From contig JALQPE010002813.1 in NCBI GenBank assembly GCA_030407315.1, positions 29,991 to 93,990 of the forward strand: a stretch of DNA of 64,000 nucleotides, in the 5' to 3' direction. A program made the translations under genes and the position numbers. A model generated the notes under the pieces. The model saw nothing but the letters and a program-made list of their open reading frames with translations, was not told the DNA's origin and ran no database searches. This document shows, one piece after another, positions 1 through 64,000 of the stretch (the first letter of the stretch is position 1; every line of letters begins with the position of its first letter). This DNA is from Asparagopsis taxiformis (taxonomy: Eukaryota > Rhodophyta > Florideophyceae > Bonnemaisoniales > Bonnemaisoniaceae).

Positions 1-283
1 GAGGGAGACGTAGGATAGGCGGTTAAATAAGGGTGGCTTGGAGGGTGGAGAAGTTGTCGTGCTGATTGCTCGTTCGCGGATACAACTTCGGATCGACGCC
101 CTCGCGTAATAGTGCAGAAAGTGGCGCTGTGAAGCGTACGAAATTAGGAACAAATCTGCGACATAAGTTGCAGAGACCATTAAAATTTCTTATTTGCGTC
201 TACGCAGTCGGTTCTTTTAAGCCCACTCTTGCGCTAGTTTTCTTGGTAGGCACTTCAAGAAGGCCAGGGCGAATGACATGGCC

Positions 284-505
284 CTAATAGTTCACGTTCT
301 CCGTGAAGGGGTTGCATTTGCGTAGCTTTAGAGACAAGCCAACTCCGTGCAACACGGGAAGGACGTCATCGACGTGTCGTATGTGCTCTTCGATCGATTT
401 AGAGAAGATTATAATATCGTCTAGATAGACTACACCGGATCTCCAGCGATAGCTCACCAGCAGAAAGTCTATTGTTCGCTGAAAAGTGGCCGGTGCATTA
501 TACAA
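284..505 (-). pseudogene. gypsy reverse transcriptase, catalytic part
   Basis: The reading frame carries NAPATFQR followed by VVYLDDIIIFSKS, the motif B and motif C (YxDD) signatures of Ty3/gypsy reverse transcriptase. A further 'KLRKCNPF' matches the RT thumb border. The frame is open for only 73 codons. The DNA just upstream (505-597) still encodes recognisable RT residues but with stops. It is the 3' continuation of the RT piece at 921-1252, separated from it by the inserted repeat at 598-841. Confidence 0.85.
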
Positions 506-597
506 TCAAAATGTCATGCAGCAAAATGGTAGGTTCAACAATGGAAAGTGGAAGTAGCCTTGTCGCAGTCCACCTCAGTGTCGCGGAGCAGCAAATA

Positions 598-841
598 GAC
601 CCAGTAAGACATGAACATGTAGCAAAGATGGACTCATGATGAATATATGGCATTTATGGTGTTCCTCAGATGTACGGATAATGAACACTTGCACTTCTGT
701 GGAAGGCCGCTTAACAATACTCCAAAGATGCACGTGAGATATCCTTACGCTCATCTCTCAGACATCATCGAAGTGTCTCGATATCACGTACATAATATGT
801 TCATCTGAAGCATATTAAGGGTAAATTTTCCTTTTCTTATA
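598..841 (+). repeat. dispersed ~240-bp repeat, copy 1
   Basis: Similar along its whole length, by eye roughly three quarters identical, to 38292-38550. Shared blocks include gatgtacggata, atcacgtacat and the 3' end ttccttttcttata. The edges read CCCAGTAAG and CTTATAAGG, a weak 9-bp inverted repeat; the inner edge also looks like a splice donor (GTAAG). This copy sits antisense in the gypsy RT, between motif A and motif B. No clear target duplication. A non-autonomous mobile element is likeliest. Confidence 0.75.
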
Positions 842-866
842 AGGAGACTCCGATGCAATCGAGGGT

Positions 867-893
867 AGTGAACCAGTGTCACACTGGTTCACT
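867..893. repeat. perfect palindrome in gypsy RT
   Basis: Two 13-bp arms (AGTGAACCAGTGT and its exact complement) flank one base. The right arm is the RT coding sequence for WFT; the left arm is an inverted copy of it that adds a stop. This is a local inverted duplication. Confidence 0.85.
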
Positions 894-920
894 GCACGGT
901 GCATGGCCGAGCAAATCTAA

Positions 921-1252
921 TCACTCATCCATTCTCGGCGATGGGCAGGGGTCCTTTAAAGTGATGTTATTCCATTTTCTGTAATCCTTACAAAATTGAA
1001 GCGATCCGTCTCGTTTCGGCACCACAACCACAGGTGATGCCCCCATTCTGAAGCCGCCAGTTCGATGAATCCGCTTGCCAACATTTCGTCGACTTGCTTT
1101 CGTTCCTCCTCGAGCGCCCGCCTGCCAGCTATGTTCGTTTGACAAAACACTGATTTCGCCCCCTCCTTGAGATGTATTCGGGGCTCGCTGACACTAATCA
1201 CACTCATCTGACCCTGAAAAATAGTAAAATATTTCGATAACATAGCTCGCAC
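921..1252 (-). pseudogene. gypsy reverse transcriptase, N-terminal part
   Basis: Two overlapping minus frames together read as the start of a gypsy RT. The 956-1252 frame has 'EERKQVDEMLASGFIE'. The 921-1145 frame carries 'SPVVVVPKRDGSLQFCKDYR' and 'LKDPCPSPRMDE'. A single frameshift near 1,050-1,100 separates them. Continuing past the TGA at the end, the frame reads LDLLG and then WFTTLDC (RT motif A), but the 27-bp palindrome at 867-893 interrupts it. Clearly a decayed copy. Confidence 0.85.
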
Positions 1253-1625
1253 TTTCGACTTTGATTCATACGATAAATCATCCAGATCGACGTCTTCGAC
1301 TATGGCGGGTTCTTTGCTTTTTCACTCGGAATCTATTGTGAACGGTGTTTCAGGAGGCTTGCTCGCTGCCGCCATTCCCAGCGTCAATAAAGCGCCGAAC
1401 ACAGGGTCTGCTGTAGTACAGAATGCAATAAATTGCAGTTTCATGGTGGAATGAGGTGTCTCCTGATCGTTTCCTCCACTATTGAGCGTTATCGCATTTT
1501 GCCCTCGCATTTCGTTCGCGACACCTGATGATAACATTTCTTTGGTAGCCAAGTTAATGGTAGAAATTTTTTCTGGTGCAGCAATGGCTGTGCCAATGGC
1601 TTGTCCTTTCGGTCGTCTAACTTAG

Positions 1626-1666
1626 AACTTTCAAATGCGCCACTTGAAGTGGCGCATTTGAAAGTT
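1626..1666. repeat. perfect palindrome, 20-bp arms
   Basis: Arms 1626-1645 and 1647-1666 are exact reverse complements with a one-base spacer. It lies in decayed gypsy sequence, like the palindromes at 867 and 1729. Confidence 0.9.
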
Positions 1667-1728
1667 TGCGACGCGGACGACACAAGAAATGTGCTTCTGC
1701 AGTGAAATTACACCGTAACGGCCAAGCT

Positions 1729-1767
1729 TCAAATCTCGCTCTGCAACGGTTGCAGAGCGAGATTTGA
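1729..1767. repeat. perfect palindrome, 19-bp arms
   Basis: Arms 1729-1747 and 1749-1767 are exact reverse complements with a one-base spacer. They extend to about 24 bp per arm if one mismatch is allowed (AAGC / GCTT). Confidence 0.9.
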
Positions 1768-1832
1768 TGCTTGGAATACAAGTTAGGGCTGGTCTCTAGG
1801 AAGTGAAGGGCAGAAAAATCAGTCTGTACCAA

Positions 1833-2870
1833 GATGTTGCTTTCCGTATGGCTTTGGAGTGTGATAGAAGCAGAAAAACGTATTTTTACACTTTCCAGCC
1901 CCTTTATATGTCTTCCTGGCTGCTGGGGGCGAGTGTTCCCTGTCGGTACCTGGGCTGGCCGTCTAGCAATTTGTGCGAAGTCACTGTTTGCCAGAAAAAC
2001 GGGCTAGTATCGAGGATATATTGCGTCGACGTGTTCATTGAAATAAGTAGCGTCGAGAATAATGTCTGCACCCAATATGTTGAAAAATACAAAAAGTTTT
2101 AGTATTGTGTATTGGGCGATAGTCACAGTCTTATAAATTATCCCTAGGGTTTCTAGGAGATGGCTAGAGGCGCTTGAGAGGTTGATGATCCGTTGCGATT
2201 TGCGGATTCTTGAGGTAGCATATGTGGATAGTAAAGCTACAAGAATTAAATTGGGACCAGCTTCAGTGTCAGAAATTGTTAACCGTTCTGTTTGCATCCT
2301 GGAATACAGTCCAATTCTTGCGCTAACCTTGTAGTTCCAGGCGGACAAAGAGCACACGTTACTTTGATTGTAATTCTCCCAAGATTTATGAGGAGGCGAG
2401 CCGTATGGCGTTTCTGCCTCTACTATCTATCTGATATAATTTGTATCTGGGGGATTTGAAGGAAGTAATTTGTTGGCTATGCCCACCGCAGGGAGATTTT
2501 TGAAGGAATCCTCAATTCGTTTGCCACCGCTTGTATCTCCGAAAAGTCAGACTTCCACCGAAGACCCAAACGAGTTACAGAGGGGGATTGTAACTTGCAG
2601 TCGCCTGTTTCTTTGGTTTTGCGTCGATGAATTTCTGTTTCGACATAAAATTTTCTGCAACACCGCTCTGTAGGGCAAGCTTTGGTGTTCGTCTAGCTTT
2701 TGCCAGTCACTGCCTTTGTGCTGCTGTGAGAGCAGAATAATTGGCCATCTGTAGGGCTTGTAACTTGGCCTCAATGAGCGGTTGGACAGCCAGTGTGAAG
2801 TTCGGTGTCCTATTTGTAAGGGATCAGTCCTCTAGACTTCATGGTAAACACTAAATTCCTGTTCTTACAA
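1833..2870. other. no gene recognised
   Basis: Only short ORFs (at most 117 codons, on opposing strands, without recognisable motifs). No repeat or RNA seen. Confidence 0.5.
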
Positions 2871-2929
2871 CACCATACCCGACCAACCAATAAGATAATA
2901 ACATTCTACAGACCAAAGCTCCCAACTAC

Positions 2930-3340
2930 AAGGGAAGCTTACAGTAATCACTCCTACAAGGCTACTTACAGCTTTTCGTACACCTTACACCACCTAGAAG
3001 ACACTTGAGCAGGATACTTACATGTTATGAAACACTTACAGCACCTGTCATGTAATTGTCACGGTTACTTACAAGATTGCATGGCTTTTTCAGCCACTTT
3101 CGCCCCACTTACAGGTTTACTTACATCCATACGCCCGTATGACAGGTAACTTACAACTGTAACTGACGGAAACCTCGTTTTCAATGAATTTCCAAATGTA
3201 AGCTTACATGTAAGAAATGTAAGTTTATACTGTAAGCCACACTGCGGGGTGCGGTCGCGCCCGGCTCTAGGTTTCCACGTGTCATGGGTTCCTGCCAACC
3301 TCTTACACGTGTGACATTGCTGGACTCTTACACGTGTCCC
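2930..3340. repeat. cluster of CTTACA / TGTAAG motifs
   Basis: About a dozen CTTACA hexamers occur in roughly 400 bp, mostly in the same orientation. They include CTTACAG (2936, 2961, 3032, 3107 region), a TGTAAGCTTACA palindrome near 3200, and two CTTACACGTGT copies (about 3300 and 3325). Spacing is irregular, so this is not a tandem repeat. It could be a protein-binding cluster or the subterminal region of a DNA transposon. The CTTACAG core also begins the 39-bp palindromes at 49-60 kb. Confidence 0.5.
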
Positions 3341-3404
3341 TCCGTGTCACACTCTCCTCATGACTGTTTTCAGATCCGCCGCCACCAACAATATCTCCTG
3401 TTCT

Positions 3405-3530
3405 CCTCTCCTATTGGTTCATCTCCCGTTACCCTCCACCCGCTCCTCGTCGCTCCTCGTAGTTACCCTTCATTTTACCCCTCCTAGAGCTACCTCCTAG
3501 TCTATATAAACTACCCTCCGCTCCCCACCT
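3405..3530 (+). promoter_or_regulatory. possible core promoter (inverted CCAAT, TATA)
   Basis: A CTATTGGTTC box (inverted CCAAT) near 3412 is followed about 85 bp later by CTATATAAAC near 3500. No convincing gene follows on the plus strand, so it may belong to a lost gene or an unrecognised LTR. Confidence 0.3.
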
Positions 3531-3560
3531 CAGGGATTCGGAGGCACCTTCGACCGGAAC

Positions 3561-4899
3561 ACCTTCTCCCAAGTTGTGCCTTAACCCCCACAGAACCGAA
3601 GCGTCTCATGAAGAAACCTATAGCACACCCCACGACCGCAGTATGAGTAGGAATTGAACTCCTTCACATACATAGAGTTCAAAAACCCTGCTCTTGTATC
3701 CCTGTCCATGTGAGCCACCTTTTTCGTGTCTTTGATGAGATTTTCGGTAATTGTAAACTGGAAGCATTTCAATTTGCAACAGGTTTTTTTGAAAACGCTT
3801 TGCTGGAAACCAGAGAGACCATCTCCTCAGCGACATTAAGTCAATTCTTTTAGGAGGTGGTCAGAGCATATGTAACTACCGATGGTAGAGGAGGTGTTGC
3901 AGACGTACCGGAAGCTTGGGAAGATGATGGTTGGGCTCCTGCTGTTCGTTCAAGCTTAGCTCCTTTTTTTGACTGGCGAGGAGCCTTTTGTGCGAGTGGT
4001 CGCCGAGAGCTTGTAGACTGCCGGGGTGACATCCTCGCCAATGGACGGCGTGAAGAATTGGGTGCCATGTCTTATTGTGGTCGTAGCTCTTCTCTTAGAC
4101 TTGTGACCCTCCACGACCAGCTTATATACAACCAGAATCATATTTAGATCACATGAATCTAGTTTCATGTAGCCAGCTTGCTAGATATTTTGTAAATATG
4201 GAATGCAATTTTTCTTCTTTCAACTACGAAAATTTTTGCCTAGTTAAAATTTTCAATTCTGCAGCATTAACGTACAATACATATGAGGCTGAAATAGAAT
4301 TTGATACCGCAGATACGAGCAATGATCAGTAGACATTTCTATAGAAATGAAAAGTTCTGAGGTGCATCTGCATTGATGCCAGTAGACTCATTCGCTGGAG
4401 AAGTAGATATGAAACCAGCCAAATTCTATGCCAAAAGGGATATGGAGTTCATAATATATATCGTATATGCAGAGCATGTAGCAAGAAGCCAAGAAAGAAA
4501 CATTTTCATCCTGAGTACGTTAGTAGCTAGAATCAAAATATCCTTCCCAACAAGTGGTAGGTGGGGACAGTAAACGGAAAGACTAGAGACGAAAACCTAT
4601 TCGAGAATATTGATATTCGATGGACAGGTGTGGGCTGGAAAATAGTTGGGGACCCATTTCAATCGCAATTCAATCATAAAAATATGAGTTCAGTAATGGA
4701 AAAAATATCAATGGAATCTATATCAAGGCAAATGGAATGTTCAGGGATGATATGGAAAAACCAAAACAGGTTTGGTCATCTCATTCAAAGGATACATATC
4801 TGTATAAATTTTCGGGTCACGTCTCCATAATAATCTATGGCCCAATATTGATATTATTCGATGACTTGTGTGGTGCAATTTAAGTTGGTCGATGGAATC
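3561..4899. other. no gene recognised
   Basis: Short ORFs only (up to 96 codons, both strands). The opposing ORFs around 3850-4147 overlap each other and have repetitive Arg/Ser-Pro composition. The 4150-4870 part is AT-rich and featureless. Confidence 0.4.
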
Positions 4900-5770
4900 G
4901 ATGCGAACGCGCGCGTTTACGTTAGTCCGCAAGCATCCGTTTGAGTTAGTTTAGTAAGCGAGCGTACGCGTGGCGTCTTGAATACGTGTCACGGAGCGTC
5001 GATGCGAGCGCGTGCGCGCGAACGTTGCCACGAAACCGCGAGCCGCGCCACGTGTAGCGATTTCCGCGTATTTCCCTTTATTTTCCTTTTTGCGTTTTTT
5101 ATGACGAAAGTCTTTTTCCCAAAATATTTCCCTTTTTGCGTGCGAGCGTGCGGCCGCCGCCGGCCGGCCACACAAGGATAGCCTGTCCCAAGTAAGTTAG
5201 CTATTACTGGTCGCATGGCTTCGCACCCTACCAATAAACAGTCAGCACTTTCGCAGCTACGAGTTAAGCGTTGAGCGCGTCGCGAGGACCGATTACGCTA
5301 CGACTTCGCGTGCGGATTGCTCACGATCGCCGACGTACGTGCGCGCGCGCCGCGTTAACCGTCCGTCGAATTGCGTCGCACCGCGAGACTGCGGGTTGCG
5401 CCGCGTACCACTAGGCCAGGGATTTACGGCCCCTGCGTGGATCGTGTTGAGCTCGAGTTTACTCGGTGATCTCACCCTGAGATCACGGCTTGCGCCGGCC
5501 CGCGAATCCCGTGTTGCGATCGATCCCTGCGCGTTCCGCCGTTGTACCACCCGATCGCCACCGCGACCGAGCGACGCGCGAAACGCAAGTTCATCAGCGC
5601 GATCCAGTTCACCTCGCCCTGACACGGCTAGCAATTCTAGAACTCCCTTAGCGATCGCCATCCCGGCTGGTCTTACATATACCACTGATCTAGTATTTTT
5701 GTTATCCCTTCTACCCTTTCAGGATTGGTCTGACAAGCCAACCTCTCACGTACCTAGTAGTGTCACTTGA
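4900..5770. other. CpG-rich block, possibly a degraded LTR or leader
   Basis: A sharp rise in CpG (many cgcg, gcgcgc runs) compared with both sides, with an AATAAA at about 5233. ORFs occur on both strands (5339-5770 plus, 5293-5685 minus), as expected of GC-rich DNA, and neither shows a domain. Base composition differs from the rest of the window, which suggests foreign or mobile origin. Confidence 0.35.
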
Positions 5771-7110
5771 ACCAAGATTCTCGACGTATCGTCTGTGTGC
5801 CCTTACAACCCACAGTCAAGCAGTCGAATTGCCTTAGCTCTACCACCTCTACCCTGAGCCTGACTACCGAGACTGACTACCGAGACAGGAGGGCTCGAAC
5901 ACCTCGCGGTGATTAGATGAGTCGGCAAATAACGCGAAGTCAAATCGATAGCTCGGGCATTGCACTACAATAACCTGTGAAGATAAAAGGGTTCTTTAGC
6001 GGTTTCTGACAGAGTGGAACGACGTCGGATGTTTAAGTACCGGATGGGTATTGGAAGTGGCTGCAAGTATAATTTGTTTCATGGCTAGTGGTTACGGTGT
6101 GCATGCGAGCAACTTGAACCCAAGCGGTTTCCCAATATCATTAAATGTACCCCAATCGGCAGGTGCAAGATCGTAAGAAATATTTCATAAATTTTAATTC
6201 AGCGTAGTGTAAGATAGGTACACGTATGCATGTTACTACATTTTGACAACTTTAACGAGTTGCATTGCAAATTTGATATAAATTATACTTTCAGTACCCC
6301 GTTTCCCGTTGTTCCAATTTCCGAATAGAATTATTTGAATTTCCATTTTACTGAAGCCTATCCAAGAGTTCTATCTATCCACGTTGAGCTGGAATCGCCG
6401 GCTATTCCTTCCGAGAGAGTAGGGCTCGAATACCTTGCGGTGGTTCCGCAATTCGGTTTACAGTCGACGTTTCCCGCTATCGAACCGACAAAGCCATTTC
6501 TCTACAGACCCTTCACCCCGGAGGAAATACAATGTGAACTGGCTAACGAGTTGTAGAAAGGAATCTTCATATCAAAATTATATTTTGCCGTTGGTCAATC
6601 CAGGCCCCAACCCTACCTATATGGTTTGTGGTCCTGTGAAACGGGCAGTTTTAAATCAGAACTCACAATGAAACCTGTCCATCGTGGAGTTAGTTGAAAG
6701 ACGTGAGCTGCCAGAAATGATTCAGAAAATTTCACGAGGTATGTACAAGATTCCATAAGTGAGAAGGAGAAATACAGACGTATATCGACTTTTCATGGCC
6801 ATGTCACAGGATATGAGGAGGAGGAGGTGATGCATTGGTTGGAAGAGTACGGTATTGTATACAGTAGTGACAAGTCCGACCATAGTACCCGTCTTCGTGC
6901 ACCTTTGATTCGCAAAATGGAAGTCGAAGGGCTTCGCCGAAAAGAAATCGGCTCTATCGCTACCAACCAGCACGATTTTTTTCTAGTCTTCGCTTTAGCA
7001 AAGTGAGTAAATGTGATCCTTGTCTCGTCTATATAGAAAATTAGCGGATAGCCCAAGCTAGCTACTGTACTTTGTCCGAGACAAATTGGACTTGTTTTAT
7101 TGTCGCAATC
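5771..7110. other. no gene; short diverged duplicate
   Basis: A ~26-bp sequence occurs twice, at about 5889-5914 (agggctcgaacacctcgcgg...) and about 6421-6447 (agggctcgaataccttgcgg...). In both places it can be translated as GLE(H/Y)LAV. A 73-codon ORF at 6335-6556 includes the second copy. It looks like residue of an old coding element, not identified. Confidence 0.35.
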
Positions 7111-7295
7111 TACATTCCTAGTGTCTATCGGACACTGAAATTTCCTCATATGAGGTCAACCCTGGCCTCATATGAGGCAGAAAAAAATTACTAGAAATCA
7201 TTAGAATTTATCATTCCGGCTTTATACCGCTTTTATAAAACTTCTAACGTGAGCATTGCATTCTATAAAGCATTACATACCAGTCGGACACATTT

Positions 7296-7368
7296 CCTCG
7301 CATGGCTGAGTGGTTAAAACCTCTCGGGAAAGCCAGAGGGCGAAGGTTCGACTCCTCGCTGAGACGCT
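7296..7368 (+). pseudogene. tRNA-like relic with intact A and B boxes
   Basis: TGGCTGAGTGG at 7303-7313 matches the pol III A box, and GGTTCGACTCC at 7345-7355 matches the B box, at tRNA-like spacing. The A box resembles Ser/Leu tRNAs. The inferred acceptor ends (7296-7302 with 7361-7367) do not pair, and the anticodon stem (CCTCT / AGAGG) encloses a loop that is too long. A working tRNA is unlikely; a tRNA pseudogene or SINE head inside the piggyBac element fits better. Confidence 0.45.
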
Positions 7369-7609
7369 TAGACAGCTCGAAAATTCTCTTCGGAGAACTC
7401 ACCGATTCTTAGTTGCAGCTTCTGCTTTAGGATGCTTACGCGCCCACTTGAACATGAGACAGTATAAGATGACATTTCATAAAGGGGAATTCCGCCATAA
7501 GCAGAAGTTTACTGAGCAAGTCGAGAACGCCAGTCGGAATCGGAGGGGGCTAAAGGAGCACCTCATTTTTCTATTTTGGACATCAATGCGTGACTAAAGC
7601 GCGTTTAAA

Positions 7610-9776
7610 GCACCCATAGAGAGATCAAACCTAGTAAAAAGACCTTCGTAGGAAAGACTGTGACACATCTCGACATGCTTTTTGAAGCAATCACGACCAG
7701 TCTGATGGTGACAGATAAAGACATCCTTTCGGTATAGTTGTTTGCAAGTAGAGCATACGGACTTCAACTTCTTTTTTCCCTTTCAAATATCGCAGCGACC
7801 GTGATAGATAGCATTCCTATCCCTACCATTGGAAGTCCTGTGAGTTCGACTAGTCGGTGTCAAATGAGTTCCAATGCCACTACCGCTCTCCATCTCTTCC
7901 ATATCATGTGCATCTGATTCTCGCTGACGTAATGCAATTGCATCCATGGAGTTTTCAATCAATACTTCAGCCAATTGAGTATAGAACTGATGAGGTGTCA
8001 TCCTTCCCCTGTTATGCATGGCTCCACAGTACATCTTCCAGGCATCCACGACGCATATAACCAGAAGTGACGTATTGATACGTGCCGACCATTCCTTGAC
8101 TTCAAATTTCTTCTCCAGCATAAGGTCGTCTTGGCTAAATCGGTTGTGACGGTCAACCTGCGAGCAGGTAGCATAATAGGTCTTACATACTTGTGGGATC
8201 GGAATATCACTTTCCTCCTTCCATGTCCTGCCATTCCTGTTTCGATAACGCTCTCGGAATATTGGCGTCCCAGGCTGAGTAGTACCAGCTGTACTAATAA
8301 AGTACCTTCTGTCACGGCCGATCCACATCACTGCCATGAGATCAGGACCATCCCTATCTTCAGCAACCATAGACACGTTTTCACCCTTTCCCGCAATCTC
8401 CAAGTGTGAAAGATTCTGAAGCGGGTATCCCTCTGCGGCATTCTTGATGACACCAGTAAAAAGTATTCCATGCTTAAAGAGTATTTCTGCCGTTTCAACA
8501 GAGGAAAAGTACGAATCAGCACACACGAGGCGTTGTGTATAAAACCATGGCTCGACGAGCCTTAATGTGACGGCAGCACCATGCGTCGTTTCGGACTCGA
8601 ATGCTTTTCCACGTGTCTCCTCAGCTGACATCACCACATCCATCCTTAGAATGATTCCACTATTGCCATATGATGCATTTTTAAGCTCAAATCCATTCTC
8701 GGGCTTACGGTCCATTGCAACGTAATGTGGGAATCCGATGTCGATCCAGTCACCTCCCAGACCATACCACCTTGACATAGTCTCATCCACACATATCGAA
8801 TCGGAAGGGAATACCTGAGAGCTTCTGTGGCCATTGATGGCGGTGATAAACTCAGATATGACACCCCACCGGTCAGTTTCGCCACGATTCTTGGAGTAAG
8901 CCACGTACTTTCTCAGCTCTTTAAACCGTTTGCGTGACATAATGTGTCCGAATATTGGTGCGGGGATGCATTTATTCCCATACTGGCTACTCCAGTGAGC
9001 GCCTCACACTGAACTCAAATCGTGACATGAGTAAAATGACTCCAAAATACTTCAAGATCTCTCCCAGCGAGGTAGGTTTGAGATTCCGCTTTTCAAGCTC
9101 GTAATTAGAGTATGAGACGATATTACTGATAAATCCCATCGGAAACATCCACTGGAAATAGTCATACGGTGTCATATCTGATGGGCCGTGCCCTTCAGAT
9201 ATTATCCTATCCAATGGACCAATCACATTGCACTGTCGAGTGGGGCGCCAGCCACTCATTTGCATTGATACATCAGACACGGTCCATTCCACGTCATTGC
9301 AGATGAAAATTGGCTCACCGGTTGACTCAGTGTCACATGGCAGAGTATTAACACTCGTACTCATTTCACGTTCCTGTGGTGTGACTGCATCTGATTTTTT
9401 CGGCCTCATTCTCGTCACTCCCAGTCTCTCGAGCTTGATCTCCCCCTTCTTTTACTTGTTCTTCTGTATAATCTTCAGGTGCCTTGACACTGCAGAGACG
9501 TAGGGCTGTCACCTTGTTACCATCGGCCAGCTCCCACTCAGCCTCGATTGATGTCATCAATCACTTGTGGCCTCTCTCCTTAATGACTCGAAAGACAGTT
9601 CCGGATATCATCTTTGTCTTCCATCCAGCGCCATACATCCTGCGAAACTTGGAGATAGATGTCAGTTGTCTGGCAGGGGCGAGGACCCTGTTTCCGTCAA
9701 CTTGGTGACAATCAAGTGGTTTCACCATTTTTTGTGATTTCGGGATCGCAATGGAGTTGTCGTGGAGTGCTGACAT
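7610..9776 (-). pseudogene. piggyBac transposase, broken
   Basis: The N-terminus begins at an ATG at 9776. The DDD catalytic core is intact in 7783-8940: SICVDET (first Asp), LVCADSYFSS (second Asp) and CSQVDRHNR (third Asp). The 143-codon piece at 8987-9418 is the preceding domain. Breaks are a TGA at 9561-9563, a frameshift near 9,400-9,450, a frameshift near 9,000, and a TGA at 7783-7785. That last TGA falls in the C-terminal cysteine-rich domain: the frame continues past it with CSTC, FICHH, GRDCF and EMC. It probably replaces a zinc-binding Cys codon, because RCDI precedes it. The core is well preserved, so inactivation is fairly recent. Confidence 0.85.
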
Positions 9777-9936
9777 AAGAAATAAAATTTAAGCATTCAC
9801 CCTGCCCTGTCACACCATCAATCTCGCCAGCGAGTCTTCTAGTGGGAAAATTGGAGCTAATCGTTTGTTTTTTTCAATTTAAACTACGGTGGTAAAACAT
9901 GGCCTCATACGAGGCCACTTGCCCGATAGACACTAG

Positions 9937-11842
9937 AAAGCAAATTTTCTACTATTTAGCGCTCGGCCGGATTAAGTTCCCCCGTATGGGCCAGTCGATG
10001 AGGACCTATGGTCTTCCAAGCACCAAGTTCTCTAACGGGGAAGTTTACAGTGTGAGTTTTGAGGCAGGACCCTCCACGTGTGCCTCGTGGGCAGCTGGGC
10101 AGTTTGCGTGCCTGGCGTATCCTGAACTAGGAATTAGCCAACCACGTGGTAGCACGTGTGTGAATTGGGTGAGCCAAAAATAACTGCTACATAGACTTGC
10201 AATCTAACTACAGTGGACATGACCGCTTCCTTTTCTACAGTATTTCACTTCACTTTGTTTCGCTTTCATTATTCTTGTGCGGTATTTTCACTCCAGAATA
10301 CAGCACAACTTTTGATGGAAAGCGAGCTACCAAGGTCAATTGACCTTAAATTTTATCTGACAAAACTTCACGTGGCGGTAATTGTGTATGAGGAATCCTG
10401 AGCAATCACGAAATCTTATTAGGCCGAAACACTATATTCTGGAGACTTGGTTTGTATTTCAAGCTCTGTCAGAATCCTTATCAGTATTACATGTGAAGCT
10501 TGGACTCGGAATGTGTGCATGCATGGCTGATCTTGCCCGTTTCCTGTTCATCACATCCAGAAAGGGGTTACTAGACACAGGGAGCGCAGTCGGCTCTTCA
10601 GACTGCAGAGCTATATTGCGCAAAGGAAATGAATGCAGCAAAGAATAAGCTGCAGTCGCATGTGGAGGGAGACGCGATATTTCGATTCCAACTAGAAACT
10701 GGTTTGTTGGACGACCGTTGCATCTCGCCCGAACTCTATAAGTTGGGAATATCGCCGACTTGGTCTATTGCAATGATCCTAAGGGCATGTCTCTTCGAGA
10801 AGCCAAACTGCAATATTTGTCGTTTGTAAATTTCATCGCATGGCAGAAACCCTAGATGGTAACTTTGTCCAAATCTGTCCAGACTGTGATAGATCTTGCT
10901 GCACGCCTGGCCAATGTGTCGGCATGTTGTGGGCCATTTCCTGTACACCACGCAGCGAGTTTTGGCCCGAAAGGATGTGTATTATGAAAATTTCATGCGG
11001 AGATATGAACAGATCTCATTACATCGCTGACGAAAGTCTCGAAAGCCGTGTCATGGCTCGGCCCACATCACTTGTCACTAGCGTTAGAATATTGCGCATC
11101 GACCAATCAGTTTCAAACTAATCTGCCAGCAATATTTCGTCAGGAGGAGCGCCGTCGAGATGTAATAAATAAGTGTCCCGCAAAACATTTATCACGTGTG
11201 ACAACCGCCATTAGAGATCCCGGAAAGACGCACTCGGCCTGCCAAGCGAGCGAGCGTTTTCCGCTGCGATGTACGTCGCTCATCCGTGTCCGTGTCTCGG
11301 CCATTCTGCACCCGACTGTGAGCTGCTCTTCGAAGACGGTGCTTCCGACTGAAACGGGTTTGCGTGGGAAAAACGCGCTGCACGCCGTAAAGTTCATGGA
11401 TTGCTGTACGATCATCGGTGTCACTCGCAGATATGAAAGATATTCCGTGCTCGCGACTATGCACAAATTCAACAGTCCCATCAGCTGTCATACTTGGTAA
11501 CAGTTGCGGAGCGTCACATGTGCTTCCTCGATGTCCAGTAATCGCTTTGGACTTGTCCGTTTCCCGCTCAGCGAGCGAAGCATATTTCTTCCTTTCAAAC
11601 ATAACAGTTTCTTTGAGCGCTTCTGATCGTCATCTTTCTTGTCACGTTACGTTACTTCATTACCACCATGCCCCTCGATCTTATTGGTCGATAATGCATC
11701 AATTATGTTGTCACTAACATCATTTTCCCTTCATGACATACAGACTTCATCATAAAACCCTGCATACTCCTTTCTGCCTCTGTTCATAACCTCACCCAAT
11801 GTCCAGTCCTCTCCCATCCCGTCAGCATCCAACACATCCGTC
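9937..11842. other. no gene recognised
   Basis: Overlapping ORFs of 93-150 codons on both strands (for example 11048-11500 plus and 11192-11602 minus) show no domain, and their composition does not favour one strand. The last ~200 bp before 11843 is likely promoter and leader of the zinc-finger gene; no clear TATA box is seen. Confidence 0.4.
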
Positions 11843-14113
11843 ATGAAACCCTGCGACGACATCCATGTCCCTCAACAAGATCCAATCCCCCCTAACTTTT
11901 CCTGGCAATTCATCTGGTCCTTCTTCTTGCGCATCCCGGCCGCTCGCAATTGGCTTTTCCAGTCCAACCCGCCTCCAGTCTCCCAGACTGTCAACTCCCT
12001 CCTCTCCGATCCCCTGCTCGTTGGATACGTCTTCGGCGATATCCAGAGGCCACAGGGCCCATATCCGGACATTGGTGACCTCCAGTGCCTACATCATAGA
12101 TCCGGCGACACATTACTCGCCGTTCATTACGGATATCAAAATATCCAACCGATAGTACCGATGCTGCATGAGCTCTCAGCTGACCCAATTCTTACCAACC
12201 CCAAAGTCACAGTCAGACGATCAGCGAAACAGCGCATTTCGTTGCTTGACGCTTACTACTTCCTTTCCATTGAATTCAGCTGGCTTGAATCGGGTGTTTT
12301 ATATGTTGCCACTTATGTTCATCCCATTACCACATCTCTCGGTTCCAATATTTCACCGTCTTTTATCAGTTTTGTGACAGACAAAACGTTTGCCCCGGCA
12401 ACTGCTAGGAGGCTAACACACATTCAACAGCGATTTGAATTGTATGGAGAAACTCCAGGAAATCCGCTCCCAGAAGACTTTCTTGACCCTCCCGATGACT
12501 GTTACATTTCTTCCGCAATCGAACCGAACAACTTATCGCACTATTCTGCGATAATCAATTCGCAGGATGATCCATCTTCGCTCAAACAATTCACAGTTGT
12601 ACAACACTTTCAATCATTAACCAACGTTTCCGCAGCTGCTCAGCTGTCCAAGCGACCGAGGTCATCCAGTAATATCAGCCAACTCCCACGGCTCGAACCG
12701 GGCGCTCTGAAACTGTGGAGTGAATTCACAAATATGGCCACAGCCTCTAGGCGTAACACCATTTACCACGCAAACATGTACAAGAGATTTGGTGGTAGCC
12801 ACGCACGGCCTATAATGTTGATCAAGCGTACAGCAAAATGTACACTGCTTTCCGCAACTGGTCTCACCGCTCGAGGTAGAATACAACGCCTCTGTTCTCA
12901 ACTCGGAATCGCCGCATCTTCCCCCTTACTCGACGGCCATGTGCAGCACTTTTTCGATGACGACGACGACAATGATCATGACCCATTCAGTTTATTCAAT
13001 TACAACGCTCAATCACTCCAGTTCTTCGATCTCCCTACCCTCCCCGATCAAGTCGTTCTCGACCAGGACAATTCCTCCAATGTTATCCCGTTCTGTGACG
13101 ACACAGACTACTACGTACTCGACCCTCTCATACAACTACCCACCAATCACCCCAATACACCTCCCTCATCCCATATAACACTTCATGACATACCAATCCA
13201 TGTCACCGAAAACTATGGCCTAGCTACTCCGACTCATCCTCCACACATCCAAACATTCCAGACTTCCCATCCCATCCCACTCAATCCGCCTACTCCACCA
13301 CCTTCATATATTCATGAAATACACACCGTGCCACCCAGCAACACACAGCAGCGCTTAAATCTGCAATTGCCTAAGCGACAGCGGCATTCACACACCGCTG
13401 CTCGTCTGCCACCCACTACCCCAGAACACCTAGAGCATCAACCAATTACGCCCCCACGAGCAAAGCCACAACACGACCAGAGCCCATGGCCGTACAATGC
13501 ACCATCAAAGGTTCTTGCATCTCCACTCTACACGATACCCTCACGGCTGGCATCATCGTCACACGCGGCGTCATCTAGCGGCAACATCGCTAGTACAAAC
13601 ATTCCACACCAGTTACCTTTCATTGACCTCAACGCTAGCAGCACCGCAACAACAGGGCTGGAATCCGAGCATCACACAGCAGGGCCATCGTCACAAACTG
13701 ATGGCTCTGCATTCACTTCATCCACAGCGACGGACAGACAAAACATGGCGTGGGTATGCAGTCATTGCGGCATGCTCATACGCGGCAAGAAAGGCAACTT
13801 GAACAGACATATCGCAAACAAGCATAACCAGATCCGAAACTTCCAATGCCAGGAGGCGAATTGCGGTCGCAGATTCCAAACACGTCTCAACCTCGTCCGT
13901 CATCAGCAGGCGGTACATATCGGGAGGCCGTTTGCATGCGCTGAATGTCCGAGGACGTTCAAGTCCGAGATGGATCTAACGTCGCATGTTCAGTCGGCGC
14001 ATGGCGCGAGGTCGAAGTTTGAATGCGAAGTTTGCGGGTCATGTTTCGGGCGGCGGAGTACGTTGAATCGTCATTTGACAAAGGTGCACAAGATTGAGTT
14101 GGAGAAATCGTGA
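11843..14113 (+). CDS. C2H2 zinc-finger protein, paralogue 1
   Basis: A 756-aa single-exon gene. Residues ~15-190 form an unknown conserved domain starting SWQFIWSFFLRIP and containing EFSWLESGVL. It is followed by a second conserved block (~290-370, LCSQLGIAASSPLLDG), an acidic run (FFDDDDDNDHD) and a Pro/Thr/His-rich linker with possible nuclear signals (SKRPRSSS, PKRQRHS). Four C2H2 fingers end the protein (~637-750): C-x2-C-x13-H-x4-H, C-x4-C-x12-H-x4-H, and two C-x2-C-x12-H-x4-H. AATAAA follows at 14124. Probably a nuclear DNA-binding protein, but the target and role are unknown. It is closest to the convergent gene at 14878-17145, with long near-identical stretches. Confidence 0.9.
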   Translation: MKPCDDIHVPQQDPIPPNFSWQFIWSFFLRIPAARNWLFQSNPPPVSQTVNSLLSDPLLVGYVFGDIQRPQGPYPDIGDLQCLHHRSGDTLLAVHYGYQNIQPIVPMLHELSADPILTNPKVTVRRSAKQRISLLDAYYFLSIEFSWLESGVLYVATYVHPITTSLGSNISPSFISFVTDKTFAPATARRLTHIQQRFELYGETPGNPLPEDFLDPPDDCYISSAIEPNNLSHYSAIINSQDDPSSLKQFTVVQHFQSLTNVSAAAQLSKRPRSSSNISQLPRLEPGALKLWSEFTNMATASRRNTIYHANMYKRFGGSHARPIMLIKRTAKCTLLSATGLTARGRIQRLCSQLGIAASSPLLDGHVQHFFDDDDDNDHDPFSLFNYNAQSLQFFDLPTLPDQVVLDQDNSSNVIPFCDDTDYYVLDPLIQLPTNHPNTPPSSHITLHDIPIHVTENYGLATPTHPPHIQTFQTSHPIPLNPPTPPPSYIHEIHTVPPSNTQQRLNLQLPKRQRHSHTAARLPPTTPEHLEHQPITPPRAKPQHDQSPWPYNAPSKVLASPLYTIPSRLASSSHAASSSGNIASTNIPHQLPFIDLNASSTATTGLESEHHTAGPSSQTDGSAFTSSTATDRQNMAWVCSHCGMLIRGKKGNLNRHIANKHNQIRNFQCQEANCGRRFQTRLNLVRHQQAVHIGRPFACAECPRTFKSEMDLTSHVQSAHGARSKFECEVCGSCFGRRSTLNRHLTKVHKIELEKS

Positions 14114-14123
14114 TTGGAATGAG

Positions 14124-14129
14124 AATAAA
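14124..14129 (+). terminator. poly(A) signal of zinc-finger gene 1
   Basis: AATAAA, 11 bp after the stop codon. The matching TTTATT at 14862-14867 serves the convergent gene 2. Confidence 0.6.
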
Positions 14130-14861
14130 TGGTACTGGCGGATCTTGCGAACGGGGAGATCGAATGAGATCGGGGGAAATGCCATTAGAGACGAATACGG
14201 AATGAGGCGGACACCGTCCTACAGAATAGTCTAGAATACTTGCAGGAGGCATCGGTCATTTTTTCGCAGTAAGGTGTGGAATGCACGGCACAGAAGAGCA
14301 CAACTCGATTGATCTTCGGGCTCCAACTTTTGGTTGCCAACAACTTACATCTTGCGTACAGCCTTGCAACAGTTCGTCCAGAAGACGTTAGCAGTACTGT
14401 GACTCACGGTCCGGCCGCAAGACGGGCTGTACGATGTGCTCCAATGTTCATAAGACAAGTGTCTGTAACTATATGATATCTTCGGACAGCGCATGATCTC
14501 TTGACTACGTTGTACACGCATTCCAACCTTCATTTTTTTAAACATTAAAATATAAATTCGAAAAACGGGGAGTATTTTGGCTACGCCACGTAACGAAGCA
14601 GGCCCGACACACCGCAGACGGCGGTAGACAGTCGTGGGACGGAAGGCGGTCCGCAATCCGTCCCACGACTGTCCACTGTGGCCCTGCTGGGCCATGCCTC
14701 CTCTGGGGGTCTACTTTGCCGCTGCCTCGGTCTCTGGTGTCAATTCCACACCACCGTGTGATGGGTCCTCCTCCGGCAGTCCAACGCATCTGACGTACTT
14801 CTGAAACCACTACATCTATCTCGTTGCATGTCTCACATCTACAATTCATCCACAAACATCA
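14130..14861. other. spacer between convergent zinc-finger genes, with hairpin
   Basis: No gene. Arms 14627-14643 and 14657-14673 (gacagtcgtgggacgga and its exact complement) form a 17-bp stem with a 13-nt loop. It lies near the symmetry centre of the inverted gene pair. Confidence 0.6.
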
Positions 14862-14877
14862 TTTATTCTCATCCCAA

Positions 14878-17145
14878 TCACGATTTCTCCGACCCAATCT
14901 TGTGCACCTTTGTCAAATGACGTTTCAACGTACTCCGCCGCCCGAAACACGACCCGCAAACTTCGCATTCTAATTTCTCTGATGCAACGCCGTGTGCCGA
15001 TTGCACATGCCACGTTAGATCCATCTCAGACTTGAACGTCCTCGGGCATTCGGCGCATGCAAACGGCCTCCCGAGATGCACCGCCTGTTGATGACGGACG
15101 AGGTTGAGACGTGTTTGGAATCTGCGACCGCAATTCGCCTCCTGGCATTGGAAGTTTCGGAGTTGGTCATGCTTGTTTGCGATATGTCTGTTCAAGTTGC
15201 CTTTCTTGCCGCGGATGAGCATGCCACATTGATTGCATACCCATGCTTTCGTTGACGTTTTCGTCGCTGATGATGAAGTGAACTCAGTTTGGCCAGCTTG
15301 TGCGTTGGTTTGTGAGGATGGCCCTGCTGTAAGATGCTCTGATTCTATTCTTGTCGTTACAGTGCTGCGGCCGTGTGGAATGTTTGTACTAGCGATGTTG
15401 CCGCTAGATGACGCTGCGTGTGACGATGATGCCGGCCGTGAGGGTATCGTGTAGAGTGGAGATGCAAGAACCTTTGATGGTGCATTGTACGGCCATGGGT
15501 TCTGGTCGTGTTGTGAGTTTGCTCGTGGGGGCGTAATTGGTCGATGCTCTAGGTGTTCTGGGGTAGTGGGTGGTAAGTGAGCAGCGGTATCTGAATTTCG
15601 CTGTCGTTTGGGCAATTGCAGATGTGAGCGCTGCTGTGTGTTGCTGGGTGGCACGGTGTGTATTTCATGAGTATATGAAGGTGGTGGTGGAGTAGGCGGA
15701 TTGAGTGGGATGGGATGGGAAGTCTGGAATGTTTGGATGTGTGGAGGATGAGTCGGAGTAGCTAGGCCATAGTTTTCGGTGACATGGATTGGTATGTCAT
15801 GAAGTGTTATATGGGATGAGGGAGGTGTATTGGGGTGATTGGTGGGTAGTTGTGTGGGAGGGTCGAGTGCGTAGTAGTCTGTGTCGTCACAGAACGGGAT
15901 AACATTGGAGGAATTGTCCTGGCCGAGAACGACTTGATTGGGGAGGGCAGGGAGATCGAAGAACTGGAGTGATTGAGCGTTGTAATTGAATAAACTGAAT
16001 GGGTCATGATCATTGTCGTCGTCGTCATCGAAAAAGTGCTGCACATGGCCGTCGAGTAAGGGGGAAGATGCAGTGATTCCGAGTTGAGAACACAGGCGTT
16101 GTATATTTCCTCGAGCGTTGAGCCCTATTGCAGAAAGGAATGTAATTTTCGTAACACGCTTGATCAACTCAATAGGCGGTACGTATCTGCCACCGAAATT
16201 TTTGTATAAGTATCCGTAGAACACACCGTCGCGCCTAGACGTGGTGGCTGTTTGCATGTATGCGTGCCACAGTGCGGCGGTGCCCTTCTCGAGCCTTGAG
16301 AGTACAGCGGTATTACTGGATGACCTAGGTCGCTTGGACAGTTGAGCAGCTGCGGAAACGTTGGTTGATGGTTGAAAGTGTTGTACAACTGTGGATTGTG
16401 TGTGCGAAGAGGGATGGCCCTGCGAGTTGACAACCGCAGAATAGCGTGAGATATTGGAGGGTTCATATGCGAAATATGTATAGCAATTATCGGGAGGGTC
16501 AAGAAAGTCTTCTGGGAGCGGATTGCCTAGAGTTTCTCCATGTAGTTCAAAGCGCTGTTGGATGTGTGTTAGCCTCGAAGCAGTTGCCGGAGCAAAGGTC
16601 TTGTGAGTAATATAGTTGGCAAAAATGGTTCGGGCTTGTGCAGAGTCCTGTGGTTGAGTGATATAATGAATGTTTGTGCAGATATGTAACACACCAGATT
16701 CAAGCCAGCTGAATTCAATGGAAAGGATGTACTCTGCATTTGAATGTGTGATGCGCTGCTTCGCTGATCGTCTGACAGTAACTTTGGGGTTCAAGAGGAT
16801 CGGGTCGGATGAGATCTCATACAGCATGGGGATCATCGGCTGGACATTGTGATATCCATAATGGACAGCGAGTATTGTTTCTCCGCATTTTTGATGGATG
16901 CAGATGAGGTCACCGATATCCGGATATGGGCCTTGGGGCCTCTGGATATCACCAAAGATATATCCGACGAGCAGGGGGTCGGAGAGGAGGGAGTTGACAG
17001 TTTGGGAGATTGGGGGCGTGTTGGATTGAAAGAGCCAATTGCGAGCGGCTGGGATGCGCAAGAAGAAGGACCAGATGAATTGCCAGGAAGAGATATGCGG
17101 GTGCTGGTGATACTGAGGGGCTGGGATGGTATTTGGGATAGACAT
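14878..17145 (-). CDS. C2H2 zinc-finger protein, paralogue 2
   Basis: A 755-aa single-exon gene starting at ATG 17145. It has the same layout as paralogue 1: the SWQFIWSFFLRIPAARNW domain near the N-terminus, the acidic run, the Pro-rich linker, and four C2H2 fingers from about residue 635 to the end. The middle of the protein is almost identical to paralogue 1, while residues ~105-200 and ~285-330 differ more. Tail-to-tail with paralogue 1, making a ~5.3-kb inverted duplication. TTTATT (poly(A) signal on the minus strand) is at 14862-14867. Function unknown; likely nuclear and DNA-binding. Confidence 0.9.
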   Translation of the reverse strand: MSIPNTIPAPQYHQHPHISSWQFIWSFFLRIPAARNWLFQSNTPPISQTVNSLLSDPLLVGYIFGDIQRPQGPYPDIGDLICIHQKCGETILAVHYGYHNVQPMIPMLYEISSDPILLNPKVTVRRSAKQRITHSNAEYILSIEFSWLESGVLHICTNIHYITQPQDSAQARTIFANYITHKTFAPATASRLTHIQQRFELHGETLGNPLPEDFLDPPDNCYTYFAYEPSNISRYSAVVNSQGHPSSHTQSTVVQHFQPSTNVSAAAQLSKRPRSSSNTAVLSRLEKGTAALWHAYMQTATTSRRDGVFYGYLYKNFGGRYVPPIELIKRVTKITFLSAIGLNARGNIQRLCSQLGITASSPLLDGHVQHFFDDDDDNDHDPFSLFNYNAQSLQFFDLPALPNQVVLGQDNSSNVIPFCDDTDYYALDPPTQLPTNHPNTPPSSHITLHDIPIHVTENYGLATPTHPPHIQTFQTSHPIPLNPPTPPPPSYTHEIHTVPPSNTQQRSHLQLPKRQRNSDTAAHLPPTTPEHLEHRPITPPRANSQHDQNPWPYNAPSKVLASPLYTIPSRPASSSHAASSSGNIASTNIPHGRSTVTTRIESEHLTAGPSSQTNAQAGQTEFTSSSATKTSTKAWVCNQCGMLIRGKKGNLNRHIANKHDQLRNFQCQEANCGRRFQTRLNLVRHQQAVHLGRPFACAECPRTFKSEMDLTWHVQSAHGVASEKLECEVCGSCFGRRSTLKRHLTKVHKIGSEKS

Positions 17146-18529
17146 TTTGGACGTGGTAGTGTCTCAGGTTGCAGACGTGGACGAGGTGAGGAAGAAAGTT
17201 AGTTTGTAGTAATGCAATATGTTGCAAGTCGATTTACTTTCATATCGCTCGAAAAGTTGGAAATGTACAGTAGTATCAACAGTTATCTAGGGTTAACTTT
17301 GACGGGTCGTACATAGACATATGATTAAATGACAGCGTATGTTGAATTCACTTCGGGACTCGACCGCATTGCTGTCTCGGCATCCCGGCTGGAATGGCCA
17401 TCCCATGGCGACAACAATGTTGCCAGCTGGTAGCACATAAGAGGCTGATATTTTGAAGAGGGATCTGACCTAATTTCGGAATAAGGCACGATCGAAGTTT
17501 GTTTGTTTCAAAGAAACATATCACACTAGATAACAACAATGGAGCCGGGACGTGTGAGGGCCACGTGCCGCTGGTTTCACCGAGTCTGGCCTCTTGCAGA
17601 GAATTCCTTAGCATGGAACAAGACGTACACGAAGTGATAGCGCAATGTAATTTATGGCCCTCTTCTATTGGAGCAATCATGCAAGTAGAACATATAGAGC
17701 GCAGAAATAGAAAGTCCCCTGGATGTATCACGTATATTGACTGGAGTGGCACAACAGGCGCAATGACATTCGTCGTGACGAAAGATACGTAACCCTTTAC
17801 ATGTTCAAGGAGGTTGACCGGTCACGCAGTTGGATATGTCGCAGATGAATGCGTGGAACTGTTGCACTGTTATGGTAAGTGCGGCATGAATCCCGAGTGC
17901 GTGATTTTCGCGAATCACAGGAGAAGAAACTTGATTATGCACAAGGACAATATTATAACTACAACGTCGTCTCGAGAACCCTAGGGAGAATAACTCGGAG
18001 AAAAAGAAATTGCCTATTTCGAGTGAGAAACATCCACTCGCCTAAAATGCTTCAAACGGGCCCGAACAAGCCATATGTCTCAGTATTACCTGAGTTACTA
18101 GAAATCGGAATCACGATTATATGACTTTTTATAATTTGTTGGGGACGCAGGTTACAGTGTAGCGGTTTGCATACGTGTACACGATGCTTACAAGGGGAAA
18201 GTCATCCAGTATCAATTTAACAAGTGTTAACAAATAAAATATAACTACAATTTTGAAATTACATGTTTTGCAATTACCAAACAAACCGTAACGGTAAACC
18301 TAGTGTCGGCAAACGCCAGCCCTCTCGTCGAGCGATCCGACCGCAGCAATGGACGGATGATGCCAGATGCATCCAAGTCGCGGCGAGCACTTCTCTTTCG
18401 CATGGACCAAACCCTGATCATTTCAACCGCCAAACTTGAAACCGTCGCCCACGCGCAGCATGTTCAGCGATTTCCCTTGCACACCAACGCCATGACTTAC
18501 CTTTAAATTGCGATCCATTTTCACCATAT
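17146..18529. other. no gene recognised
   Basis: Promoter side of paralogue 2, then about 1.2 kb with short ORFs only (up to 134 codons, on opposing strands around 17.35-17.79 kb). No motif recognised. Confidence 0.4.
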
Positions 18530-20638
18530 TCACGGCTTGTCCAACTTCAATTTGTGCACCTTCGTCATATGCCGGTTCAGCGTGCTGCGACGACCGAAGC
18601 ACGATCCGCACACTTCGCACTCGAATTTTTCAGACGCATCAGCAGCATGCGCCGAAAGTGTATGCGCTGTCAGATCGATCTCCGATTTGAACGTTCGAGG
18701 GCATTCGGCGCATGCGAACGGCCGTCCGAGATGTACCGCTTCGTGATGTCGCACCAGGTTGAGGCGCGTTTGAAACTTGCGTCCACAATTCGCCTCCTCG
18801 CATTGAAAGTTACGGATTTGCTCGTGCTTATTCGCGATATGTCTCTTCAAATTGCCTTTCTTTCCGCGAATCAACATCCCGCACTGATCGCATACCCATG
18901 CCATGTTCGCTTTGTCCTTCGCTGTCGATGAACTGGGCCCTGCTGAATCTGGTCGCGATGACATTCCTCCCGTCAGATGCTCCGACTCTAGTCGGGTTGT
19001 TGCAGTGCTGCTAGCGTTTATATCATTCTCTCTGATTCCACGACTGCTATTCGCGACTGTATATTTCGAGCTTGATGCCGTTTCCGGTTGTGATGAGGAC
19101 GCTGCATGCGAAGGCAGAACATAGAGCGGCGATGCGAGCACCTTTGAGGCTGTATTGTGTGTTTTTGTTCTCGGAGGCATCATGAGAAGATCCAGTACGT
19201 CGTCTTCGGACGGTTCCGGTGACGGTTGATGAGTAGGTCTGAAACTCCGCTGTCGTTTCGTTATTCGTGTTTCTGACCCCTGTTGCACATTGCGGTTAGA
19301 AACGTCCTGGACGCCGGTTGTGACAGAAACTGTGGGCGCAGGCACTCCATGTGTGATGGGGTTGTTACTGTCGAGTATCTGTAAATCTGTCTGGTCGCAG
19401 AAAGGAATCACATTAGCGTTTTCATATTCATCCGGAACGTCATGACTCTCTTCAGCAGTAACGTCGAATAACTGCAGACCTTGTCCATTGTGCGTGAATA
19501 AACTTTGCAGCTGATCTACGTCATCATCCTCGAAATATTGCTGCGCAGGAGCATCGAGCAATGGTGATGACGCAGCAATTCCAAGCTGAGAGCAGAGGCG
19601 TTGTATGCTGCCATGAGTGTTAAGGCCTGTCGTGGAAAGAAATGTGTAGTTGGCCATACGTCGAGTCAACTCAATAGGCTGCACATCTCTACCGCCAAAT
19701 CTCTTGTACAACCTTGCGTCGAAAATGCCGTTGCGCCTGGCGGCGGCTGTTGTATAAGTGAATGTTTTCCAGAGCGCCATAGTCCCCGCTTCGAGTGATG
19801 GCGCTGCGTTACGGGCTGTGGATGCGCGCGGCCTCTTCGCCAGTTGTGATTTCGCCGAATCGTTGGTCGAGGGCTGAAAATACTGCTCAACTGTGAATCT
19901 TGCGCGCGGGGAATTTCGTTGCGATTGAAGCATTACGGCTTGATGAAATGAATCGACAGGTTCAAATGTAGTATACGTGTAACAATCATCAGGCGGATCC
20001 AGAAAGTCGTTGGGCAAGGTCTTGCATGGCGTTTGTTCGTCAAACAGGTAGCTCTGTTGAATGCGCAAAAAGCGTTGAGCAGTTGCCGGGGCAAACGCCT
20101 TGAATGTAACATAGTCGAGAAAGGGTGGGCGTGTATCCAAAAGGTCATTCGGAGATGTGATAGGATGAACGCATGTCGAGACTAGCAGAACACCCGATTG
20201 GAGCCAGCTGAATTCCATGGCGAAAAAACAGTCGATGCCTTGGTACGAAATGCGTTTTCTCGCGGCTCGCCTGACGGTTACCTTGGGATTTTGCAAGAGC
20301 GGGTCATCTGAAATAAGATACAACATAGGAATGATCGGTTGGATGTTGTCGTAACCATAGTGGAGGGAGAGTATTTCATCGTCGGAAGTATGAAGCGGAC
20401 AGAGAAGATCACCGATGTCCGGATAGGGATTTTGCGGCCTGGCCACGTCACCGAAGATGTAGCCGACGAGGAGTGGGTTGGAGAGGAGGGAGTTGACAGT
20501 GTCTGAGATTGGAGGCGGGTCGGATTGGAAGAGCCAGTTGCGAATGGACGGTATGCGCATGGAAAAGGACCAGATGAACTGCCATGTTCGGTTGGACGGG
20601 TAGGAGGGCTCTATCGAAGAGTTTGTGAAAGTCGGCAT
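18530..20638 (-). CDS. C2H2 zinc-finger protein, paralogue 3
   Basis: A 702-aa single-exon gene (ATG at 20638), the shortest of the four. The N-terminal domain (TWQFIWSFSMRIPSIRNW, then EFSWLQSGVL) and the LCSQLGIAASSPLLD block are kept. The Pro-rich linker is about 50 residues shorter than in paralogues 1 and 2. Four fingers run from about residue 582: CDQC, CEEANC, CAEC and CEVC types, with the same finger helices (GNLKRH, LNLVRH, IDLTAH, STLNRH). Conserved helix residues suggest the family shares DNA specificity. It is head-to-head with paralogue 4 across a 1.5-kb spacer. Confidence 0.9.
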   Translation of the reverse strand: MPTFTNSSIEPSYPSNRTWQFIWSFSMRIPSIRNWLFQSDPPPISDTVNSLLSNPLLVGYIFGDVARPQNPYPDIGDLLCPLHTSDDEILSLHYGYDNIQPIIPMLYLISDDPLLQNPKVTVRRAARKRISYQGIDCFFAMEFSWLQSGVLLVSTCVHPITSPNDLLDTRPPFLDYVTFKAFAPATAQRFLRIQQSYLFDEQTPCKTLPNDFLDPPDDCYTYTTFEPVDSFHQAVMLQSQRNSPRARFTVEQYFQPSTNDSAKSQLAKRPRASTARNAAPSLEAGTMALWKTFTYTTAAARRNGIFDARLYKRFGGRDVQPIELTRRMANYTFLSTTGLNTHGSIQRLCSQLGIAASSPLLDAPAQQYFEDDDVDQLQSLFTHNGQGLQLFDVTAEESHDVPDEYENANVIPFCDQTDLQILDSNNPITHGVPAPTVSVTTGVQDVSNRNVQQGSETRITKRQRSFRPTHQPSPEPSEDDVLDLLMMPPRTKTHNTASKVLASPLYVLPSHAASSSQPETASSSKYTVANSSRGIRENDINASSTATTRLESEHLTGGMSSRPDSAGPSSSTAKDKANMAWVCDQCGMLIRGKKGNLKRHIANKHEQIRNFQCEEANCGRKFQTRLNLVRHHEAVHLGRPFACAECPRTFKSEIDLTAHTLSAHAADASEKFECEVCGSCFGRRSTLNRHMTKVHKLKLDKP

Positions 20639-22140
20639 TGTGATGGTGGGAGATCATCACGAGGGTTGATAGTTTGGTGTATATGATGATCATCTTCCGC
20701 TGGCAAAACGGTTGCAGTGGACGGGGAGGGTTTGCGACCAGTGTGTTTAATTTTAACGGCGACCAATAAGGAGAGGTCATGGGTGATGTCACGGGGCGTG
20801 ACCTGACCGGTAATCGAACAGCCAGCTGGGCACGGTGTGACCAATACGATGTTTGCCAAATCAACAAGGGTTTCGTACTGAATTGCGAGTGGCGCAGCGA
20901 CGCGACGATGATAGTTGCATGCTAAATTTAATTCGTCGTCGTGTGATTACAGAGCACCCTAGCTGTACACAGGTGCGGGGAGGAGGCCATTGTCCCGCGA
21001 CGGCGACCCGACCAGACAAGTTGATCGTGTGGAAACAGTAGACGCAAGAATAAAAATCGTCTGCACAAACTCAAGACGGGCGAGTGGTATCCCAAGCGCT
21101 CCCATCGACGAACGGTGTAAATCGCCGCGACCGAGTTGCGCACCGACGGGTGCGGACGTTGGGAAAACGTCCACTCGCTGCACCCGCCAACGGACGTGCA
21201 AGAGGGCACGCGCGAGCCCCCTGCATCGCACCGGATTTGGTCGCCACAATCGGGCCATTTCCATCGTCGAGATTATGCTTCCAGATATACACGTGTACAA
21301 GGCTATGTGATCACGCGTGCTGAGTACGTAGCGGCGTGCGGTGCGGTGCGGTACTACACTACCTCTACGGCGAGCGCGGCGCGGGGGCGTCGACGAGCCG
21401 TGGCGGCGCGCGTGGATGCACGTGATGGCCGCTTTGGATTGAATGGGCGATTGTTTGTAACCGACCGTTCGTTCGGACGGGGCCCAGCCCGACGCGGTTG
21501 CGGACGGGTGCGTGTGCGGCGCGGGCATGGTGTGTGGCGGCGCGGGATTGAAGCATTGAGAGAAACCAATGAATGGGGCCGGTTTTTTGCCACTGCAATC
21601 GACAGGAGGAGCCAACGGATGATGTTTTCCCAGACGGTCGGTGTATGTGGGAAACATTGCCATCGGGAGTCAATTACACCGATATACAGGACATCGCCCG
21701 TCTGGTCGCTTCGCGTTGCAACCAGCGGCAGTTTCGAATGCGACGAGCGCTTGCGCCCACTGGACATTACAGCAATCGGCTGACGAAATGCGTGACACAC
21801 TCGTGTCGTACACGTGCGAACCATGACAGGCGGCGGGAAAGAATGCCGCATCATGATGACTTACCTCAAATTTTCCCTATTTTTAAAACAATTAAATACT
21901 CATGCCAGCTCATAAGCAACACAACCAATTACCAATCATATATCTTTCCAAACATACACTTGTCCTCCCCCCATTCGCCGCCCTCCCCGCAATATTGCTG
22001 TCGCAAAATAGGCCTCTTTCAACCTGCCACGACCGTCTCGTCTCGCCACGTCCGCATCTACAATATCTGTCTCACGCGCCTCATCTCTGCATGCGCTAAT
22101 CTCCTCTAGTCCGTCCCCGTTTGCTACTCACCGCGCAAAC
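20639..22140. other. divergent spacer between zinc-finger genes 3 and 4
   Basis: About 1.5 kb carrying the two promoters. The middle (about 20,960-21,560) is GC/CpG-rich and holds long overlapping ORFs on both strands (up to 234 codons) with Arg/Ala/Pro-rich translations. I read these as composition artefacts. No TATA box stands out. Confidence 0.45.
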
Positions 22141-24468
22141 ATGGCCGCTCCCCCGTTTCATTGCCCACACAGATGCTCCTGGCAGGAGATATGGGCCTTT
22201 TTCATGCAAGCCCCCGCCGCACGTGACTGGCTTTTCCAGCCCCAACCGCCGCCCATCTCCCATACCGTCAACGCACTTCGTTCCAACCCGCTTCTTGTCG
22301 GTTTCATATTCGGCGACGTGGACCACAGACAAACCCATACCTATCCCGATATCGGTGATCTCCATTGCATCCACTCGACTTCCGGCGATGCCATACTCGG
22401 CTTCCACTATGGCTACCAGAATATACAACCGTTGATTCCCATGCTCTACCAGGTTTCTCAAGACCCTATCTTGAAAAATCCCAAGGTTACCGCAAGAAGA
22501 TCCATCAAACAACGCTCCCCCTTCCCCGATACTGATTGCTACTTCGCAATCGAGTTCAGCTGGCTCCAATCCGGCGTGCTCAGCGTTGCCACAAATATTT
22601 ATCCCACCTCTTCTCCATCGCATCTTCAGCAAACCACGCCGGAGGCCTATTTGAACTATGCCAATAACAGAATCTTTTCTCCATCAACCGCCAAACGCCT
22701 CATGGCCATACACCAACGCTATTCGTCCGCTCCATATTCGCCGTGTAGTGCTTTACCATCCGACTTTCTCGACCCGCCGGACGACTGTTATAACCTGAGC
22801 ATTACCGAACCGGAAATGACCGCCCACTCCGTAGCCCTCGCCCAAACACAGCTCAATACCACCCCGCGTGCAAAATTCACTGTAGAAGAACATTTCCAAC
22901 CGTCGGCTATCGAAAACGCACGTTCGCCCGTGTCCAAAAGACCGCGCGCTTCCAGTAGCACAATCACAACTCCGCTTTCACTGGACGCTTTGGAATTGTG
23001 GGATACCTATGCTCAGAAGACTGCACAGTCTAGACGCAATGGTATTTACAACACCGTCTTGACAAAGAGGTTCGGAGGTGCAGACGCAAAGTTCATTTCT
23101 TTGTACGCCCGTTCAACAAATTATACCCTTCTTTCAACCATGGGGCTCAACACGCACGGCAGGATACAACGCCTTTGCTCGCAGCTTGGTATTCATGTAC
23201 CGTCGCCGATGTTGGACACCATGCTCCAAAATGTATATCAAGATGTTGATGTCGGTGAAGTTTTCGACTCCCAGAGCGTGTTCTACCAGGACGGCCAGGG
23301 TAGCCGGTTATTTGATACCGTAGTTCAACCCAACCACCAGCTACTTTGCGAATACAACGAATCCGATGAGATTCCTTGTAACGAGGCACTGCAGCACTTG
23401 TTCCAAGTTTCTAATCCAGGCACTATGAACACTCTTGTGCCAACAACTACCTCCGCCTACAGAGTACAACTTGATCGAAACGAGCCATCTGATGTGCCTC
23501 CTGCATGCAATGAAACAGGCATTGTAGAACTCGACGCTTCCGAACCTATCCCACTCATCACACACACTCCGTCAGTATCTTTCACAACTGAGCAGGAAAG
23601 CATGCCGAGCGGTGGCACGCGACAGGGGTCAACAGTGAGATTACCAAAACGACAGCGCCATTCTATCTCTGTTTCTGCGTTACCGTCTGCACCCGCAAAC
23701 ACAACCCATCTATTAAACGCATCCAAGTTGACCGAATCACAAGATGAACATAATCCATGGGTATACAGCGACGCTCCACAACAAGTTGCAGTACAACCGA
23801 CGAGCTCATTGCCGCCGCGTCCACCTCGAACGATGGTGTCAAATCGAAGAAACAACTCAATCGCCTCTGCCCATATTCCGTTCAGTGAACACAAAACGGG
23901 TAGCTCATCTATATCCACACGAGTCGCAGCGTCAGTAAGTGGCGTCAATATTCCTCCAGAAGATTGCGAGACCAAGACTGTCGAGCTAGGAAGCAGTAGC
24001 GCGACAGTTTTGGAGTCAGAACATCTGACGGGTGGAGCATCTTTGCGAACGGAAACCACGACTGCCGGGTCTTCATTGACAAAGGAGAAATCGAACACGG
24101 TGTGGGTTTGTGACCGGTGCGGTGTATTGATACGCGGTAAGAAGGGCAATTTAAATAGGCACATCGCGAACAAACATGACAAGATACGAAACTTTGAGTG
24201 CACCGAGCCGAATTGTGGACGTAAATTCCAGACAAGACTCAACCTAGTAAGACACCATACGGCGGTGCATCTTGGACGGCCGTTTGCATGCAGCGAATGC
24301 CCGAGGACGTTCAAGTATGAGAATGACCTTGTGTTGCATGTGCAATCAGCGCATGATAATACTTCTGCAAAGTTAGAATGTGAGGTTTGTCGATGTTGTT
24401 TTGCCAGGCGGAGTACGCTGAACAGACATATGACCAAGGTACATAAGATGACGTTAGAAAACTCTTGA
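22141..24468 (+). CDS. C2H2 zinc-finger protein, paralogue 4
   Basis: A 775-aa single-exon gene, the most divergent of the four. The N-terminus begins APPFHCPHRCSWQEIWAFF, then VGFIFGDVD and EFSWLQSGVL. The block LCSQLGIHVPSPMLD is kept, but the acidic run is weaker (YQDVDVGEVFDS). The linker is Ser/Thr/Pro-rich with LPKRQRHS. The four fingers begin at about residue 655 with CDRCGVLIRGKKGNLNRH and end with STLNRHMTKVH. The fourth finger carries CRCCFARR where the others have CGSCFGRR. AATAAA occurs at 24479-24484. Role unknown. Confidence 0.9.
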   Translation: MAAPPFHCPHRCSWQEIWAFFMQAPAARDWLFQPQPPPISHTVNALRSNPLLVGFIFGDVDHRQTHTYPDIGDLHCIHSTSGDAILGFHYGYQNIQPLIPMLYQVSQDPILKNPKVTARRSIKQRSPFPDTDCYFAIEFSWLQSGVLSVATNIYPTSSPSHLQQTTPEAYLNYANNRIFSPSTAKRLMAIHQRYSSAPYSPCSALPSDFLDPPDDCYNLSITEPEMTAHSVALAQTQLNTTPRAKFTVEEHFQPSAIENARSPVSKRPRASSSTITTPLSLDALELWDTYAQKTAQSRRNGIYNTVLTKRFGGADAKFISLYARSTNYTLLSTMGLNTHGRIQRLCSQLGIHVPSPMLDTMLQNVYQDVDVGEVFDSQSVFYQDGQGSRLFDTVVQPNHQLLCEYNESDEIPCNEALQHLFQVSNPGTMNTLVPTTTSAYRVQLDRNEPSDVPPACNETGIVELDASEPIPLITHTPSVSFTTEQESMPSGGTRQGSTVRLPKRQRHSISVSALPSAPANTTHLLNASKLTESQDEHNPWVYSDAPQQVAVQPTSSLPPRPPRTMVSNRRNNSIASAHIPFSEHKTGSSSISTRVAASVSGVNIPPEDCETKTVELGSSSATVLESEHLTGGASLRTETTTAGSSLTKEKSNTVWVCDRCGVLIRGKKGNLNRHIANKHDKIRNFECTEPNCGRKFQTRLNLVRHHTAVHLGRPFACSECPRTFKYENDLVLHVQSAHDNTSAKLECEVCRCCFARRSTLNRHMTKVHKMTLENS

Positions 24469-24484
24469 ATTATATAGGAATAAA

Positions 24485-25403
24485 TCAAAGGTTCATGCTG
24501 TCTTAGTGTTGCGAAGAATCACAACGTTTCTTGATGGGGGAGAGGGCATCGCAGCTCGTGTGGAAGACATGAGCGCTGGGGATGGAAGCAGCTGTCTCTC
24601 GTCAAGGTTTTGGATAGTGCGATGATAAAAGGAACGTTGAAGATGCCCTGATATCGTTGAGATGTTGATGGACACACTCACGGTTCGTCGGCATCGAAGT
24701 GTGAATGATCGCCGGGTTGATGGGGCGGAACTGAGCGACTTTGATGAGACTTAAGTCTACACACAGCAGAAGAGTTGGACTCCTGAAATGTTATTTCCAA
24801 TTTGAAATACAAGGGGTAGCTATATTGTGTATTGCGCAGAATTTTCTTTTAAAATTTAAAAAATCAACGGCCACCATTGCCTTGCACTCCGCCGCCGTTC
24901 GTGTCTCATCTGTATTCGATTGGTCAAAATGAGTTGAACAGGAAATGATCCATGATTGGGCCGTTTATTTTTCATTCAAAATAAAACAACACAACCGCGA
25001 ATCATCTTCGTCCACGTTTCAGACAGTGATCATGACATGTTGTCAAATACACCGGGACATCTGTGCCCCTGTTTCGAGATTGTCTTTGTTGGGATATTCA
25101 TATCCCTCATCTCCTTCCTGACCAATCGGCTCCGCTCTGTTGGGATATCCATATCACCCGGCGACATGCCACCTTTAGTGTCTGCGCAGGCACAACCTTC
25201 TTTGTAGTCTAGCAGTCTTCATAGAACTTGACGAATGAGCAATGCGCGTTTCTATCTACAACAGTAGTGCTGGATACCCTTGGACCCGACTGTTCCTGAA
25301 CAAGAAAACTCCAAACTACATGTCATTTATTATCAGATTGCAAACTCGACAATTCATGCCCGATCAAAAGCTATAATCGAAACAGTGTCTCTTCAAACCG
25401 TAA
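24485..25403. other. no gene recognised
   Basis: Short ORFs only. TTGGGATATCCATATC-like repeats occur at about 25089 and 25140 (ttgggatattcatatc / ttgggatatccatatc), a short imperfect direct repeat. Confidence 0.4.
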
Positions 25404-25913
25404 TCACTTGCGGAGGTACGGCACGTAAAAGATCCTTCGCCTCGTCGCAACGGTCTTGCAATATCCCTTGCGACCCTTCCTAATCCACGGCACAACTCGG
25501 CGGCGCGAAACGCGTCGAATGCACATGAGCAGTTTTTTACCGAATTTCTTCTCGATTTTCTTCGCCAGATTCCTGTGCACACACACGTAGCGATGCACGC
25601 ATCTACGTTGCTTGCATTTGTATCCCTTGTTCCTCAGAAAATAGTAGCATTTTCCGACCCCTGCTTTTAGCTGTTTACAAGGGCACATCTTCGGGAATCT
25701 TCGACCCTTTGATTTTGCGTGTACGGATGTCGGGTAGTTGAACGTATTCTCTCGGTCCGTTTCTGTATCCATATCAGAGAAATCCAACGTCTTTTCAATG
25801 CTTATATCTTCAGTCGGCTTACCCATTTTGATTGTCTCTTTGTTCACGTGCCTGGTTTCTGCAGCATGTACAGAACAAGTCAGGAGAACAAGTGTTAGCA
25901 AGAGTAGTTTCAT
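25404..25913 (-). CDS. small secreted, basic, cysteine-rich protein
   Basis: The frame is open from a TTG at 25964, but the first ATG is at 25913 and gives 169 aa. It opens with a textbook signal peptide (MKLLLLTLVLLTCSVHA, cleavage before or after Ala-19). A ~50-residue acidic/neutral propeptide-like stretch follows, then a strongly Lys/Arg-rich mature part. That part has eight cysteines (CPC, KC, KC, RC, VC, MC, YC), enough for four disulfides. Dibasic and RRR sites could allow processing. I do not recognise the family. Possibilities include a cell-wall or extracellular-matrix protein or a defence peptide; nothing decides between them. Confidence 0.7.
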   Translation of the reverse strand: MKLLLLTLVLLTCSVHAAETRHVNKETIKMGKPTEDISIEKTLDFSDMDTETDRENTFNYPTSVHAKSKGRRFPKMCPCKQLKAGVGKCYYFLRNKGYKCKQRRCVHRYVCVHRNLAKKIEKKFGKKLLMCIRRVSRRRVVPWIRKGRKGYCKTVATRRRIFYVPYLRK

Positions 25914-26012
25914 AGTGGCTAGATGCTTTTCGAGTGTTGTGTCCTTTGCTTTTTGATTGTCCAAGTGGATACTGAGTACTTGGATTCTTGGAGTTGTTCT
26001 TCAACACCAATG

Positions 26013-26024
26013 GTATAAATAGTC
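26013..26024 (-). promoter_or_regulatory. TATA-like box of the secreted-protein gene
   Basis: On the minus strand the sequence reads CTATTTATACC, about 100 bp upstream of the ATG at 25913. Confidence 0.4.
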
Positions 26025-26103
26025 TTTGTGAATGAGTAGGAATAATCAGATTCTCAGAAATGGTTAAACTAGGAGAGTAGTACGTCCTAGTAAGTATCAA
26101 GGC

Positions 26104-26125
26104 GACTCTCTCTCTCTCTCTCTCG
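26104..26125. repeat. (CT)n microsatellite
   Basis: About ten uninterrupted CT units upstream of the secreted-protein gene (GA repeat on its coding strand). Confidence 0.9.
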
Positions 26126-26129
26126 TCGC

Positions 26130-26493
26130 CTAATTCATCGCTGGATTCGCTGCCAAAATGGCATGCTACACTCCGATGGAAAGTCACCCTGAAAAATTTA
26201 GACATCTCCCCAACGTGAACTGTCAAAAACAATTTTGTCTTTCATTGCAGTCCAGCATCCTGAGAGAATCTGAAATTATTAAATTTTTAACGCAGCTTCA
26301 ATGATGAGAACAGCGCTTTCAGTCAGTTATTGAAAATGTTCTAAATTACGCCAGGTGTCAAATGATTAACTCGTTATTCCTAAATTCAATTGGCCAACTA
26401 CCTCCGCCGCGTGCCTGTCACATGGTAACGCGGTTACCACAATGTCACTGGCGTTACGGTGTGTAAGTACTTACAAGCACGCCAGCGGATTCG
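26130..26493. other. no gene; flank of the copia nest
   Basis: No coding signal. It contains a GGTAACGCGGTTACC palindrome at about 26426. It ends at the left edge of copia element 3. Confidence 0.4.
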
Positions 26494-26514
26494 TGTTGGG
26501 TGTGAGTGTGTGCG

Positions 26515-26624
26515 TGAGGAATAACTTATACACTCTATATCTATACACTGTACAATTAGTATTTAACCGTCGGCCGCCAATGACCGCGATCAATAAACAG
26601 ACACATGAGAGCATTATCTCCACA
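26515..26624 (+). repeat. 5' LTR of copia element 1
   Basis: 110 bp, TGAGGAATAAC...TCTCCACA, with AATAAA inside (about 26591). Compared with the 3' LTR it lacks 47 bp at its start. Confidence 0.9.
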
Positions 26625-26638
26625 GGTTATCGGCCCAG
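26625..26638 (+). promoter_or_regulatory. primer-binding site, half initiator-tRNA-Met type
   Basis: GGTTATCGGCCCAG directly after the 5' LTR. It differs by one base from GGTTATGGGCCCAG, which is complementary to the anticodon arm of eukaryotic initiator tRNA-Met. Drosophila copia primes from that internal position rather than the tRNA 3' end. Confidence 0.65.
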
Positions 26639-26851
26639 ACGCAACCAACAAACCCGCCCACCATCCCGGCACATTGCCATCCTCTCTCTCATCCTTCAGG
26701 AGCGAAGCATTCTCCCGCCCTTCCTTTTCTTGCGGCGGCGCATACTCCCGCCCACAGCGTTACAACACCCCCTCTTTTTTTTCCTACCCTGCGGCGACGC
26801 ATCCTCCCGCCCAACATACGCCATACAACGCACACATCACTACACCTCACT

Positions 26852-27553
26852 ATGTCTACCACGCCGATTCCGAACTCGTCACAGCCTGTCCTACCACAGT
26901 TGGAAATACCAACCCTCACACGATCAAACTTCATTGCTTGGCGTTTGAGCGTTGAACACTTTGCTCGCTCCCTCGGCGTACTTTACTACCTGCACAAAGC
27001 AATACCCGTTACCGATTCACAACCGGAACTTGAATCGCACATGAACCGACACTCCCAAGCACAGTTGTTGGTCCTTACCACCCTGTCTCCTAACATAGTT
27101 GAGCAGTTCACCGACATCGACCTTCAAGGCCCTGTTTATCTGCTATTCGACAAAATAAGAACCAAACTCACGGCCCCTAACCCGGAGCATTCACCTCCTA
27201 ACCTCCGCAGACAAGCCCAAAACATAAAATGGAACTCATCTCTCACCGTAAGCGAATATTATGCCAAACATGAAGCAGTTCGCCTGCTAATGATTCGCTC
27301 CGATTACCCTGATATCTCTGACGAACAGAAAACCATCAGATTCATTCTCGAAGGTATTGAAAACCACCCCGACTGGACCACGTTTAACCAAATGATCAGC
27401 AACCACACTGATCTTAACCCTTCTCATAAATTCAGTATCAACCAACTCATATCGATGATGTCTAAACACGACGAAATTACCAAGCGCACGGCGACACCCC
27501 CTTATTCCAAACAACGCTTCCCCAAAAACTCCCAGAACGAAACGGACCTTTGA
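26852..27553 (+). CDS. gag: copia element 1 Gag
   Basis: 233 aa beginning at ATG 26852. It has the copia capsid (UBN2/retrotran_gag) pattern: IPTLTRSNFIAWRLSVEHF, then LRRQAQNIKWNSSLTVSEYYAKHE and DISDEQKTIRFILEGIENHP. The frame stops at 27553, before the zinc knuckle, which lies in another frame at about 27,657-27,715 (WCSYHGSPTH...C: C-x2-H-x4-H-x4-C instead of the usual CCHC). The same CHHC variant occurs in elements 2 and 3. Truncated relative to an intact Gag by a frameshift. Confidence 0.85.
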   Translation: MSTTPIPNSSQPVLPQLEIPTLTRSNFIAWRLSVEHFARSLGVLYYLHKAIPVTDSQPELESHMNRHSQAQLLVLTTLSPNIVEQFTDIDLQGPVYLLFDKIRTKLTAPNPEHSPPNLRRQAQNIKWNSSLTVSEYYAKHEAVRLLMIRSDYPDISDEQKTIRFILEGIENHPDWTTFNQMISNHTDLNPSHKFSINQLISMMSKHDEITKRTATPPYSKQRFPKNSQNETDL

Positions 27554-27656
27554 AAACAATTACCGCCCTCAACCTAACACATCATCACACCATGTCCCCT
27601 TCCGTTCTCACCGTTATCACTCACACACCCTGAGAAACCCACCTACGAATCACACT

Positions 27657-28366
27657 GGAATTTGGTGCTCATACCACGGCTCACCAACTCATTCCACAAA
27701 AAACTGCCGAGCACGCCAGTAATTTCTCGCCCGTCACAACAAACAAGAAAACAAAACAATCCTTCCGCATTCAAGATTGACAACACCCTTGATCCGCACT
27801 CACCACCTGAGTCAAACATAGACTCATCAGACTCTGTAAGTCACCTTGAAGCTAATTAATTCCTATTAGACTCTGGTGCTAACCCATCATACATCACTTC
27901 TCCCCTACCAGGAATGAAGGAAGTGAAATCTACCACAGTTATTGCCAACGGGCAAACTTCACCCACCACACATTCGGACAAGATCTCCCTCCCCATATCA
28001 CCCACTACGTCCCTTCCCGCACACACTTTCACCGTAGCGCCTCACCTTCATAAAAATCTGCTCTCGGTAAGCTAGATTGCCAAAACAAACGACATACTCT
28101 TCCAAAAAAAGCGCGCATTCATCACGACACGTTACAAGACACCTCACCGTCGCCAGGCATGTACGAAATGACTGTACCATCCCGGCTTCGCAATTCGGCG
28201 AACGCCGCTCGATCCTACACTCTGCCAACCAAACGAATGAAACAAAAAACCTTCCACACCAAAAACCCGTCGCATCCCAGCTGCCCCACTTCAAAAACCT
28301 ATACCCGCTCGTCTCAAACGAGCCTCGAAACCATCACGCAAGAGACATGCTAAACGAAAATTACCC
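27657..28366 (+). pseudogene. copia element 1 zinc knuckle and protease, broken
   Basis: Different frames carry the CHHC knuckle (27.66-27.72 kb) and the aspartic protease. The protease active site FLLDSGANPSYI (Asp codon at 27869-27871) runs open only to a stop near 28,073. Further pieces resemble the protease C-terminus and the linker to integrase. It cannot make a functional polyprotein without frame changes. Confidence 0.7.
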
Positions 28367-29551
28367 ATGCACAAACACCCCAACAAAAAAATTCACATCG
28401 ACCTTCCTTCCACCACCAGGGACTATTACAATTGGCACATTAAGATGAATCACATCCATCCCACCAAACTGCATCTCATGGCAAAACGCCAACTAGTGGA
28501 CAACCTACCACCTACACTCCTTCGCACGCCACCCCCATTGACTTGCTCGGGCTGCTCTGTCGGCAAGAAATCTGCCGCACCATTCCGACGCACCACTCGC
28601 CAAAGCAGCATTGGCACCCACTTACACACCGACATTTGCGGTCCGCTACCCACCACCTCCCTGGAAGACAACAAATACTTCATCACTTTCTTAGATGAGG
28701 GTAGCCGATATCTGAAAGTTCATTGCGCTCCTACAAAATCGGATGCAGCGTCATTCATAAAAACCCACATTAACACAACACACCATACCACACCTCACCA
28801 CATTGAACATTTCACATCAGACAATGCAAAGGAATTCTATTCGAAATCACTTACAACCTTCTATGATCAACAGCACATAGTCACACACCCCACAATCCCA
28901 CACACACCCCAGGAGAACTCCCTGGCTGAACGAATTAACCGTACAATCATGAACACAGCACGTGCAACACTACTATCCTCCAACCTCCCACTCGAGCTTT
29001 GGGACTATGCAGTCCTAGCAGCTACTGACACACACAACCACACACCACACAGCGTCACCAAACAACTTCCGGCAACCCTCTGGTTTGGATGCAAACCAGA
29101 AGTACATACCTTACTTCCCTTTGGCACTACCGGTTACATTCACAACCCCTCCCCACGTCACAAACTGGCACCGCGTGCCACCCTGGTTCACTATATTGGC
29201 CGCTATGACTACCGCCATTATCACGTGTACAACCCCAACACCAACCAGATCAGCCGCTGCCGCATTCGCGATTTCTCAACGTATGAACCTACAACAGACC
29301 CGGTAGTCACATCACAAGCCCACTCCACTACTGAACCGCTATTCACAGAACCAAAAACACTCGCTCAGGCTCGCAAGGCACCAGACGCCCACCAATGGTC
29401 AATCGCCTACAATAAGGAAATCAATGGCCTGGAAGCACGCGGCACACTCACATACATCCACAAATCCAAAGTCCCAGCCAACACACGCCTACTCCCCATG
29501 GGGAGTAGGCGTGTGTTGGCTGGTGGTGCACCACTACTTTCCTGCGCCTGA
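28367..29551 (+). CDS. pol: copia element 1 pol: pre-integrase and integrase
   Basis: 394 codons. Starts with the GAG_pre-integrase HHCC zinc motif (WHIKMNHIHP ... CSGCSVGK). The integrase core follows: D in HTDICGPL, D in TSDNAKEF, E in PQENSLAERINRT (DD35E). The end runs through the palindrome at 29474-29523, so the last ~25 residues are an artefact of the inverted duplication (PANTRLLPMGSRRVLAGG). The true frame continues in the ORF beginning at about 29,520. Confidence 0.88.
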   Translation: MHKHPNKKIHIDLPSTTRDYYNWHIKMNHIHPTKLHLMAKRQLVDNLPPTLLRTPPPLTCSGCSVGKKSAAPFRRTTRQSSIGTHLHTDICGPLPTTSLEDNKYFITFLDEGSRYLKVHCAPTKSDAASFIKTHINTTHHTTPHHIEHFTSDNAKEFYSKSLTTFYDQQHIVTHPTIPHTPQENSLAERINRTIMNTARATLLSSNLPLELWDYAVLAATDTHNHTPHSVTKQLPATLWFGCKPEVHTLLPFGTTGYIHNPSPRHKLAPRATLVHYIGRYDYRHYHVYNPNTNQISRCRIRDFSTYEPTTDPVVTSQAHSTTEPLFTEPKTLAQARKAPDAHQWSIAYNKEINGLEARGTLTYIHKSKVPANTRLLPMGSRRVLAGGAPLLSCA

Positions 29552-30971
29552 AAAGGACAGCAACGGCAAGCCAACCATCCGCAAAGTTCGCTGCACCATC
29601 CGAGGAGATCGACAAATCGAGGGCTTACATTATGATCCATCTGACCTCTCCAGCCCCGTTGCGCAGAGAGACAGCATCCGCTCTGCCCTTGCCCTTGCTG
29701 CAGCTCACAACTATTACACGTTCCACTGGGACTTAGAATCTGCCTTCCTCCATGAAGACTTTACAGAGCAACACCAACTATACGTCCGCCAGCCAAAACA
29801 ATTCGACGGCACCGAAAAATACCCAGACCATGTCGCCAAACTAACCGGGAACATGTACGGATGCAAACAAGCGTGCAAGATTTTTACAGACGGCCTCGCT
29901 TCATTCCTCACCAAAATGAAATTCACACGCCTCACATCAGACCCTTGTTCCTTTATCCTCCACGACGAAACACAAACAAAACTCTTTGTCTTACTCACCA
30001 TCACTGTTGATGACTTCTTAGTTGTCACAAACCACCCTCCCCTCTCTGACAAAGTCAAAACCAAACTCTCTCGCAAATACAAACTCAAGGATCTCGGCCA
30101 AGTACAGCACATACTCGGCTGGAAAGTCTCCCACTCTAATGACGGAATTAAGATATCCCAACCAAGCTACATCCACGATCTACTCCAAAAATACCGCCTT
30201 ACGGAAGCCAAGACGTCATCATCACCCATAGCATCTGAATTAATTACCCCAAACTCCACGTCCGCCAAGCCGCTTGACGAATCTACTCATGATTACAAAG
30301 GTTTGATCGGGTCACTGCGATACCTCGCTGATTCGACAAGACCAGATATATCCTTCATTGTCGGATTCCTGAGCCGCTCAGCTCATCAGCCAACCACCCA
30401 TGACTGGAAATCTGCACTACGCGTCCTGCGTTTCTTGAAAGGAACCATGACAACAGGAATCACTTACTCCCGAAAACTCTCATCCACACTCACCGCGTAC
30501 TCCGACTCTGACCATGCGGCATGTCCAAAAACTCGCCGCTCAACCTCGGGTTCAATTATCTTCTACAACGGTGCTCCCATCTCGTGGCAATCGAAACGCC
30601 AACGCACCGTATCACCATCCACTTTTGGAGCAGAATACATTGCCTCGTTTCACACAACCGAACTCCTCCGCACCGCCTCCAACTTCTTTACAGAACTCCA
30701 ACATCACGACGGCCAACCGATCCCACTCTTCATCGATAATGCTGCCGCCATCACAACCGCCAAAGCCAAATTTCCGACCCCCAAATCACGCCACATTGAC
30801 GTAAAATACCACTGGGTCAAGGAACAAGTGCGCAACAACTTCATTATCCCAACACACATTTCATCCTCGATGAATCCCGCAGATCTCCTAACAAAAGCCC
30901 TCAAACCGGCTCAATACACGTCAAAACTACCTCTTCTCCGACTAACAGCGTCCACGGCGCGCGGCGACTGA
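29424..30971 (+). CDS. pol: copia element 1 pol: reverse transcriptase and RNase H
   Basis: The ORF opens in the palindrome region and reads RT from about 29,530. It shows FHWDLESAFLHE (motif A), LTGNMYGCKQA, and the catalytic TVDDFLVV at the YVDD position. The Ty1/copia connection (RYLADSTRPDISF) and RNase H follow (AYSDSDHAACPKTRRSTSG, GAEYIA, DNAAA). The stop codon (30969-30971) lies at the very start of the 3' LTR. All catalytic residues are present, so only the palindrome separates it from integrase. Confidence 0.9.
   Translation: MAWKHAAHSHTSTNPKSQPTHAYSPWGVGVCWLVVHHYFPAPEKDSNGKPTIRKVRCTIRGDRQIEGLHYDPSDLSSPVAQRDSIRSALALAAAHNYYTFHWDLESAFLHEDFTEQHQLYVRQPKQFDGTEKYPDHVAKLTGNMYGCKQACKIFTDGLASFLTKMKFTRLTSDPCSFILHDETQTKLFVLLTITVDDFLVVTNHPPLSDKVKTKLSRKYKLKDLGQVQHILGWKVSHSNDGIKISQPSYIHDLLQKYRLTEAKTSSSPIASELITPNSTSAKPLDESTHDYKGLIGSLRYLADSTRPDISFIVGFLSRSAHQPTTHDWKSALRVLRFLKGTMTTGITYSRKLSSTLTAYSDSDHAACPKTRRSTSGSIIFYNGAPISWQSKRQRTVSPSTFGAEYIASFHTTELLRTASNFFTELQHHDGQPIPLFIDNAAAITTAKAKFPTPKSRHIDVKYHWVKEQVRNNFIIPTHISSSMNPADLLTKALKPAQYTSKLPLLRLTASTARGD
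29474..29523. repeat. perfect 50-bp palindrome in copia pol
   Basis: Arms 29474-29498 and 29499-29523 are 25-bp exact reverse complements with no spacer. Related copia proteins need no such sequence here. It is a local inverted duplication that splits integrase from RT. Confidence 0.95.
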
Positions 30972-31125
30972 GGAATAACTTTGTAACTCTACGCACCGTG
31001 TCCACTCCTAGTCTCTGAGGAATAACCTATACACTCTATATCTATACACTGTACAATTAGTATTTAACCGTCGGCCGCCAATGACCGCGATCAATAAACA
31101 GACACATGAGAGCATTATCTCCACA
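30969..31125 (+). repeat. 3' LTR of copia element 1, with tandem start
   Basis: TGAGGAATAAC occurs at both 30969 and 31016, so the 3' LTR has an extra 47-bp unit at its start. The 5' LTR looks like a recombinant of the two units: its aactt matches the first and its atacactc matches the second. Confidence 0.75.
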
Positions 31126-31322
31126 GTGCGATTCGCCTACCTCCAGCTCTTTACTTTTGCTCTTCTGTTTCTAGCCTAAGTACCTTCTATTTTGCTTTTA
31201 CCGATAGTGGTGCTGGCTGGTTTGAATTTGATTTTGTCGGTTGGCCTGAATATTGAATTAGCATCCTGGCAGTTACGCGAAGCGTCGCTCGGCGTCTCTT
31301 GTGTTGAATTCGCATCCTGACA
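31126..31322 (-). repeat. 3' LTR of copia element 2 (larger part)
   Basis: Matches the 5' LTR at 35851-36005 except for a 51-bp tandem unit at its start. TGCCAGGATGCTAATTC and TGTCAGGATGCGAATTC both occur here; the 5' LTR has only one. The remainder of this LTR is 26501-26514, beyond element 1. Confidence 0.85.
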
Positions 31323-32486
31323 CTCCCATTGGCGGCGAGGGATGGGGAGCGTAGAGTTGTCGTTGTGGGAGCTAGTGCTTGTAATGTGTAGTTCTTTTGT
31401 GAGGGATTCGAATGGTTTTCGAGTTAGGGGTTTTGTGAATATGTCTGCCAGCATTTTGTGGGATTGTAGGTATTACAATTTGATTCGGCCTGCTTTGACG
31501 TTGTCCATGAGGTGGTGGTGTCGGATGTCGATGAATTTTCTCCTTTTCGTCGGTGCCGTGCTGGTTGCAATCTGGATCGCGGATTGGGAGTCTATGTTCA
31601 TGAGGATGGGTTTTGTGGTGTCTATTATTTGTAGTTCCTTCAACATATCGCCGAGCCAGTTGGTCTGGCGGGTGGCTTCTGATGCAGCAATTGTTTCTGC
31701 TTCGCACGTGCTCACCGCGACTAGGGATTGCCTTTGCGAGATCCAGTGTATTGGGGATCCATGAAGTGTTATTACTGATCCTGAGATTGATTTTCTGGTG
31801 GTCTGGTCGTTAGCGAAATCGGCGTCAGTGTATGATATCATTGGTTCTTTGGAGGGTCGGTTTGGATATAAGATTCCTCTGTCTGTTGCTTGTTTCAGGT
31901 ATCTCACTAGGCGTTTTAAGAGTTTCCAATGTCGTGTTGTAGGTTTGTGATTCGCTCGTGCAAGGCAGTTGGTAAAGAATTGAATGTCAGGTCTTGTTGA
32001 ATCCGTGAGATAGCGTAGCTCGCCAAGCGTTTCCCGATATGTTGTGGAAATTTCCTTGTCGTGTTCCTCATTTGGTTGCGTTGGCGAGGGGTCTATTCCG
32101 TCCGAGTAGAGCGATGTTATTGTTTTGGCGTCTTCCATTTTCGTTTTCGCCATTATGGCGCGAACTATATGCGGCTGTGAAATGTGCGTGCCGTTCGTGG
32201 TGTACTCGATTTTCCAATTGAGATATTTCGTCGGTTTTCCGAGTCTTTTGATGGTGTACTTGGTTGAGAGTGTATTGTATAGTTCGGATAGTAGATGGGG
32301 TTTGGTGGAGCATACAAAGAAATCGTCTATTGTTGCTGCAATGATGATTTGGTCGGATTTGTGTTGTTGGGTGAATATGCAAGGATCAGATTTGAGTTGG
32401 GTGAATCCGTGTTGTGTAAGGAAGTCGCGTACCCCGTCGCAAAAGATTTTTCCAGCTTGTTTTGTGCCATAGAGATTTCCTTTCAA
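31176..32486 (-). pseudogene. pol: copia element 2 pol: RT (second half) and RNase H
   Basis: Frame 31473-32486 reads LKGNLYGTKQAGKIF, then TIDDFFVCS (YVDD position), LRYLTDSTRPDIQF and RNase H (SYTDADFANDQTTRKSISG, AETIAAS, DSQSAIQIA). A TAA near 31,470 interrupts it, after which the same frame continues with KMLADIFTKPL, the usual copia pol C-terminus. Upstream it is in frame with 32604-33764 but separated by a TAG. Only nonsense changes, so decay is moderate. Confidence 0.85.
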
Positions 32487-32603
32487 TTCCCCTATTTTTT
32501 CCTGGTGTGTAAAGGAACCGTCGAATTTTGGGTGCTGCTGAACGTAAACTGGCTTTGAATGTTTGAATGGTTCATGCAGGAATGCAGAACAAATGTCCAG
32601 GTG

Positions 32604-33764
32604 CTATGTGTACAGTTGGTTGGCAGCTGCGTGGCAAAGTAGAAGTCTGATACTTGATTTGTCAGCTGTGAATGTTGTTGTTTCTGTGGGATCGTAGTGG
32701 ATGTCTGGGATCATTAAGTCTCCCCTTACTGTGCAGCGTGCTTTTCGTTCTGTGATGTTTCCACTGGGTTCCCGTTTGTATCTGTAAGTCATCGTCAATG
32801 GAAGAGCTTTTGCGTTCTTTGTGACTGCATCCATTGGTATCCATTCGATCGCTTTCATGTTGTCAATTTTGGACAGCTCATTGTCATGTGCCGTTGCCCA
32901 TTGGTGCGCGTCCGGGTATAGGCGGGCCGCTCTTAGGTTCTTGGGTGCTGGTGTGTTGCTGGTGATGGTGTTTGGTAGGGCTGATACGTTGAACATCATA
33001 GTTGTAGTTGCGGTGGGGTCAGTTCTCGTTTGGTATGGGTGGAAATCATTGGTTGATATCTTTGTGAACTTGTTGGTGAGTGTGTTTTGGACTAGGATGG
33101 TATCTTGGTCTATGCCACTCATGTATCTGAATAGTGCACCTCGGTTGTCTAGTTTGTTCTTTGGAGCTAAAAGTGGGGCATGACCAAGTTGGCCAAAGGC
33201 AAAGAGTTTCGTAATGTTGGGTTTTTGGTTATACCATTCCGCATATGGTATGCGTTGGGTTGTAGAATGAAGGGTGATGTTGATCTTGAAAACTGCATCG
33301 ATTAGCGCGTATTGCCAGTAGGAGTCGTCGAGATTGCTGTGGGATAAGCTTGCGCGAACGACATTCATTAATGTTTGATTGATTCGCTCAGATAGACTGT
33401 TTTGTTGCGGTGTGTACAGTGCCGATGATAGGTGAAGGATTCTGCGTGCCTTGAGTTGGTCCTGGAGCGAAGATGATAAATACTCCGTGGCATTGTCCGT
33501 TCTGAAGAAGCGCGGGTATTTTCCTTGCGTGATGTGTACCATTTCCATGTGTTGGATTGTGAGGGTGGGAATGGATGTCCTGTTCGGTACGAAATGGACT
33601 GTTATGAAGCGCGTTTTGGTATCTATGAATGTCATAAAGTATCTGTTTCCTTGATAGGATGGGTGGGTATTGGTCCGCAGACATCCGAGGAAATATGGTG
33701 CCCTGTCTGGTGGCTGTGTATGGTTGGTTTGTGTGGTGTTGCTTTCATTTCTGCTAGTGCACAT
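32604..33764 (-). pseudogene. pol: copia element 2 pol: integrase core to RT start
   Basis: 386 codons. The integrase second Asp (RTDNATEY) and Glu (PQQNSLSERINQT) are here; the first Asp lies in the adjacent frame (33632-34114, SSDVCGPIP). The region then enters RT (ARLYPDAHQWATAHDNEL, KARCTVRGDLMIPDIHYDP). It ends at a TAG at 32604-32606, where related elements continue into HLDICSAFLHEPF. A frameshift near 33,680 separates it from the pre-integrase part. Confidence 0.85.
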
Positions 33765-34114
33765 GCGCTACAAGTGAGCTCGCGGAATTTTTCATTTTCT
33801 CCATTGATTAATGCCGGAAATGCTTGGTGTCTGCACATGTTGCGGAGTGTGCGAGCGTTTGCGTGGCCAAGTTTTAGGTGGAGGTCATGGGGGGTGGACG
33901 GGGAGTCGCCCGGTTGGGGTAGCGTGAGTGGGTTCCGCATTCGGTAGTTTCGATTCGATGACTGTTTCGCATTTTTCTCTGTGTTTTCGGTGTTCGGTGA
34001 TGGACGCCGGAAGAGCGGAGGTAAGGGTGCTGGGTTCTCGTTAGGTTGGGTGTTTGTTGGTGTTAGTTGATTGGAATTTTGCGGAGGCAGCGTTATTTGC
34101 CTGGGTAATGGCAT
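33632..34114 (-). pseudogene. pol: copia element 2 pol: pre-integrase domain
   Basis: 160 codons containing LHLKLGHANARTLRNM and CSACALAEMK, the HHCC zinc motif, followed by the first integrase Asp (SSDVCGPIP). A Pro/Asn-rich linker precedes it. The frame is lost at about 33,640, where integrase continues in another frame. Confidence 0.8.
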
Positions 34115-34320
34115 AATACTCGTTTGGGAATGCGTATTTAGTTGGGTTTGTTGGTTGTGTACGCTCTGAGTAGGTATCGTTTTTGGTGGTGGCCTGTGAT
34201 TTGGGGCAGGACTTGTTGTTGCTGATTTCTTTGCTTGCTTAGCTTATGTTTTCGTTGTGGGGCGTGTTTCGTTGCGCCACGGACGGGGCCACTCATTTGC
34301 TTGCGCCGTGATCTTGTGTT

Positions 34321-35073
34321 TTAGGAGGGTACATCTGGTGGAGTTGGGCCTTGGGTGCCGCTTGTGGACTGTTTTTGACGTGGTTTGGTCGATTTTGTGG
34401 AGGAAGCAGTTGTGAGGTTGCTTGCCGCGACAATGGAGTGACGTATAGGGTGTGTGGGAGGGAACCTGATCGGTTTACTGTCAACGATGTAGAGACCACG
34501 TCTGAACGAGGCTATCTTGTAAGATGAATTTTGGTTGTGGGGTCGCACGAATGCATGCTGTGGTGTGAATGTCACAGGCCCATGGTTGGATGCAATGGTG
34601 CGTACAGAGACTAAGTTGTGTTTTACTGCGGGTGTGACGACCGCATTACTGATATTCAGCGTCAAGTCCGGAGTTTGGATCTGTGTAGTACCGGCGTGTG
34701 TGATTGGGTGTTGCTGGTTAGCTGCTGTTACCGAAAAGCGGGAAGTACGTACCGGAAGGGTTGTGCTCTGAGGTTTGTTGAGGTGTGTAGGGTGTGCACC
34801 AGAATCTAGCACATATAACTTACGCTCAGCATCCGTTGGGGTGGTAATCGGTGTGGTGGAGGGACAATCCAGTCTTTCTGGAGTTGTAGGTGCGAGGTTG
34901 CTCGGAGGGAAGTATTCTCCGTGTGCTAAAACCGTATTCATTTCGGGTTGATTGGCTTGGTTGCGCTGTACTAGGCATTCGTCATTGCTGTGGGTGCTAG
35001 AGTGGTGCAGGTCGCACCATTTTGAGATTTGCGAGTTGGACGTGACGGGTTGTTCGCGCGGAGGGATTTCCAA
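34321..35073 (-). CDS. pol: copia element 2 zinc knuckle and protease
   Basis: 250 codons overlapping the end of gag by 103 bp in a different frame. It begins with the CHHC knuckle (KWCDLHHSSTHSNDEC). The aspartic protease follows, with LYVLDSGAHPTHL, VTAANQQHPITHAGT and HNLVSVRTIA. The gag/pol overlap is similar in element 3, so a frameshift may be the normal expression route in this family, or both copies are mutated. Confidence 0.8.
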   Translation of the reverse strand: MEIPPREQPVTSNSQISKWCDLHHSSTHSNDECLVQRNQANQPEMNTVLAHGEYFPPSNLAPTTPERLDCPSTTPITTPTDAERKLYVLDSGAHPTHLNKPQSTTLPVRTSRFSVTAANQQHPITHAGTTQIQTPDLTLNISNAVVTPAVKHNLVSVRTIASNHGPVTFTPQHAFVRPHNQNSSYKIASFRRGLYIVDSKPIRFPPTHPIRHSIVAASNLTTASSTKSTKPRQKQSTSGTQGPTPPDVPS

Positions 35074-35786
35074 TGATTGGGGATGAATGGGCGAGGGGTT
35101 GATGAGTGATTGAAGTGGCGAGGGAACGGTGAGTGGTGGAGACGATTCGGGAAGTAGGATTGAGTGTTTGGGGTGTATTGATGGTTTCGGTGAGGGAGGA
35201 AAGGTGTGGTCGTTTGAATGTGGGTGGCAGCACGGCGAAGGCGCGTGGAGAATTCTGAGATAGTTTGTGGTGGTTTTTGAATCATAATTTGATGTGCGGT
35301 GTGTAGTTCTGGTATTGTATTAATGCCATTGATCATGAATTGAATAGTTGTATTTTCGTCTTCAATGCGAGGATATTTGGCGTTGCGCATGGTGATGCGC
35401 ATTTGTTCATGATTAGAGAGGAAGTCCTCAACATTGGTTATGGAGGTGAGTTGTATGTTGCGGGCTTGAGATTCGAGTAAAGAGTGGTCAATAGACGTGA
35501 GTTCTTGGAACATATTGAGGATGTGCTGCGTGAGGAGGTGGGATGAGAGCTGTAAGTTGGCGTCGGTGAGGTTTTTCGTGATACACTTTGGAAGACTGGC
35601 AAGAATGATGAGGGTGAGTCGTTCCTGTTTGCGTTTGTGCGCGGTGTATTCGGTGGGGTCTTGCGGCGCTGTGGTGGCTGCGTCTAGGAGGTAGTCAAGG
35701 TCAAGTTCGTTCGCTAGCGCCTGGAGAGATCGGTACCAGTAGTTCGCAGATTCGATTTCGAGTTGTGGGAGTGCGTGTGTTGTCAT
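34971..35786 (-). CDS. gag: copia element 2 Gag
   Basis: 271 aa from ATG 35786, 52 bp inside the primer site and 65 bp inside the 5' LTR. Copia-type capsid (LPQLEIESANYWYRSLQAL, then LLESQARNIQLTSITNVEDFLSNHEQMR and IEDENTTIQFMINGINTIP) followed by a His/Pro/Arg-rich nucleic-acid-binding tail. The zinc knuckle is read in the next frame. Confidence 0.85.
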   Translation of the reverse strand: MTTHALPQLEIESANYWYRSLQALANELDLDYLLDAATTAPQDPTEYTAHKRKQERLTLIILASLPKCITKNLTDANLQLSSHLLTQHILNMFQELTSIDHSLLESQARNIQLTSITNVEDFLSNHEQMRITMRNAKYPRIEDENTTIQFMINGINTIPELHTAHQIMIQKPPQTISEFSTRLRRAATHIQTTTPFLPHRNHQYTPNTQSYFPNRLHHSPFPRHFNHSSTPRPFIPNHWKSLRANNPSRPTRKSQNGATCTTLAPTAMTNA

Positions 35787-35837
35787 CGTGCTTGGGATCG
35801 TGGAGGTTGGTGGTTGTGAATGCGCAGTGGGCGAATA

Positions 35838-35850
35838 GGAGCCGATAACC
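35838..35850 (-). promoter_or_regulatory. primer-binding site of copia element 2
   Basis: Minus strand reads GGTTATCGGCTCC directly after the LTR end (CTCACA). It shares GGTTAT with the half-tRNA-Met sites of elements 1 and 3. Confidence 0.6.
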
Positions 35851-36005
35851 TGTGAGTGTGTGCGATTCGCCTACCTCCAGCTCTTTACTTTTGCTCTTCT
35901 GTTTCTAGCCTAAGTACCTTCTATTTTGCTTTTACCGACAGTGGTGTCGGCTGGTTTGAATTTGTTTTTGTCGGTTGGCCTGAATATTGAATTAGCATCC
36001 TGACA
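35851..36005 (-). repeat. 5' LTR of copia element 2
   Basis: 155 bp, TGTCAGG...CTCACA on the minus strand, followed outside by TSD TTGGG (36006-36010). Confidence 0.9.
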
Positions 36006-36010
36006 TTGGG

Positions 36011-36287
36011 CTTGCGCCCAATTTGGGTTGTGGCAACTTACTTTTGGTTAAAATTTTGAGGCTGATAGGCGGCACTTATTTTGGCTCAACCTATGAATTA
36101 AAACTGTTTGTGTTTGTTGCTTGCTTCCGTTCGATGTCGGAGCTTGCAGCCTTTCGGATGATCATATAAACATACACTAATACAAGGAGCAATACACTAG
36201 AAAAAATGGTATTTATACCGCCGTCGACACAGGCACCATCCCAGTAAAAAGTACAACCAGCTCTCTCATCACCATCACAATTACACA
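36011..36287 (+). repeat. 5' LTR of copia element 3 (larger part)
   Basis: Starts at TGTTGGG (26494-26500) before element 2 and resumes here, ending ATTACACA next to the primer site. TGTTGGG...CA is a common copia LTR boundary. The 3' partner is missing, so the limits are inferred from the nesting and the primer site. Confidence 0.6.
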
Positions 36288-36301
36288 GGTTATGCGCCCA
36301 G
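36288..36301 (+). promoter_or_regulatory. primer-binding site of copia element 3
   Basis: GGTTATGCGCCCAG, one base from the half initiator-tRNA-Met site used by Drosophila copia. Confidence 0.6.
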
Positions 36302-36507
36302 ACGACACAGCCATGATCTCAACCCGCCCGCCCACCAATGTCAGCTGATCCGTTGGATGCCGGCCGAACACCACAAACAGTGACACCAAAGAATCGAAGC
36401 CCGCCAACATTGACCGACATTCACCAAGCACTGCGCGACACCAGCGCCACCAGAGGTACATTCAAAACCGATCCAGATATCTCCAAATTATCACAACCCC
36501 TTCAATC

Positions 36508-37647
36508 ATGACATCCCCGCCACCTCCACAGCAACCATCCCCTCTCCCACAATTCAATGTTCCCCTCCTCACGCACCACAAACTGATCCAATGGTGTCAG
36601 ACAATCGACAGCCACGCGATCCTGCACAATATATCCCCTTACATAATCGGCCCCGATCCCCCCGAGCCGTCCACACCGGAAGCACGCCTACAGCATTCAC
36701 GAAACAAAGCCATCGCCAGATTGCTAATACTCCCCAACATTTCTCAAGACATCATAGCCACAATAAGCCCCACGCTACTTAATAACTCAACACTGAAGCT
36801 ATACCACCACCTCAGAGACAAGATGTCAACAGTTCCACCGCAGAACTCCGAAGCCAACCTCAGGAGACAAGCCGACCAAATCAAACACCACGTGAATGAA
36901 CCCATCCAAACGTATATCGACAGACACGATGCATTACGCAACGTCATGCTACAATCGGCGTTCCCGAATATTGACGACGAACAGACTACAGTTCAGTTTG
37001 TCATCAATGGCTTATATCACCTACCGGAATGGGCGCCACCCCTCCGCAGCCTTGCAAAATTTCACAACTTTCACGAGGGCAAGCGACCATCACTCGCACT
37101 GGTATACAGCATGCTACTTGAGCATGAAAAAGCTGCACCTACTGACACATCACTTACACTGGAGACGGGCTCAGAGAATAGAATATCTCAACCATACTCA
37201 TATACACATCCCCGACAACACCATCAGCGACAATTTCATACTCACACAAGACCACACTACAGTCATCCACCGTACGCTGATCCATATCAACCGCCAAGGA
37301 GCCTCTCCCAGTATACCCCACCTCCGCCTGGCCATAGAGGCAAGTGGTGCACACTCCACGGCTCACCCACACATACTACGGCAACCTGCTACACACGCCA
37401 AAAGCTTGTCCGCCAGCAAACGAACCAAGTGCGTCCGCCCCTCAAAACAAATGAAATTCAATACCCCACTCACCACCACCAAGAACCATTCCAAAATCCT
37501 ACGGTAATACATGACCCATCATCACCGGGATTCCACTCTCCTCCTCCCCCAACTACCACAGTACGGAACCATACCACCTCCCACCCACCCCCCAGTCCAA
37601 CTCGACTACAAACATGTACCAGGATTCTACATCACAGAGCACAATAA
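36508..37647 (+). CDS. gag: copia element 3 Gag
   Basis: 379 aa from ATG 36508. The capsid region shows LPQFNVPLLTHHKLIQWCQTI, LRRQADQIKHHVNEPIQTYI and NIDDEQTTVQFVINGLYHLP. A His/Pro/Arg-rich stretch follows, then the CHHC knuckle (KWCTLHGSPTHTTATC). It overlaps the protease ORF by 34 bp in another frame. This is the most complete Gag of the three elements. Confidence 0.87.
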   Translation: MTSPPPPQQPSPLPQFNVPLLTHHKLIQWCQTIDSHAILHNISPYIIGPDPPEPSTPEARLQHSRNKAIARLLILPNISQDIIATISPTLLNNSTLKLYHHLRDKMSTVPPQNSEANLRRQADQIKHHVNEPIQTYIDRHDALRNVMLQSAFPNIDDEQTTVQFVINGLYHLPEWAPPLRSLAKFHNFHEGKRPSLALVYSMLLEHEKAAPTDTSLTLETGSENRISQPYSYTHPRQHHQRQFHTHTRPHYSHPPYADPYQPPRSLSQYTPPPPGHRGKWCTLHGSPTHTTATCYTRQKLVRQQTNQVRPPLKTNEIQYPTHHHQEPFQNPTVIHDPSSPGFHSPPPPTTTVRNHTTSHPPPSPTRLQTCTRILHHRAQ

Positions 37648-38306
37648 ACACCCCCTACTCTTCGTCGTACATTCTTGACTTTGGCGCTACGCCAACCCAT
37701 CTCAAACAACCCCAGCAAAATATGAAACCCATCAAAGCACACACAATAACTGCTTCTGGCCAGCCATCTCCGGTCACTCATGAAGGCCCGGCGACTGTCA
37801 CCCTGCACGGAAACCAAACATTACACCTGCCGTACGCAGTCGCTATGCCCAACGCAGCTCACAATCTCATCTCTGTGAGCCAACTGGCGGAATCAAACGA
37901 CGTAATATTCCAGCGGGACAATGCGTACATCACAAAACCTCAACCCCCACCTAAACCCAAAAGCATCCTGGCTACTGCACCAAGACAACATGGTCTCTAC
38001 GTTCTCCCGACACCTGGACGCAAACGCAAACGCGACCCAGACATAACCCCAAAGAACGCAGTCCGCTTCGATGTACGCTCTAGCTTCGGCGCCCGCACTC
38101 ACTCTAAACCACCACAAAACAAAACTACCATCATCCCAACGCACCAACCCCGTCGCCCACCAGCCACATACAAACCAACAACGACAACTCCGAAACCATT
38201 CCAGATTGGCCGGCGACCGCCCCCTCAAATCAAACCAAACAAAATTTCGTCAGCGAAACCACACACTCCCTCAACAACTCCGACTCAACCACCCAGTAAG
38301 CCTTAA
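37614..38306 (+). CDS. pol: copia element 3 protease
   Basis: 230 codons. The aspartic protease site is SYILDFGATPTHL: the usual DSGA reads DFGA, which may reduce or abolish activity. HNLISVSQLAES and a basic Pro/Thr-rich linker follow. The last codons lie in the inserted repeat that begins at about 38292; the stop (TAA at 38304) is contributed by that repeat. Confidence 0.8.
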   Translation: MYQDSTSQSTINTPYSSSYILDFGATPTHLKQPQQNMKPIKAHTITASGQPSPVTHEGPATVTLHGNQTLHLPYAVAMPNAAHNLISVSQLAESNDVIFQRDNAYITKPQPPPKPKSILATAPRQHGLYVLPTPGRKRKRDPDITPKNAVRFDVRSSFGARTHSKPPQNKTTIIPTHQPRRPPATYKPTTTTPKPFQIGRRPPPQIKPNKISSAKPHTPSTTPTQPPSKP

Positions 38307-38550
38307 AGATGTACCAAAGATGGCCGCATGATGAACCTATGACATGTATGGTGTTCCTCTGATGTACGGATAAGGAACATTTGCTCTTCAGCTGATGGCC
38401 GCATAGCGATACACTAATGATGGACGGGAGATGTCCATACTCTCATCTCCCGGACATCAGCGAAGTATCTCTTGGGTACAGTAGAGATATCACGTACATC
38501 ATTGGTTCATCTAAAGCATATCAGGGGTACATATTCCTTTTCTTATAGGG
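38292..38550 (+). repeat. dispersed ~255-bp repeat, copy 2
   Basis: Homologous to 598-841. Edges CCCAGTAAG and CTTATAGGG are near-inverted repeats. The inner limits also read GTAAG (38296) and a pyrimidine tract plus TATAG (38548), like splice sites. Removing 38296-38548 leaves a frame open for only about 75 more codons and not in the integrase frame, so splicing is not needed to explain it. Confidence 0.75.
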
Positions 38551-38707
38551 CCAACAAAACATACAGAACAACAATGTGCCACACAACACCCCCGTACCAT
38601 CGCGGCGACACTTCCGGTCATCTACCACCACAGCGTCGCGAAATCACAGCCAACACCACATTCCAATACACTTCCCAACAACAAACTAACCACAACCCAA
38701 CTCCGAG

Positions 38708-39511
38708 TTGGTGCGAGTCGTACCAAACACAGTGCACATCCCGGCGACTACAAACCCACGAGTCAATGCTAAGCGTGTCACAACAAGACGCACGCCAGCA
38801 CTACCTAAACCCACAATGGAACTCTCTCCCACAGTGAGAGATTATCACCACTGGCATCTACGATTAGGACATCTCCACCCCACTAGAATCCATCAACTAG
38901 CAAAGAACGAGCGCGTAATCGGACTACCTAAAACACTCCAATCCCCACCTCCCACCATCACATGCACCGGATGTGCCCTCGGCAAACAAACCTCATCATC
39001 TTTCAAAAGACACCCTCGACCCGCTCCGCTCGGCACACACCTCCACACGGACGTGTGCGGACCATTTCCGACCCCGTCAATCCATAACAACGCGTATTTC
39101 GCTACATTCCTAGACGAACACAGCCGCTTCCTCCATATCAAAGTCTCACCCCGCAAAAACGAAGCAGCAGCACACATACAGCACCACATTGAACGCATCC
39201 ACACCAACACGACATTTCGCATCACAGATATTACCATGGACAACGCTAAGGAATATCTAACGAAAGACCTCCAAACCTTCTACGACCGAGAGCATATCAT
39301 GGTACATCCAACCATACCCTATACTCCCCAAGAAAATGCACTTGCCGAAAGGGTCAACCGCACCCTCACGGAAACAGCACGCGCCCTACTACATACTGCA
39401 CAATTACCAGAAAAACTATGGGATTATACCCTTCATGCCGCTACGGATCACCATAATCACTCCCCACATGCCGCACACGGCAAACAACCAACACAGTACG
39501 GACAGGACTGA
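38708..39511 (+). CDS. pol: copia element 3 pol: pre-integrase and integrase
   Basis: 267 codons, opening at a non-ATG codon. The zinc motif is HWHLRLGHLHP ... CTGCALGKQ. The integrase DD35E triad is present: D in HTDVCGPFP, D in TMDNAKEY, E in PQENALAERVNRT. It ends at a frameshift near 39,505, with the next ORF continuing the same protein (STFLPFGQHGYVS). Confidence 0.85.
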   Translation: MVRVVPNTVHIPATTNPRVNAKRVTTRRTPALPKPTMELSPTVRDYHHWHLRLGHLHPTRIHQLAKNERVIGLPKTLQSPPPTITCTGCALGKQTSSSFKRHPRPAPLGTHLHTDVCGPFPTPSIHNNAYFATFLDEHSRFLHIKVSPRKNEAAAHIQHHIERIHTNTTFRITDITMDNAKEYLTKDLQTFYDREHIMVHPTIPYTPQENALAERVNRTLTETARALLHTAQLPEKLWDYTLHAATDHHNHSPHAAHGKQPTQYGQD

Positions 39512-39519
39512 CGCCAAAC

Positions 39520-40287
39520 GTGAGCACATTCTTACCCTTTGGCCAGCATGGATATGTCAGCCTCCGTAAACCAACCAACAAACTGCAGCCACGCGCCTCG
39601 ATCAGACGCTATCTCGGCCGCATCGACGCCAGACACTACCACATCTATGATCCAGAAACCTCCCAAATCTCTAGATGCCGTGCACCAGACTTTGGCGTCT
39701 ACAATCCGAACACAGACCCGACGGTAACATCGAAACACCACGTCCTCAGTGTACAACCCTCACCCGCACCCGCATCCAACCACGCGACCCCGAACGAATG
39801 CACTGAACCTAAGACACTGACACAAGCCCAACAAGCTCCCGATGCAGCCAAATGGCAAAAGTCGTGGAACCACGAACTTGACACACTGGAAGAGCGAGGA
39901 ACACTCAGTTACGTTCACAAAGATCAAGTCCCCAAGGGTACTAAACTGATTCCATACAAGATAGTAATGAAACTAAAAACCGATCACAATGGAGTGCCAA
40001 TCTCGAGAAAAACACGCTGTAACATCCGAGGAGACCTCCAACGGCCGCACGAACAGTACGATCCTGACTCGATATCCTCGCCTGTGGCAGAACGTGATGC
40101 TATTCGCCTATCCTTCGCATTTGCGGCAGCACATGGCTACGAAGCCACACACTGGGATATCGAATCTGCGTTCCTCCACGAAACGTATGACGATCCCACT
40201 CCTCTCTTCATCTACCAACCACCCCGCTTCGACGGAATCTTAAAGTATCCCGGTCATGTATGCAGAGTCACTGGGAACATGTACGGG
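39520..40287 (+). pseudogene. pol: copia element 3 pol: integrase C-terminus and RT, truncated
   Basis: Continues integrase (YLGRIDARHYHIYD) into RT (TRCNIRGDLQRPHEQYDP, THWDIESAFLHE, RVTGNMYG). At TGNMYG (about 40,287) the similarity to copia ends abruptly and unrelated sequence follows (gtgtcgaaaaatcacac). Catalytic YVDD, RNase H and 3' LTR are absent. The ORF continues to 40395 only by chance. Confidence 0.85.
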
Positions 40288-41016
40288 GTGTCGAAAAATC
40301 ACACAAAGTCTGAGTACAACCTTAACAGAGGTGTACAATTATTGCTCTCCGTTACAATCTCGACGAGTAAACGCCGTGGAGTGGTCGTCCTGTAGCAATA
40401 TTAGTGTGAGCAACACGTTGTGGTCCAAAGGTCTGGCTGGCGCGGTGTTGGTCAGACTTATTCTCTTCTCCTTCAAAACGCTGATGCATCCGTATGCGTA
40501 TGATAATACGCTGCGTGGGTCTTAACGCACGAAGGTCTCGAGCTAGTAATCAGCGATTACTTCCGTCTCCGGACATCAGCAAATGCAAATGGACTAACAA
40601 GTAAATGCTAGAATGGTTGTTGAACTTGGGTCTTGGTTGGTAATTCCTTAATCGTTGTTGTCTCTTCTCAGAGACGCAACGCGAACAGATAGCTTTATTA
40701 GTAACATAGAAGCGGCGGCGGCCGCCGGTAGTGAATGTGCAGCTAATCAGTTTGATTAGTTATCGCAGGGCGTACAGTTGTACTCTGTACAAAGACCATA
40801 TACTACCTATTATGATGTAAGTCATATGCTGCATAATTGTATAAAGCTTCACTGTATACTGTACTCGAGCATAATCCACACTCAAGGGTTTTCTTTGAGG
40901 AGTAGAGCCCTTAACCCAACCTTCTGGATCGACTTGTAGTCGGTTAGTGGTCATCATTTTTCACAGAGCATGATCGGAGTTAACTAGACCCTTCACTACG
41001 GTGTTGAGAATGAAAA
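40288..41016. other. breakpoint flank, no gene recognised
   Basis: Starts at the copia truncation. Only short ORFs. A GCGGCGGCGGCCGCCGG tract occurs at about 40,712. This may hold the left edge of the large element to the right, but no terminal repeat can be defined without its other end. Confidence 0.4.
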
Positions 41017-41365
41017 AAGACAGTAAATTTACTGTCTGAGACAGTAAAAATTACTGTCTGGCCAAGACAGTGCGCGGAGACAGTAAAATTTACTGTCTGG
41101 AAATTTCAGAATACTGCTGCAGCAGTAAACTGGCACGAAATCCGGACAGTACCAAAAACAGTAAAATTTACTGTCCAGAACAGTAAATTTTACTGTCTGG
41201 AAGTGTTGCCGCCAGACAGTATGTGCAGACAGTACATTTTACTGTCTGAGGCAGTACATTGTATTGTATTACTGCACTGTCTGGGGAAATCTGTAGACAG
41301 TAGTGTAGATAGCAAATTGTATTGTCTGCGGGTAGTACCGTGCATTGGTTGACAGCACTGTCTGG
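41017..41365. repeat. array of ACAGTAAA/TTTACTGT palindromes
   Basis: At least six short palindromes of the form (G/A)ACAGTAAAATTTACTGTC, with small variations at the centre, lie within 230 bp (first at about 41,019). They are followed by weaker and half copies (gacagta, actgtctgg) to about 41,365. The sequence differs from the palindromes at 49-60 kb, but the design is similar: inverted repeats with an ACAG start, clustered between genes. Confidence 0.8.
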
Positions 41366-41900
41366 TGGAGTGGACTTAGAGGAAATATGGAGCATAGTGT
41401 TAGTGTGAAGGTAAATATTGGAATGGTGTGTGGAATACGACTATAGTAATTGTGATGGTGCTTTACAGATAGTTGGGTGCGGGGAAGCTAGATGCTGAAT
41501 AGGACGTTGTAGAAAGAAAGATAGGGAAGATTGAACATATCTCGTTTGTCTCAAAGTAAGGAGAGAAAGTACAGAGTAGACTATATTATGTTGAGTTTAG
41601 CATTTCAAATTATACCTATCTATCTTTGCATTGAAAGTGTCGAGTAGGAGACGTCAGTCTGGTAGCGAGGTGTGGTATTCACAGGACGTGGGTGGTAGCA
41701 AAGGAAAGAATACGCACCATCCACCACTAAATTATGAAAAATAACCGTTACGGAGCACCGAGAAGCATTATTATTATGTAGAGTAGAACAGGATGGATGC
41801 ATCCACTGGAATGATATTTGCTACAACACTGCTGTACTAAGCGTGACACCCTTCCTTCAAAGCACTTCTCCTTTTAGCAAACTCCAATTGCAAGTTCAAC
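41366..41900 (+). promoter_or_regulatory. upstream region of coiled-coil gene, with TAACCGTTAC
   Basis: No ORF of note. TAACCGTTAC is at 41742-41751, about 150 bp before the ATG. The same 10-mer occurs before the genes starting at 45064 and 63614. It matches a Myb-type core (AACNG), but the binding protein is unknown. Confidence 0.45.
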
Positions 41901-43427
41901 ATGAATCCCGAAACCTCCGTGAGCATCGCTGCATTTTCCGAAATAACGCGTGAGGGCTTTTCGAACATCACTGCAGAGCTGAAAGCCCTGAGTGATAAAA
42001 TGGATGCCGTCGAGAAGAGCACCATTCAATTACGCGAGACTCTCGGAAATGTCGCCAAGACTGTCTCCATGCTAAACACCGATATGCAGGAGGTCAAGGG
42101 CATCGTCGATGGGCTTCTGAGCCAGGGACAAGGACATCCGAAGAAGATCGCCTCTGAGAAGGACAGGGAACGTCTCCGCATTGCGCAGGATGCGGAGAAA
42201 TCGTTCACGTTCGAAATGGTGTGTGCTGTGCTGTGTGCTGTTGTTCCAACGTACACGAAGGCAATGGTGGATAAGAGGGATAGGAATTTCAACGGATGCG
42301 AGCTAATCAATACGCTGATGTTCGCCAGGCAGAGCAATGAGCGAAAGGATGTGTTCAATAGGACGCTTGCCGGCCGGAACCACATTGAATTGCGCTGCCA
42401 AGTTGTGACCTCTTTAATCAAGAATACCTGTCAAAACAATTCTTTCAGAGAGGGAGGAGACCGTTCCAGCTCCAATGGAACGTCGGAAGGTATCGAACGG
42501 TGGAGGGCGCGGGGGTATGTGACTACCGGGACCATTGAGGAGACAATTCGCGGAACGGACTCTGCTCGCATGGATGGAATGCATGGGACGTCCGAGGGAA
42601 GTGATGGGGCCGCTCGAAAGCAGAAGCGAAGAAAGGTTGGTGACAATAGGCCGTTGCACAGAAAGGAGGTAGGCATCACTGTGACGAAATCGGCACTGAC
42701 GGCAGTGACCGGGTTTATGAACAAGTCCAGAGATCATGTGCGAAACCGGTTCATCCGAGATCTTGGATTCGTTCTATACAGTGGGTTTCAAGGTTCAGTC
42801 CGAATGGAGCATCATTTGCACGACGGTGGGCTGGACATTGAGTCAGTTCCAAGTCTGTACTCGGCGCAGAGGAAAATGAATGCAGCGGAGCGCGCAGCAA
42901 TGGATGACAAGAATATGAAGATTCTTCGCGACTTCATTGCTGTGCGAAAAGAAATGGTATTCAAAGTCGAGTACGAAGTTCAAATAATTGGAGAACCGGA
43001 CAAGAGGTTTGTGACTAGGAGGATCAATTTAGTAGAGGTTGCACTGAACTTTGCAGTCGCCTACACGCAATGTTCTGATAAGAACATGTTCCTGCAACGT
43101 TCAGAATACTCCTTGCAATTCATCTACATACTTGCATACGGGTTCCGAACGATTTTGAAATTTCAAAGTGGAGCAGAGGTGGGAGGAGCGCAAATCCGGG
43201 AAATCAATGAAGCAGTGAAACTGCTTCTTCCCGGGGAGCGGGTGAGTAGTCGTTTTATGAATGAGGAGGTTTTGACTATATCGCGTGATAGATATGAAGA
43301 ACTGAATGTAGACGATGGAGGGGACTCAGTGCTGGAGGAGAGCTTCAGGTCTATGGAAGAGGACGGAGGAGATGAAGAATATGTGAAGGTATTTGTCGAT
43401 GATGAAATCGAGAATGAAGGGGAGTAG
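41901..43427 (+). CDS. coiled-coil protein of unknown function
   Basis: 508 aa from ATG 41901. Residues ~10-75 have heptad-like spacing of hydrophobics (ITAELKALSDKMDAVEKS, LRETLGNVAKTVSML), suggesting a coiled coil. A mid region (~200-260) is Arg/Gly/Ser-rich and basic (RKQKRRKVGD), a possible nuclear signal. The C-terminal ~60 residues are strongly acidic (EEDGGDEEYVKVF). I do not recognise a family. It is convergent with the next gene, and its promoter shares TAACCGTTAC with two neighbours, which points to a common element. Confidence 0.8.
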   Translation: MNPETSVSIAAFSEITREGFSNITAELKALSDKMDAVEKSTIQLRETLGNVAKTVSMLNTDMQEVKGIVDGLLSQGQGHPKKIASEKDRERLRIAQDAEKSFTFEMVCAVLCAVVPTYTKAMVDKRDRNFNGCELINTLMFARQSNERKDVFNRTLAGRNHIELRCQVVTSLIKNTCQNNSFREGGDRSSSNGTSEGIERWRARGYVTTGTIEETIRGTDSARMDGMHGTSEGSDGAARKQKRRKVGDNRPLHRKEVGITVTKSALTAVTGFMNKSRDHVRNRFIRDLGFVLYSGFQGSVRMEHHLHDGGLDIESVPSLYSAQRKMNAAERAAMDDKNMKILRDFIAVRKEMVFKVEYEVQIIGEPDKRFVTRRINLVEVALNFAVAYTQCSDKNMFLQRSEYSLQFIYILAYGFRTILKFQSGAEVGGAQIREINEAVKLLLPGERVSSRFMNEEVLTISRDRYEELNVDDGGDSVLEESFRSMEEDGGDEEYVKVFVDDEIENEGE

Positions 43428-43702
43428 TATCGGATGAAACCGGTTTCGGTATAGTAGACGAAGAATGAAGAAATAAAATTTCTGTTGAGTTGAATTTTGT
43501 AATAGATGGAAGTAGATAGATACGAGACATCAGGAAACCAGTCAGACGATAGTGTCAAGTCGAAGGAATAGCGCAGAGACAGGTAGTGGAATAGTCGAAG
43601 TAGGAAGGGGCGAGGGTATCCGTCTTTACTAGAAATTGATGGCCACAGGAGCTCTAGAATGAAATACCCAGGAACAGGATAACTACGGATAGATGTACTT
43701 TA

Positions 43703-45064
43703 TTATTTTTGCTCAGGACTGCAGTTGGCAGGTGAAGGAGAGCGAGGGTGGGTATTGTCTGAATCCGCATTGAAGCCAAGACGAGAGATAGCCTCATAGC
43801 CAATGTCTTCAAGCTCCTGGCATGTAGTAGTACCACTGAAAATACAGCAAGGTAAGCGTAGATGTAGTGTACCAAACGTCTCTGCGGTTGATAGAGGCTG
43901 GAAAGTGCTGTAACAAGCTCGGCGCTGAATACGTCTCCACAGTAACGAAAACGTTGCTCCATAGGTAACAGTAGCCTTATCACGTAGGTGGAAAGAGTCC
44001 ACGATGCTAGACTGTGATAGTTGGCTAAGACATAGGGGATGTAAAAATGTATTGTTGACGTGGTCAAACTCGTAGGAGTCTCTGCAAAGAACTGTCATAC
44101 GTTGGTCTGGGCTGGACAGGACGTAAGCAGATGAGCCGACGAGAAATGCGGAAGAAGGAGCATCATGAGAGCAATCAACGTCGACTAGATTTCCTAAAAT
44201 TCGGACAATCGATGAGCTGCCTCCATCGCGTTCCGCCCTGCTCTTCACCAATATTTTCTGGAACCCGTGTTGCGAGGTACCTATGGAGTCACATAGTGCC
44301 TGAAAGGTGGGGAAAATGATGGAAAGATCCGACTCATTTCCAGAGGGAAAGGTGATGTCCTCAAAGGACGGCTGGAAGAGAACATCACGATTCTGTTTCG
44401 CCTTGCATTGAATGGCAATAGTGCGGAATTGAGCAAGGGAGCAGTCAGCCTGTACTCTGATTTCTTCTTGCGATGTTTGTCGCATTCCCCTGGAGTGCTC
44501 GGATTTTGTCATCCGGAGGGAGAGGGGCTTGTCCGTGTACACACCAAGCTTCTGAAACAGAATGCTACATACAGTCAGAGCAGAGGAGGTCATGGAGCTG
44601 TTGGAATCGAATGGAGGGGGAAGAGGATGTTTGGCAGCTGACTCCAGCTTTTCCAATCTTGCCAGCATTTCTGCTATGGTCTTCTTCATTTGATCCGCAG
44701 TGCAATCTTGAAGGATGCCGCGGTGGCGGTGGCGAGTGTGGTCAATGCCGTAGTCCGGGTCTCTCTCTGCTGGGGATGCAGGTGAGTCCATACTGCGAAG
44801 CTCACCACTTCGCCACGGGAGAACCCTTCCGGAATCCTTGTCGACGAGCTCGTTACGATCTGAAATCTTGACTTGAGAAAGGGTAGAGTCGAAACCATAT
44901 TCAGCTTTGTATTCGAGCAATGCATGGAGGAATGGGTCTGTTTCGGTCTTGACCTGAGTAATTTCCTTGACGATTGCAGACCACCACACAATTTTTCGTT
45001 TCCTCCCAAACGGCCGAAGTTCCCATTGAACTTCTATAACGTCGTTTGGAGCGAGAGGAAGCAT
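43703..45064 (-). CDS. hypothetical protein, possible Tudor-like N-terminus
   Basis: 453 aa from ATG 45064. The first ~60 residues (DVIEVQWELRPFG, IVWWSAIVKEI) have a spacing that recalls Tudor/chromo-like barrels ('W..A.V'); this is weak evidence. Residues ~120-145 could form a short coiled coil (MKKTIAEMLARLEKLESA). The rest is Ser/Leu-rich with no motif I know. A TATATA lies about 70 bp upstream (45134-45140), and TAACCGTTAC is at 45108-45117. Divergent from the methyltransferase gene. Confidence 0.75.
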   Translation of the reverse strand: MLPLAPNDVIEVQWELRPFGRKRKIVWWSAIVKEITQVKTETDPFLHALLEYKAEYGFDSTLSQVKISDRNELVDKDSGRVLPWRSGELRSMDSPASPAERDPDYGIDHTRHRHRGILQDCTADQMKKTIAEMLARLEKLESAAKHPLPPPFDSNSSMTSSALTVCSILFQKLGVYTDKPLSLRMTKSEHSRGMRQTSQEEIRVQADCSLAQFRTIAIQCKAKQNRDVLFQPSFEDITFPSGNESDLSIIFPTFQALCDSIGTSQHGFQKILVKSRAERDGGSSSIVRILGNLVDVDCSHDAPSSAFLVGSSAYVLSSPDQRMTVLCRDSYEFDHVNNTFLHPLCLSQLSQSSIVDSFHLRDKATVTYGATFSLLWRRIQRRACYSTFQPLSTAETFGTLHLRLPCCIFSGTTTCQELEDIGYEAISRLGFNADSDNTHPRSPSPANCSPEQK

Positions 45065-45577
45065 GTTGGGATAGCTATGGGATAGAATTGTTGTATTAGT
45101 GAAAGCCTAACCGTTACCTTCTGCTAAAGAGTAGTATATACTAGGAGGATTGGAAAGGTCCAGAAGAGATGTTTAGGTGGTGTAGAAATAGAATGGACAA
45201 TTGACAAAATTGACACGTCAGTGTGGATGATGTCTGCCATGAACTGATTGCAGCATAAAATTTGATGTGAATAATCGTTCTAGAAGTGAATGTCGGATGC
45301 ATACGATTGGACTACAAAGATACGCTTAGAGATGTTACGGGGCCCAATAAATTGCATGGAAAAATATTTTGAGTATTACTTTAGTATTACATTGATTATT
45401 GAGCTAACAGTCGATGTAGTTATCTTGTAAAGGTTCGGACAGGGGTGGAAAGGAAACAGCCACCGAAGTGCTACCACTCGCTGACACTTTGTCTTAAACA
45501 ACCAACTTCTGCTTTGCGCCACCCTGGTCAAGCAGCAACCAACTATCCCTTTCTTAAAAACTCTACCTTTGTTCGCC
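45065..45577. promoter_or_regulatory. divergent promoter region
   Basis: Between the gene at 45064 (minus) and the methyltransferase gene at 45578 (plus). It contains TAACCGTTAC (45108-45117) and AGTATATACT (about 45132-45141). The methyltransferase ATG has a strong context (GCCATGG). Confidence 0.5.
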
Positions 45578-48373
45578 ATGGAAGGAACGTTCCACAATCA
45601 CGGTGAAAAGCACGACGGATGGGTGTTCATCGACCCCAATCAAGTCAGCAAATTCGTATCGATTCGCGATGTTGATGCAAGTCATGTGGAAGCGCTCATG
45701 GAGAGCATTCGCAACAGCGGTTATGACACAGCTCATCCCGTGACTGGCAGGTTTCGAGAAGGCGTTCTGGAGATATTGGATGGAGCGCACCGCTGCATGG
45801 CAATTGTACGTGGAATGGAGAAGGGCGTCTTTCCTCCTGGCGTTACGATTCCTATGCGAGAAGAGTCTATCGTGGTGGACACCAACAGCAGTACTGCTGT
45901 TGTGCTGGACCGTGTGAGAGCGACGACATCCAACGACATTGCAGGCCTGCAAAGGCGCATGATGTTTGTTGAGTATCTGATGATCGCCGTTGATCTCAGA
46001 GACGAGTACTGGGTCCAAAACGGAAAGGACAAGTACGCTCACATTTCGTCTGTGAGGATGGCTGATGTGTTGGGCTGGATCAAATCCTGCGATCCAAGCG
46101 GCCAAATTGCTTCAAGCCTGAGTGGTAAACCGCAGTACAGCTCATGCATGTCTATCCTGGCTGTGCTTCGGCCGTATCACCGAGCAGAAGATTCGAGTTC
46201 GATTGATTTGCGTCTGTGGCAAATGTTTTGTCATGCATGGGGACTCAATGCAGAGATGGGTGATTCTCCGAGGATGGTTGAGTTTCCGAAACAGATGGGG
46301 GTGACTAGTTCTCGTGCCGTCGAAATGTTTGGCAAGACACCCCGCGGAGAATTGTCCTCTCCACTGAACCGCGAACTGCTTTCGAGCAGGTACTTTCTGG
46401 ACGGCGCTACATCCGACATGCAAGATTCTTTGCAGGCTAGCCAGAAGCGGTTCAGGAGGCTGATGGTTATGATGTGCCAGTGTATCTTGGCTATTCGCAG
46501 TAAGGAGATGGGCAGTGTGCCATCTAGGCGGGCCAGAGCCACATCCGGGGCCATTGGTGGTGGTGGAATGGTTGGAATTGCAACATCCAGTGCGCAAGCC
46601 AACCAGCTTGGATTTGTTGTCGACCGTGTGTTAGCTGCATGGGATACCGGGGCAAGAGTGTTGGGGTATGAGGATGTTGAATCGATGTGCTGGCCGTTCA
46701 TGGTATTCGATCCCACGAGCCTTTGCTTCAGGTCACTCCCGAATCGGTCTGATGGCTGTGCGGTCGAGGAGCATCGGAAAAACCTGACCATTGTCCCGAA
46801 AACTGTAGACAGTGAAAACGGGTTCTGTGCCGACCTTCCAGTGGCTGTGGATGCAAGGCTGCGATCATTGACAAGCGCCTTCCTGCTGTCGATACGCCAA
46901 TGTGTCACTGAGGTGAATGTTTTCGCCGAGCGTGGTCAGCTGATGCAGAGACTTCGAGCCTTGCTTTTCGACACTCCTGACAAGTTCGGATTGAACTCGT
47001 TCATGCGAGCCAAGTTGAACACGTCTCATGCCCTGGATGGTCAGAGGAGGCTGAAGGCTTGGTTATTGCGAACCCGAGAGCAACGAAAGCTTCCTCTGAC
47101 CATGGATGAGTTACACAGTCTTGAGGATACGCCCGAGCCTGGCATCCTTGAAGGTGCACCTGCGCAGATGGAAATATCCGCAGCAGTGCCAAACAATGGC
47201 AGCGAGGATATAGAAGAGGATAGTCTGGAGCCACAGAGGAAGAAGGCTAGGCTGGAGCGCGGTGGTGGAGAGGACGATAATGCGGCGGTTGCTAGCGAAA
47301 CAACAACAAGAGAAGGTGCGGCCGAGGATGACGCTATGGAGGTTGACACTGTATCGCCTACAGAAGCACCGCTCGTTGACGTCGGAAAGGAAACCAAGCC
47401 AGAATACGTCACCAAGCTGGAAGCTGTGATGGGGCGTTACATTCACACTGTGAATTGTGACGCCACTGATGTAGCCAAAGAGGTGGAGGACAAAATTAGT
47501 TTCCTGGAAGATGGCGTGTTGGAGGACAGTGTTCAGCTTGTGCTCACTGATCCTCCATTCAACACGAGGCGGGAAGGCGGCAGAGAAAACTCGGAGTACG
47601 ATATTCTGGAGCCGGAAGAGTTGGCGAGTGTTGCGTGTGAAATAGTTCGAGTTCTTCGGCCTGGCGGCCATGCTCTGATCTATTCCAGCGTGCGCCAACT
47701 CGTGGCATGGATGGATGCAATCAGAAATGCCGAGCCTGGCAAGATGATTGTGGACAGTGTTCCAGTCGTGCTATCTCGCCGACCACACAGCTTTACGTCC
47801 AATCCATCGACGAAAACGTGCACACTGCATAATATGCACGATTTCGTTATCCATGCGTATAAGCGGGGGAAGGGTATGGCTGCGTACGATATGGTGGATT
47901 ACAGGTTGCACAATCCGGACATATCGAGGCACCCTGGGTTCACCAACGCGATTGACAACGTTCCGAGGTTGTCGGCTGGTGAAGCTCAATACGATGGGCA
48001 GAACAACCGACTGCGCCATGAGCAGAAGGCGTTGACCACTCTTCGTGAGCTTCTGGAACGATTTTCGAAGCAGAACGATATCGTGATGGATTTCTTCTCG
48101 GGAACGTACAGCACAGCCATAGCGTGTATGACGTTGAGGGATGGTACGTATCGTCGGTTCATTGGGTGTGAGAAGGAAAAAAGGTGCCACGATGCATCGC
48201 AGGAGTGGATACTGCATGCTTTCGTCAGTGAGGTGAAAGCCGGGCGATATGGGGGGATCTTGCAGCGTGAGGTGGAGAGTATTCTTGGGGACGAGTCGGT
48301 ACCGGTCACAGGAAAAGCTCCAAGGCTTCGTCAGAAGCACATCTCAGATGCACCAGAAGGATTCCTGCTGTGA
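45578..48373 (+). CDS. ParB-like domain fused to DNA methyltransferase
   Basis: 931 aa from ATG 45578 (good context; the frame is open from a TTG at 45569). Residues ~10-110 are ParB/sulfiredoxin-like: VDASHVEALMESIRNSGYD, then ILDGAHRCMAIV at ~66-77. A long middle part is unassigned, then an acidic/basic linker with QRKKARLE. The C-terminal third is a beta-class N6-adenine/N4-cytosine methyltransferase: TDPPFN (motif IV, Asp-658) precedes DFFSGTYSTAIAC (motif I, ~838-850). Inferred role: sequence-directed DNA methylation with a ParB-type DNA-binding head. Such fusions are better known from phages and bacteria. The reading frame is intact and single-exon. Confidence 0.88.
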   Translation: MEGTFHNHGEKHDGWVFIDPNQVSKFVSIRDVDASHVEALMESIRNSGYDTAHPVTGRFREGVLEILDGAHRCMAIVRGMEKGVFPPGVTIPMREESIVVDTNSSTAVVLDRVRATTSNDIAGLQRRMMFVEYLMIAVDLRDEYWVQNGKDKYAHISSVRMADVLGWIKSCDPSGQIASSLSGKPQYSSCMSILAVLRPYHRAEDSSSIDLRLWQMFCHAWGLNAEMGDSPRMVEFPKQMGVTSSRAVEMFGKTPRGELSSPLNRELLSSRYFLDGATSDMQDSLQASQKRFRRLMVMMCQCILAIRSKEMGSVPSRRARATSGAIGGGGMVGIATSSAQANQLGFVVDRVLAAWDTGARVLGYEDVESMCWPFMVFDPTSLCFRSLPNRSDGCAVEEHRKNLTIVPKTVDSENGFCADLPVAVDARLRSLTSAFLLSIRQCVTEVNVFAERGQLMQRLRALLFDTPDKFGLNSFMRAKLNTSHALDGQRRLKAWLLRTREQRKLPLTMDELHSLEDTPEPGILEGAPAQMEISAAVPNNGSEDIEEDSLEPQRKKARLERGGGEDDNAAVASETTTREGAAEDDAMEVDTVSPTEAPLVDVGKETKPEYVTKLEAVMGRYIHTVNCDATDVAKEVEDKISFLEDGVLEDSVQLVLTDPPFNTRREGGRENSEYDILEPEELASVACEIVRVLRPGGHALIYSSVRQLVAWMDAIRNAEPGKMIVDSVPVVLSRRPHSFTSNPSTKTCTLHNMHDFVIHAYKRGKGMAAYDMVDYRLHNPDISRHPGFTNAIDNVPRLSAGEAQYDGQNNRLRHEQKALTTLRELLERFSKQNDIVMDFFSGTYSTAIACMTLRDGTYRRFIGCEKEKRCHDASQEWILHAFVSEVKAGRYGGILQREVESILGDESVPVTGKAPRLRQKHISDAPEGFLL

Positions 48374-48411
48374 CAGCATTGCCGAACCATCTGCTTGTGT
48401 TCGTTGCGTCA

Positions 48412-49044
48412 ATGAAGAAGGACGGGTCTATGCTTCACAGATTGAGCGGGGTGCCTATGGACCAGTGGCCGGCCGAGGACATGCACTCGTTTTGGAGCAT
48501 AGACCCGGACGCGATTCTGGCTGCCGATGCCGCATTCTACGGTGTCTATGTTTCGCAATCGGAGGTAAGAGGTGGTGGGTTTGGCGTATTCGCGGCGAAG
48601 AAACTGAAGAAGGGGACGGTCATTGGCTGGTACAACGGGACGATTTTCTATGCGAAGATTCGAGACTCGGAACCGCAGAGATCAGTGATGTACGGCCCGG
48701 AAGGATTTGGGTGCACAGGAGAGAGGTTCCAGGACTACAACATGGAATTGGAAACCACGTACATAGGGAGGGGTGCACCTGTTCGGAAGGTTTGGCTCGT
48801 TCCAGCGGTCTATAATTGTACCAGCTACCTCAATGATTGTCGGGTCATTGACGGAACGGAGAAAGCGACCGAGGTGAGTCGAACACAGTCAGCCGAGTTT
48901 CGACAAGGCGATGCCATAGACAAACCGGACTTTGCTTCAAATATCAAGAATCCCCATGCTGTCAAGGTCGTTCTGACCAGAGACGTTGAAGCTGATGAGG
49001 AGATATTTGCCGACTATGGTAGAAAATATTGGCCAGCTAACTGA
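48412..49044 (+). CDS. SET-domain protein
   Basis: The frame opens with a GTG at 48370, overlapping the methyltransferase stop by 4 bp. The first ATG is at 48412 and gives 210 aa. SET-domain features: GGFGVFAAKKLKKGTVIGWY near the start, YLNDCR at the position of the NHxC motif, then NPHAVKVVLTRDVEADEEIFADYG and YW, which match the NA...RDI..GEEL..DYG end. The usual NHS is NDC, so activity is uncertain. SET proteins methylate lysines on histones or other proteins. The tight overlap with the DNA methyltransferase suggests co-expression, or a fusion by frameshift or splicing. Confidence 0.8.
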   Translation: MKKDGSMLHRLSGVPMDQWPAEDMHSFWSIDPDAILAADAAFYGVYVSQSEVRGGGFGVFAAKKLKKGTVIGWYNGTIFYAKIRDSEPQRSVMYGPEGFGCTGERFQDYNMELETTYIGRGAPVRKVWLVPAVYNCTSYLNDCRVIDGTEKATEVSRTQSAEFRQGDAIDKPDFASNIKNPHAVKVVLTRDVEADEEIFADYGRKYWPAN

Positions 49045-49320
49045 GCTACTTTGATAGATTTGAGTAAACACGCATTGGCAGAGACAATAGACTGTGCATC
49101 ATCTTGCAAGAGCGCTAGATATTATAGACTAGACTACAACAATCGTGACATGACTGCAGGAAGGCATCTGCGGCCTGGAGTGCAAACTATCCACTTTTCT
49201 ACTGCTTTACCTATGGAAACGAAAAGGAGAGAAACTAGAAAGATGTGAGTGAGAAATTGTGTAGCAACGCAGCATGTAGAACACCAGTAAGAGAGCGATG
49301 TAGGAGAAGCAGTCACCCCA
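49045..49320. other. 3' flank of SET gene
   Basis: No gene. Leads into palindrome array R1. Confidence 0.5.
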
Positions 49321-49745
49321 TTACAGTGCGGGCCGTTTACCGGGGATGCTGACAGCAAAGTCATCGTTACGATGACTTTGCTGTAAGAAAAGAAAACATT
49401 ACAGCAGCCACGATTTCTTTACCGGGTAAAAAAATTGTGGCCGCTGTAATGAAACGTTTTCTTACAGCAAATCATTACAGCGGCCACAATTTTTTTACCC
49501 GGTAAAAATTCTTGCTGATTTTTTACCCGGTAAAAAATTCTTTGGCCACTGCAAGGAAACGGTTCCTTACAGCAAAGTCATCGTTACGATGACTTTGCTG
49601 TAAGAAAGCAAATCATTACAGCGGCCACATTTTTTTACCCGGTAAAGAAATCGTGGCTGCTGTAATGTTTTCTTTTCTTACAGCAAAGTCATCGTAACGA
49701 TGACTTTGCTGTAAGGAACCCTGGTAAACGGCTTCGGCTGTAAGC
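49321..49745. repeat. palindrome array R1
   Basis: Three copies of P1, a 39-bp perfect or near-perfect palindrome with arms CTTACAGCAAAGTCATCGT (49351-49387, 49566-49604, 49677-49715). They alternate with ~55-bp P2 palindromes (CATTACAGCGGCCAC ... TTTACCCGGTAAA ... GTGGCCGCTGTAATG). The first two P1 have T at the centre and the last has A, and inverted borders (GTTTACCGGGGATGC at left, CCCTGGTAAAC at right) enclose the set. The whole array is therefore a large inverted repeat. Confidence 0.95.
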
Positions 49746-50329
49746 AGCAGGGAGTTTCGTCCTTCTCCCATCTTAGTAAAGGTGAGAAGCGAAGTGTGAA
49801 GTCGGGAAAATTGCTCAGCAAAGGTCTGTACGGCTGTGAGCAGCTCTCAGGAGTATTTTACCTCACGTGGTCTCTGTTCTGGGTATACCCTGTATATATA
49901 TAGGTAGCCTAGTGTAGGTGGGAAGATAGACGAAAATTCTACCAATAATTTATCACAGTGACGGCTCTCGTAGTCGAAATGTGCGCGTTGTCAAGGGTTG
50001 AAACTAGTCTCCCCCTACGGCCTAGCTAGTAAAATCATACAACGTTGTAGACTAATATTAAAAAGTAGCAAGCAATCTGCTGAGTAGCACTAAACTATGA
50101 GATGAAGGCCAGATGTATAGATGAAAACCGAAAAGTGGGCTAAGATAACAATGTTGAGATGAGAAAGACAGAACTTTTTAGCAGGGAACAGTAGTATAGG
50201 TTTTAATACTTCTGGTATGCTATCTATTGCTCCTATCGTACTTGTAATATTCGACGGTGTGGATGTGGTCCGTGAGGACGTCCTTCTCCGTCTTCAAGTA
50301 GATGTGGCCGCGCGTGGGCAGGCCATAGA
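49746..50329. other. spacer after array R1
   Basis: The first ~110 bp (49,746-49,860) are inverted homologues of the left flank of array R3 (about 54,840-54,940); the shared parts include gacgaaactccc and cacacttc. A TATATATATAG tract occurs near 49,890. No gene until the 3' end of copy A. Confidence 0.6.
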
Positions 50330-50515
50330 CTAACTTTTCGCCCGCAGGAATATCTCCGCGCTGAAGCCGACCCCGTAATGGTAAAGGTCACCGCGACCAA
50401 CCAATACGGAATAGGGTGGCACATAAAGCCTATGAATGGGAACCTTCCACATATCGGCGTCCGGATTGGCCAGGCATACATGACTATAAGGGGCAGCTAC
50501 TATAGAAAAATCCAT
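50330..50515 (-). pseudogene. copy A, dioxygenase C-terminus (frame-shifted)
   Basis: This frame continues the domain read at 50484-51122: SHVCLANPDADMWKVP, VPPYSVLVGRGDLYHYGVGF and IFLR align with SHVCLSHPAKDKYRVP, IPPYSLLVCRTDVYHGGMGF and SVRY of copy B. It therefore contains the distal iron-binding His and the following Arg. It overlaps the previous frame by 32 bp and needs a frame change to be expressed with it. Confidence 0.7.
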
Positions 50516-51122
50516 CTGCTCCGCTCGACATCATGAAATATGATGGAGACTCGGTAGGTCCTGCAACACGACTCGTTGATACCTTGAAGTCCGTGTGCCC
50601 ATCCTGGTCCGCAGCCCCATCTGCTGTAAGAAGCAGCCGCAATCCTGTCTTCGGGAAGAAGACAGGATCATCACCCTCCATTCCCAGCTTCAAGAACTCC
50701 GCACAAACACCAAGAGCAAGCTCTGCCACCAACTTGTTCTTGTACATATCCAAATTTTCCTCCTCCAACTTGTCGCACAACTCACGCCGCGGCAGAGAGA
50801 GGCGCCCACGACCACCATCGATGCGGTCCTTCGCATCACCCACGTTGTGGATGAACTGCCACGGCGAAGGATCGAAGCCGGGCTTTGCGAAAGCTGGCGG
50901 CTCGTCCTGTGGCTCCCTGTCGTCATCGTTAGAATCAGACTGCTGGGAGGGTTTTTCAACCTCCTCAACCAGCGGGAACTGCCTAGCGAAGTGACCGAAC
51001 AGCTCATGCGTCGCACTCCCAGCCGTGGACGATTCCAACAAGCGTTCCAAACAATAACCCCCAAGTTCTCCAGCAACGCCCGCTTCACCGCAAAGTACTG
51101 TCCACCACCGTTTCCTCGGCAC
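50484..51122 (-). CDS. copy A, 2OG-Fe(II) dioxygenase-like core
   Basis: 212 codons, aligning with residues ~170-350 of the copy B protein at 55390-56700: SATHELFGHFARQF, YKNKLVAELALGVCAEFLKLG, FFPKTGLRLLLTADG and DGHTDFKV (the HxD iron ligand pair), then SPSYFMMSSGADGF. The distal His is in the next frame. The ORF overlaps the preceding frame (51085-53094) by 38 bp. Either copy A is a decaying paralogue or it has short introns. Likely chemistry if active: oxidation of a methylated base or protein residue (inference from family and neighbours). Confidence 0.65.
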   Translation of the reverse strand: MPRKRWWTVLCGEAGVAGELGGYCLERLLESSTAGSATHELFGHFARQFPLVEEVEKPSQQSDSNDDDREPQDEPPAFAKPGFDPSPWQFIHNVGDAKDRIDGGRGRLSLPRRELCDKLEEENLDMYKNKLVAELALGVCAEFLKLGMEGDDPVFFPKTGLRLLLTADGAADQDGHTDFKVSTSRVAGPTESPSYFMMSSGADGFFYSSCPL

Positions 51123-53094
51123 CCGGCGATGCAGCTGCCTGGAATGCTGCCGCCCTCATTTCCGCCCGAACCGTCTCCACCGTCGTACTTTCCATATAGT
51201 ACTTCATCCGGCTGCCAGACGCAATTGCGCTGGGGAGAACGGCGGCCACATTCTCATCGACGATGCTGTCGGGAATGGGATTCTCCTGGGCGTCGTCGAA
51301 CTGGAGAACCGGCTCCCGAGAGCGACCTCGGGAAGCCGACTTGGATTTCTTTGACGACGACTTTGATGAAGTCTCACCGAGCCTTCTCTTTTTGGTAGAA
51401 GGCTCGGGCGTCGCAGAAGGCGCATCCAAGTTACGCTTCCCGAGGATGGAGTTTTCACCCGCATCCTCGGGGGCGCTCTCCAGCTCGACGACCTCCACAG
51501 CACCACCCGCCGTTCCACCACGACCGGAACGACTCGCTTGCAGGCGGGTACTCCTTCTGGGCATCACTTTCCTCCCAGAAGTTTCCACTCCGGGCGGTGC
51601 AGAATCACTGACTTCAATGACATCTTCGTCAGGATCTGCACCGCCCTTCGCACTGCTGCCCTCGACCACATTCTCGGGAGTAGGGCCCTCCGTCGAAATC
51701 CTCGCAACCGTCTTCTGTCCAACCCCACCGGATGGTGAAGGGACGAAACTGTCATCGCTGGAGCTTCCCGAACTGCTAGCAGATGCAGAACGGGAAGCTT
51801 CGACAGCGGGGGCCGGAGCAGCAGGGTGCTGCTCGGCAGCCGGAGTCGCAGGCTCAGGCTGCGAAGCCGGTGAGACCTGCTCCTGCGCGGCTTGGACAGG
51901 ACGGTTGGGGGTACCAGTCCCGGCGTGGGAAACTGGACCAGAGCGTTCGCTGCCATCCTGGGGACCACGCGCAGTCGGCTTGACCGGGGTCACCGCAGGG
52001 GAGGATGCCGACACGGCAGGGGTAGAGACAGGAACAGGGGCAACCTCGGAATCGCTGGAAGATTCCAGTTGAGGTGGTGGGGGCAAAGGAATGGAGGATG
52101 AAGGGATGGGCAAGGAATTGGAAGAGGAAGGGATGGGGGCATCATCACCACATGTGGCTGGGAGCGCAGCATGTGGGATGTCTGGGTACATCGCGTGAAA
52201 GCGTTTCCGCATAATCATGTCGCGGTACCCAGTGACGCGCAGGAGCATTTTCCTGGCGTCCTTCCCGAAGACAGACTTCTTACGGGGAAAAATGTTCTCC
52301 GACTTGTAACCATCGGGGGGGCCTTCCTTGGGACGGAAGTCTGCCCAGCACCCCTTCTTGGGGACCATCTGAGCAAGAACTTCGACAACGCGCGAGCGAA
52401 TGTCGAAGCTCTTGCTCGGGTCACCCACGCTGGGAATTGAGCCATCCAGCATCCTCATCACATCCGACACGTTCCAGTACTCGGCCACCTCCTTCACGTA
52501 CCCGAAGATTTCCAACAAACCAGCAATCCATTCCTGCCCAATGGTACCAACCGAGTACGGTTTCAGCCCGGCCGACCGACGGCTACAAGTGTAGCGCGCC
52601 GTCATCTCCAGGATGAAACACTTCTGTACATCCGGAGCACTCCTGAACGACCCATTGAACAACAAGTTCACCGTACACCCAGCCAGATCCTCTGTGGAAG
52701 AAAATTGAACGAACTCCGGCCTGTTCGGGATGCTCGACCAGTATTTGAAAGCAGGGCTTTCAATGGTCTTGAACCCTCGCGCGATCGAGACGTAGCGCAT
52801 GAGCTGTCTCGGACGAATCCAGCTCAGCGCTTTCCGTTCTTTAATGTATTGAACGGTCGGCTCGATCTTCTTCTTTCCCAGGCGGTGGATATTGATGAAC
52901 TCCATCACAGAGCACACATTGTCAGCAACTGTTACCTCGCTGACATTGTGGGTGTGGAAGTTCATCAGCCGTGAAAGCGGGAGTACTTCTTCGGAGCAGA
53001 AGACATCCCGGCCAAGCCGAGTCGGTGGGAGGAGAAAGTCGACTGGAATAGTTCCAAATCGACGGTAGATGTCAGACTGACAAACTCCTCCCAC
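51085..53094 (-). CDS. copy A, ParB-associated middle region and linker
   Basis: 669 codons opening at a GTG, so it is a continuation, not an independent start. Residues ~45-300 match the 56673-58583 protein of copy B: HTHNVSEVTVADNVCSVMEF, YVSIARGFKTIESPAFKYWSSIPN, FILEMTARYT and WIAGLLEIFGYVKEVAEYW. A long Pro/Ser/Ala/Glu low-complexity linker with basic patches (KKRRLGE, KKSKSASRGR) follows, then SRMKYYMESTTVETVRAEM, which begins the dioxygenase part. In copy B the same join lies between two ORFs, so ParB and dioxygenase parts belong to one protein or a tightly coupled pair. Confidence 0.75.
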   Translation of the reverse strand: MGGVCQSDIYRRFGTIPVDFLLPPTRLGRDVFCSEEVLPLSRLMNFHTHNVSEVTVADNVCSVMEFINIHRLGKKKIEPTVQYIKERKALSWIRPRQLMRYVSIARGFKTIESPAFKYWSSIPNRPEFVQFSSTEDLAGCTVNLLFNGSFRSAPDVQKCFILEMTARYTCSRRSAGLKPYSVGTIGQEWIAGLLEIFGYVKEVAEYWNVSDVMRMLDGSIPSVGDPSKSFDIRSRVVEVLAQMVPKKGCWADFRPKEGPPDGYKSENIFPRKKSVFGKDARKMLLRVTGYRDMIMRKRFHAMYPDIPHAALPATCGDDAPIPSSSNSLPIPSSSIPLPPPPQLESSSDSEVAPVPVSTPAVSASSPAVTPVKPTARGPQDGSERSGPVSHAGTGTPNRPVQAAQEQVSPASQPEPATPAAEQHPAAPAPAVEASRSASASSSGSSSDDSFVPSPSGGVGQKTVARISTEGPTPENVVEGSSAKGGADPDEDVIEVSDSAPPGVETSGRKVMPRRSTRLQASRSGRGGTAGGAVEVVELESAPEDAGENSILGKRNLDAPSATPEPSTKKRRLGETSSKSSSKKSKSASRGRSREPVLQFDDAQENPIPDSIVDENVAAVLPSAIASGSRMKYYMESTTVETVRAEMRAAAFQAAASPGAEETVVDSTLR

Positions 53095-53735
53095 TCTGGA
53101 CTGTCCTTCGCAGGAGCAGGTCCAGCCGACTCGAGAATGGCCTTCAACGCGGTCACTCGGTGAGATCCATCGACATATTGCAGTCGTACTTTTGCATTGG
53201 AATCAATCACCTCGCAGACGGACACGCGTGAAGCAATCACGGAAAATCCTTGAGTGAGAAACGTTTTCTTCAACTCATCAACGCGATGCGGCCTGACCAC
53301 CCTGGACACGACTGCCGGAGGAGAAACATCCAGAGGGGAAATGAAGACTGGAATGTTTCGGCAGCTCTCCGGACTTATGTCGTAGTCCACATCCACCGGG
53401 ATGGGCACTGTGCCAGGGTAGGCCAGCCTGGTGCTGCGGAGAGGCTTGTTCGGTACGATGTCACGAGCGTTGTGATCATCGACCTTCTCCGCATCCTCTG
53501 CCAAGTCGCTGCCGGACGCGATGATCATGTCCGGAGCAGGCGAGCTAGGCAGAGGAGCACCAGATCCCTCGACGGCTGGCGCCGCTTCGGCAGATTGAGC
53601 CGGAAGCGGAGTTGCGGGAACGCCAGCGTCGATTGTCGGGACAACCGCGGGATCGGAAGCGGAAGGGGGGGAGGGGACGGGCTTAGGTGCTGGGCTGAGC
53701 TGGGTCAGCGCTGCAGCAGCTTCGCAAACGTCCAT
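52965..53735 (-). CDS. copy A, ParB-like N-terminal domain
   Basis: 256 codons from ATG 53735. Ala/Pro-rich N-terminus, then the ParB/sulfiredoxin-like domain: VVSRVVRPHRVDELKKTFL and YVDGSHRVTALKAI (DGSHR at ~189-193). It overlaps the next frame by 130 bp. Removing 55 nt (gtcgac...cgaag, within about 52,996-53,053) would join them and align well with copy B, so a short intron or small insertion is plausible. A better start may be the ATG at 53863 (MAQQSPNAFDRQ), joined through the CT-rich tract at 53,740-53,790, which is itself frame-shifted. Confidence 0.7.
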   Translation of the reverse strand: MDVCEAAAALTQLSPAPKPVPSPPSASDPAVVPTIDAGVPATPLPAQSAEAAPAVEGSGAPLPSSPAPDMIIASGSDLAEDAEKVDDHNARDIVPNKPLRSTRLAYPGTVPIPVDVDYDISPESCRNIPVFISPLDVSPPAVVSRVVRPHRVDELKKTFLTQGFSVIASRVSVCEVIDSNAKVRLQYVDGSHRVTALKAILESAGPAPAKDSPEWEEFVSLTSTVDLELFQSTFSSHRLGLAGMSSAPKKYSRFHG

Positions 53736-53863
53736 GGGGACAGGGGGGGCCAGAGAAGGAGAAGGAGAGGGAGAAGGAGGGGAGAAGGAGTGGGAGAATC
53801 GTTGTCACGGCGGCTGGCAGAGCGCACCTGGCGGTCGAAAGCGTTGGGGGATTGTTGAGCCAT

Positions 53864-54096
53864 TGCTTTGGTGAGTGATTGACAAACGAAGAGTGAAAGA
53901 TTGAGAAAGAGAGAAGAAGATCTGAACGACAAGCTGTTTTGCTGCGTAAGCTGAGTAAGATAGGCGAAACTTAGAGAACTGACATATTCCTATTAGTATA
54001 CACCCTGGTAATGATATTCAGCGGTTGACCAATCCGAACCTTCCACATCACTTTTCGTTGTACGACAATTACAGCTCAGGCAGTTTACCAAGGATC
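53864..54096. promoter_or_regulatory. upstream region of copy A
   Basis: Contains CCTATTAGTATACACC (about 53,990), similar to CCTAATAGTATGTACC upstream of copy B (about 58,764). Possible shared promoter element. Confidence 0.35.
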
Positions 54097-54395
54097 CTTA
54101 CAGCAAAGCCATCGTTACGATGACTTTGCTGTAAGGAAACGTTTCATTACAGAGGCCAGGAATTTTTTTACCGGGTAAAGAAATCATGGCTACTGTAATG
54201 TTTTGTTTCCTGACAGCAAAGTCATCGTTACGATGACTTTGCTGTAAGAAAACGTTTTCATTACAGCGGCCAGGAATTTTTTTACCGGGTAAAGAAATCA
54301 TGGCCACTGTAATGAAACCTTTCCTTACAGCAAAGTCATCGTAACGATGACTTTGCTGTAAGCATCCCTGGTAAACTGCTCCATCTGTAAGCCGT
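54070..54395. repeat. palindrome array R2
   Basis: P1 at 54097-54135, 54210-54248 and 54324-54362, with P2-type palindromes at about 54145-54200 and 54259-54314. Central base T, T, A as in R1. Inverted borders GCAGTTTACC at left and GGTAAACTGC at right. Confidence 0.95.
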
Positions 54396-54920
54396 TGGTC
54401 TCAACCCTCGCTCTCATTTCTGTTGTCCTCCTTCATCATCTCCACCTACCTTCCCCCTACACACCACCTCTCTAATGTCACTCTGCCCACCCTTTGGTGC
54501 ATGAAATATTTTCTTACCACTGCCATAGTCTACACATACTGCTGCCTTCATACTTCTGCATGCCTACCCTTCAATCTTTCTTCCATCTTTCTCTACCGTG
54601 CTAGGCTTAGACCATGCTCTGTGCACATCTGACTTACTTAATATCATTGTATAGTTAGAAACTAGAATAATAATTACATCACTAGAGTACACTGCAAATG
54701 TTAGTAACTATGGTTGGTGTGGTACACAACACCCTACCTCCTTCATGAGTAAACTTTGCGCACAGAACCGTTCAATACCAGGTAGTGCAGCCAGCGCAAA
54801 CCAGGCTTGCACGACGCAGAGTGCTCCCCAGAGCCGTCAACAGCCGTCCAAACCATCGTTGTACGATGTTCCCGGCTCCACACTTCCCTTCTCACCCTTC
54901 CCAGGGTGGGAGACGGACGA
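54396..54920. other. spacer between arrays R2 and R3
   Basis: No gene. The last ~100 bp are the inverted homologue of the right flank of R1. Confidence 0.5.
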
Positions 54921-55170
54921 AACTCCCAACCGCTTACAGCCGAAGCCGTTTACCCGGGATGCTTACAGCAAAGTCATCGTTACGATGACTTTGCTGTAAG
55001 GAAAGGTTTGATTACAGTGGTGAGAAAATTTTACCGGGTAAAAAATCAGCAAGAATTTTTTACCCGGTAAAAAATTGTGGCCGCTGTAATGATTTGATTT
55101 CTTACAGCAAAGTCATCGTAACGATGACTTTGCTGTCAGCACCCCAGCGAAACTGCATCATCTGTAAGCC
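54921..55170. repeat. palindrome array R3
   Basis: P1 at 54962-55000 and 55101-55139 (centres T and A) around one elongated P2 with two TTTACC-GGTAAA cores. Left border TTACAGCCGAAGCCGTTTACC-type, right border GAAACTGC...CTGTAAG. The smallest of the four arrays. Confidence 0.95.
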
Positions 55171-55389
55171 TTCCTCACCTCAATGTTGCAACCAAAGACG
55201 ACTGCGATATTACCTTGTTCTATTCTAGTAGTGCCCACCATAGTTTCCTCCCCTTCTCATATTAAATTGAGTATTGTATATCTCCTGACCCGTCTACATA
55301 CGCAAACGTCATGTACTAGCCTAACTTTCATCGTTTACTTGAAGGCGGCCTTGATGCCTGCCATAGAATGCTATTAAGAACTAATTTCA
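55171..55389. other. 3' flank of copy B
   Basis: No gene seen. Confidence 0.4.
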
Positions 55390-56700
55390 TCAGATATCTA
55401 AACGCTCCCAGTAGTTGACATTGAAGGGAGGCTGTAGCAACTTCTCCCTGGAAGTTCGCAGTGATAGATGGGACCGGATAGGATGCTGGTACCTCACCGA
55501 AGAACGACCCTCCGCGAATCCCATTCCTCCGTGATACACGTCCGTTCGGCATACAAGCAGGGAATACGGTGGGATGCGCACGTTCGTCACTGGCACGCGG
55601 TACTTGTCTTTCGCTGGATGACTTAGGCACACATGGCTGAACTTGGCGATACGAATGATGAACCCATCCGCACCAGCAGCCATCATGAAATATGATGGCG
55701 AGTTGAGAGGACCAGTTCCAGTTCCCTCACGGACGGGAACATCGGTATGCATAAGTTGCTCCTGACTACCTTCTGCGGTCAAAATCAGACGAAGACCCGT
55801 TTCTGGAAAGACCACCGCTTCTTCTCTTCCAAACCCGAGCTTCAGGTTCTCCGCACAAATCGCCTTACCTAGCTCCAGAATCAGCTTGTTCCTGTACTGC
55901 CGCGCGCTTTCTTGCTCAAGGTCATCGCAGATGCTTTTCCGGTCCGTCTTGAATACACCAGTGCTGTCTTTCGGTCGAAGTGGTTTCCACGGGTTCTTCT
56001 GACTTGCACTTGAGCCACTTGTAGTACCTTGGAATGTGCTGGCCATCTGTGTGAATAACTCGTGCGTAGCTGCTCCCACTGTAGTAGAAGAGAAAATGTC
56101 TTGCAACACCACGTAACCAAGCTCGTCGATCATTCTTCTCTGGTAGCTGAAGTATTGTTGGCTTTCACAAGAACCGAGGGGACATACCAAAGTAGAGTAG
56201 CCTGCAGCTGCTTCCATTATCTCCGTCCGGATTGTATCAATGTCTTCTTCTGTGATATAATACTTCATTCTCGAGTTGGAAGGAACGCATAAAGGCAGCT
56301 TCTCAGGTATCTCCTCTGCGAATGTGCGGTCTGGAAGGGAGTTTTCTTGCTCGTCAGTGAAGAGTGGTGCTTCTTCTCCAGTCGTTCGTTTTCTTGCATT
56401 GACTCTACTCTTCTTTTCCCGGGGAGGCCCAATCTCAATGTTGTCATCCGGCGTATTGGGCTCAGAAAACTTCGCGCTAGTATCTTCCCTTCTTCGCTTC
56501 TTATCCAACCTGGACTCGTTTTCATCGCCGCTTCCACCAGAACTCCTGCTTCTTCCCGAATTCTCCTTGTCCACTTCGGCCGGGCTAGTGCTGTTAGTTT
56601 CTGGTGTCCTGATTCGAAGTTTCAATATCACAGAGCGGTTCTGCGCATCTCCAGCTTGTTGTCCAGGCGTGTCTATGTCCATGCGACCACTATTGTCCAA
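55390..56700 (-). CDS. copy B, 2OG-Fe(II) dioxygenase-like protein
   Basis: 436 codons, opening at a TTG. The same frame is open further upstream with charged residues (RLAAAEKREAERLAVLQKEQ), so it is probably the C-terminal part of the 56673-58583 protein, joined by a frame change near 56,900. After a Ser/Glu/Arg-rich linker with KKRRRE and KKSR comes SRMKYYITEEDIDTI, then DELGYVVLQDIF, typical of the start of a PHYH-type double-stranded beta-helix. Iron ligands fit H318-x-D320 (QLMHTDV) and H390 (DVYHGGMGF), with Arg at ~399 or 403 for 2-oxoglutarate. The complete ligand set supports an active oxygenase. Substrate unknown; a modified DNA base (TET/JBP-like role) is a possibility from context only. 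Confidence 0.72.
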   Translation of the reverse strand: MDNSGRMDIDTPGQQAGDAQNRSVILKLRIRTPETNSTSPAEVDKENSGRSRSSGGSGDENESRLDKKRRREDTSAKFSEPNTPDDNIEIGPPREKKSRVNARKRTTGEEAPLFTDEQENSLPDRTFAEEIPEKLPLCVPSNSRMKYYITEEDIDTIRTEIMEAAAGYSTLVCPLGSCESQQYFSYQRRMIDELGYVVLQDIFSSTTVGAATHELFTQMASTFQGTTSGSSASQKNPWKPLRPKDSTGVFKTDRKSICDDLEQESARQYRNKLILELGKAICAENLKLGFGREEAVVFPETGLRLILTAEGSQEQLMHTDVPVREGTGTGPLNSPSYFMMAAGADGFIIRIAKFSHVCLSHPAKDKYRVPVTNVRIPPYSLLVCRTDVYHGGMGFAEGRSSVRYQHPIRSHLSLRTSREKLLQPPFNVNYWERLDI

Positions 56701-58511
56701 GTTGATATCCAGACTTTGCGTATCGCCGCTTTGTTTCCTTCCCTGAGGAAGATCTTCTCTGACAATCCTTCCCGGCGAATTATCCCTGGCACGACTTTCC
56801 CGCTCTGCCCTTGAAGCTGAAAGACGTTCCTGTTCTTTTTGGAGAACAGCAAGACGTTCTGCTTCCCTCTTCTCAGCTGCTGCAAGACGCGTGGCAGGAC
56901 GTTCCTGTCCTCCTCTTTTGCTGCGGCAGGACGGTCTTCTGCTTCTTTCGGGGTGCTCAGAGGTGCCTCTTCTATTGCTTTCGTCGCGACAGCAGGAATC
57001 ACTTCTTCAGCCACCACATTTGGAGTAATTTCCTGTTCTTCCTCCACAACAGCAGAAACTTCCTGCTCTACTTGGGCTTCGGCAGATACTCCTTCTTCTG
57101 CTTGAACAGGACCAGGAGTTTCCACCGTTTCCTTCTCTGTAGAATTATTTCCCTGTTCTGCGGCAGTAGGTGCTTCTTCCTCTTCTGCTTTGGCGCCAGC
57201 AACAAGTGCTTTTTCTATTTCTCCGGGGGTCATGCGATTCCGTTCCCTCTCCTCCTCCGCTTTCGTCTCCTGCATTGCCTTTGTCCCGGTAGCATATTCC
57301 AGTTTGTCGTAAAAACTGTTTGTAAACATCCCGTTCTTGGTTCTCAGACTGCTTCTGTCTACCACGTCGTCATGAAAGTCGACAAGGACGAATACAATGC
57401 GCTCTCCAATGCGATGATCATTATCCCCGACCTCCTTCGCGTTTTCTGCTGCCAAATCCGTTCGCACGAATTCCTCCATCGTTGCAGAGTTCAACCACTT
57501 GCGGACGACCTCTGCCATATCATAGATGGCCAACAGAGCCAGTAGCCAAGTGCGCATCGTGAACGGACTTCCGCTTCCGATATTTCTGACAAGTCCTCTC
57601 TTCCTCCTCATCCTTGTCCACGACGCTGTCATCTCGAGCACAAACCACTGGAACCACTCCTTATCGCGCGTCCCGCGTCCGTCCGTGCCATTGCGGAATA
57701 TTGCGTTATTGACAAGATCGAGCACGCACCCGTACATATCGGCAGAGTCAATTCGAGAAAAGTCCGGATCTCTTCCCTCGGTTCTTGCATCCTCGATTTC
57801 TCTGTTCCTATCCAAAGCATTGTAAACGCTAGGGATAGAGCTCCAGTACACGAAAGCAACGCTGTCTGTGCGATTGAACCCCTTCGCAATGTTGATGTAC
57901 TGCCTATACGAGTTCTCCGAACGGTTCCTGTCGGACGGCAGAATATAGCTCACTTCTTTCAGAATAGGAATAAGCCGGACAACAGGAAGATCCATCTGGT
58001 TGGAAAACCTGAGAAACTCTATGACCGCACAGACATTGTCGGCAATGCTCACAGAAGCGACATCGTGAGTTTGTATATTGGCTTCGAGAGACAGTTTCAG
58101 AACCTCCAGCGCATCGAAAATTAGACGCCCGTTCGGCGCAATCAACTGTTGTACCCAAACCAATTCCAAGGAATCCCTGTTCTTTCCTGAGTACTTCTCC
58201 AGGCATAGTTGCAGAGCAGCTATGCGATGAGAGCCATCGATGCAGTAAAACTCGTCTCCTTCGTTATCTTCCATTTTGCAGACTGTAATCATAGTTCCAG
58301 TGGTAGAGAAACCTCTATCCATGAAAATGCTGGCCAGTTCGTTTACACGACCCGGTCGCACCAAACGGGAGGTCACTGTCGGAAACTTCACTTTGCGAGG
58401 ATCAACTTGCACTTTAGAAGAGCTGTACTGAGCAATAGTGATGCTTTTCTCTTCAGCAGAAGGAGAATTGCTCTTCTCCGCTGTAGTATTCATGATACTA
58501 TTGTCTCCCAT
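56673..58511 (-). CDS. copy B, ParB-like domain protein
   Basis: Frame open from a TTG at 58583; the first ATG is 58511, giving 612 aa. Residues ~45-110 form the ParB/sulfiredoxin-like domain: VTSRLVRPGRVNELASIF and FYCIDGSHRIAAL (DGSHR at ~92-96). The region after it (THDVASVSIADNVCAVIEFLRF, YINIAKGFNRTDSVAFVYWSSIP, FVLEMTASWTRMRRKRG) is shared with copy A. The C-terminal third is Glu/Ala/Pro-rich. The last ~70 residues (NVLPRVLQQLRRGKQNVLLF) look like an out-of-frame reading, and the neighbouring frame looks more coding there, so the protein probably continues into the dioxygenase ORF at 55390-56700. Confidence 0.78.
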   Translation of the reverse strand: MGDNSIMNTTAEKSNSPSAEEKSITIAQYSSSKVQVDPRKVKFPTVTSRLVRPGRVNELASIFMDRGFSTTGTMITVCKMEDNEGDEFYCIDGSHRIAALQLCLEKYSGKNRDSLELVWVQQLIAPNGRLIFDALEVLKLSLEANIQTHDVASVSIADNVCAVIEFLRFSNQMDLPVVRLIPILKEVSYILPSDRNRSENSYRQYINIAKGFNRTDSVAFVYWSSIPSVYNALDRNREIEDARTEGRDPDFSRIDSADMYGCVLDLVNNAIFRNGTDGRGTRDKEWFQWFVLEMTASWTRMRRKRGLVRNIGSGSPFTMRTWLLALLAIYDMAEVVRKWLNSATMEEFVRTDLAAENAKEVGDNDHRIGERIVFVLVDFHDDVVDRSSLRTKNGMFTNSFYDKLEYATGTKAMQETKAEEERERNRMTPGEIEKALVAGAKAEEEEAPTAAEQGNNSTEKETVETPGPVQAEEGVSAEAQVEQEVSAVVEEEQEITPNVVAEEVIPAVATKAIEEAPLSTPKEAEDRPAAAKEEDRNVLPRVLQQLRRGKQNVLLFSKKNRNVFQLQGQSGKVVPGIIRREGLSEKIFLREGNKAAIRKVWISTWTIVVAWT

Positions 58512-58583
58512 TGTAATCCCTGCAATCTCAGTTCGTTCAATCGGTTCTCTGTTCAAATGTTGTGTAGACGATGAAATCCACAA

Positions 58584-59309
58584 TTGTGGTACCTCCGAGT
58601 GCGCTTCCCGTCTCTCAGCTTCCTCTCATATACTGTCCGGACAAGACATCCCTACCTACCTTCAGTCCTGATGAACCTTACGCTGCACCCGCTCAGCACC
58701 TCTGACTCTACCTGATCCTGATACCTCCACAAAGCGTTTAGCCCTTTCCATCAATCTACACCTAATAGTATGTACCTCTAGCGCATATAATGCAATCGAA
58801 CCCGTTTACCTCACCACGTCAATTATCATTCATATTCCAACAACCTATTTCATCCACACTCTCCACCTCGCTTCTTCTTCCATACCATTGATTCCTATCA
58901 ATCGATTCTACGTGAGTTTTATACATTTACTACGATCCACCTCTCCTACAAGTCTGAAAAATTCATTTCTACACTAACTTTTGCTACTCACAAATAAACG
59001 GTTCCCGTGCAGGCCACTGCTTGAATTTCTTCCTATTGGCGTACTCGGCTGCAAAGGATTCATAGACTATTTAAACGGTGATCATATAAATGGTTTTCAA
59101 TGTGCTCCAATGGACAATACACCAATGAACATCAATATGAATTCTTTCAACTACCTATTCACTACTGCGATTCAGTTTTCTTGCATACCAAATCTCATTG
59201 CCTTCCTACCCTAGTCGATTCAAAATGCTTCCTCCTCGTCAGTTGATCAATATTCCTTACAACGAGCAGGTCCTCTGGACATCCTAAAGTTGGTTACTTA
59301 ACCTTAACT
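58584..59309. promoter_or_regulatory. upstream region of copy B
   Basis: About 700 bp without a gene. CATATAATG at about 58,790 and CCTAATAGTATGTACC at about 58,764 (compare copy A upstream) are the only signals noticed. Confidence 0.35.
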
Positions 59310-59695
59310 ATCGATGAATTTGCTGTAATGAAACGTTTTCTTACAGCAGCCACGATTTCTTTACCGGGTAAAATATTGTGGCCGCTGTAATGAAACGTTT
59401 TCTTACAGCAAAGTCATCGTTACGATGACTTTGCTGTAAGAAAAGAAAACATTACAGCGGCCACAATTTTTTACCCGGTAAAAATTCTTGCTGATTTTTA
59501 CCCGGTAAAAAATTCTTCGGCCACTGCAAGGAAACGGTTCCTTACAGCAAAGTCATCGTTACGATGACTTTGCTGTAAGAAAGCAAATCATTACAGCTGC
59601 CACGATTTTTTTACCCGGTAAAAAATTCTTGGCCACTGTAATGGAAACGTTTTCTTACAGCAAAGTCATCGTAACGATGACTTTGCTGTAAGCAT
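59310..59695. repeat. palindrome array R4
   Basis: P1 at 59402-59440, 59541-59579 and 59654-59692 (centres T, T, A), with P2 palindromes between and before them. The left border is a half P1 (gatgaatttgctgtaatg) rather than the usual GTTTACC border, so this array looks truncated or rearranged on that side. It lies between the start of copy B and the 3' end of the transposase-like gene. Confidence 0.95.
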
Positions 59696-59811
59696 ACCTC
59701 CCTCCATCCTCTCAGATCCTCTCCCCACTACTTGCACCAATCCACCAACGCCCTAGAGTGTACAATTCATATGTGATGCATCTGGTTATTCATTTTATTC
59801 TTCCCTAAAAA

Positions 59812-62800
59812 TCATGCAGCCCTCGGTGGAAATCCGTCTCGCCTACATAGTGCATATATCTCTCCACCCTCCAGCAGTCCGGGTCCGTGCCTTACCTCCC
59901 TCATGTTCTCATCATATTCGCATACACTCCCATTGCAATAGTGCATACCAAACACCTCAGTGACTCCCTCACTCATCTCCACAATTACTGTTCGTCGCCT
60001 CTCTTCGACCTTGAACACTCCTTCATCAGTTTTTTGCAAACCCAGGCAAACTCCATAAGCTGTACCTTGCTCATCTCTCGCACTCTCGTTCCTCAGGATA
60101 AAGAACGCTAGAACAATAAAAAACCGCGGTTCATAATTAATTCTTCCCCGCATTATCTCTGATGTGAGACGAGACGCCGGGTACAGAATCGCTTGTGAAG
60201 TTGCACCATCCTCACATGTCCTCTGTTCAGGGCAAACAGCATGGATGATAGCTCCTGATTCTAGAGAGCCAGACCTCTGCACTGTTTTCCTTCCCCACTC
60301 TGTCGTAGTGCTTCTAGAAACTCTTCTCACCCATTCGGCATACTTTCCACACCCGCTTGTTCCGCTTCCGTACCTTTCGGTAAAGAACCGTTTGAAAACA
60401 CCTACAGCACCCTCTGCCATATCACATTTTCCATTCATGTACTCCTTGACCTCGTCAATAGATATACCTCCATGCCCTCTCCACGTCACAATTTCACCAT
60501 CCGCCGACAATATCTTTCCTCGACGCTGGGAGAGAAGCTGGAGAACCGGTTCCTGGAAGCAGTTTTTCACTACCTCGTCTTCCACATCTATTTCTCTCCC
60601 TAGCTCCTGTGAAAGAACGTTGACCATTTGAGAGCATTCGGACGAGGACCAATGTTGTGGCTCCATGCCGATTTCGCGCAAAACAATGGCCACTCTCGTC
60701 TGCCAGTCATCCGCAAGAACTAATTCCAGCGCTGAAAGCTGTTCGCTTTGGTGATTGGACATTCTCACACCTTTCTTCAGCGGCTGATGCATCCGTTCGA
60801 ATATAAGCTCCTGCACGTGCTTCACAGAGCCGTAGGCAGGAAGCGTATGAACACAAAACTCGACAAGACGATGAACATTAGGCTTGTCCAAATGTGCTCC
60901 TGCTCCCTTCACTTTCCGACAATACTCATTCAACGTCTCCACGTAGTCTACAGTTCTTCCCAGAATGTATTCATTCCTGCCACCTTCTCCGTCAGCCGTC
61001 TCTACTTCATGTGGACCGTCTTTCCACCATACGGGCATGAAACTAATACACGAAACCAGCTTCTGAAACATCACTACTAGTTTGACGGCCCCATCAAATT
61101 TTTCACGATGACCTTCCCCTTTCCCATCCATCATTCGAGCTGCGTTTTCGAATGCCATAGGTGCTATCAGCAGCACACTGAATATGTCACTCATGTTCAT
61201 GGAAAGCAGATTGTTGGTTCCAAATAAACGGTTCTGCCTTCCCATCCTGAACTTCTTCAGAGCGCCCAGAATTTGCAATTCAGCTACCTCTCGAATTCGT
61301 GGGCTGGCAGCTGAAATACAAGCGTTCAGTACATCTTGTGCCAGTCCAGACAATAGATGGTCAGGTGCTATCACTGCGGAACGGTACGGGTCAAAAATTG
61401 CTGGGACAACTGAAACTCCGTTTTCCGTCTTCGGTACTTCTTCCTGCACTGCTTCCAAGGAAGTGCTCAGGACATGAAATGGTAAATCTTCCCCTTCTTC
61501 TGCAGCCAGTCCGAGAGTGCGAAGCTGGGTTTCTGTGGCATCCTTACGTGTCGATGCATTCCGATACTTGCTCCTGGCATGCGTCGATGTTTGCCCGTTC
61601 ACTACCGAAGTGTATGCATTCTTCGTGCCACCAGTACTGCTCAGGTCATATTTGCGGAAACTGCAGATGTGGCACGGAGAGTTTGATGTGTGTCCAAGAA
61701 CATCCAGGGTATGTGAAACTGCAGGATAGTCTCCAATGCTCCCCACTGGGTCTAGAAATACCACAACATCTTCTCCCTCTGCATTTTTCGTTGGGAAACC
61801 CTCTGTGCTTCCCCGCACTATATCTTGAACGATATATCGCAATACACAATTTGTGGACACTCCCGGAGGTGGCAAACCAATCACTCGAACCGCTTGGTAG
61901 CTTCCCCTTTTCCGAGGCGGTAGATTGAGAGGTAACATATAGCATCCACCAAAACTTCCCTTCCTGCTTGTGAATGGTTCAAAGTCATCCGTGTAAAGGA
62001 GAAATCGGTAAACAAAGTAGTTTCGACCATCCTCCAGCTTTCCCCAACATGGTGCATCTTCTCGCGGAGACGCTGGGTGCCATTGCGACCTGTGGTCTCC
62101 GAAACCATCCGAGAACACCCCTGAAACACGAATTTCTTCATAGTTGGGGCTTCCTAGTCTATCGGGCGGGTTTCTGGCTTCAGCAAAGCTCGCGCCCGGT
62201 GAAAAGCAAAGTAACATGGTGGATGCTTCTCCGACCTGCTCTTTCAAATACCTGTTCACCAATACGACGTGTGGAACAATATCACCCTCTTCCATTCCAA
62301 TTGGTAATAGAACGGTTATCACGTCCCCAGCTCGTGTTCCTTTTCCCTTGGCTCCTGCTCCGATTACACATTGCGATATCGCTCGCAGAGCATGCTGCCT
62401 CTCCCATTCCAATAGATGTGACATTCGCGGCTGCAGATATTTTTCGACATGCACATCATGCTCACCGTCGTGTCGAGCCTCATAGGTAACTATGGTCCTA
62501 GCATGAAGTTCCCACAACGACGTAACCGCCACTCTTCTCCTCTTCGGTTTCCCACCATCTCTGTCATTCTTCCTAAACCCTTTTGCTCTTTCGATGACGG
62601 CAACCTGACGAGCTCCTGGATGACATCGGATTCGAATTGCTGTTCCATCAGGTACATAAATGTGCTTCAAACCCTTTTTCCCATCGCTGTCAATGGGAAC
62701 AACTGCTGTGCGAACGAATGGGTCGCTCAAAACACCCCTCCTGCACTTTGCAATGAACGAATCTTCAATGCTGCACTCTGCGGTTGATTTTTCTCCTTCC

Positions 62801-63186
62801 GAGCTTCGATTGTTCGCATCACTGCGGAATGCTTTAAAGATTGGTCGAGTCTGGACATCTTTCAGAGCCCATGTGCTTGGGAGTACAATACGAACTTTCG
62901 CCATTCCTCCACAATTGTCTCTGTCATCTGTTGTTCCACGGGTTCCTACTGCACCTCGATGCTGTGCAGCTCTTGCTCCGCTCTTTCGAAGGTCTATCGG
63001 AAACTCGATGTCACAGCTCTTTGCATAGCAGTGTTTCCTCAAGAATGGTAGTATCTTCTGTCGCATCACAGAGTCCGACGGGACGTGCTCACTTGGATCT
63101 CTGCGGAAATTCATTCCGAACAGGGTACCTTCATAGTGGGCTCTTGTCATTCTTTGAGTTCCACTCAGCTGAAGAGCCCCATACAT
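59812..63186 (-). CDS. putative EnSpm/CACTA-type transposase
   Basis: 1,124 aa from ATG 63186. The central region resembles CACTA (TNP2/Plavaka-like) transposases in order and spacing: FLLYTDDFEPFTSRKGSFGG and PLNLPPRK, then VVVFLDPVGSIGDYPA, a zinc-type pair CHIC, and late in the protein HRLVEFCVHTLPAYGSV with IFERMHQPLKKGVRMSN (compare the HYLVHLP..GPV..FER pattern). DDF, GDYPA and FER are candidate acidic catalytic residues. The N-terminal ~400 residues are unassigned. Upstream it overlaps the 63165-63614 ORF by 22 bp. I infer a DNA-transposon transposase that could mobilise the gene set. This is recognition by pattern only; a distant KDZ-like relative is also possible. Confidence 0.6.
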   Translation of the reverse strand: MYGALQLSGTQRMTRAHYEGTLFGMNFRRDPSEHVPSDSVMRQKILPFLRKHCYAKSCDIEFPIDLRKSGARAAQHRGAVGTRGTTDDRDNCGGMAKVRIVLPSTWALKDVQTRPIFKAFRSDANNRSSEGEKSTAECSIEDSFIAKCRRGVLSDPFVRTAVVPIDSDGKKGLKHIYVPDGTAIRIRCHPGARQVAVIERAKGFRKNDRDGGKPKRRRVAVTSLWELHARTIVTYEARHDGEHDVHVEKYLQPRMSHLLEWERQHALRAISQCVIGAGAKGKGTRAGDVITVLLPIGMEEGDIVPHVVLVNRYLKEQVGEASTMLLCFSPGASFAEARNPPDRLGSPNYEEIRVSGVFSDGFGDHRSQWHPASPREDAPCWGKLEDGRNYFVYRFLLYTDDFEPFTSRKGSFGGCYMLPLNLPPRKRGSYQAVRVIGLPPPGVSTNCVLRYIVQDIVRGSTEGFPTKNAEGEDVVVFLDPVGSIGDYPAVSHTLDVLGHTSNSPCHICSFRKYDLSSTGGTKNAYTSVVNGQTSTHARSKYRNASTRKDATETQLRTLGLAAEEGEDLPFHVLSTSLEAVQEEVPKTENGVSVVPAIFDPYRSAVIAPDHLLSGLAQDVLNACISAASPRIREVAELQILGALKKFRMGRQNRLFGTNNLLSMNMSDIFSVLLIAPMAFENAARMMDGKGEGHREKFDGAVKLVVMFQKLVSCISFMPVWWKDGPHEVETADGEGGRNEYILGRTVDYVETLNEYCRKVKGAGAHLDKPNVHRLVEFCVHTLPAYGSVKHVQELIFERMHQPLKKGVRMSNHQSEQLSALELVLADDWQTRVAIVLREIGMEPQHWSSSECSQMVNVLSQELGREIDVEDEVVKNCFQEPVLQLLSQRRGKILSADGEIVTWRGHGGISIDEVKEYMNGKCDMAEGAVGVFKRFFTERYGSGTSGCGKYAEWVRRVSRSTTTEWGRKTVQRSGSLESGAIIHAVCPEQRTCEDGATSQAILYPASRLTSEIMRGRINYEPRFFIVLAFFILRNESARDEQGTAYGVCLGLQKTDEGVFKVEERRRTVIVEMSEGVTEVFGMHYCNGSVCEYDENMREVRHGPGLLEGGEIYALCRRDGFPPRAA

Positions 63187-63614
63187 TGCAGGCCATTGTA
63201 GTAGTGCCTTGAAATCACCACATGCTTCATCCCCAGCATTTGGTCTATCGGGCCTCCAGTTGAAATAGAATCAGAACCTCGTCCGGTTGCTTCTTCCGAT
63301 TCCATTAGCGTGCTCGATGCTATGTAGATGTCACTTCCAGCTTCATCGTTGTTGCTGTACACATCAATACAACCTTCTATTGTGTCACCCATAGGGATTG
63401 GGGACTCCAATAGGTCATCTGTGGTACACTCACGTCGTAGCTCATTACCTCTCGGGATTTCTTTGTTCATGCAGGCTGCATCACTGCTGCGGATTTCTCC
63501 CTGCAGTTTCCCAGGAAGCTGTTCACTGGGACTGGCCACATTGAGTGAATCGAATCTCGCCTTTGTCCTACGACTTGTGGTTTTCTTTCGAATAGGAGTC
63601 CGTCTCGGAGCCAT
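63165..63614 (-). CDS. basic N-terminal ORF upstream of the transposase
   Basis: 149 aa from ATG 63614. A strongly basic N-terminus (PRRTPIRKKTTSRRTKARF) suggests a nuclear signal; the middle is acidic and Ser/Glu-rich. The end overlaps the transposase frame by 22 bp. It may be the true N-terminus of the 1,124-aa protein, reached by frameshift or splicing, or a separate small protein. TAACCGTTAC lies about 100 bp upstream (63716-63725), as for two other genes of this region. Confidence 0.6.
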   Translation of the reverse strand: MAPRRTPIRKKTTSRRTKARFDSLNVASPSEQLPGKLQGEIRSSDAACMNKEIPRGNELRRECTTDDLLESPIPMGDTIEGCIDVYSNNDEAGSDIYIASSTLMESEEATGRGSDSISTGGPIDQMLGMKHVVISRHYYNGLQCMGLFS

Positions 63615-64000
63615 CTTGATGTTTTTGTTCTTTTCTTCTTCGCTCAGTTTTGTTGCATAGAATACAACTCTAAACTTCTACGACATGACTACTATCTCAA
63701 TACAGTATTACTTTTTAACCGTTACGAAACCTTTCCAGGTTTCATTCGATCCAATGACTGGTTCACCACAATGCTTTGTCCTATGCTCATTTCTTTATAC
63801 ACATTGATTGCTATTTCATCCGACTCAACATCGTTTTTGCTATCTTGTATCGCATTCCCTAACCACAAACCCAACCAAGATGTATCCATTTCCCGGAAAA
63901 CGGCCGTTTATTTTCGCAGTGATGCTCTAGGCACTAATACTGAATCTGATTTTTCTCATACACGTACTTCCTACTCGTATACTCTACCACATTTTCGGCC
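63615..64000 (-). promoter_or_regulatory. promoter region of the transposase locus
   Basis: TAACCGTTAC at 63716-63725. A small GAAACCT...AGGTTTC inverted repeat occurs at about 63,726-63,743. No other gene to the window end. Confidence 0.4.

Follow-up and report, generated by a model that had tools for sequence, protein, structure and literature searches.

A giant CACTA-type DNA transposon in a probable red algal genome with putative ParB-headed enzymes for DNA and histone marks

Introduction

Giant algal DNA transposons that carry their own DNA-modifying proteins have been reported. Passages of PMC12477816 describe ParB-like and N4/N6 DNA methyltransferase proteins in algal transposons, with Sola1-1_Ec32 of Ectocarpus as the example. 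They cite ParB-methyltransferase cases from green and red algae (Iyer 2011; Petroll 2025), as well as red algal EnSpm elements that are giant and carry multiple genes, in Bostrychia (Petroll et al. 2025, via PMC12477816). Fungal TET+ DNA transposons, EnSpm included, carry a 2-oxoglutarate (2OG) dioxygenase whose proposed role is to counteract silencing by methylation (Kojima 2025; sections of PMC12730594); the same sections give target site duplications (TSDs) of 2 to 5 bp for the CMCT clade, and cite oomycete HarbingerS and MuDR transposons that carry SET. For the giant Plavaka repeats of Amoebidium, the part of PMC11244446 consulted names tyrosine recombinases as cargo; according to part of PMC12633428, a green alga has EnSpm-Plavaka. 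ParB-methylases have already been published as cargo of algal transposons; the whole set described below was not found in the literature searched.

The locus considered here lies in a window of 64 kb (the whole stretch of DNA that was analysed), from a genome with 13 matches to phycobilisome linkers, most likely that of a red alga. A fungal host was rejected after these matches; a comparison of actin with the PDB did not discriminate. The gene types listed in a preliminary description of this DNA are all present (ParB, DNA methyltransferase, SET, two ParB-2OG loci, a CACTA-like transposase and two orphans), with weak similarity in the case of ParB. The features are as follows.

40288..40993, no strand: Copia-like LTR retrotransposon sequence, repeated elsewhere; the insertion target, outside the element
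40994..41006, plus strand: left terminal inverted repeat CACTACGGTGTTG, 13 bp; the exact left end, inside which the window copy and 7 others are near-identical and outside which their flanks differ
41019..41370, no strand: subterminal GACAGT/ACTGTC repeat array; the initial 420 bp hold 16 sites against 0.22 expected
41743..41751, plus strand: AACCGTTAC motif 5' of ORF1
41901..43427, plus strand: ORF1, orphan, 508 aa; frame intact in contigs C390 and C1561
43703..45064, minus strand: ORF2, orphan, 453 aa; frame intact in C390 and C1561
45109: AACCGTTAC motif between ORF2 and the methyltransferase gene
45578..49044, plus strand: ParB-like head/N4-N6 DNA methyltransferase/SET; one 1155-aa protein in intact copies
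49303..49743, no strand: internal palindrome array 1
50219..53863, minus strand: ParB-2OG dioxygenase 1; 3' end approximate, three frames in the window copy
54051..54395, no strand: internal palindrome array 2
54926..55170, no strand: internal palindrome array 3
55390..58511, minus strand: ParB-2OG dioxygenase 2; start codon uncertain, one frame break in the window copy
59292..59740, no strand: internal palindrome array 4
59812..63614, minus strand: CACTA/Plavaka-like transposase; 1267 aa from ATG, one frame break in the window copy
63717: AACCGTTAC motif 5' of the transposase

Results

The preliminary description delimited the element as 40288..64000. An element does occupy this region, with different limits: it starts at 40994, because 40288–40993 is the Copia-like LTR element, and it exits the contig at 64000, the remaining ~2 kb lying outside the window. 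CACTACGGTGTTG is a terminal inverted repeat found at both ends, which have the 5'-CACTA..TAGTG-3' termini of CACTA/EnSpm elements; among the 8 left ends compared, one (L014) has 1 base changed in the repeat. The right junction of the window insertion is on contig C2358. Five uninterrupted Copia-like copies (L002–L006), which read ...GACCCTT and then GGTGAGTCC across the junction, are empty sites, and the comparison of filled with empty sites that had been proposed at the outset yields a 2-bp TSD (TT); when both flanks are joined with a single TT, 77 of 80 bases are identical to the empty site. The left and right junctions fit a single insertion into a Copia-like retrotransposon. C390 and C1561 carry a right-end counterpart of the GACAGT array, such that subterminal repeats occur at both ends, and these are candidate binding sites for the transposase or an accessory protein.

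Boundaries and further copies were likewise sought, and with the terminal repeats defined, exact 34-nt left ends were found 376 times in the genome (control 0) and exact right ends 883 times. The proposal that the locus is a transposon is borne out by these hundreds of copies, together with the defined ends, the 2-bp TSD and an element-wide array system. Four copies, of 24.5–25.7 kb, have both ends on one contig; a TSD is absent in all four, likely as a result of assembly chimeras. A 2-bp TSD flanks five of seven copies of ~14.5 kb, and the other two have none. The single 14.5-kb derivative that was read through has kept the ends and arrays, and has lost ORF1, ORF2, the methyltransferase-SET gene and the transposase. 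A right end was located near one of six known left ends (C2503), and for a further six right ends no left end was located; the left end on C411 is too close to the contig end for a right-end search. Frames are broken in several window genes, and full-length gene frames are present in C390 and C1561. Introns in the cargo genes, suspected from these frame breaks, were rejected because other copies carry single open frames.

Among the 41 genomic matches that score best with the transposase, 37 have a 1288-aa open frame and none contains an internal stop (here and below, genomic frame counts refer to best-scoring matches only). Protein matches of the transposase number 48, comprising its own entry and 47 relatives, and across these 48 sequences D543 (47/48), D622 (48/48), C648 (47/48), C651 (48/48) and E940 (48/48) are conserved. 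This is the pattern of a DDE/D transposase with a C(2)C motif between the second D and the last E; the choice of catalytic residues is a prediction from the alignment, in which D629 and E936 are further conserved acidic positions. The Transposase_21 and Plavaka models of Pfam gave no match for the window transposase, and the Plavaka model matched one of the 26 transposase members scanned (E=5e-4). ORF2 has no Pfam match, and ORF1 has sub-threshold Pfam matches only. The N-terminus of ORF1 is possibly a coiled coil, and the PHROG head-scaffold match to its residues 14–65 (E=0.0011) is likely a coiled-coil effect. Values of pN/pS among young copies, all from few differences between related copies, are low for the transposase (0.08 and 0.12), the methyltransferase-SET gene (0.04–0.30, 7 comparisons) and ORF2 (0.09–0.51, 7 comparisons), and reach 0.86 for ORF1; for dioxygenase 2, there are too few changes between copies for a value.

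Methyltransferase and SET were initially listed as separate genes; both domains are present, and in intact copies they are fused in one protein. An open frame of 1186–1187 aa spans this protein in all 40 of the best-scoring genomic matches. The frame is interrupted between methyltransferase and SET in the window copy and is also broken in C2945, and C2492 carries 9 indels there. Pfam assigns N6_N4_Mtase (PF01555, E=1.7e-16) and SET (E=2.2e-7), the methyltransferase motifs being DPPF at 658 and FSG (SAM-binding) at 838; against the PDB, there is a weak match to DpnA (E=0.0019).

Of the 66 genomic matches scored for dioxygenase 1, 27 have an open frame of 1257 aa, and dioxygenase 2 has a 1078-aa open frame in C390. 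A relative of the ParB-2OG proteins from another source (P0052) is 40% identical. The 2OG signature HTD...H...R (H182-T-D184, H254 and R273) is invariant in all three sequences, and this HxD...H metal triad with a distal arginine points to the 2OG-Fe(II) dioxygenase superfamily. The 2OG domains matched no family in Pfam (at E up to 10), NCBIfam, PHROG or the PDB. A TET/JBP identity of these enzymes was consequently dropped, with no Tet_JBP (PF12851) match by Pfam.

Three element proteins appear to carry a common ParB-like head, on the evidence of similarity that is weak, domain-level and restricted to a short N-terminal region. The PHROG ParB model matches the methyltransferase protein (E=0.0011) and dioxygenase 2 (E=0.0041), and hhalign aligns head with head at E=0.0024, with a probability of only 12%; the Pfam search of the heads gave no ParB match.

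The palindrome arrays reported earlier were confirmed: the window copy has 11 units with a 37-bp core (0–2 mismatches), in which conservation is 0.99 in the core vs. 0.52–0.79 in the flanks, the units having been found by their core. A 31-bp near-palindrome from the arrays has 8354 exact sites in the genome (control 0). The arrays lie between genes, away from the element ends, and the palindromes may be parS-like. The shared promoter motif held in part. AACCGTTAC occurs three times in 64 kb, each time 5' of element genes, against 0.08 expected in the element. The signal is modest and the motif was chosen post hoc; it is absent at both ParB-2OG genes.

Discussion

On balance, we judge it somewhat probable that the locus is a giant (~25 kb) CACTA-type (EnSpm/Plavaka-like) DNA transposon, apparently autonomous, with ParB-headed enzymes that act on marks of the element. 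By this account, the transposase (acidic D-D-E type, with CxxC) would cut and paste the element. TnpA binds subterminal repeats in plant CACTA elements, and ORF1 or ORF2 may have a TnpA-like role at the subterminal repeats here. The common ParB-like head would steer three enzymes to DNA of the element, with the internal palindrome arrays as the most likely targets, where the methyltransferase-SET protein would write an adenine-N6 or cytosine-N4 mark as well as a histone mark, and the two ParB-dioxygenases would remove or alter such marks. As an outcome, a large multicopy element could stay expressed and mobile, or have its dosage tuned.

We extend this only tentatively, as a possibility that we hold to be rather doubtful, to an address system of the element's own: ParB-type heads would dock on thousands of identical parS-like palindromes, with DNA and histone marks written by one protein and edited or erased by two dioxygenases, in trans on all family copies and, via non-autonomous derivatives, on much of the genome.

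Dam methylation times or limits excision of bacterial IS elements, and the modification enzymes could similarly have transposition, not transcription, as the process that they protect or license, with methylation of ends or arrays marking newly replicated or resident copies and timing or limiting excision. We consider this unlikely: a writer and putative erasers that travel together with ParB-like heads would suit such a role, as would the arrays kept in the one derivative read, where methyltransferase and transposase are lost, but the palindrome arrays are between genes and not terminal. It seems improbable, too, that the substrates of the ParB-dioxygenases are host chromatin proteins or RNA instead of element DNA bases, with heads that are nucleotide-binding switches and not modules for DNA targeting. 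The 2OG domains match no DNA-demethylase family and the ParB match is limited to a weak, short N-terminal stretch, as this reading would have it; against it, the DNA methyltransferase carries a similar head, and palindrome arrays separate the two dioxygenase paralogues of the element. An integrated large DNA virus remnant, the alternative raised in the preliminary description, is scarcely credible: intronless genes and phage-like methyltransferase similarity would fit, but the locus has inverted terminal repeats, a 2-bp TSD, hundreds of copies and a transposase as its largest gene, Pfam found no capsid, polymerase or packaging gene among 10 proteins, PHROG gave only the ORF1 head-scaffold match among 7, and two scans of viral contigs, one with P0001 and one with the transposase alignment, gave no relative.

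If the shared-head model is true, the transposon would combine the writing and erasing of marks in one self-contained eukaryotic system whose DNA address is defined, in a host with no C5-cytosine methyltransferase detected in its genome. The role of 6mA/4mC in eukaryotes could then be tested directly, as could the means by which giant multicopy elements escape or adjust silencing, with DNA and histone methylation linked in one polypeptide.

Several described systems share parts of this set. Fungal TET+ transposons have in common with the present element a DNA transposon that carries a 2OG dioxygenase; however, their enzymes belong to the TET/JBP family, directed against 5mC, and none such matched here, the rust EnSpm TET+ families have a 3-bp TSD vs. 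2 bp here, and "parb" occurs 0 times in the text of PMC12730594 consulted. Similarly, the main text of PMC11244446 on Amoebidium has 0 occurrences of either "parb" or "set domain". In the oomycete HarbingerS and MuDR elements, as here, a SET methyltransferase gene has been captured by a DNA transposon, although, as cited, those are other superfamilies, whereas here SET is fused to the ParB-methyltransferase. Sola1-1_Ec32 is alike in its ParB-like/N4-N6 methyltransferase fusion of ~1100 aa within a giant algal DNA transposon, for which its authors proposed the same idea of self-modification (passages of PMC12477816); Sola-1 is a different transposase superfamily, and a SET fusion, ParB-dioxygenases and palindrome arrays are unmentioned in those passages. 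The Bostrychia elements, compared by citation only, are likewise giant, of EnSpm/CACTA type, equipped with accessory genes and resident in a red algal host, and may be the same kind of element as the one described here.

Element borders and insertion site

A search of the genome assembly (141 Mb, 3156 contigs) for further copies, as proposed in the preliminary description, was followed by comparison of seven fetched copies with that in the window, which is the final 64 kb of contig C2684; in all eight, shared sequence begins at the base equivalent to window position 40994, and the flanks differ. The earlier placement of the start at 40288 was wrong, as 40288–40993 belongs to a Copia-like LTR element that is present at other loci without the insertion. 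The left end reads CACTACGGTGTTG in seven of the eight copies, including the window, and has a single changed base in the eighth (L014). Long matched stretches between the window and the fetched copies are mostly 98–99.7% identical (96.9% in a single stretch). In contigs C390 and C1561 the right end is CAACACCGTAGTG and the element measures 24,789 and 24,925 bp, respectively; thus, about 2 kb of the element lies beyond the window. Upstream of the element, the window contains:

7783–9003, an ORF whose translation suggests a piggyBac-like transposase
11756–24468, four long related ORFs (785, 761, 707, and 818 aa) that carry C2H2 zinc fingers at the C-terminus and appear to form a repeated gene family
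26609–40395, stretches whose translations suggest a Copia-like polyprotein

Filled and empty sites were also compared. The uninterrupted target occurs at five loci (L002–L006) as ...GACCCTT followed by GGTGAGTCC. Scanning the genome for the right end, zero to five free bases, and the target sequence gave a sole match, C2358:17613–17641, comprising the right end, TT, and GGTGAGTCC. The 1502 bases past this junction match empty loci L003 and L004 at 98.5–98.8%, and joining both flanks on one TT reproduces the L003 empty site at 77 of 80 bases. A copy of the transposase and a second LTR repeat copy also lie on C2358. Very probably, this junction is the opposite border of the insertion seen in the window and shows a target site duplication (TSD) of 2 bp (TT). 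A separate insertion that hit the identical base in a paralogous LTR copy is possible but less likely.

Among 10 surveyed copies with both ends, an identical 2-bp TSD flanks five (C19, C104, C117, C192, and C215; all ~14.5 kb), and is absent from C101 and C21 (~14.5 kb), C221 (24.5 kb), and C59 and C174 (~8 kb). The latter two have one right flank in common, and that end therefore lies inside another repeat. No TSD was found for the additionally examined C390, C1561, and C2503 (25.7 kb), so that, with C221, all four large copies whose two ends share a contig lack one; chimeric assembly through a 25-kb near-identical repeat is the probable reason.

Copy number and derivatives

Exact left and right ends number 376 and 883 genome-wide (control 0 for each), and the excess of right ends indicates that derivatives or related families have that end in common. 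The single 14.5-kb copy read (C215) has ends 94–96% identical to those of the element and also contains palindrome arrays, along with degenerate remains of dioxygenase 1; blastn gave no matches in it to the methyltransferase-SET gene, the transposase, or the orphan genes ORF1 and ORF2. Among the first 100 right-end sites listed, same-strand pairs of exact right ends lie 6.2–6.4 kb apart on C10, C49, C121, C212, and C228, which, together with the common C59/C174 flank, places some right ends inside another repeated unit. At C20:85041–85220 and C214:6108–6287, a left end is followed 151 bp on by an opposite-sense right end, at identical offset on both contigs, perhaps a nested insertion copied later. 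Actin-like fragments below the family cut-off, mostly with stops (C10:68524–68838, C212:102989–103303, C183:4617–4787, and others), are found repeatedly between the two ends of ~8–9 kb derivatives, which suggests that a non-autonomous form picked up part of a host gene.

Coding capacity and selection

The CACTA-like transposase of the preliminary description is present. The full 1288-aa frame is present in 37 of 41 best-scoring genomic matches, a sample biased toward intact copies, and internal stops in none. Conserved columns include D543, D622, D629, CxxC 648/651, PDH 751–753, and E936/E940. The protein database holds 48 matching proteins (own entry included), the nearest relative being 44% identical over the full length; Pfam Plavaka matched one of 26 family members scanned (5e-4).

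The methyltransferase with its ParB-like head and the SET domain stand as described, except that in intact copies they do not form two separate proteins: the database entry, sole match of its search, is a single 1155-aa protein (ParB-MTase-SET) with the methyltransferase motifs DPPF and FSG. An open frame of 1186–1187 aa occurs in 40 of the 40 best-scoring genomic matches (likewise biased toward intact copies) and is broken in the window copy and C2945. ParB-2OG-1 has a 1257-aa frame in 27 of 66 best-scoring matches, with the same bias, and its frame is interrupted in both C390 and the window copy; ParB-2OG-2 has a 1078-aa frame in C390 and a 40% identical ParB-2OG relative (P0052) from another source. 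The dioxygenases have HTD, H, and R in common and matched no family in Pfam, NCBIfam, or PHROG, or among PDB sequences. ORF1 and ORF2, also without family match, are intact in all three copies compared.

Against C390 as reference, with small counts and related copies, pN/pS was 0.04 to 0.30 for MTase-SET (seven comparisons; the eighth was too short to yield a value), 0.08 and 0.12 for the transposase, 0.09 to 0.51 for ORF2 and 0.19 to 0.86 for ORF1 (seven comparisons each), and 0.00, 0.37, and 0.00 for dioxygenase 2 (three comparisons, very few differences). MTase-SET lesions among the seven were two stops and one indel (C2945), nine indels (C2492), and one indel (window).

Palindrome arrays, ParB-like heads, and proposed function

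The palindrome arrays reported earlier are confirmed: the window copy has 11 units of the 37-bp core TTACAGCAAAGTCATCGTTACGATGACTTTGCTGTAA, each differing from it at 0–2 positions (6 mismatches permitted), and a 31-bp core is found at 8354 genomic sites. Mean majority identity over array units is 0.99 in the core vs. 0.52–0.79 in the flanks, a contrast favored by locating units via their core. One array fetched from C3, where no element ends are listed, belongs to a 96–99% identical copy of this element that is truncated at the edge of the contig.

PHROG phrog_1033 matches the heads of the methyltransferase (E = 0.0011) and dioxygenase 2 (E = 0.0041), and hhalign aligns head to head at E = 0.0024 with a probability of just 12%; Pfam gave no ParB match to the heads. 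A ParB assignment is thus plausible but weak.

We slightly favor a CACTA-type transposon whose ParB-headed enzymes would be steered to element DNA, there writing and erasing marks. More tentatively, shared ParB-type heads might dock on the palindromes, so that DNA and histone marks would be written and edited or erased in trans on all family copies. The low head-to-head probability reduces confidence in these shared-head readings and raises it for an alternative that we still consider unlikely, in which the ParB-dioxygenases act on host chromatin proteins or RNA rather than element DNA bases, the heads being nucleotide-binding switches.

As to the host, C5-cytosine DNA methyltransferase (PF00145) had no matches in 141 Mb, whereas 10 of the 14 (prokaryotic) control genomes were positive; a 5mC system is thus undetected in the genome. 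The phycobilisome-linker family PF00427 has 13 above-cut-off matches over 10 contigs, one of which (C216) also carries an actin-family gene and is thus nuclear. These matches indicate a red algal host, with another alga that bears phycobilisomes as the less likely option.

Comparison with known elements

The element is a real, recently active giant CACTA-type transposon with a remarkable epigenetic toolkit. Among the papers listed by searches of open-access literature, we recognised none on a transposon-borne ParB-dioxygenase or on a fused ParB-MTase-SET protein. TET+ fungal transposons are treated in PMC12730594 and the giant Plavaka repeats of Amoebidium in PMC11244446. The kind of element is already known in outline; the SET fusion, two ParB-dioxygenases, and arrays set this one apart as a variant worth testing.
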